A stretch of DNA of 64,000 nucleotides from Tribonema minus. Lineage: Eukaryota; Sar; Xanthophyceae; Tribonematales; Tribonemataceae. How positions within the stretch are numbered: position 1 is the stretch's first letter; the number at the start of each line of letters is the position of its first letter. Shown piece by piece: positions 1-64,000 of this stretch. The stretch lies in assembly GCA_017506865.1 (NCBI GenBank), contig JAFCMP010000535.1:558001-622000 (forward strand), given 5' to 3'. The position numbers were made by a program, and so were the translations under genes. The notes beneath the pieces are model-generated. The model was not told the DNA's origin. It was given only the letters and a program-made list of their open reading frames with translations, and searched no databases.

Positions 1-1067
1 TGCATGCTCGTACTCGCCTAGCGTTACCTCGCGCAGGCCCGGCGGCAGCGGCGGCAGCGCCATGCAGCCGTAGTGGTGGTCGATGAGCAGCGTGCGGAGC
101 GACGGCGGCAGCGGGCCCAGGGGACCATGGAACATGATGCGTGTGTCGCTCTCTTCCTCGCACGTGATGCGCAGGTGCTGCAGGTTCGGCGGCAGCGTCA
201 GCAGCGGGTGCTCGAGACGGTCATCGGCCGAGTTCAGGAGTTCCAGCTCCAGCGTGACGAGGCTATCGGGAAAGGAGGAGAACTGCGTGATGCGCCTGCC
301 GGCGATCACGTCGTCGCGCCACAGCAGGGAGCACCTCACGAGACGCAGCGTGCGCAGGTCACGCGGCAGCTGCAAGCCCGGTCCGATGGTGTACGCCTCG
401 AGGGTCAGCGTGTTGAGGCTGCGCGGCATAATGGTGTCGCCAAGGTCGCGCACAAAGCATTTAGCCTTTCCTCGGTACTCTAGCAGCGTCAGCTCGCGTA
501 GGTGCGGCGGCAGCTGCAGAGGCTGCGGCAGGGACTCCAGGCTGAAGCAATCCAGCACAAGCGAGGCCAGCGTGGGCGGCGCTGCTGCGATAAGTGCTGC
601 CTGCCGCGCATGCCAGATGTCGTCGGCGTCGTCACCACTGGAGCCTTTGACGCAGGATATGTGTATGGCGAGGGAAGTCAGGCTCGGGGGTAGCGAGCTG
701 GGAGCGAAGCCGCCTCTCACACTGATGAGCTTGAGGCTTTGAGGCTAGAGGGTAGCGGTAGCGCTGTAGAAGAGGAAAACCATCCCTCCGCCACCAGGCT
801 CACCACCTGACGGCGCAGCAGCTGGCTGATGACACCAGCAGGGGTGGCTGAGCTGACCACGCTGTCGTCCAGAAGGCTGCAGTCGCCATGCCTGCCATTG
901 CCGTACAGGTGCACTGTGACGGGGATATGCTCAGCGGCTACATCGGAAACCGTGTTGCAGCACGCCCAGGCCTCCGCAGGCAGCAGACACCGCAGTGCGG
1001 CGACCTGCAGAGCGCTCGGCGCGACGTCGGCGCCAGCATGAGCATCTTTGTTACTCGGCTTCGCCAT
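1..1067 (-). pseudogene. FNIP/LRR-type repeat protein, paralogue A (frameshifted; runs off the left edge)
   Basis: The reading frame starts at the ATG at 1067 (MAKPSNKDAHAG...). It has an N-terminal block (LLPAEAWACCNTVSDVAAEH) followed by short Leu/Pro repeats such as LPPSLRTL and LPPLPPGLREVTLGEY, spaced about 22-25 residues apart. This is the look of FNIP/LRR solenoid proteins, which are usually binding scaffolds; no enzyme motif is visible. The frame meets a stop at 717-719, but the homologous repeat frame resumes at about 735 in another frame and stays open to base 1. The break coincides with a perfect 8-bp tandem duplication (731-738 and 739-746); removing one unit restores continuity with paralogue B. 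The gene is therefore called a pseudogene, although a sequencing or allele artefact is possible. The two paralogues share the DDADDIWHAR segment. Confidence 0.7.
731..746. repeat. 8-bp tandem duplication causing a frameshift
   Basis: The unit ttgaggct occurs twice back to back. It lies exactly where the FNIP paralogue A frame shifts, and it has no counterpart in paralogue B. Confidence 0.75.
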
Positions 1068-1689
1068 TTTCTGCACCCGCGCGCACGTTAGGCACCTCAG
1101 CCGCAATTATGCATCACCTGCGCCGTGTGCTATTCACACCTGCGCAAGTGAAGGTAGACACCGTTTGCCGTACACCCCGAAAGCCTTGGTGTTCTAGGTG
1201 GCTGACGTTGCGTCAAAACAACCTTCGAGAAGTTAAACTTCACCTTCAACCCGAAATAAAAGTGTGTGTCTGTGTGTCTGCCAAGAACATGCACTGCCAC
1301 AGATGACAGTTTATCTCCATTGCTTCACAACGCGCATAGCTGACACAACACATGTATGGATTGCTGTACCGCGTGATTTTACTAAAGGCGCATATACTTC
1401 GCACGCACGCGTTAACAGGGCAGCGCAGCCTGAGTGGCGGGTGAATTGTGCACAAACTACCATGCCACTTGCATGCCACTAGAGCTGGCACCACACGAGC
1501 TTTCTTGCTTTTCAATGTGTCTCTCAAGTTCATGAACGCTCAGCGCTGCCAACCTGAAGATAGTCACATGGGAACTTTTGCATCGGGCCTCACCTGAAGA
1601 TGCATGGCTGAAGCCAAATGACATGATATGGCAATTACGGCACATCTATTTGCAATGATCACTAATCATCATCTCGTAAAGCAGCATAT

Positions 1690-1890
1690 CGCGCATGATG
1701 TGCATATACCGCACCATATCTGGCAAGCAAGCACCTGCATGCATCAGGGTGAGCTTGGTCATTGACAACAAGGTTCTGGACGGCGCACATGGCAGGTCTA
1801 AGCAACACGTGCAATTGTTGAGCGGCTTAGGGAGTACTGCCAGCATAGCGTGCGCTGGCATAGGGCACGTTGAGCGCCAGGATGCTTAGA
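1690..1890 (+). pseudogene. Decayed copy of the coaX first exon
   Basis: The frame at 1695-1889 reads ISGKQAPACIRVSLVIDNKV, which aligns with the coaX exon 1 start MSGEQAPGRIWVSLMIGNSK at 6234. DNA similarity is clear from about 1720 to 1800 and then fades. The glycine-asparagine-serine phosphate motif (IGNS) is altered to IDNK and no later coaX exons follow. Together with the FNIP copy to its left, it indicates an old segmental duplication of an FNIP-coaX block. I see no other gene between 1067 and 2440. Confidence 0.65.
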
Positions 1891-2442
1891 GCACCACGCA
1901 CCAGAAAAACCAAGGAAGAAAAATCAGTGCCGCAGAACCTGATGATTCACCGCACATGCATTATGACATTCAATGGACGCACAAAGCTGTACTACTGGGT
2001 ATCTCAGCCACCACCGCATGGCCATCTCAGCGACTACTGCTCCGAGAGTCTCGACTGCATGCGCGCTTTGACCAGCACGACTCGCCATACCTGACCTCGC
2101 GCTGCTGGACCGCATAAGATCCCACACACGCCCGCTTCATGACCGCGCCCCCCATGCCTTCAAGCCGCTGGCGCTGCATCGCGGCCTGTCCTCCAGCGTA
2201 GCTCGTTGCTATGCTGAGCTGCGCGTAGCCTCCGAATCCATCCCTACCTGCAGCACAGCACGCGCCCGCTGCTGCACACTGCACTGTTCCCGCTTACACG
2301 CACCCCCTCCGCCTTCGCCGCTGCGTCGACGTCGCCGCTTGCATACTTCCGCCGATGCCGCTGCGTGCGCCGCCGGTGCAGGGGCGGCCAGCGCGGCGAC
2401 AGCTGTTCCGCGCTTCCCCCTGCCGCTGCACGGCGCTGTCAC

Positions 2443-3978
2443 TCATCACGCGCTCTGTACGACACCTCCACGTGCCTCCCCGGCGCGCTCAAGGGCTCCT
2501 CCAGTGCGCTCATGTCGACGTCCATACCGTGCCGCAACAGGCGCAACGATGCTGGCAGCGCCGCCGGCAGTTACACTCCGTTGACGCGCAGCTCCTGCAG
2601 GCCCTGCGGCAGCGGCGGCAGCTGAGCATCGCTGCTGCTGCCCTCCTCGTTCTTATGACCCCACAGCCAGCATGTGAAGTGAGTGAGCGTGGTGGGCAGA
2701 GGACCGATGGCCAAGCGCAGGCTCCCGCCTGGTATCGGTCCCGCCAGTGTCAGCCGTTGAAGATTGCCGCCGATTGCAGTAGCTAGCGCGTCACACACCC
2801 GCTGCGGCGTGCACCAGTCACGTAGCTCCAGCGCCTCTAGGCATGGCGGCAGCGGTGCCTGCAGTGCGTGGTCGTACTCGCCTAGCGTCAGCTCACGCAG
2901 GCCCGGAGGCAGTGGCGGCAGCTCTGCGGCCTCATAGTGGTCGACGAACAGCGTGCGCAGCGATGGCGGCAGCGGGCCGAGGGAGCCATCAAATGTGACA
3001 TAATCCCTGTTGGCATCTTCAGACGTGATGCGCAGGTGCTCGATGCGCGGCGGCAGCATCAGCATTGGTTGCTCATCACAGTCGCTGTCGATGGCAAAGT
3101 ACAGAGACTCCAGTTCCAGAGTGATGAGGCTCTCAGGGAACAAAGGAAACTGTGTCTTGCTGCTGTCGTTCACACCGGTGCCGCCGCCGCCGCCGCCTCT
3201 GCCGCTGGTTACCACGGGCCATTTGAGCGTGCAGCCCGCCAGACCCCAAAGGGCGCAGGTTGCTCGGCAGCCTTAAGTCCGAGACAACAGTAAACGCTTC
3301 GAGGGTTAGCGTGTCGAGGCTGCTCGGCAGAATGGTATCACTGATGGGCTGCGAAAAGTCTCTCGTTTCCCAGGATTGCCGCAGCAGCGTCAGCTCCCGC
3401 AGTCGTGGCGGCATCTGCAGAGGATGCGGCAGCGACTGCAAGTTGTAGCAGTCAAGGTCCAAGGAGGCCAGCGTGGGCGGCACTGCTGCGATAAGTGCTG
3501 CCAGCCTCGCATGCCAAATGTCGTCCGCATCGCCGCCATCGGAGCCATTGACCTTCAGTATTTGCACAGTCAGTGAAGTCAGGCCTTGTGGCAGCGGGAT
3601 GGTAGCAATGCCGTCTGCCATGTTGGCGAGGTGGAGCCATTGAATGGTAGAGGGCATCACAACACACAAGGAGGACTCCTCGAAGGCGAACCGTCCCTCC
3701 GCCACCAGGCCCACCACCTTGCGGCGCAGCAGCCGGGTGACGACACCAGGAGGGGTTGCTGAGCTGACCACTGTGCTATTTAGAAAACTGCGATTCTCAG
3801 GCCTGCCATCGCCGTACAAGTGCAGCCAGACCGGGGCATGCTCAACAGCTACAGCGAACAGCGTCCTGCTGCAGGCCCAGGCCTCCGCAGGCAGCAGACT
3901 CCTCTGTGCAGCGACCTGCAGAGCGCCAAGCAGAAGGTCGGCATGCGTCCGCTCAGGTTGGCCCCTCCTTCTCGCCAT
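2443..3978 (-). pseudogene. FNIP/LRR-type repeat protein, paralogue B (frameshift and in-frame stop)
   Basis: The ATG is at 3978 (MARRRGQPERTHADLLLGAL). The N-terminal block LLPAEAWACSRTLF matches paralogue A, then Leu/Pro repeats follow (IPLPQGLTSLTVQ, LPPRLRELTLL-like, LPPSLRTLFVDHYEAAELPP, LPPLPPGLRELTLGEY). The first frame ends at 3133, but from about 3245 downstream the homologous repeats continue in another frame to a TAA at 2571. The switch needs a single-base change around 3240-3255. The frame after the TAA again reads repeat-like sequence (LPAALPASLRLLRHGMDVDM) as far as about 2443, so the TAA may be a nonsense mutation. The product would be a non-enzymatic repeat scaffold. An unusual intron or assembly error are alternatives. 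Confidence 0.65.
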
Positions 3979-4224
3979 CTAGATCTGCCGGCGCACGTGT
4001 ACGAGCCCACGATGGATTACCAATACTTGAAGTTCCGCAAAAACTTCCCGTCATCCCGCGACTGACACTGTAAGTTCAAATCCCGCAGTCATCGCCGCCG
4101 CTGCGTTTGCAGTGCACTTGACAGCCTCTGCCATCAAGCCCGCGTCAGCCATCCTGTCTGCACAGTGCCTCTTGCACGGTACACTGGGCTGCTGAGTAGG
4201 TGCAGAATCGACCAGGCTGACATC

Positions 4225-4737
4225 ATGGCAGTCAACACGGCTCTGCTGGCCTCGGCCTGCTTTCTTTTCTTCGCGGCCTATGTCAACCTAAATGATCCGG
4301 ATGCGTGGCTGTGGTCCACGTCATACGGATCGGCAGGGCTCCTGTGCGCGGCGTGCGCCCTCACCGCCGCCAGGAACTCCGTCCTGCACGCTGCCGCCCT
4401 CGCTGCCAGCCTGGCGTCATTCTGCTTGTCAGCCTACAGCTTTTCCCAACTGGATGGGATCAACACCAGCGGCATCAGCGGCGCCTTTGGAGTGTTTGAG
4501 ATTGAGTATGTGAGGGAGGGAGGTGGCGCGCTGCTGCAGCTGCTCGCCATGCTGATCTGCGCTCGGGTCACAGACGACAGGGCGGCGAAGGGGAGCAGCA
4601 GCGGCTTGGGATCCGGTGTGTCGGTCGCAGCAGTGCTGGTGGCATCAGTGGCCATTGGCCTAGGGCTCTACCTGCCAGGATACTACCGGAATTTGGGGGT
4701 CGGGATACCAGAGCACTGCGGGGGGGAAGGCCTTTAA
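4225..4737 (+). CDS. TMEM220-family integral membrane protein
   Basis: This is a single-exon gene of 170 residues. The ATG at 4225 (MAVNTALLASACFLFFAAYV) was chosen because the longer open frame upstream begins with GTG. There are four likely membrane helices, at about residues 4-22, 34-50, 54-72 and 100-115, plus a last hydrophobic segment at about 133-152. The VNLNDPDAWLW motif after helix 1 is the hallmark of the TMEM220 family, whose molecular role is unknown. The EIEYVREGGGALLQLLAML segment also fits the family pattern. A consensus AATAAA lies about 110 bases after the stop. It is the only intact single-exon gene here and lies between the FNIP cluster and coaX. Confidence 0.82.
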   Translation: MAVNTALLASACFLFFAAYVNLNDPDAWLWSTSYGSAGLLCAACALTAARNSVLHAAALAASLASFCLSAYSFSQLDGINTSGISGAFGVFEIEYVREGGGALLQLLAMLICARVTDDRAAKGSSSGLGSGVSVAAVLVASVAIGLGLYLPGYYRNLGVGIPEHCGGEGL

Positions 4738-4843
4738 AGTGCCGACAGTGGAGTGTAAGTGTTGTCGCTGGCTATTCAGTAGCGACTGTTGTGTAGAAAT
4801 CCATTGATATGTGTTCCCTCACCTCCAGCCTGAGGATAGTTGT

Positions 4844-4852
4844 AAATAAAGT
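4844..4852 (+). promoter_or_regulatory. Candidate polyadenylation signal of the TMEM220 gene
   Basis: An AATAAA core sits in the sequence tgtaaataaagtt, about 110 bases downstream of the stop codon on the same strand. Only position and consensus support it. Confidence 0.4.
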
Positions 4853-5219
4853 TAAACGTGTTGTCACCCGTGTGCGCGTCTGCAGGTGCCTTGCCGTTGC
4901 TGCGCAAATGATATTTGGTGGAAGGTGTTGTGTTTAATCAGCACCAGCCGCAGGCACGGCTATATTGCGCCAAGCTGGCTGTGTTTGCACCAGCAAGAGC
5001 CAACAAGCGATACTTCGCCATGACACACACGTGCAGGCACTGCGCCGTGTAAGCCTGGTCTCGGCGCTGCAGCTGTGGAGACATATCAGTCGCAGTATAA
5101 CACCAGGCCTCGTAGTGCAGAACAGAGCACCGCTTCCTAGCACCTCATAGCTCTGCGTGCAACGTCCGATGAGGTTGTCTCGTGTCTTGAGTAGTTGAAT
5201 TTTAGTGTCGCAGTTGCTC

Positions 5220-5640
5220 GTTCCTACCTCCACCGCCCCCATGGCAGCTGCAGCCAACCGCCCGTGGGTTTGAACTCGAGCGAGGCAGGCGGCAGGAGGA
5301 GGCAGCGAAGGTAGGGCAAGGATCCAGACAGCATCAGTCAGTGCCACCAGTGGAGAGACTGGGTTCCCCCAGGTGGTGACACTGCCAGCTGCACTTGGAC
5401 ACCTTCCCCTACACCAGCAACAGGACAATACTTCATTGCTTTGTGTACATAAAATGGTCTTGTGCCTACCCTGCCTGATTGGACCTTGGCGTAGTAAAGG
5501 GGAACAGGCGTATGAATGTAAAGTTTTTGCGGAGGCCTTAAGGAAGCAGCAGCGTAGTGCCATCACACTTGTTGTCTGGCACAGGCCAACAACATGCGGC
5601 ATGTAGCTGAAGCAGAGCCCTAGCTGGTAGGCAACAAAGA
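5220..5640 (+). repeat. Interspersed repeat family, copy 1
   Basis: This stretch has no convincing gene. It is similar, in inverted orientation, to 40,330-40,990, and its last part to 43,845-43,990. Shared landmarks, after reverse complementing one copy, are a segment around gaactcgagcgaggcaggcg, a motif around cccccaggtggt, and the end segment around aacaggcgtatgaatg. The copies are well diverged. It could be a non-autonomous transposon or SINE-like unit; I see no clean terminal repeats. Confidence 0.55.
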
Positions 5641-5745
5641 AAGCCCCCCCACACCCTCCCCTTTGTTGCTTTGAGCGGGGGGTCAGGGTCAGGTGAGGGG
5701 GGGGAAGATGGCACAGAGACTGGGGTTCCCCCAGGTGTTGACACT

Positions 5746-5990
5746 AAGCAGCACGGGCACGTCGATGTGAGGCATAAAATGCGAGCAAGCAACCCGACTG
5801 CGAGAAGCAGCCACACGGCGAGCAAGGGGAGGGCACCCAGTTGGTGCTTCACACGCAAGGAGCACGGCACGTCGACGCCAGAAACAAAAAATGCGAGCAG
5901 AGCACCCCGGTTGCGCGAAGCAGCTGACTTCACGCAGCTGCCAGGGTGCTCGCATTTTTTGCTCCTCACGTCGACGTGGCCGTGCTGCTT
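5746..5990. repeat. Fold-back (inverted-repeat) element
   Basis: The left arm at 5746-5785 and right arm at 5949-5990 are inverted copies about 40 bases long with few mismatches. Both contain an aagcagcacg start and an aaaatgcgag end on the arm strand. A third, direct copy of the arm lies at 5856-5896, and a further related inverted copy lies at about 6005-6052. The structure resembles a MITE or fold-back transposon remnant. It sits just upstream of coaX, so it could affect that promoter. Confidence 0.65.
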
Positions 5991-6233
5991 GTGTGTGGAT
6001 TAACACTGGGTGCTCCTTGGTTGGCTGCTTCTCGCAGCCGGGTTGCTCGCATCGACGTTGTGTCAATCCCGGCAGATGAATCTCAATTACGGATTTGAAG
6101 TTCAAAAGATCCAGGTTGTGAGAAGTGTTTCTACGGTGCGCCAATGCTGATGCTCTTGCCAGCTGGTGTCATGTAGCAATAACAAGGCACCGTGTCAAAG
6201 CCACTCGATCGCTCAGCGCATTCACACGCCACA

Positions 6234-9200
6234 ATGTCTGGCGAGCAAGCACCAGGTCGTATCTGGGTGAGCTTGATGATCGGCAATAGCAAGCTGCACT
6301 GGGCCGCTCACACCGCAGCTCAAAGCGATGCATGCATAGCTGAGACATGGGACAGCCCGCACCTGCACCCGTCAGAGCCAGACGAGTACGAGAGGCAACA
6401 GGGTGACGCGGGACTGCCGCTGGCATGTGTGCCGGAAGCCGCCAGGCAGCTGCTTGCAGAGGTGAGTGACGTGGAGGCATGACATCTGGTCAATGTCTGC
6501 TGGTGCCGCTGGAACCGCGGTACCTAATGGTGGTTGATCGTCTTGTCGTCCTCCTTTCTGTTCCCACCATAGCCGCTGTTGTCGAAGCTTGTGGTCCATT
6601 GCATCAACATGATGTGGGTGTTGTGCTGCAGTGTGTGTGCACACCTGCCAGTGGCCCTGAGCAAGCCATTACGTCATTCTATGAGCGCAAGCCGCAGCAG
6701 TGTCACCAATGTCCTGTTGTTGTTAACCCATCGATCAACGTCGCCAGGCAGGGGGCCACACGAAACGGCGCTTATCACCTGGCCGATCGCTGGCTGCGTA
6801 CGCTGTCATGCGTTGAAGTAATCACGACTTCAGAAGCTTGTCCCTGCAAGGCTCTCAGCTGCCACTCGGCCATCAAAATGTCAGCACCGTTACGCAGCTG
6901 TGCCGGGCGGCGGGCAGGTGTGCGCCAGTATGCAGTGCCCCCTCAGGACTGACTGCTCACTGGCTGCAGCAAGTGGCACTCATCCGAGAAGCCTCTCAAA
7001 GCGCCTCACGCCAACACCGCGCTCGCGCCCTGCCACCCCAAAAGCACTGGCTCACGCACGCCGCGCTCACTGCCGCTCACCAACTCTCCCCATCAGGGTG
7101 GCTGGCAATTAGACCCGAGCGGCGCCTCTTTCCTTGTCCCGCAAGACGGCCTCTGGATGGCATCCGTGGTGCCGCGGGAAGCGGAGCTCTGGCGGCAGCG
7201 ATGCTCAGCGATGCGCTGCATAGCGGGCGGCGAGGGCAGCGATGTCATCGCTATGGCGGGGGGTGCTAGCTATCCGACGCTGGGGGTGGACAGGGCTCTG
7301 GCGTTGCGCGGCGCGGGCAGCGCGTATGGCTTCCCGGTGCTGGTCATCGACTGCGGCAGCGCCATGACCTACAAGTGAGTAAGCGCACGCGTACTCGCTT
7401 GAACAGCAATCGCCCACGTTGAGGCCATGGCAAGCGTTCAGTGTTAGGATCAGCCCCTGGCGCTGCACGGCGCTGGCAGCACGTGCGGCTTCCCAGTGCC
7501 GGTCAGCGACAGCGGCAGCGCCATGACCTACAAGTGAGCATGCATGCTGAAACAGCAAGTACCTACTTGAGGTTGAGGCTATTGAAGATCATGGATGAGA
7601 GGTAGGATCGGTTACTGGCGCTGCGACGCGCGGGCAGCGTGTACGGCTTCCCGGTGCTGATTGTCAACTGCGGCAGTGCTATGACGTACAAGTGTCTGTG
7701 CATGCTGAACATAGCACATACCTACCTGAAGATGGCAGTATCTGGTTGAGGGGGTAGGATTGGTCCTTGGTGCTGTGTGGCGCGGCTGGCTGCTTGATGC
7801 TGGTCATTGGCTATGGCAGCGCCATGAGTCATGACCTCCTTGTGAGTAGGTTACTTTGCACAGCACATCCACGGTTACGTTACCTGCGTTGACCTCTAAA
7901 CAAGTGGCCACAATTATTGTGGACGATCATTGCTGGCAATATCACAGAGAGTGCACGCAGCGGAATGCCATTCACCTGAATCACTGTTTCAATGGGGATG
8001 TTGCGACATCTGTCATCTGCGACAAGTGTTGTGCAATGCTGCGGGCGCGCCGGTCGCTCATGTGTGCGGCCTGGGATTAACGCAAGCATTTCGCAGCCCC
8101 GTTCGTGCGGATGTGGCAGTGCTCTGCAGCGTGCACGCCAGCGCACGTGGGTGCTCTTGAAGCTGACCTTCTAGACCGGCTCGTCCGCTAGACATGCCTG
8201 GTAATGCCTGCATTGACACTGATGGTAAGAGGGGCAGCTGCCGCACATGCGCATGTGCAGATCGGCTGGGTTCATTCAATTCTAAAGCACTTGCAATGTG
8301 TGTGCTAAGTCGGTCAATGACAGCACCACGAGCCAGCTCCCGCCGTCTGCTCAAACACTACCGAGAGTGAATGCGAGCCACAAGCTCTGCCATCAGGCCA
8401 CAAACCGTCTCTCATCAGAGTGAGATTGGGGCCTTGGCAGCACTGACAGTTAGAAGTTGCTGAGCGCTGATGTGACACCATCAATAATAAGCCCAAACTT
8501 GAAGCCAACGTCGCCAGCTTCTCAACAAAAGGGTTTGAAAGACCTTCAGCTTACAGTCTTACACGTTCACTTGAGGGATGCTGCTCTAACTGCAACCCGC
8601 GTGACGGCAGTGCTGTACAGGTCAGGTGCCAGTGCTCAGTCAGGGATACGTGATAGGTAGGTTTCTGGCACTGCAGCGTGTTGTGACAGTTTTATGTACC
8701 AACCCACAACTGGCACTTCTGCTTTACGCTGCCTGAGTATGAGATACTTTCTGCTTCACGCTGCCTGAGTATGAGATGCTTGTGCATCCACAGTGATCAC
8801 ATTTATGTTTTCGCTGTGTTAGTGAGTGATCAGTCTGCTGATGCTCAACCTACACATCTGCTCTTGCAGCGGCGCAAACGCTGCTGGAGAGATGGAGGGA
8901 GGGGCCATCGTGCCTGGTCTCAGGCTGCAGCTCCAGGCGCTGGGAGCAGGCACAGCACAAGTCAATGAGGTGCACCACTTCTGACAATGTTGACCACTCC
9001 AGAGTATGTCCTACGTTGTCGTTGTGCAATCTGCATTCTGCAAAGTGGTTCCAATGCAGTATTCACATACTTCGACGTGCCTCTTTGTAGAGTGGTCATA
9101 CTGCAGGTACCACGTGTGCAGTACACATGTCAACGCTTGGAGGAGCTTGCAGCACATCTAGCTCGAATCATCATAAGCAGTGAAGTAGCGCACAAACAGG

Positions 9201-11876
9201 GGCTTTAGGGCCTGGCCTCAGGCAGCTGTGGCAGCCCCTGAGCGAGCACAGAGCTAATCACCGAGGCGCACACCTCCTGCATTGCGCATGCAAAGTTTCT
9301 CTTATAGGCATGTGGCGCGCGGTATTCGAGCCATGGTGCTCAAAGCTGAGCATGTCCGCTTACCCACTGCTGCTAGTATGAAGGTATGCTGAGCTGCGGC
9401 AGACCGTTGGCAGTTGCCTCTATCTGACTGTTGCGCACTTGAAATGGTACAGGCGGAGAGCTCATGCATGAATCAGCCAACACTGAGGGGAAAACCATAC
9501 GTCAGCAACTATTTTTTAATAGTTCAACATTGATTGTCATGCGCATGCTGGGGCTTTTTTGCGCTTTATGAAGAACTGATAGAGAGGAAGGACACTGTCT
9601 GTCTGTGTGATGCTGCTGTAGAGTTCGGATTGAAGTTAGTGCAACACATCAAGGCTGGTGCTCAACTGCAGTACATACATACCAGATATACTTCTGTTGC
9701 AGCATATTGGCCGTTGCCGTTTGCATCCTTGATGGTCACGGCAGTCACACTCGCCGGTGGAGACTACAAATACATATTCGTGCAGCGCACGACTGGCGTT
9801 GGCCTCCTGTTGCGTTGGGCACCTTGGCATCCACCTCTGGCCGTGTGGAACAGCAGGCTCAGCGAGCGACGGCGCTCGACGTTGCACCAATTCTGCAGTA
9901 CCTCTGACCCTGATGCTGTCGCCATCGTTTTACATTGGTCCCGTGCGCAGGTGGACCAGCCCACCTGTGACGACAGCTCTCGTGGTTGCGTCAACTTTTA
10001 AACAGTATATCCGCCTCTGTGCTTCCGCCACCGATTTTTTAATCAACGTACTGTTTTGTTTTTATTTTTGCGTCGGCCCCATGCGCAGGTAGACCTGCCC
10101 GTCTGCGATGATAGTCATCAGCTGCCTCCGTGCTGGGCGCTCAGCACCAAGGGGGCAGTGCTCAGCGGCGTGGTGCGCACCATGCTGGCGGGCGCGCGCG
10201 AGTTTGTGCGCGACTGGTGGAGCCGCCACGCCGACAGGTGCGCTGTGTGTACCACGTGTGTACTCTGTGTGTACTTCGTGTGTACACTCACCCTTGAGCG
10301 CGTGTCATAGCCACTGCCCGTGCCGACACGTGCGCTGTGTGTACTCTGCGTGTACTACGTGTGTACACTCGCCCTTGAGAGCGTGTCATATCCACTGTCC
10401 GCTCTGATAAATGCACATGGAATGCTGGCTGTTAGAAGCACCTTGCCGAAGCATGTCGGTTGCGTCCGCATGCCGGCGGGCTCGCGCGAATTCGTGCGCG
10501 ACTGGTGGGCCCGGCACGCCGACAGGTGGAGTACGTGCTCTCGCTCCAGGCGCGTGCTGTTTTCAGTGTTCCATTTGGGGGGGGCGGTTTGCACAGAGCC
10601 TCTTAGGTACGAGACCATTGAAGTTGGGTACACAAAGTGAAGTTGCGTATCATCGACACATATGCTGGCGGGCGCGCGAGAGTTTGTGCGCGACTGGTGG
10701 AGCCGGCACGCCGACAGGTATACTGCGTGTACTACGTGTGTACTCTTGCGCTTGAGCGCGTGTCATAGCCACTGTCCGTGCCGACAGGTGTGCTGCGTGT
10801 GCTCTGCGTGTACTGCGCGCGTACACTCACCCGTGAGCGCGTGTCTTAGCCACTGTCTGTGCCGACAGGTGTGCTGCATGTACTCTGCGTGTACTACGTG
10901 TGTACACTCGCCCTTGCGTGCGTGTCATACTCACTGATTCTCTGGAGGACACAGTTGGTAGTTCGCTGTTAGCATTATAGTGTTCCGCAGCACATCAGGT
11001 GCATACGAGTACTGCTACACTCTGCGACAGTTTCGCATCTGTCACAGCAGGTGAGCAATGTACTCCTTACTTACTTGCCGGCAGTGTCCGCCCTCAACAC
11101 TGACGTTGAAGTTGTTTGGGGGTCGCAGTGAGCACCGCCAATGCTCCCACGGCATAGCAGCCAACTCACTTAGGGTTAGGGTTAGGGTCAGGGTTAGGCT
11201 TGTTCTGAGACACCAACTTCTGGGCGCTGCACATGTTCAGTCAGAATGCTTCCGATGCGGTGCGCTGCCATGCTCTCTTGCCATACTTCAAGTATGTGTA
11301 TCACATGTCCATATCATTGTGCACTCTGTTGCGGCCGCGGCAGCCATGTTGTCATCACGGGGGGATGCTGCACCTTATACCTTATGACAATGTGTATCGA
11401 TGCGCACTGAGGATCACATCTGAATGACAGCAGGTTGTATATTAATGCCCACAGTGCTTTGAAGAATGCTGTCTAAGACCGTGTTTTCGTGTGCTGTGTT
11501 TGCGCTCTGGCAGCCACGTCGTCATCACGGGGGGAGGGGGAGCGCTGCTGCACTGCCTGCTCGCGCAGTCGTGGAGGGACAGGGAGCCGGCAGAGGCAGA
11601 GGTAAGCACACTGTTGGAGCAGATGGCAGTTATATGCTCATTACCGTACTAGGGTCAGGGTCAGCGCTAAGTGCGTCACTAGACAGACTACAATACATTC
11701 ACTTCTACTGTAGCAGCCCACGACTGGCGTCGGTCTTCTGTTGCATTGGTCACCTTGAAGTCTGCCCCTGCCGGTGTGGCGCAACAGGGTACATAGTGAG
11801 CAACAGCTCTCTACATTGCCTCACACAACATTGCGGTCTCGTTGTCCGCGTTGCAGTAGCATCACAATGGGATGGG

Positions 11877-11908
<32 letters not shown>

Positions 11909-12283
11909 TACGGCTCAGTGGTGGTCTCGGCCAGCTCCCAGCAGAGGTCTGCACGCCCGCCACCTGTTCTTTGAGAGCAGGACCTCATTCCCAATGGGGC
12001 AAGACGCATGCTTGAAGATGTACATCAGCCAGAACATCCTCTGTTCATGCCTCACGTTGGCGCTTGGCCGTTCGTCAATCACCAATTTTGACTGAAGCGA
12101 GCACTGCTTGTTGCTGTTGCCGTCGGTCGTGCCTCCTTGCAGCGCTGGTGCGCGCTGACAAAGCTGGAGCCCGACCTTGTTCACATAGGCATCGCGGTTT
12201 GCCGGGCTGGCCCAAACCCTAGCACTAGGGCTGCTCCCTTTGGGGCGGAGCACCCGCCTGCTGCGTCCTTCGCCGTGCCATAA
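6234..12283 (+). CDS. coaX: Type III pantothenate kinase, six exons
   Basis: The enzyme phosphorylates pantothenate, the first step of coenzyme A synthesis. My model has exons 6234-6461, 7097-7374, 8870-8969, 10089-10237, 11514-11601 and 12143-12283. All junctions are GT/AG with compatible phases (0, 2, 0, 2, 0), giving 327 residues, slightly longer than bacterial CoaX (about 250-270). Visible family motifs, in order, are VSLMIGNSKLHW (first phosphate motif), GLWMASVVP, YPTLGVDRALAL (GxDR motif), FPVLVIDCGSAMTY (DxGTA-like motif), GGAIVPGLRLQLQ, WALSTKGAVLSGVVRTMLAG, VVITGGGGALL and EPDLVHIGIAV near the end. The sequence is closest in style to cyanobacterial CoaX, so a plastid or endosymbiotic origin is likely. 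The ITGGD aspartate is replaced by glycine. Introns carry many degenerate exon-edge copies. No clear targeting peptide is seen. Confidence 0.85.
7449..7850 (+). repeat. Three degenerate copies of the coaX exon 2 3' edge
   Basis: Copies at about 7449-7540, 7607-7698 and 7758-7850 repeat the last 80-90 bases of exon 2 (the GAGSAYGFPVLVIDCGSAM region). Each ends at a splice-donor-like site, and decay increases downstream. Spacing is about 155 bases. Each copy is preceded by gtaggat or ttaggat. They lie in intron 2, where the real exon ends at 7374. Confidence 0.8.
9700..9990 (+). repeat. Upstream copy of the coaX exon 4 5' edge, plus a repeat shared with intron 5
   Basis: At about 9943-9990 the sequence cgtgcgcaggtggaccagcc resembles the acceptor and start of exon 4 (atgcgcag, then gtagacctgcc at 10,089). 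Just before it, 9780-9860 is repeated in diverged form at about 11,712-11,800 in intron 5 (shared cgactggcgt and tggccgtgtgg-like segments). Confidence 0.6.
10231..10935 (+). repeat. Array of coaX exon 4 3'-edge copies and about 80-bp donor-site repeats
   Basis: The exon end MLAGAREFVRDWWSRHAD is repeated at 10,471-10,532 and 10,661-10,722. A unit of about 80 bases starts with ccgacag and a gt donor and is followed by tgtgtact-rich sequence; it recurs at about 10,231, 10,318, 10,705, 10,778 and 10,858. All copies keep the exon/donor junction, so alternative splicing to several donors is possible. Confidence 0.8.
11171..11202 (+). repeat. Interstitial TTAGGG telomere-type tract
   Basis: Four to five TTAGGG units, one of them variant (cagggt), lie in coaX intron 4. 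Similar short tracts occur at 12,361, 38,190, 38,340, 44,690 and 54,911. Confidence 0.75.
11337..11377 (+). repeat. Upstream degenerate copy of the coaX exon 5 5' edge
   Basis: The sequence cagccatgttgtcatcacgg repeats the acceptor and start of the real exon 5 (cagccacgtcgtcatcacgg at 11,511) about 170 bases upstream. Confidence 0.75.
11880..11908 (+). repeat. Long poly-G run
   Basis: An almost uninterrupted G run of about 29 bases lies in coaX intron 5. Similar G or C runs occur at about 25,219, 36,016, 52,487, 52,636, 58,979, 62,369 and 62,916, mostly in introns. Confidence 0.8.
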
Positions 12284-13930
12284 GCCAAACTCTAGGGCTC
12301 ACGCCACGCTCTGCAGGGGGCAAGTTTGACCCTGCTATAAGCGGCCCATCTCATGTGCTTAGAATTGGGGTTAGGGTTGGGCCATCGCTGCCGCCCATTC
12401 CTGATTCGCATGCGGAAGGTGCCCCGAAGCCCGGGTGCGCTGGTGCTAGCGGAAGAAGCAACGGCATTCGAGAGCCCATGGGCATTGATGATGTGCCATG
12501 AAGCGACGACACACACACACGCAACACCAGGTGCAGATGGGCTATTGAGGTGGGACGTTCATGTCATCGCGGCAAGCACACGCGGCACCCCTCATGGAGG
12601 ACAGCAACGCGCTGAGCACTGTGTGCGGACCTGTCACGCGCGCTTCAAGTGCATTCGTGCATGCCAGACGCACTGCGCCGCTGCTGTTGCGTTTTGGTTG
12701 CGGCTGTGAAACAGTGCTCAGCGGCAATGCGATGGACATGAAGTTAACACCAGCGCGCCGTGCAGCCGTGTCTTGCTGCAGCACAGGAGCGCTGCTGCCA
12801 GTCGCGCACGCTGACATGAGGACATCGTCACAAGCAGGGCACTTTCGTTGATGCGCAGTTGCGCTGCAGCCAAAGTGGTGACAGCGCTCATCGACCACTT
12901 GGGCCTCAGGCACAGAACATGTTCTTGGATCTCAGTTTCTTGACAGCAAGGAAGCTCATCATCACTGACTATCGTCCAGTCGCTAGTCGCGGCGCTGCCG
13001 GAATCCATCTACAAAGTTCAGGAGCATCAGGTCCTCAAAATGTAGGTACACGCGACTTTGAGCACAAGCTATCCAGTGCTTTTGGCATTGACAATGGTTC
13101 GTGCACTGTCTCCTAGGCATCTGCTTCTTGTTTTTGCTTTTGTGGTTCTTGTCAGCTATGAAATCCCTCAAGTGACTGTAAATGAGTGCATTGCGATCCG
13201 ATCCGACCTAATGAAACACTGCACACTGCCCGTTTGGAGTACGAGTACCTTGTGCTCTTTTGTTTGTCCTTGCTCAGGGCAGGCCAACCCCCACTTGATC
13301 AACATCGCTGTCCAAGTTGCAAAAGTTGGAACCTTGTTTAGAGCAAAGTGTGGAAATGCGCGGCTTTACACCCCCGTGCACCTGGCGATAATCCCAGGCA
13401 GTAGAGTGGAAGCACGCGGCTCCGCAAGGTTGACAGACAACAAGCAAGGACACACGAGAGCGGTGTGCTGTTGCAAGCTGAGAGTGATTAGGATGCCGGC
13501 ACGCAAATCATGTTGCCCAGGCACAAGAGACTGCTCGCAGTCAGTAGCAACATGGTGCTGACTACCGTGGCCCTAGTTTGAGGGCCCTAGGTGCTGTGAT
13601 AGGCTGACTGAGCACCAATCCAAGCATACAAGCAACTGCTGAACTTGCGCTGATCTACAAGGTGTTCGAGCCGTTACATCCTGAGCCCAAATCTGCCAAG
13701 AAACTGCAGAATGTAGCCGTGGAAATACGCCAGATTCCCACAAAAGCAATGTTTTTAAGATGACTAACGTTGAGGCACCACCACTAATGCACGGCACCTC
13801 CTCAGAACCGGCCAGAAAGTGTCAGAAACTTCAAGCAAAGCAATTAGGAATGTACGTATGGACTTGTATTTATAAAGGCCCAAGGGAGGCAGGGTTGCCT
13901 ATGCAATCGAAAAGCTTGCGTCAACGCAGC
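12284..13930. other. Stretch with no recognised gene
   Basis: It holds a short variant telomere-like tract at about 12,366 and several open frames up to 167 codons, none with a family motif I recognise. It may include decayed retroelement sequence belonging to the element that begins at about 13,940, but I cannot show this. Confidence 0.5.
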
Positions 13931-13939
13931 AGCCTAGTC

Positions 13940-15600
13940 TGCGCTGTGCCCTAGGAGTTTGGATACCGGCGCCGCAACACAGCCCAGCATTCGCGCTCCA
14001 CGTGTGTATGCCATGACGCGCTCCGCCAACTCCCGCGCCAGCGATATGCTCAGCTCAATGTGGATCTGACGCTTAGCTAACCCGGCCTTGCGTAACACAT
14101 CTGCCTTCACCCCCTGAGCACAGTGCTGAGTGCATTGCCAACTCCTTAACAAAAAGGCTTGTCTGCTTGCCCAGCCGTCCGTACGACTCCTGCACGAATG
14201 GCACAAAAGCCCAAGATGACGTCAAGGTGCCGGTGTGGTGCTTGACCTTCGCGTCCTCCCCCACCCCAGCAGCATAGCCGTCCGTGTTCGAGGCATTTGT
14301 TTTGCCTGTCAGGTACGAGCTCGCTGCGGGCGCGCGCACACTTGTGTCTAGCACTATTCCCTTGTTACGGTATGCACTGCTAAAGTGCAGACACCCTGGG
14401 TCAATGACTGTGTCCGCCCGATACCCCGGTACCTTGAAGACGCTAGCGTCCTCATTGCGGACAATAGAGACATGGTGCTGTCTCAAGATGCGCTGTAGGC
14501 ACCGCTTTTGGGCAGTGTGTGTCGCGTTGTGCCCCCGTATGTGCTGGCTGGGGCAGCTGATCGCATGCGTGGAGGTGGGGCTCACATCACTGCACCGCCA
14601 TGGGCACACCTCGCCCTGTATGCCCCACCCGTCTATATATAAAGATCGCAACCAAAATAATCGTGGCTGCTGCCATACTGGACATGGGCGCCGCACCCGG
14701 GCGGTCATTGGCAGCGGGTGGCACGCTCATCCACGCCATTGCCCCGGACGCACGCTGGCTGCGCAGCTGCGCCAGGACCCGCGCGCTAGCCTGTTGGCGG
14801 CGGCGGCTGGTGTCACGCGAGTCACCAATAAGTGTAGCCTGCGTCGGCTTGCCCACGGCACCAGCCGAGGCAGCCTCTAGGTCCTCCACCAGGCAGTCCT
14901 CGTATTGACGTCGAAGAACATTTGAAAGGCCGGCTTGTAGTCCGTGCGTGAAGTGACCGCGCCGGCGGCGGGGCACTACCTTCCTGCAGATCTCGTCAGC
15001 ATAGGCCTCCCAGTCGTCGTCGTCGTCCTCCTGCCCGCCGCTGCAGCTGCTTTCTTCCGCGCTAGTTTGTGTTTAGCGGGCGTGGAAGAGGCAGCCGCGG
15101 CAGCGGCTTGAGGGCCAGGTACGGTCGCCGCCGCAGCGGCCGCCTCGGCGCCAGGCACAATGCCGTGGGTGTGTGGGGCTGGCTCAGTGGTCCCCGTCTC
15201 CGTGACGGCAGTTGCGGCGTAGATCGCTTGCACCGCAGTGGGGAGCGTCGACGCTGCGGCCGTCGTTTCTGCTGCCCATCGTAGCAACGATGCTGGGAGC
15301 TGCTCGGCCACAGCTGTGCGTGATTTTTCGCCGCCATCAGCTGTCAGCGCTCGCGTAGAGCGTCGCACGGCCTCGATGATTGGCGGCAGTCCCTGGTCAT
15401 CGCGTATTGCGCATGAGTGCTGCGCGAACCAGGTGACTGCGCCGTGTTTGTCAGTGCCGAGCCTCAGGGCCCCTGCTGCCACAGTGGCATGAATTATTGC
15501 AGGCCGCAGTGTTGTGCATGCCTGGGCCGTGTATGCGGCTGGTGCCAGTAGCCCCAAAATTAGGAATGTACTTAACCCCCAAGGCCCACCGTACATGGCA
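13940..15600 (-). mobile_element. Degenerate non-LTR-like retroelement, C-terminal part of the reverse transcriptase polyprotein
   Basis: Three overlapping minus-strand frames (15596-14976, 14976-14587 and 14708-14073) look like one broken coding region. In order they show LAPAAYTAQACTTLRPAI, SGAMAWMSVPPAANDRP, a Cys/His-rich stretch (CPWRCSDVSPTSTHAISCP), then HNATHTAQKRCLQRIL, GYRADTVIDPG and KGIVLDTSVRAPAA, ending with KHHTG...FVPFVQESYGRLGKQ. The order 'GAMAW..P', CxxC/HxxxC knuckle, 'RGHN..H...R', 'RAD' and 'LD..V' matches the tail that follows the reverse transcriptase domain in many algal and plant retroelements. The catalytic RT core (YxDD) is not present in the window. Frame breaks indicate a dead copy. 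Family placement is tentative. Confidence 0.6.
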
Positions 15601-16372
15601 TGTTCTCACCGACTGTTATCCAAGGTGAACTGCACACCTCCTTCGCATGTTCACGCGGCCACCCTTGCATTCGAAGCGGCGCTCTGGGCAGCTGCAGTGC
15701 TATGAAGTATCAACGAGTAGTCGCGGCTACAGTGCTGCCATCGATGAATTAGTAGAGTCTGTTTGCTTCGTCTCCTCTCATGTGCAGCTTGACCGGTGCA
15801 TTGCTGACATTGTTATCACACAGGCTGTATGTGGGGGGGGGGGGGCGGGCACTAGGCGTCAGCTCAGCATGTGCGCTGCTGTGGGTTGTGAGTCTCACAT
15901 CATCGGCGAACTCGCAATATGACGAACTTCTTGCACATGTAGATGACATTACAGTGGCGAACAATCGTGAAGAACATACAAGTGGTTCAGCCAGGCCATT
16001 GTGCAGCAGGAACACAGACAGGCAGGCTCGCATGCCAGCTGCTGGTGCAAAAGTGATGTTGCATCCGCTAAGCAGCTGCACCCATGGCCCCTCAAGGCTC
16101 ACTGCTGGCTGCCCAAAATACCACTGCCACGTCCCAAATACACAACCAGGCCCTGCGTGGGCTCCTGTCTTATTGACCCAATGACCACTTCTGTACCTAA
16201 CATGGCTCGTCAAGTGCTCTGTACCAGCTGCAACGTTGCAACACCTTGTGTACAAGGTGCACCATTGCACGCCTTTAGCTGGAGTGAGAAACAGACATTT
16301 GGCAGACTATTTGCCTGCGACATCATCAGCTATGCAAGCCTCCTGGTACTGCTGCTGTGGCATGCCAACCCC
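15600..16372. other. Intergenic stretch with no recognised feature
   Basis: It contains a G-run at about 15,832 and short open frames only. No family motifs or RNA genes were seen. Confidence 0.5.
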
Positions 16373-19300
16373 TCAAGATTTGGACTGGTCGATCATGGCA
16401 ACCGCCAAGCCGGCAATGGCCATGCTCAGCAGATTGCCGACCATATTAGTGAAGACTCCCTCGGTCATGCGGCGCATGACTCCTGGTGGGGCAGGGGCCG
16501 CCTGAGGCACCGGGCCAGGTGCAGGCTGATGCACTGGGGCAGGCGCGTGCTGATGCATCAAGGCAGACGCGGGCTGATGCACCAGGGCACGAGCGGACTG
16601 ATGCACGGGCGGGACAGGCACCGGCATGGGCTGTTGCGCAGACGCGGGCTGATGCAGTGCAGGCTGCAGCGGGGCCTGCGGCGCAGGCTGAGGCACTGGG
16701 GCATGCGCGGGCTGATGCAGCGGGGCAGACGCGGGTTGATGTACAGCTGCGGGTTGATGTACAGCTGCTGGCCTGATGGTGCTGCTGCCGGAGATCTGTG
16801 GGGAAGCAATGAGCATACAACGCAAAATCGTCAACTTCAAAGGCACAGATGCTGTCGTGCCCTGCTCATGATGCGCTGTGGATTACAAGTCATTGCATAC
16901 TGCACATGTTAGTCATGCGTCCGCCGCTGGGAAAAGCTGCCGTTCTAGCGACCCTCAGCATGTAATTGCCTGCATGAGACGTCAGCAATGAATGTGAGCC
17001 CTTTGCTGCGCGTTAGGTTGCCGTGCAATGATTGCAGCAGTCAGTGTATAGGTCCAAGCAAGTCATCATAGAATTGCATCCAGCTTGGTGGGAAGTTGTC
17101 ACTAATGAGCAGCGAGCGTACAGCTAGTGCCTCCTGCTTTGTGGCAAGCTGTCACAACTCAAAACAGAGCAGAGCCAGCGGAATATTCATGTACATGTAG
17201 ACTGCGCACATGTAACAGGCTGCTGCTGCTGCCATCGGCAGAGGGAGACTCCAGATGGCGGACAGGAAAGTCATGAGTGTGTGCAGTACATGCTTAGCTT
17301 TTAGTTGACTCTCAAGCAAATCTACTGCACATGCAGCCAAATACAAGCGTACAAATCCCCTGACCACTGCGCAGAGATGGCAGGTCAAAGGGGTGTCTAT
17401 GATCTGGATGGCGCAACTGAAACAGGTGATGCAACTGTTGATAAAGCAAGCTCTTTTTCTGAAATGAACAAGATGCAGCTTACAAGCCGAAGAACAAGCA
17501 TTCCAGGAGCCCTTTTTCTGCCCAGGCCACCACATCACAGCCGGCTCGTGTGCCATCCGCTGTTCCCCAAGCCGAAGACACTCTCAGCTTTGTGATATTT
17601 TGCACCAATGAGCAGCTGCTTTCTCATGGTCTTCTGTGTATGCCTTGCACGAATCATTGCCAATACGAAGGAGTGAAGAGCTCGCTTTCAAAACCCAGGA
17701 ACATCTGTGACGGGCATGGTGCCCTTGCTCGGGTTTATGCTAGCGACTGGTGAGGCCCGACAGTAATTCGCGAACACAACTGCACATGATCATCAATCGC
17801 TGCCGCGGCTGCTGTGATGACCAACTACACCTTGGACACTCGTGATGGTATAGGTGTACATGTGCGCTTTACTCTACCTTCACGAAATGGAAGTACAGCA
17901 GTGCGCTTAAGCAGCTCATGCATGCCAATCATGCCGAATGCAGATAGCAACAGTTCAACACCTAGCATACACGATAACGTTCAGACGCTGACCTGACTCT
18001 TCATCAATTAACTGCAACCAGCTTTCATCAGCATGGCCAGGCAACAATCCACAGGCTCTTGAGTGACCATGTACCTGCTCAGACAAGGCAGGCTGGCCAG
18101 GACTGGGTGCTGATAAACCGGCAGGGAAGGGGCGAGGGAGACCATCCCTCGGCGCATTGCCGCCAGAATTAGACCCGTGGTGCTGCGGCGAAGCATGAGG
18201 GGCAAAAGCAAGAAGAACAGCCTGTCTGAGAACGCAAGAGGGACCAGGTGCAGCAAACATAATGGTGACCACGAGCACGCGGTCCTGCCACAGCCTGCAG
18301 GCATGCTAGTCTCATATCGGACACAATCCGCAGGCAAACATGTCACTGACGATAACATGATAGAGGCACAGACTCTGATACCACTATCAATGCTAGTGAG
18401 TTGTGACATTAAACAAGCAATGTCTACCATTTCATACATTGTGTTTGGGCATGCTTCACCACCCACCTGTCCAGACTTGAACAGACGTAGCATTTGTCGT
18501 AAGTTTAGAAAATTACGCTCGACACAAATCTTGAAAAAAATTATCTGACGTAGCTTTGAGCTGCAGCATAGCAGTTGAGCGATGGGTGCTAATAAGTGGC
18601 CGTTGCTGCTGCTTTTGCTAAATTCGAAGCTGGCAGAAGTGCTTAGCTGTACTAATATGTGATGTGATTCAAATTGCGATGTCTGATAACCAAATGTCAA
18701 ATGTAGACAACGCTAATATCCTTACGGCCACCAGGACGTAAGCGCGCAGTTTGTACACAACGCATCATGGCAATGAAGCTCAACTGGTCAGACTCATGGG
18801 CTCCAAAGACGCCACACGTTGCTAGCAGCCCCAGAGCGCTCTGAGTTTTGGGGAATTAGGGAGTATTTGAGCCCAACGAACAGAGATGTTGCACTTTGTC
18901 TCGTACGGTAGCACCAACACCTCCAATGAAGGGCTTAGTATATGTACCTCAACATTGAGGCCGCACACCAAGTCATGCGCAACGTTGAACCACTTTACAT
19001 TGAGCCAGAGCACTGTGATGGCCTACATGTCCATGTGCGCATGGCTCACTGATGTGCATGCCAGTACAGCATTATATGCGCCTTAGGCCAATGTCACCAT
19101 GCAACTGCTGGTTTACGCATGACTTCACAGACAAGCAAATCGGAGGGCAGGGGGAGATCAAGTCTACAATGATTTGCTTGTCAATTTCATCTATCATCTG
19201 CAGCAGCAGCAATCTGTGCATTGTTTGCTGAAAGTAAAACTGGTGTTTGCTGAAAGTGAAAGTGGAGAGGAGCAATGATCTAGACGGAGTAGAGGAAAGT

Positions 19301-22300
19301 GCTGGTAATGGCTGATGGCCAAGGCACATTGCGCATAACAGTCGAGAAAGCGGTCTACTGGTACCGCTGTACACAAAGTAGAATCACAATGGTTTCAAGG
19401 CTGTTACCGCTTGATCTCTGACAGAGTCTGAAACGCACACAACCAACTTCCTCTTTCCCATAAGTATGATGCCCCGATGGTGACGTCAAAGCCAGCTTTT
19501 TGCAAAATAACATGGCGCTCTACAATCCTTTGATTTTTTTCCATGGAATAATGTGCCACCTGGTGCATCTGAAAGCTGACAGTGTGACGTTTCGACCGAT
19601 ACCCTCACATGTTGACAGTTACCAGACATGTACCACACAAGAAACCGGGAAAAGCGCCAAAACCGGGTTCGGGTGTCCTCTTTTGGCGGCAAATTGGTTG
19701 AATTGCTGAAACTCAAGAGGTTGGCAAAATCAGACACACAAACACACCGGGCATGCCAGTGCTCGCCACAACACCCTAACGGCGCCCTGCCATCGTGTGG
19801 GGCAAAATTTACTGACCGTTGACCGTATTACATTATGCCACGAGTATACACTAGCGTCTGCGTGAGGCGCTAGGGCCCAGATACGCTGAGCCCACACAAT
19901 CATGAACAGGGCGCACAGAAGCTGCCAGTGGTCAGCAAGTTTCTTGGCCAGCTAGGCAGCGTGGCACCATCGACATGTCAAGAGGCAAGAGAAAGCTGCA
20001 CACCATTGCTGCATGCTGGCAGTGAGAAGATATGCACAAGTTGTTGGGAGTTTACCTGTGCGGGTGACTCCGGCTCCGACACTGCAGGTGGCACTAAGGG
20101 CAGGTGGCAGTGGTCACTGAGAGGTGATGTAGTTGTCGTGGACGTTGGTGACGTTGCCGGTGTTGAGGGCCCACCAAGCGTGCCGCTGAAAGATGGAGAA
20201 TCAAGCTGCAGCATCGCAAGCTCCCCGTCTCCCTATCCAAGAACCACAGATCAGCGAAGCGCAGGGAATCGAATGTTGGCATACTCTGAAGATGAGGCTT
20301 GTCATGCACCCTGCCAGTCCGCTTTTGTCAAGTAAACATCTGATTGAATCTAACTCCACTCAAAATCACCACTGCCTGCCACTGCATTGTCACTGCGGTT
20401 CACAGTGTGCAGCTATTGCTTTTCAACAAAAGCTGCAGGGCCACTTACAAGTGCTCTCTGAAAACAGCCCGCACAGTTCTATAGTTTTCTTTGACTTGTG
20501 CTTGACAAAATCATGTCCTGCTTCAGGCAGCACATAGCATTTGAGTAAGAAAGCAACCCCTGCATGAGATCATGTCTGCTTTACGATGCTGTGAATTGCA
20601 CATTTGCATGTTTGTTCGCGCTTACATGCCCGCACCATGGCGCACGCTCCAGATCAAATTAGCATCACTGCGCTTTTATGACTACACCATGGTGGACGCT
20701 CCAAAAAACACAATTGATCACAACCTCAAGTTTGACTTGATGTTAATATGCGTATATAATTTTGTATTTGACAAGTTCTGTTCTGGCACTTCCCAGCAGT
20801 TCCGATTGGTCTGCAACTTCCAGTGAAGTTACCACAAACACGTCTTTGCACAGCGCGTAACTGGTGCTTTGAACATATTCATAATATCTTGACAATATTT
20901 AGGTTTGTTAGCTGTAACAGTTCATTGTTGCACATCATGAGGGAGATTGCACAAATCGAAATTTGGCTTAGAACTTCAGCTAATTTAAGTTGAACGGTTC
21001 GCGTTTGTCAAACTCGCGTTAATCACTTGGCTTATTCTGGCGTTTTGAGCGATTTAACCGGAAAAACATATTTCGCTAAGGTGCATGGCACGGTTAGGCA
21101 GATGGCGCGCCATAGGCACACGTGCGGCAGCGGCGAGGGAGCAGATCACTTGAGTGATACACTTGGCTGTCCAGCGCACCCAAAGCGACTGCCCAAGGTG
21201 TTGTGTAGTGCTAGCACTTGGTTGGCAAGCGGGTTCTCGTCGAAGTCAGCAGACACGACCACACCCAAGCTTGCGCCTGGCACAGCCTAGGCACACGTGA
21301 CGCAGATGCAGACAGGCGGAACAGTTCTCATGACTGCTGGCGCCTGTGTGCACCAGGCTAGCCAGTTGCTGCTGTGCGCGTTAGGCAGCTGTGGCTGTCA
21401 AAGTGCTGCAGCAGAAGGGCGTCCGATCATTTTTGAGCTCTCGTGTGCACTGCGCGCCTGGCCTGTTGCGTAAGAACACATGGCGGAAGTGTCTCCTGCA
21501 CCTACTAGTCACGCCAGGGCTGCTAGAGCCATCTACCATGCGTGCTTCAGGCGTTTACGCTAAAATAACCCGATTTTTTTTTGCGCAGGCCGCCGCGTAA
21601 CACGCTTTTGTTTACCAGAACAGCGCAATGCCTAAGCGGAGAAGTTAATCAAGATTTGATTTGCGCAATCACTCGATTGCTGCAAAGGTCTAGAGAGATA
21701 TTGGCATAAGTTGTTGGTAGACTGAGTGTACCTGTGTGGGCAACTCCACCTCCAACACTGCAGGTGCCGCCAAGTGCAGGTGGCCATGGTCAATTGAGGA
21801 TGCAGCGCTTGCCAGACTGAGTATTGAGGGTCCGCCGAATGCGCCTCTCAAGGTTGGAGAATCTGGCTGCAGCATCGAGTGCATGTCATTCTCTAAGGAT
21901 TACAAACACGGAGTGAAGGGAAAACACAAGATTGGCATTCTGTACAAATAATGGTTGTAGTGCTGCAATAAAACAGTTGCAACTGTCAAGCTCCTCGTTT
22001 CTCTAAGGATTACAAACATGGAGTGAAGGGAAAACACAAGATTGGCATTCTGTACATATAATGGTTGTAGTGCTGCAATAAAACAGTTGCAACACATGAC
22101 ACTGGAGGACTTGATCTTCCCAATCAAAAAAGTGCTGCAGCGACAATGCATGGCTGCGCATGCATTTTCGCTTGTATGCTTCAAGAAGCTGCAGACTGAA
22201 ACACATAGTTTCGTTATGTTTCCTGCAGCATGCTAGGGACATGTTACTGCTTTGCAAACACTGCAGGCATGTGTTATAACTGTATAGATTACATAGGACG

Positions 22301-25300
22301 TGTCACCAATCGCATGGCGCACCATATTCAGCGTAAGGGCGCATATAATGTTCGGAATTCAGCTGCCAACGCTGTCAGAAACGAATTACGTTTCAGCTAT
22401 GACCAATTTTGCCATCAAATACTACAATTCAAAATGACGTCAGCGCTTATTCAGTTGCTTGCTACCAAAGCTTACCTCTTCCTGTGAAAGTTCAGAAGCG
22501 TCTCAACGCGAATTGACAATCACTCTTGGACAACATTAGCCCCCTCACCAGATCCCTGTTTATGCCCCCCCCCTCAGACCCGTCAAGTGCTAGTTTCTAC
22601 TTGTACATGGCATTGCAAAAAGTGTTAAGGGGATGCAAATGGGTGCTGGCAGCACATATTTGCAGCAGTGACAACCAAGGATGTTCAATGCCTACTAAGG
22701 CCTAGAGTACCAAGCATCAAAAGTGTAGTGCCTGATACACAGTATATAGGCAACTTGAAAAAACTGTCACTGAAGCCGCATGAGGCATAGACTGGCAGAA
22801 TATTCTTCACCGTCAAGATGAAGAAGATATTAGTTCTGGCTATAACGCACGATCCTGCAGCGTGGCACCGGGGCATTGATGTGTGTGACACTTGATGTAC
22901 CTGTGTGGAAGACGCAGACTCCGTTGGCACCGAAGCAGGTATTGAGGGCGGAGGGTGCCGGTGCTCACTCAGAGGTGACGTGCTTGCCGTAGATGGCATC
23001 GGGGTCGAAAAGCCACCACGTGTGTGGTTGAAGTTGGGAGAATCTAGGAGCAGTTCAGAACTCTGCGACTGCTCATGCCCCTGCAAATGAGGAGCGCACA
23101 GTGGTGACGCTTAACTTAGAGGCAGAGTGGCAGATCGAAGAGTAGTTGCCGCACTGAATAAAACAGATTGACAATGCTGCAACAGTAAACTGCAATGCAG
23201 CAGTGCTTACGGCCAGTGCACTGTGCCCTGATGAAATAGAAAGGCACAAATTGAAACTACAGTACATACAAGTACAATGTGGGGCTGGTCTTAATGTTTG
23301 TGAGCCTGCTGGTGTGCATATGCACTGTTACGGTGCTAGGCCATTGACGTTGTCCATGAAACTAGAGACTAAAGCCTCTGCGTGTAGAAGTTTGACGAAG
23401 TCTCTGTGATACATCACCACTATTTGACACTGAGCTTGTGACACTGTTGTGGCGGAGAAGCCCTTATTGTTCCTGGCATCAGTACTTCACAGTGTGAACG
23501 GTGAGGACGCCAACTTTTGAACACGGCATTCTGGATGATCGTCCTTAGTTGGACAGGATGATGCCTGAAAGACTCTAATTGGCATTAAGGGCAGCACAAA
23601 TTGGCAGCGCACACATATGTCATTCTAGCCTCATTCAGAGCGATAAATAATAAATAACTACAAGGTCAGCCTATGGTTTGACCTATCCCTGCTTAGTGTA
23701 GAGCGGTGAGGCGGGTGAGACAGACCCACTCTTATGTGGTGACCCCGCCTGTACTGCCAAATCGTCAGAACACCTTAAAACGTAAAGGTTTTGCTGAAGC
23801 CTTTGTCCTTGTGCGTTTGCCAGATGCAGTTGTCTCGGCCCAGTACACAGGTGTAACTGTCGTAATCACAGATACTACTTAGTCTAGATGTGTATAAATT
23901 GAGTGGCTGACATGACGTGGTTGCTGCAGCGCGTGAATTCAATATTAGTGGCAGTGGCTTCGACATGGAGTACTTTTAAACACCATCGATGGCTATGGCC
24001 AGGTGCATGTGCCTTCAGTGTTGGCAACCTGCCAAGTGCGGTCACTTAGCAGGAAGGCACTTCAGATTGCACACAGCACAATAGGTATAGCATTGCACAC
24101 ACGCGACAATGAGAGGGCATATTATTACCATTGAATTTGCCAAGCTTACCTACCTTGAGTAAGTCTTGCAGGGCTGTAAAACTGTATTAGATCTTGTGCA
24201 CAGCATGTTCTTAGCAAGCACAAACAAGTAGTGGTCGTCAGGGAGAAAAAAAACGGTATCTACAGACATAATATTCAGCACTGGATCAGCTGCATGTTTG
24301 CAAAGACTGCAATGATTCAGAATTGGGGTAGTGATGAGCAAATGCAGAGGCGCTCAGCTCACTTTTTGCTTCAATTGAGGCATGCCACACGATTTGTAGC
24401 CTTGCCGTGCATTGTTAACTACTGATAGTCTGTGGTCAATGAGCAGTGTATCTCTTGAGAGTTGATAATAAGGCGCTCACCATCACCAGAAGTGAAGCCT
24501 TGGACCCCTGTGCCGCACTGCAAGGTGCTTGGCCCAGCGCCGCAGCACTGCCTGCAGCAGCATCTGTGCCTTCGGGCGTGGCTCCTGGATCATAACCAAG
24601 GCCAGCGCGGAGCCTCCTGGCAATCTGGGCGATCACCGATCAGGAACCTCACCAACAGAAGAATAAATGGGCATTGAGCACACATACTTGGTGCTGTACA
24701 TCCAAAACGCACTGGAAAGTGTGGCTGCCTGATGTTTACATGTACACGAAACGCTGTACTACTGTATCATCGATGATCCAACCCAGGGGCGAGTTCTTGT
24801 TTACGCGAAAAAGGGGGTTGGGATGCCCTTGTCTTATCTGAGCATGCTCAAAGGGTGTGTGCATAAGTGTTGAGGCCTAATCACATGCCGCGAACCCCAT
24901 CCTCCGCTACGGCACTCTCGTAAAACTATGCCTTGAAGTAAGTTCAAGGACGGCGCAAAGTCAGGTCAGGCGGTGGCATCAAAAAACCAGGCCTCACATA
25001 GCTGCACTGGCGCTTGTGCGAGGTGCTGCAGCACCAGTAGCGCAGCTTGCTACATATGTATTTCTGCACTGCAGGCCAGTTCAGAAGCACCAGCGAGCAG
25101 CAGCTGATTAGGCTAGTGTGAGTGACACACTGGGGTCTTTGTGATTTTGCAGTGTAACGACGTGTGGCCTGTGGAGAGCGAAAGTGCATGTGCAAGGAGG
25201 ACATGCGCCTGCTGAAAGGGGGGGGGGGGGGGGGCATTACTACGAGCATAAAAAAAGGGTGGGGCCGCTCATTTGAGCGCAGTGAATCTCAACAAAAAAC

Positions 25301-28300
25301 TCGCTCCATGAACCTGATTATCGATACGGTACACTGTTCAGTTTGATCTATGGATACTCACAGACAACTTCAGGCGAGGAAAGGCTGTTCAGGCGACCAG
25401 CAGCCGCTATGATGCGAAGCTTTGGCGAAATCCTGAAGCAGGCAAAGAGTTGCTGGCGTTTAAGCTAGCGTGTGTCCCAAGGTAAGTCAGGCGCGACTTT
25501 TCAGATAAACTTGAACGCGCTTCTCCGCATGGCCTCATTGGCTTTATCAGGACAGGCTGGGGATCACCCACCAGCACAGCATGTACCGAGTGGCGTGAGC
25601 ATGAAAAAAGTGCATCGAATAGATTGGTACAAGGTTTGCGGGAAAAATATCAAGTCACATGCATACATGTGTACATACGGTGTACTTCAAGAAGTATACT
25701 TCTAAATAGATGGATTCGCCAACCTCAATCCACATGACCTGGGGAATTCAAGAGGCAAATAAGAATGCACATGCACACATCCAAGGTCCAGGTAGCAGGA
25801 AGTCGGCATGTCTTGCACCATAGTGAAGACGTAGTGCACTACCCATGACATGTGCATATGACCAACTTGAGTACCTTGACGTATCGCACCACTGAAAACA
25901 TATAGAAGGCACCTGCGCCAGTTTGGCACGCACAGCATTTGAGTATACCAGCTCACCTGTTTGTTGTTTGGCTTCCCTAAAAGATCGCCAGAGCTCTTGG
26001 TGCGACGAGGCTCACGCTTCACGGATTGCTGACTCATCGGATGGCGGGCAAGGGCATGGCAGCAGACATATGCAGAGCAATGGTGAGATGCATGGAGTGT
26101 GCCATTGCAATGGTCAACCACGAAGACACCACAAACGGCGAATCATATACCAGACAAGTATGCGTACACATGGCATACAGAAGATGAGCTGCTCATTCTG
26201 GGTGCAAATGCTCTACACCACCTTGTAGCCTTGACCTGCGTCGTTGATGCTGACCAAGCAAGTAGCAGAAGGCGCAGAGGCGTCCAATGAAGCAACAAGG
26301 TAGTGTTGAAGATTGCGGTGACTTTACAAGGCACAAACATATGCTACACCGTGATGTAAAAATCACCTGACATGGTGCTCATGAGTCATTGTTGCCGCTG
26401 CCAACTGCGACTCAGTGCCGGATTTATGATATTCACTGCGCATCATGAGTTTTAGAATGTCAAAAGCATGTGATGCCCAAGAGAGGGAGGATATGCAAAT
26501 GTGACAGCATCTCCATCTGACAACATCTGCAAAATGTTTGCAGGATGCGCATATTAGCACGCAGGTACAGGTCTCTGAGCTTTTGTGCATGTCACAATGC
26601 ACATTGGTGAGCGCAAGTACTACAATCAGTTGGTGTATTACCAGGCGGATCTCGTGCAGGATCCCGTGCAGCACAATGTCGTCTTGCGAGCGCACTAGGT
26701 GCGACTTGAGGGTGGCCAGCAGATTTTCAGCGTGCGACCAGGCACCCTGCAGAATGATATGCAAGAAACATTGATAAGCCCACCAGTTTAATCAGATGTA
26801 TGGAAGCTGGCATGTCCTCCTGCCCACTGTCAACAGTGTCTTGTGTCTCATCCTTTCATATAGTTTGCGTGATGTCTAGGCTAGAAATGAAGGTCACAAC
26901 ATTGCACTAGGTGCGACTTGAGGGTGGCCAGCAGATTTTCAGCGTGCGACCAGGCACCCTGCAGAATGATATGCAAGAAACATTGATAAGCCCACCAGTT
27001 TAATCAGATGTATGGAAGCTGGCATGTCCTCCTGCCCACTGTCAACAGTGTCTTGTGTCTCATCCTTTCATATAGTTTGCGTGATGTCTAGGCTAGAAAT
27101 GAAGGTCACAACATTGCCATGCATTACTGATATACCTAGGGTTGACAACCAGTGTGAAATGAGATTTCCTATATGGGCGTATGATTATGGCATGAACATA
27201 ATACTTTGAAGTATAGTACTTGCGTATAGAAGTATATAATATAAAAAATCTAATGCACAATAGTGTCGACCTCCAAGAGTCTAGAACACCCGTTACATTT
27301 TACTTATGCAAGCATATGTGACGATGAGCAGCATTTCCAGTTATTCCAACATTGATGCCAATTGCAACAACGCGCATTCATGCATGCACCCGCGCATCCA
27401 GTGCATGCGCTATGAGTTCCAGATTCCTATAAGCTGCTAGATTTGCTTTCATACATAGTGCAGAAACAGTCATACAGTCATCCCAAAGCGGATAGCCCCG
27501 ACTCCTGCGGCTGAGCACAAAAACGTGTGCGCAGCCACGCCTTGTGGTGCAAAACGCGGTGCAATACGGTGCCGACTGTGGCTGCAACTGGCGCTGCGGC
27601 AGACACACGCAGTATAAAGGGGCAATGCTACCAATAGGCAGGAGCGGAGTCGTCGCCTACTCCGCTACAACTTGAACTCCGCTCCAACTGGAGCGGAGTC
27701 AGGCCGTCTCATCGCTCCTTGGAGGAGTCGGAGTCAGAGTCAGAGTCGTACGACGATTGGTGCCAGCTCCACGGAGAGGAGTCAGCGTCATAGCCGCACA
27801 AGTCACAGCTACGCGGAGCGGAGCCGTTCAGGTTTTGCGGGGAGTCGTGACAACCCTGCATAAATATCTTACAGGGTATATACACGTCCAATATGATATA
27901 CAACCTAGGTCATTGGTGGAAGGCATCCAATTTGACGGCTAACCACACCTTTGCCATCTAAAGCGCTACAGTCGTTTATTCGTTTCCCTTTCCATATATA
28001 TGCAGCGCTACGCCCATCAGCAGCTACATATACGATGTCGTACATGCTGCCATCAATAACGTGACAAATCCACAAGTGCGCAGTATGAGGTACGCGTACG
28101 TTGTGCACCACATTGTCATGCTTCGGTGACTAAATTGGGTGCCCTGGATCTGGCAGAACATAGGGCTGCTGCCGGTGACTTGGAATCCTCTGTGATGACC
28201 CACTAATCAACAAAGCACCAGTTCAAACAATTTGGTCAATGTTGAAGCTGGACAATCAAAGTCTGAAGCAGACTGGCATGCAGGTCACCAGCTTTCAAGC

Positions 28301-29140
28301 TGTGTTTCCTACACACACACAGATGACCCTCAGAGCGATCAGCAGCATGGGAAACCATTTCCTTTTTGTTGTAGGACCGAACATGCGGAATGTACATTGC
28401 TTTTGAGTGTAGCTGGCAGCGTATGCGGTCCTGGCCATGGCCATTGGATCTAGGTGTTCACTGTGTGTTAGGTCAGGTTCACCGTCTCACTGGTGGCTGC
28501 TAGCTCAAATAATCTGTATGTTGTCGTAGCAGCTGCCTAGCAGACTGTTTGAACGCTTGCGGAACGCTGACTTGCGTGTAGTGACAACAGCACGAGGGCG
28601 TTATGCACGGCATGGTGAGGTCAGTTTCGCTCTGACGTTGATCGTCTGAATGACAACACCTGCTGGAAAAGGCTGCGATGGCACAGCAGCATCTACCAGC
28701 GGCAACAGCAACGCAGGCAGCTCTGCAATGAGGTGCGATGAACTTTCGGCCCGCTTGCCGCGACGGATCGCCTTTAGTGCTCAGCAGCACGTCGCATTCA
28801 AGCTTGAGGGCAGTTGCTGCAAGGGAAGGTCGTCACCGCAAACTTAAGTTGGTCTGATCTGCCCTACGACAGCAGAACCGCGCCCAGATGACGCTGGCCG
28901 CGAGGCTTGAAAGAGAGTGCACATTTTTTGCGTGGCCAAACTCACCTGAGAGTCAAGCCGCGACAGCTCCACTGTCGTCTCGCTGGAATTGTTCGATGAA
29001 AAACGCGTCACGCCATCCACGCCCAACGCCTTCCCTGGCCTCACGTGAAGCCTAAGTGCATGACGTACAACTAGGCCGACGTAGTAGTCAGCATCCGAGT
29101 CAGCACGATTCAAACTGGAGTCGAGAAAGTGCTGCGCCAC
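16373..29140 (-). CDS. Unrecognised multi-exon protein with Ser/Pro/Thr-rich linkers (5' end unresolved)
   Basis: I do not recognise the family. Exons supported by GT/AG sites and coding-like sequence are about 29140-28946 (HFLDSSLNRADSDADYYVGL..., ending ELSRLDSQ), 26746-26642 (GAWSHAENLLATLKSHLVRS...), 26028-25957 (QSVKREPRRTKSSGDLLGKP...), 24624-24487, 23080-22901, 21866-21732, 20205-20056, 18221-18075 and 16795-16373. All are phase 0 at both ends, so they join without a shift. The last exon has a HQPA-type Pro/His-rich repeat and then a possible membrane helix (VGNLLSMAIAGLAVAMIDQS) before the stop at 16373. Another coding-like patch at 28,640-28,830 falls in two frames (CDVLLSTKGDPSRQAG and SSHLIAELPALLLPLVDAAV). 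The start codon is not found. Tandem exon copies suggest alternative or decayed exons. Confidence 0.5.
20056..23080 (-). repeat. Triplicated Ser/Pro-rich exon
   Basis: Three diverged copies of one exon lie at 23080-22901, 21866-21732 and 20205-20056. They share LDSP, then a GGxST or GGPS segment, then SPLS..H.HLP-like sequence, and end in a CAG codon followed by a gta donor. Each is open and phase 0 on both sides, with a plausible acceptor. They may be used together or alternatively. Confidence 0.7.
21891..22092. repeat. 110-bp near-perfect tandem duplication
   Basis: Units at 21891-22000 and 22001-22092 share ctctaaggattacaaacac/tg through cagttgcaac with very few differences. They lie just upstream (in transcript sense) of the middle triplicated exon. 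Confidence 0.85.
26692..27115. repeat. Apparently identical 212-bp tandem duplication across an exon 5' edge
   Basis: Copies 26692-26903 and 26904-27115 look identical by eye. The duplicated block starts inside the exon 26746-26642 (minus strand) and includes its acceptor and part of the upstream intron. The outer copy therefore carries a truncated exon start with a complete acceptor at about 26,958. Confidence 0.85.
27630..27850. repeat. Degenerate ggagcgga / ggagtc simple repeat
   Basis: Repeated variants of ggagcggagtc and gagtcagagtc run through this intron-like stretch. No gene is evident. Confidence 0.5.
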
Positions 29141-30612
29141 ACCATTTGTAATCGCCTCTCCTGACGTCGCCCCGCCCGCGTTTGGTGCGCTTGTTGGGGA
29201 GCAGACCTCGGGTCCTTGGGTTCAAGCACAGTTCCGGAGAGGACCCACTCCATGCGGGTCGAGTCCTGGGTACGTGAACGGACGTGAACGTATGCAATGA
29301 GGAAGCACTGCATATCAGTGGCAAATCAGCAGGCATGTGCCTTGTATGTGCAGTGAGCCGCCTGCACATCGCCATAAATGCAGATGCCGGCACTGGCAGG
29401 TGCCGTGACATGTGTATGACGCATTTACTTAGTAAATGCGCATTTCAATAAATGCCATGAATTTCATTGATTTGACTTGCAACCACATGAAGTGCCATTG
29501 TGCAAAAAATTCACCCGATTGGCAAGCATGAGTACACATTGGTGGAAAGCAAAAAAGAATCCCAGGGGGGCGGGGGATCAGTGGCTGTCATTTCATTGGC
29601 GATGACCATCCACTGTCTGTCTAATACATATTCATTCATGCTCAATTGTCAACAAAAGCAGGTGCAGTCCGGTGCTGTGCTGATACTGCGTATTAAAGTG
29701 TCACCTTCCGTTTCATGTTCTTGTAACCCCCGTTTGCGTCCTCACACCAGGACTGGCTCACTTGTGATAGTCCTCTCCCGCTGTGCATGCAGTGTATGCT
29801 TTGTAGCAACGTGTTTTAGTGCTCATTCACAGTCGGAGCATAGCACATTCCCTCTCATTTGATGTCTCATCGGATTCACAGGCGTCGACTTTGCTCCATA
29901 ACTGCAAGTTAACATCATGATAGATATATCTGGTGCTTTGATGGCGAGCAACAGTAGGCACCTAACAAAATGCTGACAAGCTTCGGGGCGTGTTGCTGGC
30001 ACCGCAATTCCTGCCGTGGGCGGAAGCAGCAAAAACATAATTGCAGACATGGTGCAAACACGCGCAAGAAGTGCTTGCGCACGATTCAACACTGCAGTGC
30101 ACGCGATATGCCCTTATCAAGGCGTCACATTCAGCTTACAATCAGCTGTGTCGCACTGAGGGGGCCAGCCGGTGCCGTCCCATTATGGCGCAGGCAGCAG
30201 CTGAGCCCGCAGCACAGGCATCGGTTGTCTAGTCGGCACGCAGTGCGGCAGCTCTCCACGCAGGTGGATCCCACAAGATGATGGCCCACAAACTTCAAGA
30301 TGATGGCGCACATGGCAGCGCTCCACACACATGCACGCTTTGCTGACGGCATCGGCGTGTACGCTTCGCTGACGGTCTACTGGCAGCAGCGCTCAAAGCC
30401 TCTTCCCTGGACACGCGCTTACTTCTCACACTGCCCCGCTAAGTAATGTACACACCACACACACTAGGAACTCCCGCTTTTTTCAATTAGACCGATTTTG
30501 CACGGTGCATGCGCCCTGCGACCGGCGCCCCTCGCCTTCGCTGGCCACACGCAACTGCAAATCGCGGTTCGAGCTCGTGATGCGTCGCCAGGGCACACCA
30601 AACCGCGGAGCG
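29141..30612. other. Stretch between two minus-strand genes, no gene resolved
   Basis: It probably contains the 5' end of the unrecognised gene. A candidate start at about 29,253 (MEWVLSGTVLEPKD...) is not in frame with the exon that follows without an extra splice. No RNA gene or repeat was seen. Confidence 0.35.
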
Positions 30613-33600
30613 TCAACTCCTCCCGCCAACTTCAAAAGACTGCCGCGGCGTCCTCAGTGGCGAGTTCTCCCCGCCCTCGCCTACTGTCCGCTGCCCCCCC
30701 TTGTACTTGGGCGGCGTCGACGGCTTGTTGGACACGTCGTCTAGCGTCGTCGTGCTGCAGGGAGCGGCCGCGTCGCTGTCAACAACAACGCCCAGCGTGC
30801 CGCTGCTGCCGTCGCGCGTGCCGGCGAGCGTCGCCGCAGCGCCGCTGCCGTTGTCACCACCGCTGCCGCTGCGGCCGCCGCCGCCGCCGTTTTCAGCGGC
30901 GCCAGCAATGGCACCGCCGCCGCCGCCGCCCTCTTCAAAAACAAAGTCAGAGTCGTTGCTGTCGTGCGCGCCGCCGCCGCTGCTGCCGCTGTAGATCTTG
31001 CGCAGCGAGCCGCCGACGCCGCCGCTGCCGCTGCCGCTGCGCGCGAGGCCGGAGCCGACGCGCGGCAGCAGGTTGAAGCTGCCGGCGGCGGAGGGCGCCG
31101 CAGCGGCGGCGTCGCCGGTGCTGCTGCTCACGGAGCCTGTGCGCTGCATGGCGCGCCGCGCCGCCGCCGCGCTGTGCGTGGAGGCGGCGCTGCCGGTGCT
31201 GCCGGTGCTCCCCTGCGCACGTTAGCGCGCACGAGCAAGAGTGTGTGTCAGCCAGGCGGCGACGTGTGCTGTCGCTTTGCCCGGACAGCACAACTGCGAT
31301 GGCGGCAGTGCGGCGCGTCTATGCTACATCGGGCAGAGCAGATGCGGCATTGGCTGTCATACCGCCATCGTCATATGATGGGGTGAACGCTGTCGTGAAG
31401 TGAGACAGAAACACGTACTTGTACGAAGGTGCAGAGCCGCGGACTGTGCATCCACAACTACAATATAGGCTCTGTAGGCGGTGTTCGGACGCTCACAGAA
31501 AACAACAGCTGTATGTCAGCACAGTGCATGGTGGATGAATAGCATACGTAGAGCACTGGAAGCGTTGACCGGCAAGTGAGGGTGAGGGCACGCATTTCCT
31601 GCGTGCTGGGTTGTGCATGCATCGCCGAGCAGAAACCTACATACACCCCATACAAAAAAATGGCTATACGCGCCCTGGCCACTTTCCTGCACTGGCATTG
31701 GGTATATATGCAAGGATGCATGTTCATGCTGCTTTCAAGAGCATTGAACGGAAACGCTCGGCTGCTGCAGAGGCGCGGGCGCTGCGCGCGCACCTCCCCC
31801 CACGTACTTCAAAGTTGAGAAAGAACAGCGAACACCGGACTCGCTGCAGTGACAGAAGGTACATCCGCGGCACTACCATACGCGCCGCCACTACAACACT
31901 GGGGCGTTCACTTGAGCGCTGCTGAGAAGCATGCGTGAGCGCGCGCATCCCCCTCTCAAACACAGACCAAAGCATCACCGGACCTCACTGCACTGGCATG
32001 GGCGCATGCGCGAAACTGCCACACCGCCACTACAATCAACAAGTGGAGCATATACTTGAGCGCTGCTGAGAAGAGGTATACACGCGTTGCTGCCACATCC
32101 ACCGCTACTACACACAGCAAGTGGAGCAGAAACGGCATCACTGCTGAGAAGCATGCATGAGCGCACGCGCCTCCCTCCCAAGGGCAGAACAGCAGACCAC
32201 CACACCTCACTGCGCTGGCATGGGTATACACGCGATGCTGCCACATCCACTGCTACTGCAAACAAACACATGGATCAGCTACTTGAGGACGGCTGAGAAG
32301 AGGGCAGTTGTGCGCGCGTACCTTCCTCCCCGAGGCCTGCTTGCTCAGCTTCCCCGGCAGCGTCAGGCTCCCGGAGGAGTTGAGCGACGTGTGTCCGCTG
32401 CGCTTAGGCGTCGTTGGTGCGACCGCGTGCAGCGACTGCTGCTTCTCCAGCTTCTTCTTGGCGTCCTGCGCACGCAGGCAGCGGACCGAGCGGGAACGCT
32501 GAGCAGTGATACAACAAGCTGAGCTATGACACAAGGAACAAGTGATTAGCGTTAGTTAGAGATGACACAAGGAGTAAGTGGTTAGTACTTCTACTGAAGT
32601 ATAGCACAAGTGAAGCACACCCACTGCCAGCGAACGCTGCTTGTCCAGCTTCTTGATGGCCTCCTGCGAATGGGCAGTCGGATCAACGAGCCCAGCAGTG
32701 ATTATCATGAATGGCCGTGCGGTGAAGATGGTGCATAAATATTATTGGCGTCCTGCGCGCGTGCAGCATTGAGAGCGGGGAAGGCTGAGCAATTGCACAA
32801 TTAACTAGTTATTACACAAGTACTCATTATGTAGAAATGCACAAGCGGAGCGCCACCGCATGCAGCGAGTGCTGCTTCTCCAGCTTCTTCTTGGCCTTCT
32901 GCACATAGGCAGCAGAATAAAGGTGCCAAGCAATGGTGAGACACGGTCGCACTGGCGCGCACGCCATTGAAAGCAGCGACTGCTGCTTCTCCAGCTTCAG
33001 CTTGGCCTCATGCGCGCGCAGGTAGCGTTGAGAGCGGGAGGAGGCTGAGTAATGACACAGTAATAATTATTCATGACACAAGTCATGATGTTAAGTAATA
33101 ACACAAGTGAAGCACATTCGCGTGCAGCGAGCGCTGCTTCTCCAGCTTCTTGATTGCCTCCTGCAAATGGGCAGCAGGATCAATGTGCCAAGCGATGATG
33201 AATCACCGTGCGGTCATGATGATCAATCCACTGATGGTGACCGCCCCATTGATGGTGACCAATTTGATGATGACCATTTCATTAATGATGACCGATTCGT
33301 GGATGACAACTAGATGATGATCATCGATTCATGGATGACCAGGCGGTGCTGATGAGTGATGTCACGTTGGCGAGCTTGACACTCTCGCTGAACTCCCATG
33401 TACATTCATTCCCGTTGTGCCATGTGAGCTTCATCGCCATCATGACCAGCTTGCGCTTTTCCCCTATGACACAAACAGCACTCACAACTCCACTGAGCAT
33501 CATCATCAAGCATCACCGTCATCACCTTGGCCGGCTCGACGCTGTCTTTGGCGGCGTTACTGCTACATTTCTACAATGCCATCTGAGTATCATCACCATC

Positions 33601-36600
33601 TTGTCCACCTTGACGCTCTCCCGTACCATACATGCATACCCACAACATCATCTGAGCATCATCATCACCAGTTTTGACGCTGTCCTTGGCAGCGTTGTGC
33701 TCCTACAATTCCACAATGCCATCTGAGCATCACCGCCAGCGTGGCCACTTGGCGCCCACGCTGTCCATCTTCCATACTGTACATCGCACCACCATCCGAG
33801 CAACATCACCTTGGCCAGCTTGACGCGTCTTTGACATCGCCATAAACTAGACCAGCTTGGCGCTTTGACGGATCTGTATCCAGCCCTACGTCCCCAGACC
33901 ACACCAGTAGAGCATCACCATCAAGACACGCCAATACGAGCATCATCATCATCGGAAATTACCTTGGCCAGCTTGACGCTGTCTTTGACGGCGTTGTACT
34001 CCTCTTCGCTGCGCTCAATGCGGTCCAGGTAGCGCTTGCCGTGCCACTCAAACGCGCCGCCGTGCGCATCCTCCCATTGCGCCAGAGCCTGTTTTTTTTT
34101 TGTTATTTGCAAATGGGACGCAAGCGCGCAGTGCGTCAGAAAAAAAACATATTATATGTATAAATATATTCTAGTCACAAAAACTTGAGTCTGTAATCAT
34201 TTTCCAGAGTGGGCGCCGTCAGAGCATGCCATCGCACAGGGCCGCGCACATTTTTCTTCATTGCAACTTAGCTTGAAATTTCCGAGTTGCCCACATAATC
34301 CGATGAAAAACTAATGGGCATTTTATGCGGGTCAATAATAAGGGCTTGTTTTTTCATAAAGCCTGGCACAACGCCCCCTGTAGCACACTCTCTGCTCACG
34401 CAAAGTGCGCATTGGCGTGCCGTGATATGGCATCAAGCACGGTGAGCAAGTTGTGTGTTCCAAAGCACCCTCTACTTGCATGAGAGGACTGGGCTGCCAT
34501 TATTGGTTCCATATGAGCTTTGGCAGCCTCTTTTGACAGTTCACACCACGCATTCAATGCAAGTGCAAATGGACCGCATGCAACGTCAGCGCAAATGGCT
34601 AATGGCATACACTGGATGCGGACAAAACTGTCGAGGCATTTCATTGCAGCGGGCACCAAGAAGAGGCAAACGAAAAATAATGTGTGCGCCGCCGCAGCAT
34701 TGCTTGTGCGGTGTCCTCATATCAACTTCAACAATCCACGGCCTCACCTTCTTCAAGTGCTCTGTTAGCTTGGGCAGCCGCTTCTTGACCCGCTTCTCCA
34801 TTTCAAGCTCTGCGGCGAGCTGCTTCTGCAGTGTCGGGTCTCGTGTCTGTGAGCCGAAAGCAAAGACCAGGAGCTGGGGATGAAAATATTGGCCTTCGTT
34901 ACGGAGAGAGCTCATGAGTGACAGCGTGCATTTGCATCAGGTTTCGCGCATCATAACTGGATGGACACACTGCCATTAGCCCTGCTGCCCCCGTGCAAAC
35001 CGCTGTGCGCTGAAAAATGAAACAATGCATTAAAAAAATACGGGTGCTGAGAGAAGAGCACCCAGAAGACAGGGAGTGCATGGGCTGACAGCTGGTGTCA
35101 CTGTCCACGGTGTCACACTACACACAGGGCAAGTAAAAGTGGTGTATCAATGGCTGACGAAACTTAGACACCGTGGCAGAGTAGGACACCCAAGATGGAC
35201 CAAATGCCAAGTGCAGAACAGCACTTGACCAGGGCAGGCTGGATCGCAAAGAAGTGATTATTGTGTGGATGCTTGTGCAAGTGTTCGTCAATGGCCGCCC
35301 GACTATGCGCGGTGCGTGTAGCTGATTGGTATGTACAGCTTATGAGTATGCATCAATGATCATACATAAAAAAAAATTGGGCCGATTGGCGTTCTTCTTC
35401 GTGGCGGATTTGATGCTTTCCGCATAGTACATTCAGCTGACAGGGTAGGTATGCTGTAGATTATGGGTATGCGTAGCTGATCATACTTACCTTGACCCGG
35501 CTGGGGTGGTTCTCCACACGTGTACGTATGTATCCTCTCTCCAGGCACAGCTCCTTGCATTCGGCAGGTACGTATAATCTCCTGACTGCGTAGCTCATAT
35601 ACAGACCTTGACTCATATACATACCTTGAGGCGGTTGGGGTCCTTTTCAACAGTAAGCTCTTCGATCCTCTCCAGGCACAGCTTTTCGTGCTAGGTAAAT
35701 GTACGTATACTTTGCTGACCATTGCGTGACTGCATAGCTGATGATATATACATACCTTGAGGCGGTTGGGGTCCTTCTCAACAGTAAGCTCTTCAATCCT
35801 CTCCAGACACAGCTCCTCGCGTTCGCGAATGCGCTCCAGCAGCGGCCGCATGGACTCCAGCAGGAGCGTCAACCGCTTCACCTCCTCCTGAGCGGTGCCA
35901 CATCGCAGAAGGCGTCATTATTATTACATTGACCGCAGCGGCACACGAGACTGAGCGTTGCCGCAAAGAGGCCCAGCGCTGGGGGTGGCTGGCGTCATGT
36001 CGTTTTCATTGACGGGGGGGGGGGGGGGAGGGAGTGCGGGGCGGGGGGGTCCCTCTGCCCCCTCGTGAGTTGGTGTGTCGTTTGCACACAGACGCTCGAC
36101 GTGCAAGGATGACACAGCTGCGTCATGTGAAGCGCTGATGAGCGAAACTGGAAGCAAGGACTACATAGCTGACCCAAGAGCACCGAGCGCACACGCCCCC
36201 GCACTTGCATTAGGCGGCGAAGTCGAGGCCAAGGTTTGGGGACGCCAGTACTGCAGGATGGCTGCAGTGCTCAGGCATGCGGGGTAGGTAGGCACAGGGG
36301 TGCTAGCCTCAACCCTTACCCTACACTTTGTGCGCTTTCGATGAGCACTGACGTACATTGCCAGCACAGCGCGGCGCAGCAGATAGTGGCGCGCCGTGGC
36401 GAGCGTTGACTGCAGATACTCCGCGCAGCGCGATGCGGCATGAAGGGCATGAAAGCGTGCAGAGGGGCATCTTCATTTCAACTCGGGACCCACGCCATCA
36501 GCGTCTTCACAACGAAGCGCACCACGTGCGCCTGCAGCTGTGTGTCGCTGCACGTGCCAACGTCGCCGCTGAGCAGTCAGATCCACTGCGCAACAGCCTT

Positions 36601-39600
36601 TTACGTAATGCTCGCGACAAGCCAACCTCAACTCAACAAGAGCGCCATCAGCATCTCCAACACGACGCGCTAGCGTGCCACGTGCGCCTGCAGCTCTGTG
36701 TTGCTGCACGTGCCGGCCTTAGTGCTGAAAGGGCTTGCTTCAGTTGCGCAAAAGCCTCTTCACGCATCGCCCCTGATAAAGCCAATCAAAACTCAACAAC
36801 AGCGTCATAAGCATCGCCACAACGATGCGTGCACGTACCACATGCGCCTGCAGCTCCGTGTCGCTGCACGTGCCGGCGTCGATGGTGTAGGGCGTAAAGC
36901 CCGCACGCCCCTGCTCGTCCGTCACGCCCAGCTCCAGCCACAGCGCCGCGAGGCGCTCGCGCTCGCGCACCACCAAGCGCGACATGGCCGCCTCCTTGGC
37001 GTCCCTGTGGCAGTTACACGACAGTTACGATGACAGTTTCAGTTACAGCCAGCTCCGCGAGGCGCTCGCGCTCGCGCACCACCAGGCGCGACATGGCCGC
37101 CCCCTTGGCGTCCCTGGCACTTACATGACAGTTGCAGGTTTAAGAAATAGACCAAAAATGCAAAAAAGTTTCATAAACAGATTATTGGAAATTACTCTAT
37201 AAATATATTCAGTACTTGAGTGAAATTGCGGCGATTTGGCGACATCAAATGCTTGCATACGACGAGGCGCAACATGGGCGCCTCCTTGGCCTCTGTGGCA
37301 GTTACAGACTGTTTCAGACAGTTGCAGGCTATGCACCGATGAGCGACACGCAGTGGTCAGGCAGACCTCCTCTGCCCTAAAGGAGTTTCCGTGCCCTGAT
37401 GAGTCATGTATCACTTAAAAGTTCACATCAGAATTTAAGTGCCTCTGCACCTGAGCCTCTTGAGCACTGCTTCGCCAGCCCTGAAGGGTTGCATGCCCTA
37501 ACTTGACTAATCATCATCAACACAAAAGAACACATGAGTTGACATCTGAAAACTAATTATAAATAATAAATGTATAACACAGTATTATGATATAACTCTG
37601 TACCTGAGCCTCTTGAGCTCTGCTTCGCCAGCCCTGATGGTTTCCATACCCATACCCTCCACGCTCCGTGTGAAGGCCTCCTGCTCTTCCTGCGGAACTT
37701 CAAGCTGCTGCCAGAGGGACAGGATTTCCTGCAAGCGCGCACAACATTGTTGCAAAACGATGTTGAATGAGCGCTCGCATGCTTTGTATCATATGGCGTC
37801 ACGAGGTAGTGATGCAAACACCGTGCAAGGTTCAGTTTGGAGCGCTTGACCATCTCAACTTCAGGTACGTGACATGGAGGAAACTTCAAGTTGAAGATGG
37901 ACATGCATCGCTCACCTCTAACTTACAATTTTTGCTCAGGGCGCAAGATGCCAGTGTATCTTTCCTTCAAGAAAGCCTCAGCCCCCTGGAAGCTTCCAGT
38001 AAAAGTATGGAAGATTGAAGTTGAAAACGCAGAGCAGCGCTCACCTCCCCCATCTCCTGCAGCAACTCCTTGCGTCTGTCCACTTCCGCCGTAAGCTGTG
38101 CATGCCTCTCTGACACCTGCAGTCAGTCGCAACGCACGTCAGCGCCAGAACGCCGATGAGCACTCAGTTACGGCTAGGCCATGCGCACCAAGTTAGGGTT
38201 AGGGTTAGGCATAAGACTCGATCGCAGCACACTTGCGCCATAAGGTCACACGCGGGACCAGCACTGGTGACAAATCAATGATCGGAATGATGTGCTTTGT
38301 GTCCGGCTCGCATGGCTGCTGTGCTGGCGCGGGTAGCTGCTTAGGGTTAGGGTCAGCTGCGACAGGGTTAGGGTTAGGGTTAGGGTTAGACACCCTGCAA
38401 CAGCAACGCAGTGCCAGCACGACATGTGCAGAAACACGTGATGACCTTTAGACACACGTGGACAAAAGTCAGTTTGTATTTTTACTTGTCAAAACCAGCC
38501 CAGCGTTCTAAAAATAGATTTCTTCGAGACACACTCAAGCCCAAACAAACAACAACACCAACCATAACACGCTTTTAAGCATCACCAATAATGGGTCAAG
38601 TGTACGCCAGCAAAGGGCGGGTGCCGAAATGCTGTTCAGTATCAACGAGCAAAGGGTCTGATCACATCACATTTGGGCCAGGGGTGCAGACTGAGGACCA
38701 GCACAGTGTGCATGTATGCATAAATGCGTCTGTGGCGCAGCACCCAGCAAAGCCATTTATGTCAAGTTTGATGCTCTGTGGTTTCATCGTGTCTGACTCT
38801 AAATTCAGTTGTCTAGGGGTGCAATGGGGCAGAACACGTACTCTGCATTGACTCTCACTTAGAGCACGAAACATAACACATACATACCTCTGACAAGGCG
38901 TCGAGCGTGATGCCCACGGTGTCAGGGCTCCGCTGTGTGGACGCGAGCCGCGGCGGCGCTGCGTCATCATCGCCCCTCGCCACCAGGCTGCCCAGTATCT
39001 GCCGGCCCAGAGGCGTCGCTCTCTGCACAACGACCAAGCGCAATGCACGCGCAGTGACACACATTGTCAAACTTCAACTTCAATACTGCCGCGGCGTCAG
39101 CACTCGTTTTGACGCACCGATCCGCACACACATGCACACTGACGCCAGTGCTGCGCACGGAGCGGCGCCGGTGGCACGCCACTTGACAACACTTGCAGTT
39201 GGCTCAAGCGCCTTCTGAACCACGCGAAAGGGGGGCTACACTCAAGATCCTAAACGACGTTCTGGTGACCCATGGGAACAGGTGGTGCCAGTCATCTCAG
39301 TGCGATGCTCCAGGAGGCTTGCAGGCGCAATGGGAGCGCGCGGGGGCAACGGCTCCCGCACTGCTGCGACTTCTCAGGCACAGTACCAAGTGGCGTCACA
39401 CATGTTGGCTGACTCAGTGGCGTCACACATATTGGCCGACTTTCTGATGCTTGAGAGCCATTCAGGATTGCGCTGATCGACATGCATTTGTGCACATTGG
39501 AAGTTCTTGCTCCAGTTGAACAACGACGGCGTTGATCCAAGCGCACGCACGGGAGGTATGCAGGTCCCCCTTGCCAATTTAAGTTATGTGGATCTGTCAC

Positions 39601-39978
39601 CCCAGTACCTGCCATCAAGTTCGATACTGAACTGCGCCTCAGCGCCTGGCATGCCAGCACGAGCAGCACCTGCCATCAACTTCAACATTGAACTTGAAAT
39701 ATGAAGTTGACGCTGCATCTCACCTCCTCCTCCGTGATCTTGAGCTGCGCCATGAGCGCTTGGCACGCCAGCACGAGCTCCGCCACCGTCTGGCACCTGC
39801 AGACCCCGTCATGGGCAAACAGCAGGTTTACTGTAAGGCTAGGCTGCTGCGTAGAAGCAAACTTCATGATTGCATAGGACACCCGGCCTCCCTTGGGGCC
39901 TTTCTACATGCAAGTCCATAAATAGGTTCTGCAAGGCCAAGCCGGGGATCATCGTATTGCTATGCCACACACAGCGCC

Positions 39979-40010
<32 letters not shown>

Positions 40011-43000
40011 TAAGTGTGCGTGTTTTGCCTCCGCTGATGCTGCCAGCGCCAATCTGCGCACAGTGCTCAGCATCTGTGCCATGCCCTCCCTGGAACCGTT
40101 GCACAAACCGGTTCAATGCTTCCAGGAGGGGAACGATTTGTCTCTGTTGTGCTTTTGATAGGGGCACACACGTTGTGCGGTCACTGGGTTTCCGCCCCTC
40201 TCAAGCGGAAGTGAATAAAGTACTTTTGACCATTTACACTTCGTCGAATTAGCATATGCTCAGCTGAAGCTTTTAAGCTTCAGACAAGTAACATATGATA
40301 ACCTTTGACAAATAATATTCGTTTACATAAAGTTACAGTTTTCACAAGCTTTGCGGGGATAGCAGGCAGGGCACAACAACAGAGCAAATGTCTCACTATA
40401 ATAATAATGTATGTATTGTCGCTTGCTGGCTGCGGGGGAAAGGGGAAAAAACGGCAAGGAGCTAGGGGCGAAACCACCTGGGTACCCCAGCACCTCCAAA
40501 TGCCCCCCCCCCTTTTTTCACCTGTACCCTACCCCCTCAGTGCAAGAAGGGCAGGGTGGGTGGGCTTTCAACTGTGCCTACCAGCTATCGCCTCTACTGC
40601 AGCTGTGCCTAACACTCGTTGGCTGCCTGTCAGCACGAGGTGTGATTTGGCACACTGCCAACTTCCCCCGGGGGCTTGCAAAAAGTACCCATTCTACGCC
40701 TGGTCCCCTTTTACAAGCTTTGGGAGGATAGCAGGCAGGGCACAAACAACAGAGCAAATGTCTCACTATAACACTGATGTATTGTCGCTTGCTGGCTGCG
40801 GGGGAAAGGGGAAAAAACGGCAAGGAGCTAGGGGCGAAACCACCTGGGTACCCCAGCACCTCCACTGGTGTCGCTACTAGTTGCGACGTCCCCTTCCCCT
40901 GCCTACGCCGCCGCCTCCTGCCGCCTGCCTCGCCCGAGTTCAACCCCCGGGCGGTTGGTTGGTGGTGGCGGTGGCAGGGACCAGCAAGTTCGAATGTGTG
41001 CTGTGTCGCGCGTCCCGGGAGGGTTATGTAGAGGTCTTCAATGCGGCGGCAGTGTGTATTGCAATGATAGGTCGAACTGAATGGTATGTCAGGCCCGAAC
41101 ACTAACACTACACTGCAGTATGCCGCGCATAAGTGCGTGCGCTTGGTACGGTGTTGTTCCCCCTCATGTAATTAACAGAATGGGAGGGTTCACGCCGACT
41201 ATTGTCGCGAACGCTACGATGCAATGCCCACCGCAAGAGCCTCGGTAAAAACCTCTGGGGTAAACCTGCTAGTCAGGGGAAACCCCCTAGAGGAAAAGAG
41301 CACTCTGGCAGCAGTACGCGTCGTGGGCTTGAGCCTGGTGGCAAGCTGCGAGCAGTCATGGTGCTAGCACATGTAGCCGCTGCAACCATGCATTGCCAGG
41401 CGAGGCTCAAGCAGATCGATGCAAGTGGCCTGGGTCGGCGCGCAGGCCCGTTTGTGAGCCGTTGCAGGCGCACCAGGCATTGGCGACGCAATTGCCCGAC
41501 AGCGGCCAGTGTGATTGCATCTGCATCACGTCAGACAATGGCGACGGTTGGTGGGGTGGTGGTCCCTAGACCACAATGATTTTTCACACCATAATGATTT
41601 CACCAAAGTGATTCATGCCCCCAAGCGCAGGTCTGCGTGAATGTCCGGCAGCACCGCAAGGAGTAGTGTGCGAGTGCGTGCATAGCGACTTTGTCGCTGG
41701 AGCCCTCCAATCTCTGCGCAGAGTCAATGGCCTGCAGGAGCTCCAGGGCAGCCACTGCAGTATGTCTGCAGATCTTGCATTTCCCTAGAAAGCCCTGCAA
41801 GGCTGGCTGTCCATTTGGGTCAGCATGGCGCGGAGGCACTCAATGATTGCATAAGACCAGTTGATGTTGCAGGTGTCAACAGCCAGCCCAGGATCATAGT
41901 AGTCGTGTGCTAGTCTGTGATCTCAACATGCGGCACTTGGCATAGTAGTAAGCGACCGTCCTAGACTGGCATTCACCGCTCATACTGCCAAAGCGCAGGG
42001 TCTGCATTCGGCGGCACCGCAAGCCTTCAACAGGTTATGTGCGAATGCGCGCATAGCGACATCAAGATATTGGTTCGCTGGAGCCCTCCAGACTTGCGCA
42101 AGGTTAAAGGCCCACAGGAGCTCCCTGGATCAGCCACTGCAGGATTATGCCTGCATAGTGTGTCACTGTCCCCCAAAGGTCCTGCGTGGCTGGCTGGCAT
42201 TGGATTTTCCCAGCATGGCGCGGAGGCACTCAGTGACGCATTACGTAAGACCAGCTCTCATGTTGTAAGTGTCAACAGCCAGCACAGGATCAATGTACTC
42301 GTGTGCTAGTCTGTGATCTCAACCTGGCACTCAATGACGCATTGCGTAAGACCACTTCTCATGTTACATATGTCAACGGCCAGCACAGGATCAATGTAGT
42401 CGTGTGCTAGTCTGTGATGTCAACATGTGAGCGGTAGTGCCGGGAGCCCTCCTACTTCAAGTTGGATGCCCCCAGCAATGGTAACAGACCATGGCGGCGA
42501 TTGGTGGGGTAGTAGTCCCTAGACCATGTTTCACCGAAGTGATTCATGCCCCTCAAGCGCAGGTCTGCGTGAATGTCCGGCAGCACCGCAAGGAGTAGTG
42601 TGCGACTGCGTGCGTAGCGACTTTGTCGCTGGAGCCCTCCAATCTCTGCGCAGAGTCAATGGCCTGCAGGAGCTCCAAGGGCAGCCACTGCAGTATGCCT
42701 GCAGATCTTGCATTTCCCTAGAAAGCCCTGCATGGCTGGCTGTCCATTTGGGTCAGCATGGCGCGGAGGCACTCAATGATTCCATAAGACCAGGTGATGT
42801 TGCAGGTGTCAACAGCCAGCCCAGGACCATAGTAGTCGTGTGCTCGTCTGTGATCTCAACATGCGGCACTTGGCATAGTAGTAAGTGACCGTCCTAGCCC
42901 GGCGTTCATCGCTCATATTGCCAAAGCGCAGGGTCTGCATTCGGCGGCACCGCAAGCCTTCAACAGGTTATGTGCGAATGCGCGCATAGCGACATCAAGA

Positions 43001-46000
43001 TATTGATTCGCCGCAGCCCTCCACACTTGCACAAGGTTAATGGCCCACAGGAGCTCCCTGGATCAGCCACTGCAGCAGTATGTCTGCATAGTGTGTCACT
43101 GTCCCCAGAAAGCCCTGCGTGGCTGGCTGGCATTGGTTTTTGTCAGCATGGCGCGGAGGCACTCAATGACGCATATGCAATATACTGCGTGATACCATCT
43201 TTCATGTTGTAGGTCGACCGCTAGCACAAGACCAGAGTAGTCGTGTGCAGTCTTCGATCTAAGCATATCACTGGAGCGGAAAACCCCCTCCCACTTCAAG
43301 TTGAGTGCCCAGCAATCATGGTAATGTGCGTGTGCGGTAGATGTTACGACTGACTGTAGTGTATTGCACGCTTAATGATTGCGTCGCATACCACCACATG
43401 CCTTGGCACAATCGTCTACATCAATTGCCACGGGAGGCCGATGACGCCGCATGCACCGCCACTATTTCTCCTGATTTTGATGACCAGTTAGTCACTGGCA
43501 TTAATACGGCGCACCTGTCCGCTTAGCAGCTTAACAATGACATAAGGCACGCCTGCCTCCTGCGCCCGCATCTACGCCCTTTGCTGCATGGCCTGTGCTT
43601 CTCCGTGACCCCGGGTTCGGCGAGTTTTGCCAGCAGCGGCTCTGTTGCTGCTGCAGGAACCTGCTTAAGGCTACATGCTGCGAGGCAGTCCTGGTGCCCT
43701 CGCGCCAATCTTCTGGGCCCTCTGCTGATCGTGCACAGACTGTGTCGCAGTGTCTCCCTCGGACTGATTCCTTCGCTTCAAAGACCTCCTGGGGCTCGAC
43801 CACCTGCTGCTGCTGTGCCGCGATGCAGTCTGCGTGCGTGAGCACCTTTCAACTGTGCCTACCAGCTATCGCCTCTACTGCAGCTGTGCCTAACACTCGT
43901 TGGCTGCCTGTCAGCACGAGGTGTGATCTGGCACACTGCCAACTTCCCCCGGGGGCTTGCAAAAAGTACCCATTCTACGCCTGGTCCCCACCTGTCGCGT
44001 GTGGCCCCTTCCAGGTCTAGCTCCTAGCTTGAGCGTCTCCAGGCAGTACTTGTGATGAACAAACTTCAAGTACTTTTTATTCATTCCTACTCAGGGCGCG
44101 AAAAAGCCCAGATACTGCAAGTACTTCTTTAGGGATGTCGTAAGCGTTTGACATGTAATATTTGTAACAACGCAGTACCTGTCGCGTGTGGCCCCTTCCA
44201 GTTCTAGGTCCTTGAGCTTGAGCGTCTCCAGGCGGGCCGCTGTCAGATCCTGCAGCGCTCAAACAGCATCGGAGCACTGACGCATCAGGTGCTGCTAGTT
44301 TTTCAGGCTTGAATTGCCATCAACTGCACTTCAACCAGTTCTAGGTCCTTGAGCTTGAGCGTCTCCAGGCGGGCCGCCGTCAGATCCTGCAGCAGCGCTC
44401 ACACAGCGTTAGCACTGAGACACGAGGCGCTGATTTCCAGGCTTGATTCATCATCCACTGTACTACGAGCGTACGTGGTGTCCAGGCAGTCACCAGGCAT
44501 TCGCCAATTGCATGTATTTCATGTGTGTTTATCTACATAGATCCCGCAGCAGCGCGCAGCGACCGTTGGTGGACTGACACGTATCAGGCACCAGATTTCT
44601 AGCTCCCTTTTTCAAACACCTCCCAGTGCATCAAACACAACTTTGCGTCTCAAGATAAGGTCAAGCAAGTCAGAGAGCAGGTGGCAGTCATTCCTAACCC
44701 TACCCCAAACCTAACCCTAACCATGGGTCACCACAGCGGCTCGTGTGGCTAACCCTAACCCTTGATGGAGTTTTGGCCAGGTAGGCTGGTGGGCCTGGCG
44801 TCACAAGGCTTAGGGTTAGACATGACCCTATGCTTAGGGCTGGATCTAACCCTACCCCTCAGCTTAGGGTTGGATCTAACCCTACCCCTAAGCTTAGGGT
44901 TGGATCTAAACCTACCCCTAAGCTTTGGGTTGGATCTAACCCTACCCCTAAGCTTCGGGTGATCATGGCAGCGATACGTCATAGGTCAAAGCGGCGACAT
45001 GGTGTCGATGTCTACTCGAAGGTCAAGGGTTACTTGAGGGATCATTTTCATTTCCTGCTTTCTTTGGCAGGCTGACGTGCGCGCGCGTGCTCGGCGGTCG
45101 CGCTGCGAATGAACCAGCGCACTCAGCGGGGCACGTAGAAACAGCGACTTGTCTACCTGCATGCACGCTATGGATGGCATAACTCCAGGGATAGGTTCAC
45201 ACCCCAATCGTAACACTCATCCCAAGTTAACCCCATCCTTGGCACTATGTGAGCACCATCAGCCGCACTGACAGCAGCAATGGGAGGCACAGCGACCATT
45301 GGCGGTGATGGAATTTGAGAGAAACCTTCGATAGGTCGCCTTCGAGAGGTAGCTCGAACTCGTCCTCATCTTCAGATGTCATGACAGCAACAGGAGCATA
45401 AAGCCAAGATGTCCGTGCTGCCCGAAAACACAAGTGTGCATTTACCAACAAACAAACATTGTTGTGGCGGTTACGAACCGCTGTAACTGTCACTGCGAGC
45501 AGACACGAACCATTGAACTATAGGCTAAACACACAACAAGCCCATATTCCAACAGGAATAACGTGCAGGGAACGACCAGTCCCGCTCTGCAGAACCAGAC
45601 TTTGCCAAGCGTAGCGTACTGTGGAAGAGTGACTCACTCGTCAGCAGGCGACGCATTCACCAGCAAGCGACAGCAGCGGCGGACACGATGGCCAACTTTT
45701 GATCTGATCTGTGGAGATCCCTTAAGCAGTACAATACGTACGCGCAAACCTGCGTGTCGTAGCGGTGCGCGCTCGCCTGAGAGCTTGCAACACCGGCGGC
45801 AACAGTTGCAGATCAATTTTTTTTGTTGATTTTTTTTTTTTTTTTACTTGTCGGCTCCGTGCTGCCCGTGGCAGCAGCGTGCAGTGTTGGGCATGTGTCT
45901 TCTCAATCACTGTTCGGAGAACCGCAGCTCAGCTGCGAGCTGCTGCGCACACCGCGCACGCCCCTACCAGCCAAGCCGCATGCTGAGTATACATGAGGTT

Positions 46001-49000
46001 GTTGACGCTCGTGTCCAAAAGCGGGGGTGTTCAGCCACACAGTGTGTACACTGCATGTACACTCATTGGCGCCGCTTCTGTCAACCTGGGGTGTGTCTGG
46101 AGTGCCCAACTTCAAGGTCAACTTGAAAATAACACCAACTACACATTCAACTTGAACTGCCTGGGTCAGTGCCATAACTTCAAGTTCAACTTGAACATAC
46201 CTGAGTCAGATCCGTCCACCGCGGCTCCAGCGCCTCCCCCAACAGCCGGCTCTGCTCGCCCAGGCGCGTGGCGATGGCAGAGAACGCCGCTTCCACCTCC
46301 TGCAGGGGTACGTAGGTATGCACACATATAAGAAGCATGAATTCAGTGTATGCTCCAGATTTCATGCAGTTGAAGCAATAAAAGTGCATCGCGCGCAAGT
46401 GCATCATGATGATCGATACAGTATGACAAAATGACTTCACGGCGGAGAACGCCGCTTCCACCTCCTGCAGGGGTACGTAGGTGTGCATGCGGATAATAGT
46501 ACAAATTCAGTGATCCAGTTTCTCTGTTATTTCGAAAGACGAGGCAAATTCGATGGATGTGCATCGCGCGCATGTGCATTATCATATGCATATGACGGCG
46601 GAGAGCGCCTGCAGGTGCAGGTGCGCATGCATATATGAAATCACGGTTTCCTTCAAAGTTGAAGTAAGGGTATGAGGTGTGCATCCGTGCACATAACTGC
46701 ATCTTGATGACACATAATATATTATCCTGTCAAATAAATAAATGATACAATATCACAGATACCACTCCTGAGGTGCAGTGCAAAGGCTTGTTGCCAGACA
46801 GACCATCAAAGAAATTGGTGAGTACCGCACTCATCATCATGACCACTGTCAGATCTTGCTCTGCGCAGCGGTGTGCTGCAGCAGCACAAGCAGGCCTGGG
46901 TGGGCACGGCGCTAGGGCAAAGCCTCGTGGCGCAACTGTCAACTTCAAGTTTGAGTGCTTGAAATAGCTGAAACGAGGACTGCCGGTCCGTGAGATCGAG
47001 CACTGCTCTAACAGGCGCAATCACAGCGGCTGCAGCTTGGAGGCTGCGTGCATGAGGCTCGCCTCGACCCCACCTCTGATGATGCAACGCAAGCAGCAGC
47101 TGCAACTGAAAGCGTCCGCGAGTACGCGCTGCGAGTTTGAAACTAAATGATGACAGCGCCAGTCACCTACGAATATTTTCCCAACTTTTTGAAGAGGTAT
47201 CCTGCCTTGCCCGCAGCTTGTCCACCTGGTGCTCGAGGTGCGGGACTGCGCAGCGGGAGCCTCCATCTTCCCAGCTTTGTAAGGACTTCAATAACTAACT
47301 CAACTGTGGACTTGCCTGCTTCTGCGTCCGTTCCGCCACCTCGTTCGGACTCCAGGTGCGAGACCCCCTCCCATTAACTTCAACACCCATTCAACTTCAA
47401 TCAACACTTCAACAGCAGACTCTCCTGCTTCTGCCCACAGCTCCTCCACCTGACACTCGCGGTGCACCAGCAGCCCCTCCATCCAATGAAGACAACCCTA
47501 AACTGTTTTTAAGTTTTAGAAAAACTTCAAAAGGAGACTTGCCTGCTTCTGCGCCCGCAGCTGGCACTCCAGGTGCGCGAGCCGCTCCGTCCAGCTACAA
47601 CACCAGACAGACTTCAACAAACACTTCAACAGCAGACTCGCGGTATGGCTTGCGAGGTGTCCGTCCAGTCAAGACAACCCTAAACTTCAAAAAGAGCTTC
47701 TGCAGGCGACTCGCCTGCTTCTGCGCCCGCAGCTTCTCCACCTGGCACTCCAGGCGCATGAGCCTCTCCATCAAGTTTAGGCGCCACAAAACTCTAACAA
47801 AAACTTCAACAAGGCTTCAACGCGCGACTCACCTGCTTCTGCGCCCGCAGCTCCTCCACCTGACACTCCAGGTGCGCGAGCCGCTCCGTCAGGTTCGGCG
47901 CCGCCGCCACCGTCGCCTCTGCTTCCTCCTCCTCCTGCGGCGGCTCCTGTCCCAGCAAGCGCGCGAGCGCTGCCACTTCCGCGCGCGTGTGCGCCAGGCT
48001 CGCTACGAACTGGTCCCGCACGCTCTCCTCCTCCCTTATCTGCGCAGTGATGCGAGGGCGGGGCGGATGGGGTGAGCGCTTGCAGTAGGGGCAGAGCTCT
48101 TGAAATTTTCAATTTACTTAGTTGTAGTTGCGGCAAGCACCTGAAGTAGGAGGGAGGGAGGGGTACAGAGCAGGGTGTTGAAGCTGTAGTTGTGGCGGTC
48201 GGTCAGCAAGCGGATGTCGTTTCCGCTCCTTGCTGATCTGCAGCACTGCACAGATGCGCCGCTCCAACGAGGACCACTCACATACAGCAAATGCTGATAC
48301 CGGGGGGGGAGCTACCGCGAAGCGATGCACAGGGTTGACAGCACTGCCGCCTCGCACCGCGTGCGCGCCAAAAGGCGGTTGCACGCGCTGTGTCGCTACG
48401 ATCGAGTCATGAATTGGGCCAACGCAGTTATTCAATCCAAATGTGTCACCAGGGTGTACAGCACAGACTTGAACGAGGAGCACTCCAGCCTCGGACTTGG
48501 CGTCTGTGACACACAAATATGCTGAGACTGCTCGCTGCCCTGCCATTGTGACGTCTTATAGATCGCTTGGCTGCGCTGTCGTTCCCTTCGAGTGCGTCAA
48601 GAGAACATGCACGACGTGGATTTGTGTGCAAATGCAGGTTGTGGCCAGTGCTACCGTGTGTGATGTGTCCCCTTGTCTGCACGCAGCTGCTGGAACCCAA
48701 CACAACACTTGTTGTCCTCTGCAACAACAGGTGGCCAGTGCTACAATGTGTGATGTGTCACCTTGTCTGCGCACAGCCGCTGGAAGCCAACACAAAATGT
48801 GATTTCTCTATGATATTAGGTTCTGCTACCGTGTGTGATGTAACACCTTGTCTGCACACAACCGCTGAAACCCAACACAAAATGTGATATATTCTCTGTG
48901 ATTGTGCTACTGTGTGTCATATGTCACCTTGTCTGCACACAGCCGCTGGAACCCCGCCATGAGCCCCTCCAACTGCCGGTGCTTCTCGTCCGTGCTGTAT

Positions 49001-49729
49001 CCGACCTGAATGGGGGTGGTAGTTGGGCGCGAGAGAGCAGCATAAAGCCTTTGTATTGAGCGCAACTTCACTTCAGGAGTTTGATCCACAATTTGGGTGG
49101 GGATGTTCAGCACGAGAGAGCAGCATGAACTTTGTATTGAGCGCAACTTCAACTTCACTTCCGCAACTTGATGATCTTGATCCTCATGGTAAGCAGTTGA
49201 AGTTTTACTGTCAGTTGAGGACGAAGCATGTCACAGCATCTACACAATAGTGACACACTAGCTAGGGTTGCTGTGGAGTCAGCTGAAAAGCTGTTGGGGA
49301 TACCTCTTGGGTGTACTACATGTTGATGTGCTCAGAGTACGAGACGTGCAGTGCCTGAAGGAAAGACAACAGATGCAAAGCACTTGCAAAAGTCCAGTTT
49401 GTGTGGGAAAAGGTACAGGCCAACGGATGTTGCAATCCTGTGAGAGCCGTAGCACAAACCTCACCGCCGCTGCGCAAGGCCTGCAGCTCAAGCACTCTGA
49501 TGATAGCGCATTATGCTGCTGCGGCTTACATCGAAACGAGGCCTGAACAGCATATGTACCCTTCAACATTGCTTGCGTTAGCGCGTATGGCGTATCCACG
49601 TGCTCATCGCGGTATGTTTCTAATAATCACCTCATCCCACACGGTCTCGAGATGGCGGGAGGTCTCCGTGGCTAAGATGACCAGTGCATTGGCTATGCGC
49701 TCGCCGCCTCCCTCCTTTTCCTCTTTCAT
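30613..49729 (-). CDS. MAP65/Ase1/PRC1-family microtubule-bundling protein, 15 exons
   Basis: Proteins of this family cross-link antiparallel microtubules in the spindle midzone or phragmoplast. Exons: 49729-49631, 49005-48928, 48039-47833, 46299-46201, 44249-44179, 39796-39724, 39022-38888, 38116-38045, 37728-37604, 37004-36839, 35887-35756, 34846-34748, 34088-33963, 32465-32322 and 31212-30613. All are GT/AG and phase compatible, giving 741 residues. The ATG at 49729 gives MKEEKEGGGERIANALVI. Family landmarks are HLETVWDEVGYSTDEKHRQL (N-terminal dimerisation helix), ERLAHLECQVEELRAQKQ, SPDTVGITLDALSE, LSLWQQLEVPQEEQEAF, KEAAMSRL..LAALWLELGV, KDPNRLK, KRVKKRLPKL (microtubule-binding spectrin region) and WEDAHGGAFEWHGKRYLDRI. 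The Gly/Ser-rich tail of about 200 residues is likely disordered and basic in part. Nearly every intron holds degenerate exon-edge copies. Confidence 0.88.
32630..33172 (-). repeat. Four upstream copies of the MAP65 exon 14 5' edge
   Basis: Copies at about 33172-33120 (EAIKKLEKQRSLHA), 33010-32962 (AKLKLEKQQSLLS), 32905-32848 (KAKKKLEKQHSLHAV) and 32672-32630 (EAIKKLDKQRSL) repeat the start of the real exon (DAKKKLEKQQSLHAV, from 32465). Each keeps an AG acceptor. Donors are poor, so they are probably decoys, although small cassette exons are possible. Confidence 0.8.
33181..33330. repeat. Degenerate gatgatgacc-type simple repeat
   Basis: Variants of gatgatgacc and tgatggtgacc repeat in MAP65 intron 13 between two groups of exon-edge copies. 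Confidence 0.6.
33355..33880 (-). repeat. About four downstream copies of the MAP65 exon 13 3' edge
   Basis: Degenerate copies of the exon end (EEEYNAVKDSVKLAK plus donor) lie at about 33880-33812, 33720-33640, 33620-33515 and 33425-33355. The last still reads WEFSESVKLANV. The real exon ends at 33963. Each copy contains the reverse complement of accttggccagcttgac or a variant. Confidence 0.75.
35487..35692 (-). repeat. Two downstream copies of the MAP65 exon 11 3' edge
   Basis: Copies at about 35692-35622 (nearly intact, covering LERIEELTVEKDPNRLK) and 35560-35487 (more decayed) follow the real exon, which ends at 35756. The donor sequence is kept in each. Confidence 0.85.
36490..37300 (-). 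repeat. Copies flanking MAP65 exon 10 on both sides
   Basis: Exon 10 occupies 37004-36839. Copies of its 5' edge (AKEAAMSRLVVRERERL region) lie upstream at about 37120-37047 and 37300-37258. Copies of its 3' edge (GTCSDTELQAHV region) lie downstream at about 36720-36622 and 36570-36490. This is the clearest two-sided case. Confidence 0.85.
37437..37495 (-). repeat. Downstream copy of the MAP65 exon 9 3' edge
   Basis: The sequence cacctgagcctcttgagcac followed by tgcttcgccagccctga repeats the exon 9 end and donor (tacctgagcctcttgagctc at 37,601). Confidence 0.85.
38190..38393 (+). repeat. Interstitial telomere-type tracts
   Basis: TTAGGG units (about three) at 38,193-38,210 and (about six in two blocks) at 38,340-38,391 lie in MAP65 intron 7. 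Confidence 0.8.
39978..40010 (+). repeat. (TG)n(AG)n microsatellite
   Basis: About nine TG units are followed by about seven AG units, in MAP65 intron 5. Confidence 0.9.
40330..41060 (-). repeat. Interspersed repeat family, copy 2, with internal direct duplication
   Basis: Segments 40,346-40,499 and 40,717-40,865 are near-identical direct repeats (caagctttg through cccagcacctcc). The central part, 40,565-40,709, recurs at 43,847-43,989. The right part, 40,870-40,990, is similar in inverted orientation to 5,220-5,300. It lies inside MAP65 intron 5. Confidence 0.75.
41590..43270. repeat. Higher-order tandem repeat, A-B-A'-B' units of about 940 bp
   Basis: Block A (caagcgcaggtctgcgtgaa...) occurs at about 41,592 and 42,533. 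Block B (aaagcgcagggtctgcattc...) occurs at about 41,990 and 42,924. A and B are themselves related, so four copies of an about 390-550-bp unit are present. Open frames in them are short and no product is recognised. The array fills much of MAP65 intron 5. Confidence 0.75.
43845..43990 (-). repeat. Interspersed repeat family, copy 3 (partial)
   Basis: This is a 145-bp near-identical copy of 40,565-40,709 in the same orientation (ctttcaactgtgcctaccag through ctacgcctggtcccc). Confidence 0.85.
44005..44400 (-). repeat. Copies flanking MAP65 exon 5
   Basis: The real exon 5 is 44249-44179 (DLTAARLETLKLKDLELEGA...). An almost exact copy lacking the exon end lies upstream at 44400-44340 and a decayed copy lies downstream at 44045-44005. 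Only the middle copy has both an acceptor and a phase-compatible donor. Confidence 0.8.
44690..44960. repeat. Telomere-like tracts and a 30-33-bp self-complementary tandem repeat
   Basis: CCCTAA-type tracts at 44,694-44,760 are followed by about five units of a repeat (44,808-44,955) that contains TTAGGGTTGG and then CTAACCCTACCCC, that is, both telomere strands head to head. Each unit could fold into a hairpin. The unit also has ggatct and aagctt sites. Confidence 0.8.
46440..46620 (-). repeat. Upstream copies of the MAP65 exon 4 5' edge
   Basis: A near-exact copy at 46,440-46,485 and a weaker one at 46,592-46,620 repeat the acceptor and EVEAAFSA start of exon 4 (from 46299). Confidence 0.85.
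47200..47772 (-). repeat. At least five downstream copies of the MAP65 exon 3 3' edge
   Basis: Degenerate copies of the HLECQVEELRAQKQ coding end plus donor lie at about 47772-47711 (RLECQVEKLRAQKQ), 47597-47540, 47487-47427, 47360-47308 and 47245-47200. Spacing is about 110-170 bases and decay generally increases with distance from the real exon end at 47833. Confidence 0.85.
48653..48880 (-). repeat. Three downstream copies of the MAP65 exon 2 3' edge
   Basis: Copies at about 48880-48838, 48790-48745 and 48700-48653 repeat the RLCADK end with its gtg donor (tgtcaccttgtctgc on the plus strand). They are spaced about 92 bases apart. The real exon ends at 48928. Confidence 0.85.
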
Positions 49730-51122
49730 GTCCTCACTGCGTGTAGCCCGCCAGCTCCGTTACTCACGCTGTAAAAGTTTGGTGCTCAATTGAATGGGAG
49801 TGACAGTTTGTGGCGATGCTGAGTCCTGCACGCCCTCCAGTGCCAGCGCAGCTTCTGGCAGTATGCTTAGACGTATCGCGCCGACGCTGTTCGGTTAGTG
49901 CTGCGATTCAACTGCCTGCGTTTTGTGTAATGGCGACGGTGAGCTGCGGCACATACTGCAAAAAGTGGCAGTTGGTGAATGATTGAATGCGATGTTGAAG
50001 CAGGACCAACTGCCATCAAATGAACGACTGACTATTCTGCTTGGCTAAAGTGTGCAGCCATGCACACAGACTGTGATCATGTATCAAGCGGGCTCGCTGT
50101 GATCACGAAGCTAAAATAGCGGCGCAATCATCACTGCTCTTTTGTTGGGGATGTACTTTTTATTAATTCTCGCTCAGGGCGCGAAAAAGCCCAGACAATT
50201 GGCATCTAGCTGTTAGGGATCTACATGTCGTATGACAGTCTGAAAGTGTCGCAACGACAACCACTCAAACGCCGCCGCCGCCAAATGGCATCTCGGGGTC
50301 CTCCTCTACGTCCTCCTCCATGTGCCCCCCCCCCCTGGATTCTGCCATGTGTGTCATGACACGGCCAGAGTTGGGGATGTACTTGTGCGTTACGGTGCAG
50401 TTCAACAAAACATTGACAGAAGATCGCACTTGCTGCAAGAGCACGTCATCATTGCATCGCAAATTCAAATCGTGCTCAAGTTTGCCAAATGGCCGCGTCT
50501 CTCGTTCCGCCTTGTGCACTACCGCCTGCGCCCGACATCGCACACAGCACAAAACCGCAACAAGCCGCAAAATGCAACAGAACAAATACGACGCACACTG
50601 ACAGAGAACAAAAGCTCTCAAACGAGGGTACATTACACATGCAAGGCGAATGCGGCAGCAGCAGAACAGGGGGGCTAAGCTACTGATAACCCAACCTTGT
50701 CTCTCTACGGGAGCGCACGCGATCTTAACTTACTGCTCTCTGTCCGATAAAAATGACCCTCTCACTCGCCCTGACCGCCGCACACGGCTGGGCCGGCTTC
50801 ACACCACACACACGCACACGCACATCTACATGAAGCGCTACTTGAGTGCTACACCAGAGTGTTGATCTGCCAATAAACGCCATTGCCGCAGCCGCCGCTG
50901 ACATGTGCTATGGCATCTCGGCGCTGCCGCCGCGCGCTGAGCTTTGCCATCGACTGCGTCCACACGCGCAAGAGGCGCCAGTGGCAGGTGCAGCGCTCAG
51001 ACAGCTCGCTAATAGCACGCATCTCTCCGCCAATTTCTCCCCGCCCCCAACTCCGCCTCTCGTTCCCTTTTTGACATGGCCCCGCTTGCTGCTCGGCTTG
51101 CTCGCGTGCCGTGGAGGCAGTT
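49730..51122. other. Intergenic region between the TPR gene end and the MAP65 start
   Basis: No gene is recognised. A 45-bp segment at 50,158-50,200 (around ctcagggcgcgaaaaagccc) recurs at 44,068-44,112. The MAP65 promoter should lie in the first few hundred bases, but no motif stands out. Confidence 0.5.
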
Positions 51123-54100
51123 TCAGAGCGCCGCCGCGTGTATCCCCGCGTGGCACACGGCAATGTTCTGGCGCGTCAGCTCGGCGCTCATGCGCGGGTT
51201 TATGGACACCACCTGCCATTGCACATGCAGCGATTTTGCCACAGTCGGGTGCACACGGAAGGCGTCAGCAGCGGCGGCGGCGGCGCACGGTCGGCTGTGA
51301 GTGCATGGTTACTTTTGGCTACATGCTGTTACAAGTGCCGATGTTTGCAGCCGATGCAGACGGGCCTTCGCGCGCGTGCGCAGGCACAGCGGCAATGCAC
51401 GCAGCACATCCACAGGTGATCGCATGCATGACCTGAATATGCCACATTGTGCCCGATGGACCTTTATGTGCGCCCCAGGTGTTGTCGATGCAACGCATGT
51501 GCAGTCGTACAGGTACCGGATGCATTGGATCGATGACACCTGGGCGCCTATTGACCATGGGGGGGGGAGGGGGCTGTTGCAGTTGCAGCAGAATGCAGTT
51601 GCAGCAGAACCAGCTTGCCACTGACATACTTCAACCAAGAGGAGCAAAGAGGCATGAGTGATTACACATTGCCTGCATTCTGTGTCCCCAATAGGTGGTG
51701 ATGCTCACCTTTTCCAGCAGCGGCAGGGCGCCCGCGTAGTCGTGCCGCCGCATGCGCAGGATCGCCAGGCCGTTCAGCGCGCCAAAGTGCCTGCGCGCAG
51801 CGGCGATGGGCACCAGCGGCAGCGGTTAGCAGCAGCAGCAGCAGCGCGCTGCAACACCAGCAGTTGCAGCAGCAATCAGCATCAGCAGCAGCGCGCAGCA
51901 CCGGCACCAGCGCAGGGCAGCAACAGTAGCTCACATCACGGGCAGCAGCGGCCGGCGCCGGTCAAGTTGCGCATGCACGCATTTCCTCCAAATTGAAGTT
52001 CGGCAAGCTTGATGTTCTATCTGTTGCATTCAGAAGACTTCTAAATCTGCAGAGCGTCTGATGTTGAGCACAAATCAAGCATGAACATTTTAAGACTTTG
52101 GGGATTTTTGAGAGCAGTCCCTGTCGCCGCTGCCGGCGCCGTGCTCGTTGGCGCCGCGGCAAACATGCGGCTTCAGAGCGCTGCCGCAACGTATATCACT
52201 GATCACCACATGTGCATACCTAAGAGACGCGCGTGCGTAACGCCCACCTCAGCTACAGTACACACCTCGGCTCAAGCTCCAGCACCCTGGCTGCCTCCGC
52301 CTCGCTGTCGGCGAGCCGCCCCGCGAGGAACAAAGCAGTGCTCAGGCGGTTGCGGCCCTCCGCGTGCAACGGGTCCAGCGCGACGGCGCGGCGGAGCGCT
52401 GCCACCGCCGCCACGCAGTTCTGGCGCGCCATGTGGTTGGCGGCGTCCTCCAGGGCCTTGACGACCTCCTGATGGGTGGGTGGGTGGGGGGGGGGGGGGG
52501 GGGGGGGATCAGTGTACTTGCACATGCGAAAGTGAGTGTGTGTATTCGAAAGCTTTTGCCGCAACCAAGCAAATCTATGCAGTTCTGGCACGCCATGTGG
52601 TTGGTGGCGTCCTCCAGGGCCTTGACGACCTCCGGGGGGGGGGGGGGGGCGGCGAGGGGAAAGGGGGGGAACCGTTAGGGGAGGGGGACGGCGGGTCAGC
52701 GCACATGTAGTGTGTGCATTTCTGCCGAAAATAAGTGCGAGAGGAATGGGCAGCAACAGATTTGGGAATCGGTACCAACAGCATTTGGGAGTGCAATGGA
52801 AGGCCTGAGCGCTGGTGAAGCTACCATGCAGTTCCATGTAGTTCTGGCACGCCATCGGCTCACAAAGTTTCATAAATACAGAGGGAATCGAGGCCAGCAG
52901 TCACAAAATCCTCATGGCAGTTTCAGCTGGTCCATACGTACTCCTGAGCAATGCGGCGTCCCAGCGTCTGCCGCAGTGCGCACGACGTCATTCATTCAAG
53001 TCCACGCCGACAAATAACAAGACGGTTCTCTCAACCTTGTGAGTGATGGCCGGCTGACAAATCTCAACAAGTGGGAATCAATGCGATTTACCAGATGGTT
53101 GCCTCATTCTTGTAAGTGATGACCGGCTTACAAACTCGTCAAAAAGTGGGAATTCGTGGCCAGTACTCACAGGGTCCTTGTGGCAGTTCCAGCTGGTCCA
53201 GATGTACTCCTGAGCGATGGCGGCGAGCGCGGGATCCGCGGCCGTGCGCACAATGTCAAACAGGCAGTCCACCAGCACGCCGCGGCGCCCCTCGCAGAAC
53301 CAGCGCCGCATGGTGCGCATGAGCTGGCGCGTCACCTGTTGAAGACGCAAGAGCAGACGCGCAGCAGTGATTGAGAATGGGAGGGGGGTTGTTGCATCGG
53401 CACACCCAGCGAGCTTCGCACGGTGCGCATGAGCTGGCGCATCACCTGCTGAAGATGCAAGAGCAGCACGCGTGCAGCGCGTGAGCGCAAGTGCAGCGTC
53501 TGTTGAGGATGCAACAGCAGCACACGTGCAGCGCGTGAGCGCAAGTACAGCGAGTCAGACAGTGTTGCAGCGGCAGAACCAGCGCCGCATGGTGCGCATG
53601 AGCTGGCGCGTCACCTGTTGAAGAAGCACGCAGACGCGCGTGAGTGCAGGCCTCCCCAGATAAATCAGCAACTGTATCTCACACCCTTGAGAACTCGAAC
53701 ATTGCATTTGTATCTCTCATTCATTCATCATGGCCTGCCCAGTCGAATCAACAACCATATGCGATGAATCAACAACCGTATCTCAAACATCTGAATACTT
53801 TACTGCTTTTGTGCTCACCATTTCTTCGGTGCTCTGTTCCAGGTCGGCCAGGCCGGCCGGCGGAGCGCTGCCACCGATGGGGACGAGCGCTGCTGCCATC
53901 TGCCCTGCCGTCGCTGCGTCCAGCTGCGCCAGCAGACACACCATAATGTATGGAAAAGGACATGAGCCGCGTGTGCCAGTGAGTTCTCATCCGGACATGT
54001 AAGGAGAAACAAGTGAGACGCATGTGTCAGTCAGTTTCCATCCAGGTGCACCAGCAAACACGCCAACAGGTGTGTTTTGAGACGCGCATACCATTCACTA

Positions 54101-56310
54101 TTCGTGGTCAACAACGGTCATGAGAGTTGACATACGCGTGGGACGACGCGTCACGACATGGCAAGATGGCGTACGTCCGTGCATGGGTGTGGCGCGCAGT
54201 CAATGATGACGGTGTTGATGACAGTGTTGTGATGCTCTGATCAGGGATAATGGCGCCTGCTTTTGAGTGCTATGGCGCATCCCAGCAGACACGCACTACT
54301 ATAGTGCCAATGAGTGACTCGCAGTGCAACCGAGTGACTCGCAATGCAACCGAGTGACTTGCAATGCAACCAAGTGACTCGCACCTGCCGGTCCCTCAGC
54401 TCCAGCTGCTGATACAGCGCCCACAGCGCAGACAGCAGCGAGAGCGTGTGCGCTTCCTCCTCCGCCGCCGCTGCCGCCGCGGCAGCGGCGGCGCTGGCGG
54501 CAGCTGCTGCCGAGGGCCCTGCTGCCGGTGCGCCGCCGCCCTGTGATGTGCGCAATGCAGCGCATGAGCTTTACTGTATGTTGTGCAGAAGCACTGCCAG
54601 ATGATACCGGGCCAGATACTCCGCAGAGACTCGCAAACCACAGTGAATCGATGAGTCAGTATGGTGCACTGCAGTTCAGGAGTTCCTCAAGGTGCAGCTT
54701 CCTACACATGCAACAGCGCCTTTCTTAGCCAAAAAAATATCGCGCAGTACTTCGGCAGCGAGGCAGCGAACTCCAACACGAACTCCACTACGAGCTTCAA
54801 CAACGACATTAATGTTCAGTGCGATGCATCGATTGCTTGACTACTGATACTTCACGTCAGCGCATGTGGCTTGCGCAGCGAGCACTGCCTGCATCGAGCC
54901 TGATCAACCCCTGACCCTAACCCTAACCCTAACCCTAACCAAAAATCACGGCGGCGGGCGCCTACGCGTCCCCGTGCTGTGGCGTGTGTCACCATCAGCA
55001 GTGCAACTGGCTGCTGTACAGGGGGTGCCCTGCAGACATGGGAGGCGTGCGCAATTACAACAGAAGCGCCAGAATCTCCAGGTGCGTCAACGCGCGCAGC
55101 CTTGCGAACTTCAAGTGCGCTGCGCATTCGTCCACTCCAGATGAGGCACGCATTGCAGCAGCGGAAGCGGCGTTGCGGGCATGCTGCTTGAGGGGCGCTC
55201 GCCAACAAAACTGCAAGCACAACCTCAACTCTAACATACTGGTGACGCCCCCCCATGGGCCGCACGCTCACCTCCGTCGCAGCGACGGGTTGCTTGGAGC
55301 CGGTGGTCCGGCCACCTGCAGCGCATGACAGTCGGCGAGCATAGAAAAATACGCAGTGAGGTAATTGCATCATAACGCGATGCGATGGCCAAATAAATCT
55401 GCGACAGCCGCGCAGCAACAAGCTGTCATGCGGGTAGCACGGCTCAGGCAGCAGCGCTGACCGCGCTGCGTGTCCGGTGCTCTGGCCGCCCTCAGCGCAT
55501 GACGGGAGTCGCACGCACAGAGTAAAAGCGCTGAGATTGCGCAGATGGTGTACACGATGGCCAAGTAAACTATGATGGCCACTCAGCGACAGGCTGTCAG
55601 CGGGTAGCCGGGCTTTGGCAGCAGCGCTGACCGTGCTGCGTGTCTGGTGCTCTGGCCGACTGCAGCACATAACGGGAGGCGTGCGCGCAGAGAGAACTCT
55701 GCAGAAGACATTCAAGATGGCCTACTTGAAGTAAACAACGATGGCCACTCAACGCGCCAGCTAGTAGATGTAGGTAAATAGCCCCTGAGCTCCAGCGTCA
55801 AGCAACTGAGCCATACAGCCTGACGGTCTTCGCATCACTATCCTGACAGACCGAATGCAAGACGAGAGCCACTTCAGCCGGCCAGGCAGGGACAGGGGGC
55901 GCCACCTGCACGGACTGGCGCCATGGCGACCTTGACGGTGTCTGCCGGCCTGAAACGCAAACCACTAGATTGAACATAGAGGGCATGAGACCCCCAGAGC
56001 CACAGCGAATCGAGAGGAGCGGTGCCTGCAGGAGGCGGCGTCGTGGCGGCCTTGACGGCATCCACAAACAGACAAAAATTTCCATCTATGTGCATGTACA
56101 TTCCTGCACACAAGGGAGAAATGCGGAGGAGGGCATGGGACCCCACACAAACAGCGAAGTCCAAAGGGCGGTACCTGCGGGAAATGGCGTTGTGGCGGCC
56201 TTGACGGCGCCCGCGAGCAGCTCCAGCAGGCCGTTGAGGACGAGCGAGTCGGCATGCGCGGGGTGCGCCGCCAGCGCCGCCTCCACCTGGCCGTGCATGA
56301 AGGCGGCCAC
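51123..56310 (-). CDS. TPR-repeat protein (C-terminal part of a larger exon chain)
   Basis: Exons: 56310-56175, 55315-55272, 54540-54385, 53923-53819, 53335-53171, 52468-52266 and 51790-51709, with compatible phases, then a final exon ending at the TGA 51125-51123 whose acceptor I cannot place in phase. The sequence shows VAAFMHGQVEAALAAHP...LVLNGLLELLAG, an Ala-rich linker, VLVDCLFDIVRTAADPALAA, YIWTSWNCHKDPEVVKALED, then TPR motifs VAALRRAVALDPLHAEGRNR, LSTALFLAGRLADSEAEAAR and RHFGALNGLAILRMRRHDYA. The IW..W...PEV block followed by these TPRs matches a TPR family common in alphaproteobacteria and also seen in plants and algae, so the protein may be organellar in origin. The role is a protein-binding scaffold; partners are unknown. 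The upstream exons of the next feature join in phase, so this may not be a separate gene. Confidence 0.7.
52582..52862 (-). repeat. Upstream copies of the TPR exon 52468-52266 5' edge
   Basis: A near-exact copy of the exon start (VVKALEDAANHMARQN) lies at 52,582-52,633, with an adjoining G-run like that beside the real exon. A short remnant lies at 52,840-52,862. The duplicated G-runs (52,487 and 52,636) mark the same unit. Confidence 0.8.
52905..53625 (-). repeat. Copies flanking TPR-gene exon 53335-53171
   Basis: Copies of the 5' edge (VTRQLMRTMRRWF region) lie upstream at about 53,405-53,455 and 53,575-53,625. A copy of the 3' edge lies downstream at about 52,905-52,960. Intron segments 53,035-53,100 and 53,105-53,165 also repeat. 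Confidence 0.8.
54911..54941 (-). repeat. Interstitial telomere-type tract (CCCTAA)
   Basis: About five CCCTAA units lie in the intron between exons 55315-55272 and 54540-54385. Confidence 0.85.
55480..56065 (-). repeat. Exon-edge copies around exons 56310-56175 and 55315-55272
   Basis: Copies of the 3' edge of exon 56310-56175 (AVKAATTPFPAG) lie at about 56,020-56,065 and 55,900-55,945. Copies of the 5' edge of exon 55315-55272 lie upstream at about 55,480-55,505 and 55,645-55,680. Confidence 0.7.
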
Positions 56311-56732
56311 CTGCGCACCGCGGCACAGCGACGGCGACGGGCGGAGGCATACTTGCTGAGCGATGCGTGGTGGTGCATTTGCAAGAGCGGCACAACGACG
56401 GGCGGAGGCGAGTTGCAACGTTCGTTTACCAGGGACAACAAGGGGTGTAGTGCGTGGGTCACCGCGCGCAGCAGACAGACCGCGTCCGAGATGCGTTGCA
56501 TTCTGTTACAGTAGGCAGCCTTTCGTTCAGAGCTTCACCGCAATAGAAGCAGAATGCGTGCGCGTGCTGTGGCGCTCATTCCCCCCCCCCCACAAGAAAC
56601 CGGCCCCTGACTACCGCAAGTAGCATCTACACGACTACGTGTTGCAGGTCCTATTTGCAACACCTCCTCAGTATATATATGCTCAGAAATGTTGTATGCA
56701 TGTGTTGTATATAGATGGCAACGCGCGCGCAC

Positions 56733-59700
56733 CTCCGCCACCATAACGGCGATGCTGCCCTTGATAGACTGATGCACGATCTGCACCTCCCACAGGAGGT
56801 GCAGCGCGGCGCCGGCGGTGGTGACCGCGCTCGTGCCCGCCGCCGGCGCCGCCGCTGCATTGGCGCTCGGCACCTCGCCTGCAGATGCGTCGTGGCGAAA
56901 GCAGGGGATGGATGTCAGCTGGAGGCGTGCCTTGAGGGGGGGCGCATTGCGTAGTCTGACAGCAGCGGCGGGTATACGTCACATGAACAGCCTACGCCAC
57001 CAGTTGATGCACGTTCTGGCACTGCCCACTCACTGACTCGGACTTTCACCGGCCGCGGCACCGCTGCACAATGACACGCGTCCGCGTGCCGAATGCGCGT
57101 GCAAGGCTGCGGCGCGCTGCGACAGCGCCCGCCGCTGCGCGCGCCCCCGCCAGCGTAGGGCGCATTGCACGCGCTACATTGTACTACATCATTTACATTG
57201 CATACATGGGCTCGTCACATGCCAACAGGACGCAACATGCTTCGAAGTACGCCCTATGCCACATAAACTGGTACAACTCCTTATGTAAGGTAGTGTGTAT
57301 ACCATTATTCCTGAAAGTATACGTCACACGTACAGCATACGTGACTATTTGATATACGTTCTGCCACTACCCACTCTTCGCAGTCTGGCAGCGGAGGGTG
57401 TACGTCAAATGTACAGCGTACGCCACTTGTTGATACAGGTTCTGTCACTACCGACTACCATAGCTGACAGCAGCGGTGGGGTATACGTCACATGAACAGC
57501 GCATGTCACTTGAAAACTTTGAAGTATGCATCCTGCTGTTTACACCACTCACCGTAGTCTGACAGCGGCGGCGGCAGGGCGCCGTCATCGTCCATTAGTG
57601 GGTACGCGCCCACAAAGACGGTGAGGTCGTTGCGGTCGCACGTGCTGGTCAAAGCCGTGCGCGCCCATGACGGCTTGCCCTGCGCAGCCTGGGGCGGGAT
57701 GCAGCAGGAATGGCGTAATGTCAGATGAGAGTCACGGTCATATATTGAGGTTGCATGTTGAAGAAGATGCATGATGAATTTGTGTCGTCGTGCAGCAAGA
57801 AGTGCAGCGGTCCATGCGGTTTTACAATGTCATGTTGAAGTTGTGTGTTGAAGTTGTGTGGTGGTGTGCTGGTCAGAGCGGTGCGCGCCAGAGCGGTGCG
57901 CGCGATTCACTCCAGGCCCACGCCATCACTGTGATAAAGTTGCTCTTGCACTCCAGTAGCTTAGGTATTTGCCGTGGACCTGGGTAGGTCTGATACCGCG
58001 GGTTGCAGCAGCTGAGTACATGCCGCGGTCAACTACAATACAGCTAGTTGCGACAACAGGCAATTGATGCGATCCAGGAACACGCCCGATCAACACATCG
58101 TACTCGCGCTAGTTCCGCGCATGCCGGTTACTTCCACGTGGCATGTTTCAGATGTCTGCTCTTCGCGTTGCTGCACCGTGAGTTGTTTTGTCAGCTCAAC
58201 GCAACATCCACTCAAGCCGCTGTGGTGTGAAAGTGGTAGTACACGACCTACGCTATCATTGCCGACCCGGTTTGCAGGAAACGGCAACGCACGCGGCACA
58301 AGAAATGATGTGGTTTGCCAACTATCAAGCACTCTTTGCGGGACTGCACGTAGCTAGCTGTGTGAACCAGACTCAGACTCGTACCTGCTCCAGCGCCGCC
58401 CTGAACTCCGCCGTGTCCCCCAGCTTCGCCAGCAGATCCTGCCCTGTCAGATCCTGCACCCCCAGAGCCTGTGCGAGCGCTGGCGAGGCGTGCTGAACCG
58501 TGAAGGGCGCGCGCGCCGCCGTTACCGCCCTGCACGGCTGCTGATCGCTGCTGCGCTGCATCTGGGCTATCGCCTGCAGAGATTGGGGATGACGGAGATT
58601 CGGGCGTTGAGGTTCAACTACTTCAAGCAACTGCGACACGTCACAGGTTGATTGATCGCCGCTGCGCTGCATTTCGGCCACGGCCTGCGTGGGGGAGCGG
58701 GAAGACGAGCATTGAAGTTAAAGTTCGACTGCGGCATGTCGGAGGCCGACCTCCCAAGCCAGCACATAGGGGGTGTGTGATTGCAGCCTGCGGGCAGCCC
58801 TGTGTGGGTGCACTGGTGTTTGATGCATGCAGCGAGTCGCCACCGATCCACGCGATGAAATGCACACTGCCAGTCGCCTTTCGTGATGAAGGGGCAATCA
58901 ACGCTGCTGTCGACTTCAACGCTCATCTACAACTGCGGCCGCCGGCTCACTGTTGCACTTGATGTGTGTCCAGCCCACCTCCCCCCCCCCCCCCCCCCCA
59001 CACACACACAAACACACACAGAGCCTCGTCCTCAAGCCCAACTCTAAGTCCAACTTCCATCACCACCTCTGTCCGCCACAGCAGGCAAGCCACGCCGCCC
59101 ATGACATCTGCCAAGTTCCGCATCAGCGCGTGACATCAATTCAACTCCACCTTCAACTTCAAGGCCCAATGTTAACCCTCACCTCCGACACCGTGCGTGG
59201 CAGCGGGCGCAGCGCGGCGCGCATGGCGTCCGCCAACGCTGCATCAGCGAGCGTGTAAGTCAATTCAACTTTAGCTTCAACTTCAAGACCCAGTTTCAAT
59301 CCTCACCTCCGACACCGTGCGTGGCAGTGGGCGCAGCGCGGCGCCCATGGCATCTGCCAACGCCGCCCTGAGCGCGTGCGAGTCAAAGACGAGGTGCGCC
59401 TCCGCAATTGCGACCGCTAGCGCGCTGGACGCCTGTCGAGCGCTGCTGCTGTTGGCAGCAGCGCTCTGCGGGGGGGGGCAACACGCAAGTGAGCACAGCG
59501 TCAGAGGTGCCAATGGGCGTTACTGATGTGCAAATGCGAAATTTGATGATGTTTGTTGTCATTGGTTTGCTGATTGTCTGCTGATTGGACGCCTGCCGGG
59601 CGCTGCTGCTGTCGGCAGCAGCGCTCTGGGGGGGGGTGGGGGGGATGCGAGCGAGTACCGTGTCAGAGGTGCAGATGTGCGATTGTATTAACATTTGATA

Positions 59701-62700
59701 TCATGGGTTTGCTGATGTTTGTGTTTTTACTTAGCGCTGCCGCTGTCGGCAGCAGCGCTCTGCGGGGGGCAGCACGCGAGCAAGCACAGGTCAGAGCGCA
59801 GGTCAGAGGTGCAAATGTGTATTTGTGACTATGTTTGTTGTCGGTGGTTTGTGATTGTTTCTGCTGGTTGCTTGAGTACAGAATGCTGCCGCTGTCGACA
59901 GCAGCGCTCTGCGGAGGGGCAGCACGCGAGAGAGCACAAGTCAAAGGCCTGCAAATGCGTGTTTTCACAACAGATTTTCTCGGTGGTTTGCTGACTGTCT
60001 GCTGTTCGTTTGTTTGCCGAGCGCTGCTGCTGTCTGCAGCAGCGCTCTGCGGGGGCAGCGAGCGAGCGCGGGTCACGCACGCAAAGACGCCTTCAGGTCA
60101 GGCACGTGCTGCAGCCATAGCTGCCGATGCGGCCGCACTACGCCGAAATTGACACGTGTAAATAAAATGGAAATGCTGTGCGGACACCCCTCGCATGACG
60201 CAAACAAGCTCCAGTCAGGCGTGTGGCTGTAACGTTTTGTCACAGAACATTAATCTGCAGCTGCTGCTGTTGCGCGGAGACCGCCAATGGCACGCGCGTG
60301 CGATGACGGTTGTTACACTCCATTCCAGCTCCGCGCCGGCGCCGCCGACGCAGCGCAAAAGCGATAGCGCGTGTGCAAGACGCAGCACTGCGAGGGGCGC
60401 CAGTGCGTGCAAGCGCCTGGCAAAAGCACTCCTCGAGAAAGGACACTCACCGCCTGCCGCTGCTGCACGATCGCCGTCGCCTTCTCCAGCACGCTGCTGT
60501 CCGCATGCTGCCAGCCGGAGCGCTTTTGCGCCGCGCCGCCGCTGCCGCCGCCGCTGCCGCTGGCCGCACTCGCATCGCCCACCGCAGCTGACCGCAGCCG
60601 CTTATCCGCGCGCTCCGCGCCCGCCAGAGCGCCTGCGTGACCCGAACAGCAGCGGCATGTCAACTTCAAGTACATACTTCAAGTGTTGCCATTCAAGCGG
60701 TCGCCGCCCGCAGCGCGCGCCGCTGTTGGCAGCCTCATCAGCAATGCGCAGACATAACGGTGTTTCTTTCACTAAAATCATGTTGCCATTCAGGAAAATA
60801 TTGCAACAGCGCTCCACGCACGGGCGCGCCAGCGCACCACCATGGCACCGCCAGGCCCCTGCCATTAGGGGCCATGTTGTGTGGGTATCCACGACTGGGA
60901 GGCGCGATAGCGTGGATCCTGGCACGCTGTAAGGCGTCGTGCTATGTGCAGCAATGCGCCCATGGCGTGCAACAAGTATCACATGGGATCAGTGGCCAGG
61001 AGAATACCTAGTACAAAACGTAGGACGACAACAAAACAAATAGATGCACATCATCCGTTTTTCCAAGACTTCGGAGTATACGCGCAGTGGCCAACACATA
61101 CAGAGACACACACAGACACACGTCATATGCAGAGACACACACATGGATACAATTACATAGACAGCCAGCCATACATACCCAGCTCGCCGTCGAGCACTGC
61201 CGTGCTGGCGCCGCGCTTCGCGCCCGTCACCGCCGCCGCCGCCGCATCCAGCACCACCGTACCACCACCACCACCAGCAGCAGCAGCAGCGCTCGGCGTT
61301 GGAGGCGGGCGCGGCGACGCTGCTGCTGCTGGCGGCGCGAAGCGCAGCCTCAGCATGCCGGTCACCTCCACCTCCCTGCTGCCGCCGCAGAGGATGGCGT
61401 TCTCCGTGTATGCGCGCCACGAGCACATGAAGCTGCCGCCGCTGCTGCCGTCGCCATTGGCAGAGAGCGCGCCGTGCAGCACCTGCCGCGAGCAAGGGTA
61501 GGTAGGTAGGTACGGTCAGCATCTTGGAATAATATAGCAAGCCTCTTGCAAGAATTGGCACAGCAGCGCTCTGGCGCCCACGCTGGGGAACACTGGGGCG
61601 GGGCGCTGTCGCCGCCGGCGGAGAGCGCGCCGTGCAGCACCTGTCGCGAGCAGGGGTAGGTATACTTCACATTTTACACAGCAGCGCTCAGCGCAAACAG
61701 ACGCAGGGTCGGGGAGCAGGGTGCCTGACATCGGTTGTGGTTGCTGTAGGTGGTGGGTGCCCATGATCGGTGGTTGTGCCTGGTTGCACACAGCGAGAGG
61801 CAATACTGGCAGCTGCAGCGGCATGCGACGTGCGAGCGCTGCCGGAGCGCGCGGTCGTGCGCTTCTGCTGCGCCCGACACGACTGTCTGCGACTCTTTCC
61901 ACTTGACAGCTGACATGCGCAGCGCGAGCAAGCCCTCAACACGCCTGTTGCTAAGCACCCCTGGAAGAGCTTGGCATCGCAACATGCCAAGCTGTCCACC
62001 ACATGTGCCCCCCCTTTCCGTCCCCCCTCCTCCCCCTCCCCACGCCTACAACGCCTCCAACCACTCATGCACCCCCAACGCTCAACCCTCCGCCCGACCA
62101 CGCGACAAAACCCACCTCCGCAGACATGCGCAGCCGCAGGATGCCCTTGGCGGTCCTGTGCCCCAGCGCCTGCAGCATAGCTGTTGTACACGCCATATCC
62201 TCCACGAGCGCCGCCGCGCCGCGTGTCGCCCGCCGCTGCTCGCCGCCGCCGCCGCCGCTGCCGAGCGCCGCCTCCGCCGTGTCGGCCGCCGGCAGCGCGT
62301 TGCAGCGGTACGGCATCTGCGGCGCGGTCACCAGCACCTGCAGGCAGAGAGGGCGGTCACAATGAAGGGGGGGGGGGGGGGGTTACAGGGTGTTGCGTCA
62401 GATCACGACGACAGTCATAAAGGTGACATTCTAGGCAAAAGGGCGGGCAACGCCGCCGCTGCGTGCTGCCTCCACCAGCGCTGCTACCCATGGTGCAGTA
62501 CCTGCTTGTGGGCGGCTGACGCCAGCGCTGTGAGGTCCCCGGTCCCGCCTCTAGTGGCGCTGGCTATCGCATCAATGCGCAGATGCATGATTGAACCCAT
62601 ATGATGCCTGCGTACGCGTGTACGACGTGACGATTGACCGTGATCAACCTGCAAGAGGTCGGTCCGGCCGGCGGCGCACAGTCTCAACATGATCCTATTG

Positions 62701-63867
62701 GTGTGGTGTTTAGCCTCACGGATATTGGCGAGCCACCCCACACCTCGTCCATCTCAGTATGATCACATGATGTGCTCAATATGATGCGCTCATCATGATG
62801 TGCTCATCATGACCGTATGAGATGTGCTGAGCACTGCTTACCTGTGGCGTGATGAGCGCTGCCCACTCCTCCTTGCGCATCTCGCCGTCCCACCACAGGC
62901 TCAGCAGCTGCAGGGGGGGGGGGGGGGGGGGGGCGACAGCCGCGGCAGCAACAACAGCATTGAGCGCAGGTGCTGATCGAGCATACATACAAAAGCTGTC
63001 AACTGATTACTTGTGCGAAAGGGCTGGTCAACTTGCTCTTGTGTGGGCATTTTCATGTCAACTGCCGCCTCGCGAATATGTTTTGCGAATGTACAGCAGG
63101 CAGCCATCATAACTGGCGCCCTGCAAACGTACCGCAGGCAGCGAGGTCACGCTATCTGATAGCGTAGAAGATGAGCAGTTCGCACCCGTGGATGGTGCTG
63201 ACACAAAAGGCAGCCTAGTTTGCTCGCAGCGGCAGCGGTGCGTCGGCGGGCGTCCGTAATCATGCCACAGCGAGAGCGCACGCCGTGCGCTAATGCGTTG
63301 AAACATGCGCGGCGGCGGCAGCCCTCGGCAGGCGGCGCCACGACGCATTACGCGCAAACGACTGAGGGCGTAGGGCGGTGGGTCGCGCGTGCAGACGTGG
63401 CGAGGGATGCGTCATGCGGACGGCCTCGCACATTGCAGGCGCCGCCGTAGTCCGCCGCGCAGAGGCGGTGCTCCCGATGACCCCAAAGAATGCGCACAGG
63501 ACCAGCGGGTTGGCCAGGTCACAGGTCCAGTGCGCTGTGGCCCGCAGCGCAAGCCCAGCCCCTCGCGCTACCGCCGCCGCTGGCCTTGCATACATAGAAG
63601 TACATAATGCCACGGGCGGCCGTACCCTCGCTGCCGCGTCCGCTCCCGCTCTGCGGCTCGCTCTGCGTGCCGGAGAGCGGTTGATTTGGAGCCGGCGCGA
63701 CGGCCGCGGCGCATGTGCAAGCGCGCCGTGCACTTGCCCGTTGAGCCGCGCTGCGATTGACCGTGACTGTGGTAGCGACAGCGTGACAGTGCTCGGCAGC
63801 AGGCGGCAGCGCTCACCTTCTGCGCCACCGCGCACAGGCGCTTGGTCTTCCGCTGCCGCAGTTCCTT
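56733..63867 (-). CDS. PAS-type regulator, probable stramenopile bZIP-PAS family (5' partial)
   Basis: Exons: 63867-63817 (KELRQRKTKRLCAVAQK, basic), 62907-62842, 62337-62116, 61482-61179, 60632-60451, 59465-59307, 58573-58385, 57679-57553 and 56878-56733. From 62907 on, all phases fit (0, 0, 1, 0, 0, 0, 1, 0); the link to the basic exon is untested. SLWWDGEMRKEEWAALITPQ, TAPQMPYRC, SWRAYTENAILCGG and VEVTGMLRLRF resemble, from memory, the block between bZIP and PAS in heterokont bZIP-PAS proteins. APFTVQHASPALAQALGVQD...LTGQDLLAKLGD followed by LTVFVGAYPLMDDDG has the layout of a PAS sensor domain. The LOV cysteine motif is not seen, so light sensing is not supported. A stop at 57506, if intron 57553 is retained, would end the protein just after the PAS domain. 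Otherwise it runs in phase into the TPR exons. The start lies beyond or near the right edge. Confidence 0.5.
59182..60060 (-). repeat. Exon-edge copies around exon 59465-59307
   Basis: Four copies of the 5' edge (SAAANSSSARQ coding, plus acceptor) lie upstream at about 59,600, 59,735, 59,885 and 60,024, spaced 135-150 bases apart. One copy of the 3' edge (ALRPLPRTVSE plus donor) lies downstream at 59,182-59,262. Confidence 0.85.
61615..61960 (-). repeat. Exon-edge copies between exons 62337-62116 and 61482-61179
   Basis: A copy of the 5' edge of exon 61482-61179 (VLHGALS region) lies at about 61,615-61,665. A decayed copy of the 3' edge of exon 62337-62116 (EGLLALRMSA versus KGILRLRMSA) lies at about 61,905-61,960. 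Confidence 0.75.
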
Positions 63868-64000
63868 CTGCAGACGAGGGAGCGGCGGACGGGGGGGTGG
63901 CCGGGGGTGCAGGGCAGTTGTCAGCAAATATTGCAGTGAGAGTGTTGCGGCTACAGAGGATGCGATACTCTGTGTCAAATCCAATTGAGGCCAACTCAGG

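Follow-up and report, generated by a model that had tools for sequence, protein, structure and literature searches.

The window, a stretch of 64,000 nucleotides of Tribonema minus DNA, carries gene models predicted ab initio, from DNA alone, for a type III pantothenate kinase (coaX; Pfam PF03309, 4.1e-21), a MAP65 protein (Pfam PF03999, 4.5e-36) and a TPR protein. The introns of all three contain copies of neighbouring exon edges including the splice site, which we call echoes, as the original prediction had described. That prediction had named a fourth echo-bearing gene at 16-29 kb, where we found few credible exons, and had termed the TPR gene a PAS/TPR chain. Its Pfam matches at E<=0.001 were to TPR only, one of them barely above the cut-off (27.5 vs 27 bits). 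The features of the window were as follows:

7112..7374, + strand: coaX exon, 3' edge echoed (3'-edge score 70 downstream, 19 upstream)
7457..7694, + strand: two echoes (3' edge and donor) downstream of coaX exon 7112-7374, spaced by about 159 bp
10089..10237, + strand: coaX exon, 3' edge echoed (score 80 downstream, 16 upstream)
10469..10857, + strand: echoes downstream of coaX exon 10089-10237, at +288 and +480, inside a larger repeat array
26692..27117, no strand assigned: perfect recent tandem duplication, 2 x 212 bp, with two additional matching bases where the copies join
35483..35683, - strand: two consecutive echoes (3' edge and donor) of MAP65 exon 35756-35887
35756..35887, - strand: MAP65 exon, 3' edge echoed (score 80 downstream, 19 upstream; letters read directly)
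36493..36717, - strand: 3'-edge echoes downstream of MAP65 exon 36839-37004
36839..37004, - strand: MAP65 exon with echoes on both sides (5' edge 80 upstream, 18 downstream; 3' edge 63 downstream, 20 upstream)
37040..37327, - strand: 5'-edge echoes upstream of MAP65 exon 36839-37004
37443..37498, - strand: echo of MAP65 exon 37604-37689 (3' edge)
44179..44464, - strand: MAP65 exon 44179-44249 with its upstream copy 44335-44464 (gene finder called both as exons)
46201..46299, - strand: MAP65 exon, 5' edge echoed upstream at 46441-46512
47309..47785, - strand: echo array downstream of MAP65 exon 47833-48039 (self-blastn)
47833..48039, - strand: MAP65 exon, 3' edge echoed about five times (copies at 118, 299, 410, 516 and 634 bp)
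52266..52468, - strand: TPR-gene exon, 5' edge echoed at 52579-52670 (the TPR matches of this gene are weak)
53171..53335, - strand: TPR-gene exon with echoes on both sides (upstream 53417-53472 and 53573-53639; downstream 52856-53005)
56175..56310, - strand: TPR-gene exon, 3' edge echoed at 55979-56059
59307..59465, - strand: TPR-gene exon with echoes on both sides (upstream array 59586-60066; downstream copy about 59180-59263)

The 5' end of coaX exon 7112-7374 is uncertain, the gene finder having put the start at 6970. When a coaX model with an echo still in it was searched against the PDB, nothing matched. The 16-29 kb region also contains a 110-bp tandem duplication (21889-22093). Self-blastn of the window gave 76 repeat pairs in direct orientation and 3 in inverted orientation, and in 60 of the 76 direct pairs the copies lay within 500 bp of each other. 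Echoes are real and occur beyond the window too; shuffled DNA gave 0/348 (best score 27, threshold 36).

The predicted side rule, with copies of 3' edges downstream and of 5' edges upstream of the exon, was borne out among ab initio exons from 289 kb. Here 3' edges recurred 42 times downstream and 8 times upstream (n=153), and 5' edges 25 times upstream and 7 times downstream (n=146). By our own reading, 7 of the 15 exceptions lay at duplicated or echo 'exons' called by the gene finder. MAP65 exon 36839-37004 was indeed echoed on both sides, as claimed for one exon of that gene. The rule is directional because a tandem copy has to land in the intron if the exon is to be spared; it follows from tandem duplication together with an intact exon, and a special mechanism is unnecessary. 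A decay of copies with distance, which had also been proposed, was not supported: the nearer copy was more similar in 24 adjacent comparisons and less similar in 15, with 3 ties, and the nearest copy ranked first in 12 of 24 arrays, with 9.6 expected.

MAP65, coaX and the TPR gene came from the original finding, and ACAD11 and TPT (the TPT model has a weak PDB match, 6.5e-4) were chosen after echoes had been seen. The one unbiased set consists of 20 kinase exons from 17 contigs outside the window, chosen before their DNA was seen. In this blind set the 3' edge recurred downstream in 9/20 exons and the 5' edge upstream in 6/20, so that all 15 echoed edges obeyed the side rule; 10/20 exons had an echoed edge. 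The wrong-side and exon-middle controls each gave 0/40, and intron tiles gave 0.071 and 0.054 (n=686). Against an expected rate of 0.16, the 3'-edge count was significant (p 0.002) and the 5'-edge excess was not (p 0.087). Echo rates differed between genes, with 11/18 edges in the first nine exons (3' 6/9, 5' 5/9 by the preset score; 7/9 and 6/9 by reading of blastn output) and 4/22 edges in the later eleven (3' 3/11, 5' 1/11).

The predicted origin of the copies, repeated tandem duplication over exon/intron junctions, is supported by the way they are spaced, by their direct orientation, by homology in both halves and, for two stretches, by locus specificity. The first copy lay 97-194 bp away in 40/57 edges, the median spacing of 102 independent repeat pairs was 152.5 bp, and the 12-mer lag spectrum was high from 60 to 175 bp and dropped near 180 bp. 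As regards the regularity that marks a minisatellite array, step size varied even inside one array (e.g. 183, 120 and 254 bp), and a tandem-repeat finder picked up only part of the echoes. In 264 kb we counted 416 direct local repeat pairs, overlapping ones among them, and 49 inverted ones, with 0 and 0 in one shuffled copy; repeat coverage was 19% in introns and 12% in intergenic DNA. A pair-HMM showed that successive units are homologous in their intronic halves too, and thus on both sides of the junction (27 intronic pairs). Since both copies include intron sequence, the junction predates the duplication, and the AGGT model of intron gain by exonic tandem duplication, which requires a purely exonic unit and a new intron between its copies, does not fit. 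Staggered-break repair predicts almost no microhomology where young units join; of 11 rows of young joins, two were clean two-copy joins at >=95% with 2 extra matching bases each; the others were a 75-bp multi-copy array (6), a 60-bp pair (2) and one incomplete pair.

Long introns are often explained by transposons. In this photosynthetic alga we consider it probable that introns grow through short tandem duplications, which are frequent and in many cases 100-190 bp long, with an excess of junction-spanning events in our samples. A unit placed over the 5' splice site would leave the exon intact and put a copy of its tail and donor downstream in the intron, and a unit over the 3' splice site would put a copy of the acceptor and exon head upstream. 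Donor-spanning copies might be nearly harmless because the original donor is transcribed first. The duplications might stem from staggered breaks repaired by fill-in, a route suggested for young introns of Daphnia and based here on the two clean young joins, and the unit spacing might mirror the nucleosome repeat.

Edge copies should stay recognisable longer than intronic duplicates because the exon is conserved while the copy drifts. Duplication might therefore be local and random throughout, with edges seeming special for this reason only. This reading, which we regard as unlikely, requires nothing further for the side rule. It agrees with the frequent intron-internal arrays (27/68 arrays), with the little gradient in intron DNA near edges in the ab initio set and with the later eleven kinase exons. 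However, at the settings run, simulations that included the visibility effect yielded edge/tile ratios between 0.75 and 2.14, against observed 3'-edge ratios of about 5 (21/39 vs 0.109) and about 6 (9/20 vs 0.071, kinase set); random placement gave 3' edges of 0.11-0.175 when tiles were 0.10-0.12. Longer recognisability alone is insufficient to explain the number of edge copies. In a set of 37 exons (30 from five Pfam-backed genes and 7 from one gene-finder model) 20/37 were echoed, and the adjoining intron was repeated in 9/37 (beside donors, raised against tiles of 0.109) and 7/37. Among four simulated settings, that with extra junction events = 3 came close to this set (0.445, 0.278, 0.215). 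From the neutral simulations and our own arithmetic, duplications over 5' splice sites occurred at about four times random placement in the samples examined; for 3' splice sites, the homology-backed and blind sets put the figure at about twofold or more.

The original prediction had staked itself on edge copies outnumbering other local duplications genome-wide, and our sampled data uphold this in part: the homology-backed and blind sets showed an excess beyond visibility, clearer at donors, but among age-matched ab initio exons the donor excess was smaller (25/150 vs 0.073 in tiles, 2.3-fold) and acceptor edges showed none (12/141 vs 0.080). The ab initio estimate is probably diluted by false exons, the stretch being rich in LRR-like, mobile and virus-like genes. 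It nonetheless counts as a result against the junction excess. Purely random duplication is disfavoured here. That splice junctions, chiefly 5' splice sites, are preferred sites of nucleosome-length tandem duplication, via transcription, splicing or chromatin at exon edges, is a tentative proposal that we hold to be possible rather than probable.

Once made, the copies drift much like neutral DNA. Exon-echo mismatches at codon positions 1, 2 and 3 were 81/1151, 88/1140 and 146/1141; 4 of the 66 pairs in this set were trivial self-overlaps (distance 0), which added no exonic sites but inflated intron identity and GT and AG counts, so splice-site counts were taken from another comparison (28 echo donors, 14 acceptor pairs). 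Pair-HMM substitution was best fitted at 0.25 in intronic halves (0.20 nearly as good, first pairs) and at 0.12 between exon and echo, for which the first 40 pairs were taken; this is near the ratio of about 1.6 that our own arithmetic predicts with constraint on the exon alone. Between echoes the fit was 0.16 in exonic and 0.25 in intronic halves, with gap rates of 0.01 and 0.035, whereas pure neutrality predicts equal divergence; this difference is partly ascertainment. Gaps per 100 were 2.8 in exonic halves, against 4.6-5.2 simulated, and 11.3 in intronic halves, against 7.1-9.2. Ungapped echo-echo identity fell over the junction from 0.77 (-18 to -7) to 0.52 (+6 to +17) in 21 in-register pairs, a profile that indels depress. 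Strong selection on exon-like halves was thus suggested by the ungapped profile and weakened by the pair-HMM and simulation.

The same fall in identity, together with the gap deficit in exonic halves, could point to gene conversion from exon or cDNA that rewrites the exon-like half. We think this quite unlikely, considering the effect of indels on the profile and the smaller, partly ascertained difference that remains once gaps are modelled; conversion might also add to tandem duplication instead of replacing it. It is improbable, too, that function maintains the echoes as decoy or backup splice sites or as regulated pseudo-exons. GT was retained in 21/28 echo donors, the surrounding bases scored not significantly below real donors (2.26 vs 2.60, p 0.27; the score omits GT itself and includes the 7 without GT), and gaps were few in exonic parts between echoes. 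Nevertheless, codon-level constraint was absent, read-through to the echo donor hit a stop in 26/28, about as expected by chance, the donor was kept no better than the remainder of the copy, and echo acceptors were weaker than real ones (p 0.04, 14 pairs, AG retained in 11). Judged by their retained motifs, echoes may still act as decoy splice sites. Introner-like mobile elements bearing splice sites are hardly credible as a source, even though the unit length falls within the introner range given in excerpts of PMC9860276 and the host is an alga: an echo has the sequence of its adjacent exon, and the two stretches searched against the 158-Mb genome, MAP65 stretch 35480-35760 among them, matched their own locus only (the search skips very common words). 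At these two loci introners are ruled out.

Near-neutral tandem duplication at junctions has partial parallels. In excerpts of PMC4202315, new Daphnia introns carry internal direct repeats attributed to staggered double-strand breaks (61.1% of new vs 16.2% of established introns), and repeats shared with the exon measure 4-12 bp. There, as here, direct repeats in introns are interpreted as traces of a break repair by which introns lengthen, but the units in Tribonema are often 100-190 bp, span the splice junction and occur at many exon edges. In the potato RdRp gene a single tandem duplication over an intron-exon boundary created a new intron (PMC4974935, excerpt); it likewise covers the acceptor and exon head, whereas in Tribonema duplication lengthens introns that already exist, on both sides and across many genes. 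For genes within human segmental duplications, 27 intron modifications are described, with internal tandem repeats at exon-intron boundaries (PMC2812944, excerpt). These boundary-crossing repeats also alter intron structure, compared with which 10/20 blind exons are echoed in Tribonema. Introners resemble echoes as intron DNA made in bulk and are, in the PMC9860276 excerpts, disproportionately aquatic and nucleosome-linked, but form dispersed families, unlike the two locus-specific echo stretches tested. Within the titles and abstract openings searched in the open-licence PMC literature, we found no systematic exon-edge echo pattern.

Many exons thus serve as conserved references for datable copies of their own edge in the next intron, which makes the rate, unit size and junction bias of intron growth by short tandem duplication measurable in one genome. 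The echoes also provide numerous natural experiments on spliceosomal choice among near-identical donors. If the junction preference is true, gene architecture would steer its own mutation, with intron growth anchored at exons.

The original prediction had further proposed that the copies supply cassette exons. This was not supported, as the copies show no constraint at the protein level and nearly all of them comprise only part of an exon, and by their neutral codon pattern they are debris and not coding cassette exons. For 43 echoed edges of exons >=90 bp the exonic part was 22-108 bp, and the full exon was covered once. Exon duplication giving mutually exclusive exons was likewise rejected; the copies do not combine a whole exon, both splice sites and coding constraint. 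A few small exons appear to be duplicated whole, e.g. C532:436845-437038.

Echoes, decayed tandem copies of an exon edge and its splice site in the neighbouring intron, were distributed about exons in a strongly one-sided manner. We compared the 45-base ends of predicted exons over a coding-score cut-off with 1.5 kb of each flank in 289 kb. Copies of 3' edges (n=153) lay downstream in 42 cases and upstream in 8, and copies of 5' edges (n=146) upstream in 25 and downstream in 7; exon middles (n=106) gave 4 and 3 copies on the two flanks, and shuffled DNA 0/348. The original observation that 3'-edge copies lie downstream and 5'-edge copies upstream was thus borne out. The tandem copy of a donor-crossing unit would fall downstream of the donor, inside the intron, and that of an acceptor-crossing unit upstream of the acceptor; a copy on the opposite side would need to skip the exon. 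From this geometry we infer that the two-sided rule is the expected trace of tandem duplication with the protein kept, and so is not surprising in itself.

Gene models came from a small splice-aware gene finder trained on the same DNA. Pfam support was 4.5e-36 for MAP65 (minus strand), 4.1e-21 for the pantothenate kinase coaX (plus strand), and weak for the TPR gene (minus strand; 27.5 bits against a cut-off of 27), for which Pfam gave TPR matches only and none to the PAS domain formerly assigned to it. An unrecognised minus-strand gene proposed at 16-29 kb of the window could not be validated. Two models in the neighbouring 200 kb were also supported, one of a triose-phosphate-translocator-like protein (TPT; 7.4e-21) and one of an ACAD11-like acyl-CoA dehydrogenase (8e-98 to 2wbi). 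The assembly comprises 158 Mb in 554 contigs, the window being C532:558001-622000. The chlorophyll-binding-protein family had 92 matches in a genome search (each piece counted separately, some with stops), so the source organism is most likely a photosynthetic alga.

For a blind sample, kinase exons were found by a Pfam search of the genome and picked from the coordinate table before any sequence was seen. The 20 exons, from 19 stretches on 17 contigs, are partial matches and likely internal, their edges being the ends of the Pfam match. Copies of 3' edges were present downstream in 9/20 and of 5' edges upstream in 6/20, with none on the wrong side (0/20 and 0/20) and none of exon middles on either flank; intron tiles, the background, scored 0.071 and 0.054 (n=686). 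At least one echoed edge was found in 10/20 exons by the preset score and 12/20 by blastn pairs. Against an expected 0.16, binomial p was 0.002 (3' edges) and 0.087 (5' edges). Two of the stretches (L031 and L032) resemble paralogues and are possibly not independent. Echo rates differ among genes, as the first nine exons, analysed before the others were fetched, gave 6/9 (3') and 5/9 (5') and the later eleven 3/11 and 1/11, five stretches of the later batch having 0 or 1 local repeat.

A raw excess at edges proves nothing, because a conserved exon prolongs the visibility of its copy. We therefore simulated neutral duplication (60-185 bp) with substitution, indels, balancing deletions and a conserved exon. 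With random placement, the edge/tile ratio ranged from 0.75 to 2.14 over the settings run; 3' edges stood at 0.11 where tiles were at 0.10. Among 39 homology-backed exons, including the first nine kinase exons, 21/39 3' and 13/39 5' edges were echoed, with 1 and 2 copies on the wrong side and tiles at 0.109 and 0.116 (n=1006); of the genes used, the finding itself supplied MAP65, coaX and TPR, and ACAD11 and TPT were picked after echoes had been seen. In a 37-exon set, where the gene of stretch L024 is a gene-finder model only, 20/37 donor edges were echoed, and values were likewise elevated in the adjoining intron, where both duplicate partners drift (9/37 and 7/37). Four settings were simulated, and all three numbers are approached (0.445, 0.278 and 0.215) by the setting that adds junction-spanning events at 3 per substitution per site. 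By our own arithmetic, donor-spanning duplication runs at about four times the random rate. Acceptors in this set (edge 10/37, flanks 8/37 and 8/37) suggest roughly twice the random rate, more in the small blind set. A count of 68 arrays (24 crossing donors, 13 acceptors, 4 both, 27 internal; 10.1 expected per edge before visibility correction) points the same way. The ab initio set stands against this, as after age matching donors there were in excess by 2.3-fold and acceptors not at all. An excess of edge copies over other local duplications was upheld in the homology-backed and blind sets, more clearly at donors; in ab initio exons it was smaller at donors and absent at acceptors. The bias could be either mutational or a matter of easier retention.

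Single instances of tandem duplication spanning a splice boundary (PMC4974935, PMC2812944) and repeat-rich introns ascribed to staggered breaks (PMC4202315) have been published. Introners are described as a dispersed family (PMC9860276), unlike the two echo stretches searched against the genome, which gave no dispersed-family copies. In the titles and abstract openings listed by literature searches we found no description of a pattern that touches 10/20 of the exons sampled and whose bias to junctions is measured.

Successive units share homology in their intronic halves (pair-HMM log-odds 589, 27 pairs), with substitution of 0.20-0.25 and frequent gaps; the exonic half differs by about 0.12 between exon and echo and 0.16 between echoes. 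Its length was 22-108 bp at 3' edges (27 cases) and 24-95 bp at 5' edges (16 cases) in exons of at least 90 bp. Exon-echo mismatches at codon positions 1, 2 and 3 (0.070, 0.077 and 0.128; 3432 sites), equal at the first two and higher at the third, are as expected for a freely drifting copy and an exon changing at silent sites. A stop interrupted read-through to the first echo donor in 26/28 cases. GT was kept by 21/28 echo donors, the flanking bases not being significantly weaker, and AG by 11/14 echo acceptors, which were weaker (p 0.04). Relative to the neutral simulation, exonic halves had fewer gaps and intronic halves more, and between two echoes the exonic halves diverge less than the intronic, which runs against pure neutrality. 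Ascertainment accounts for part of this discrepancy; the rest could reflect mild constraint, intron DNA prone to slippage, or conversion with the exon as donor. At C532:436845-437038 (contig JAFCMP010000535.1) a 66-bp exon is repeated whole and near-identically, a candidate for cassette or tandem exons.

Local repeats were mostly direct, with 76 direct and 3 inverted in the window and 416 and 49 pairs in 264 kb (overlapping pairs counted), and none in one shuffled copy of the 264 kb. Stretch L024, on another contig, had 38 direct pairs in 10 kb; none were seen in L022, where few introns are predicted. Spacing was broad yet concentrated (median 152.5 bp, 102 independent pairs), the first copy lying at 97-194 bp in 40/57 edges and the lag spectrum dropping near 180 bp. 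Local direct repeats covered 19% of introns, 15% of predicted exons and 12% of intergenic DNA. A stretch of a short contig (L023, C250) consisted of satellite-like repeats, with 66 pairs in direct and 78 in inverted orientation.

Further features were seen in the window and its contig:
Window 1-1015 and 2865-3926, two LRR-like gene copies, about 70% identical; similar proteins are predicted again within the upstream 200 kb, for instance near C532:423,000 and 534,000.
Window 40565-40708 / 43846-43989 (99%) and 41532-42319 / 42485-43260 (89%), direct repeats within a single MAP65 intron, perhaps a recent duplication or a mobile element.
Window 11170, 38364, 44826 and 54909, short telomere-like tracts of TTAGGG/CCCTAA type, some intronic.
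About C532:464000-490000, a cluster of mostly intron-poor predicted genes, virus-like by eye alone.
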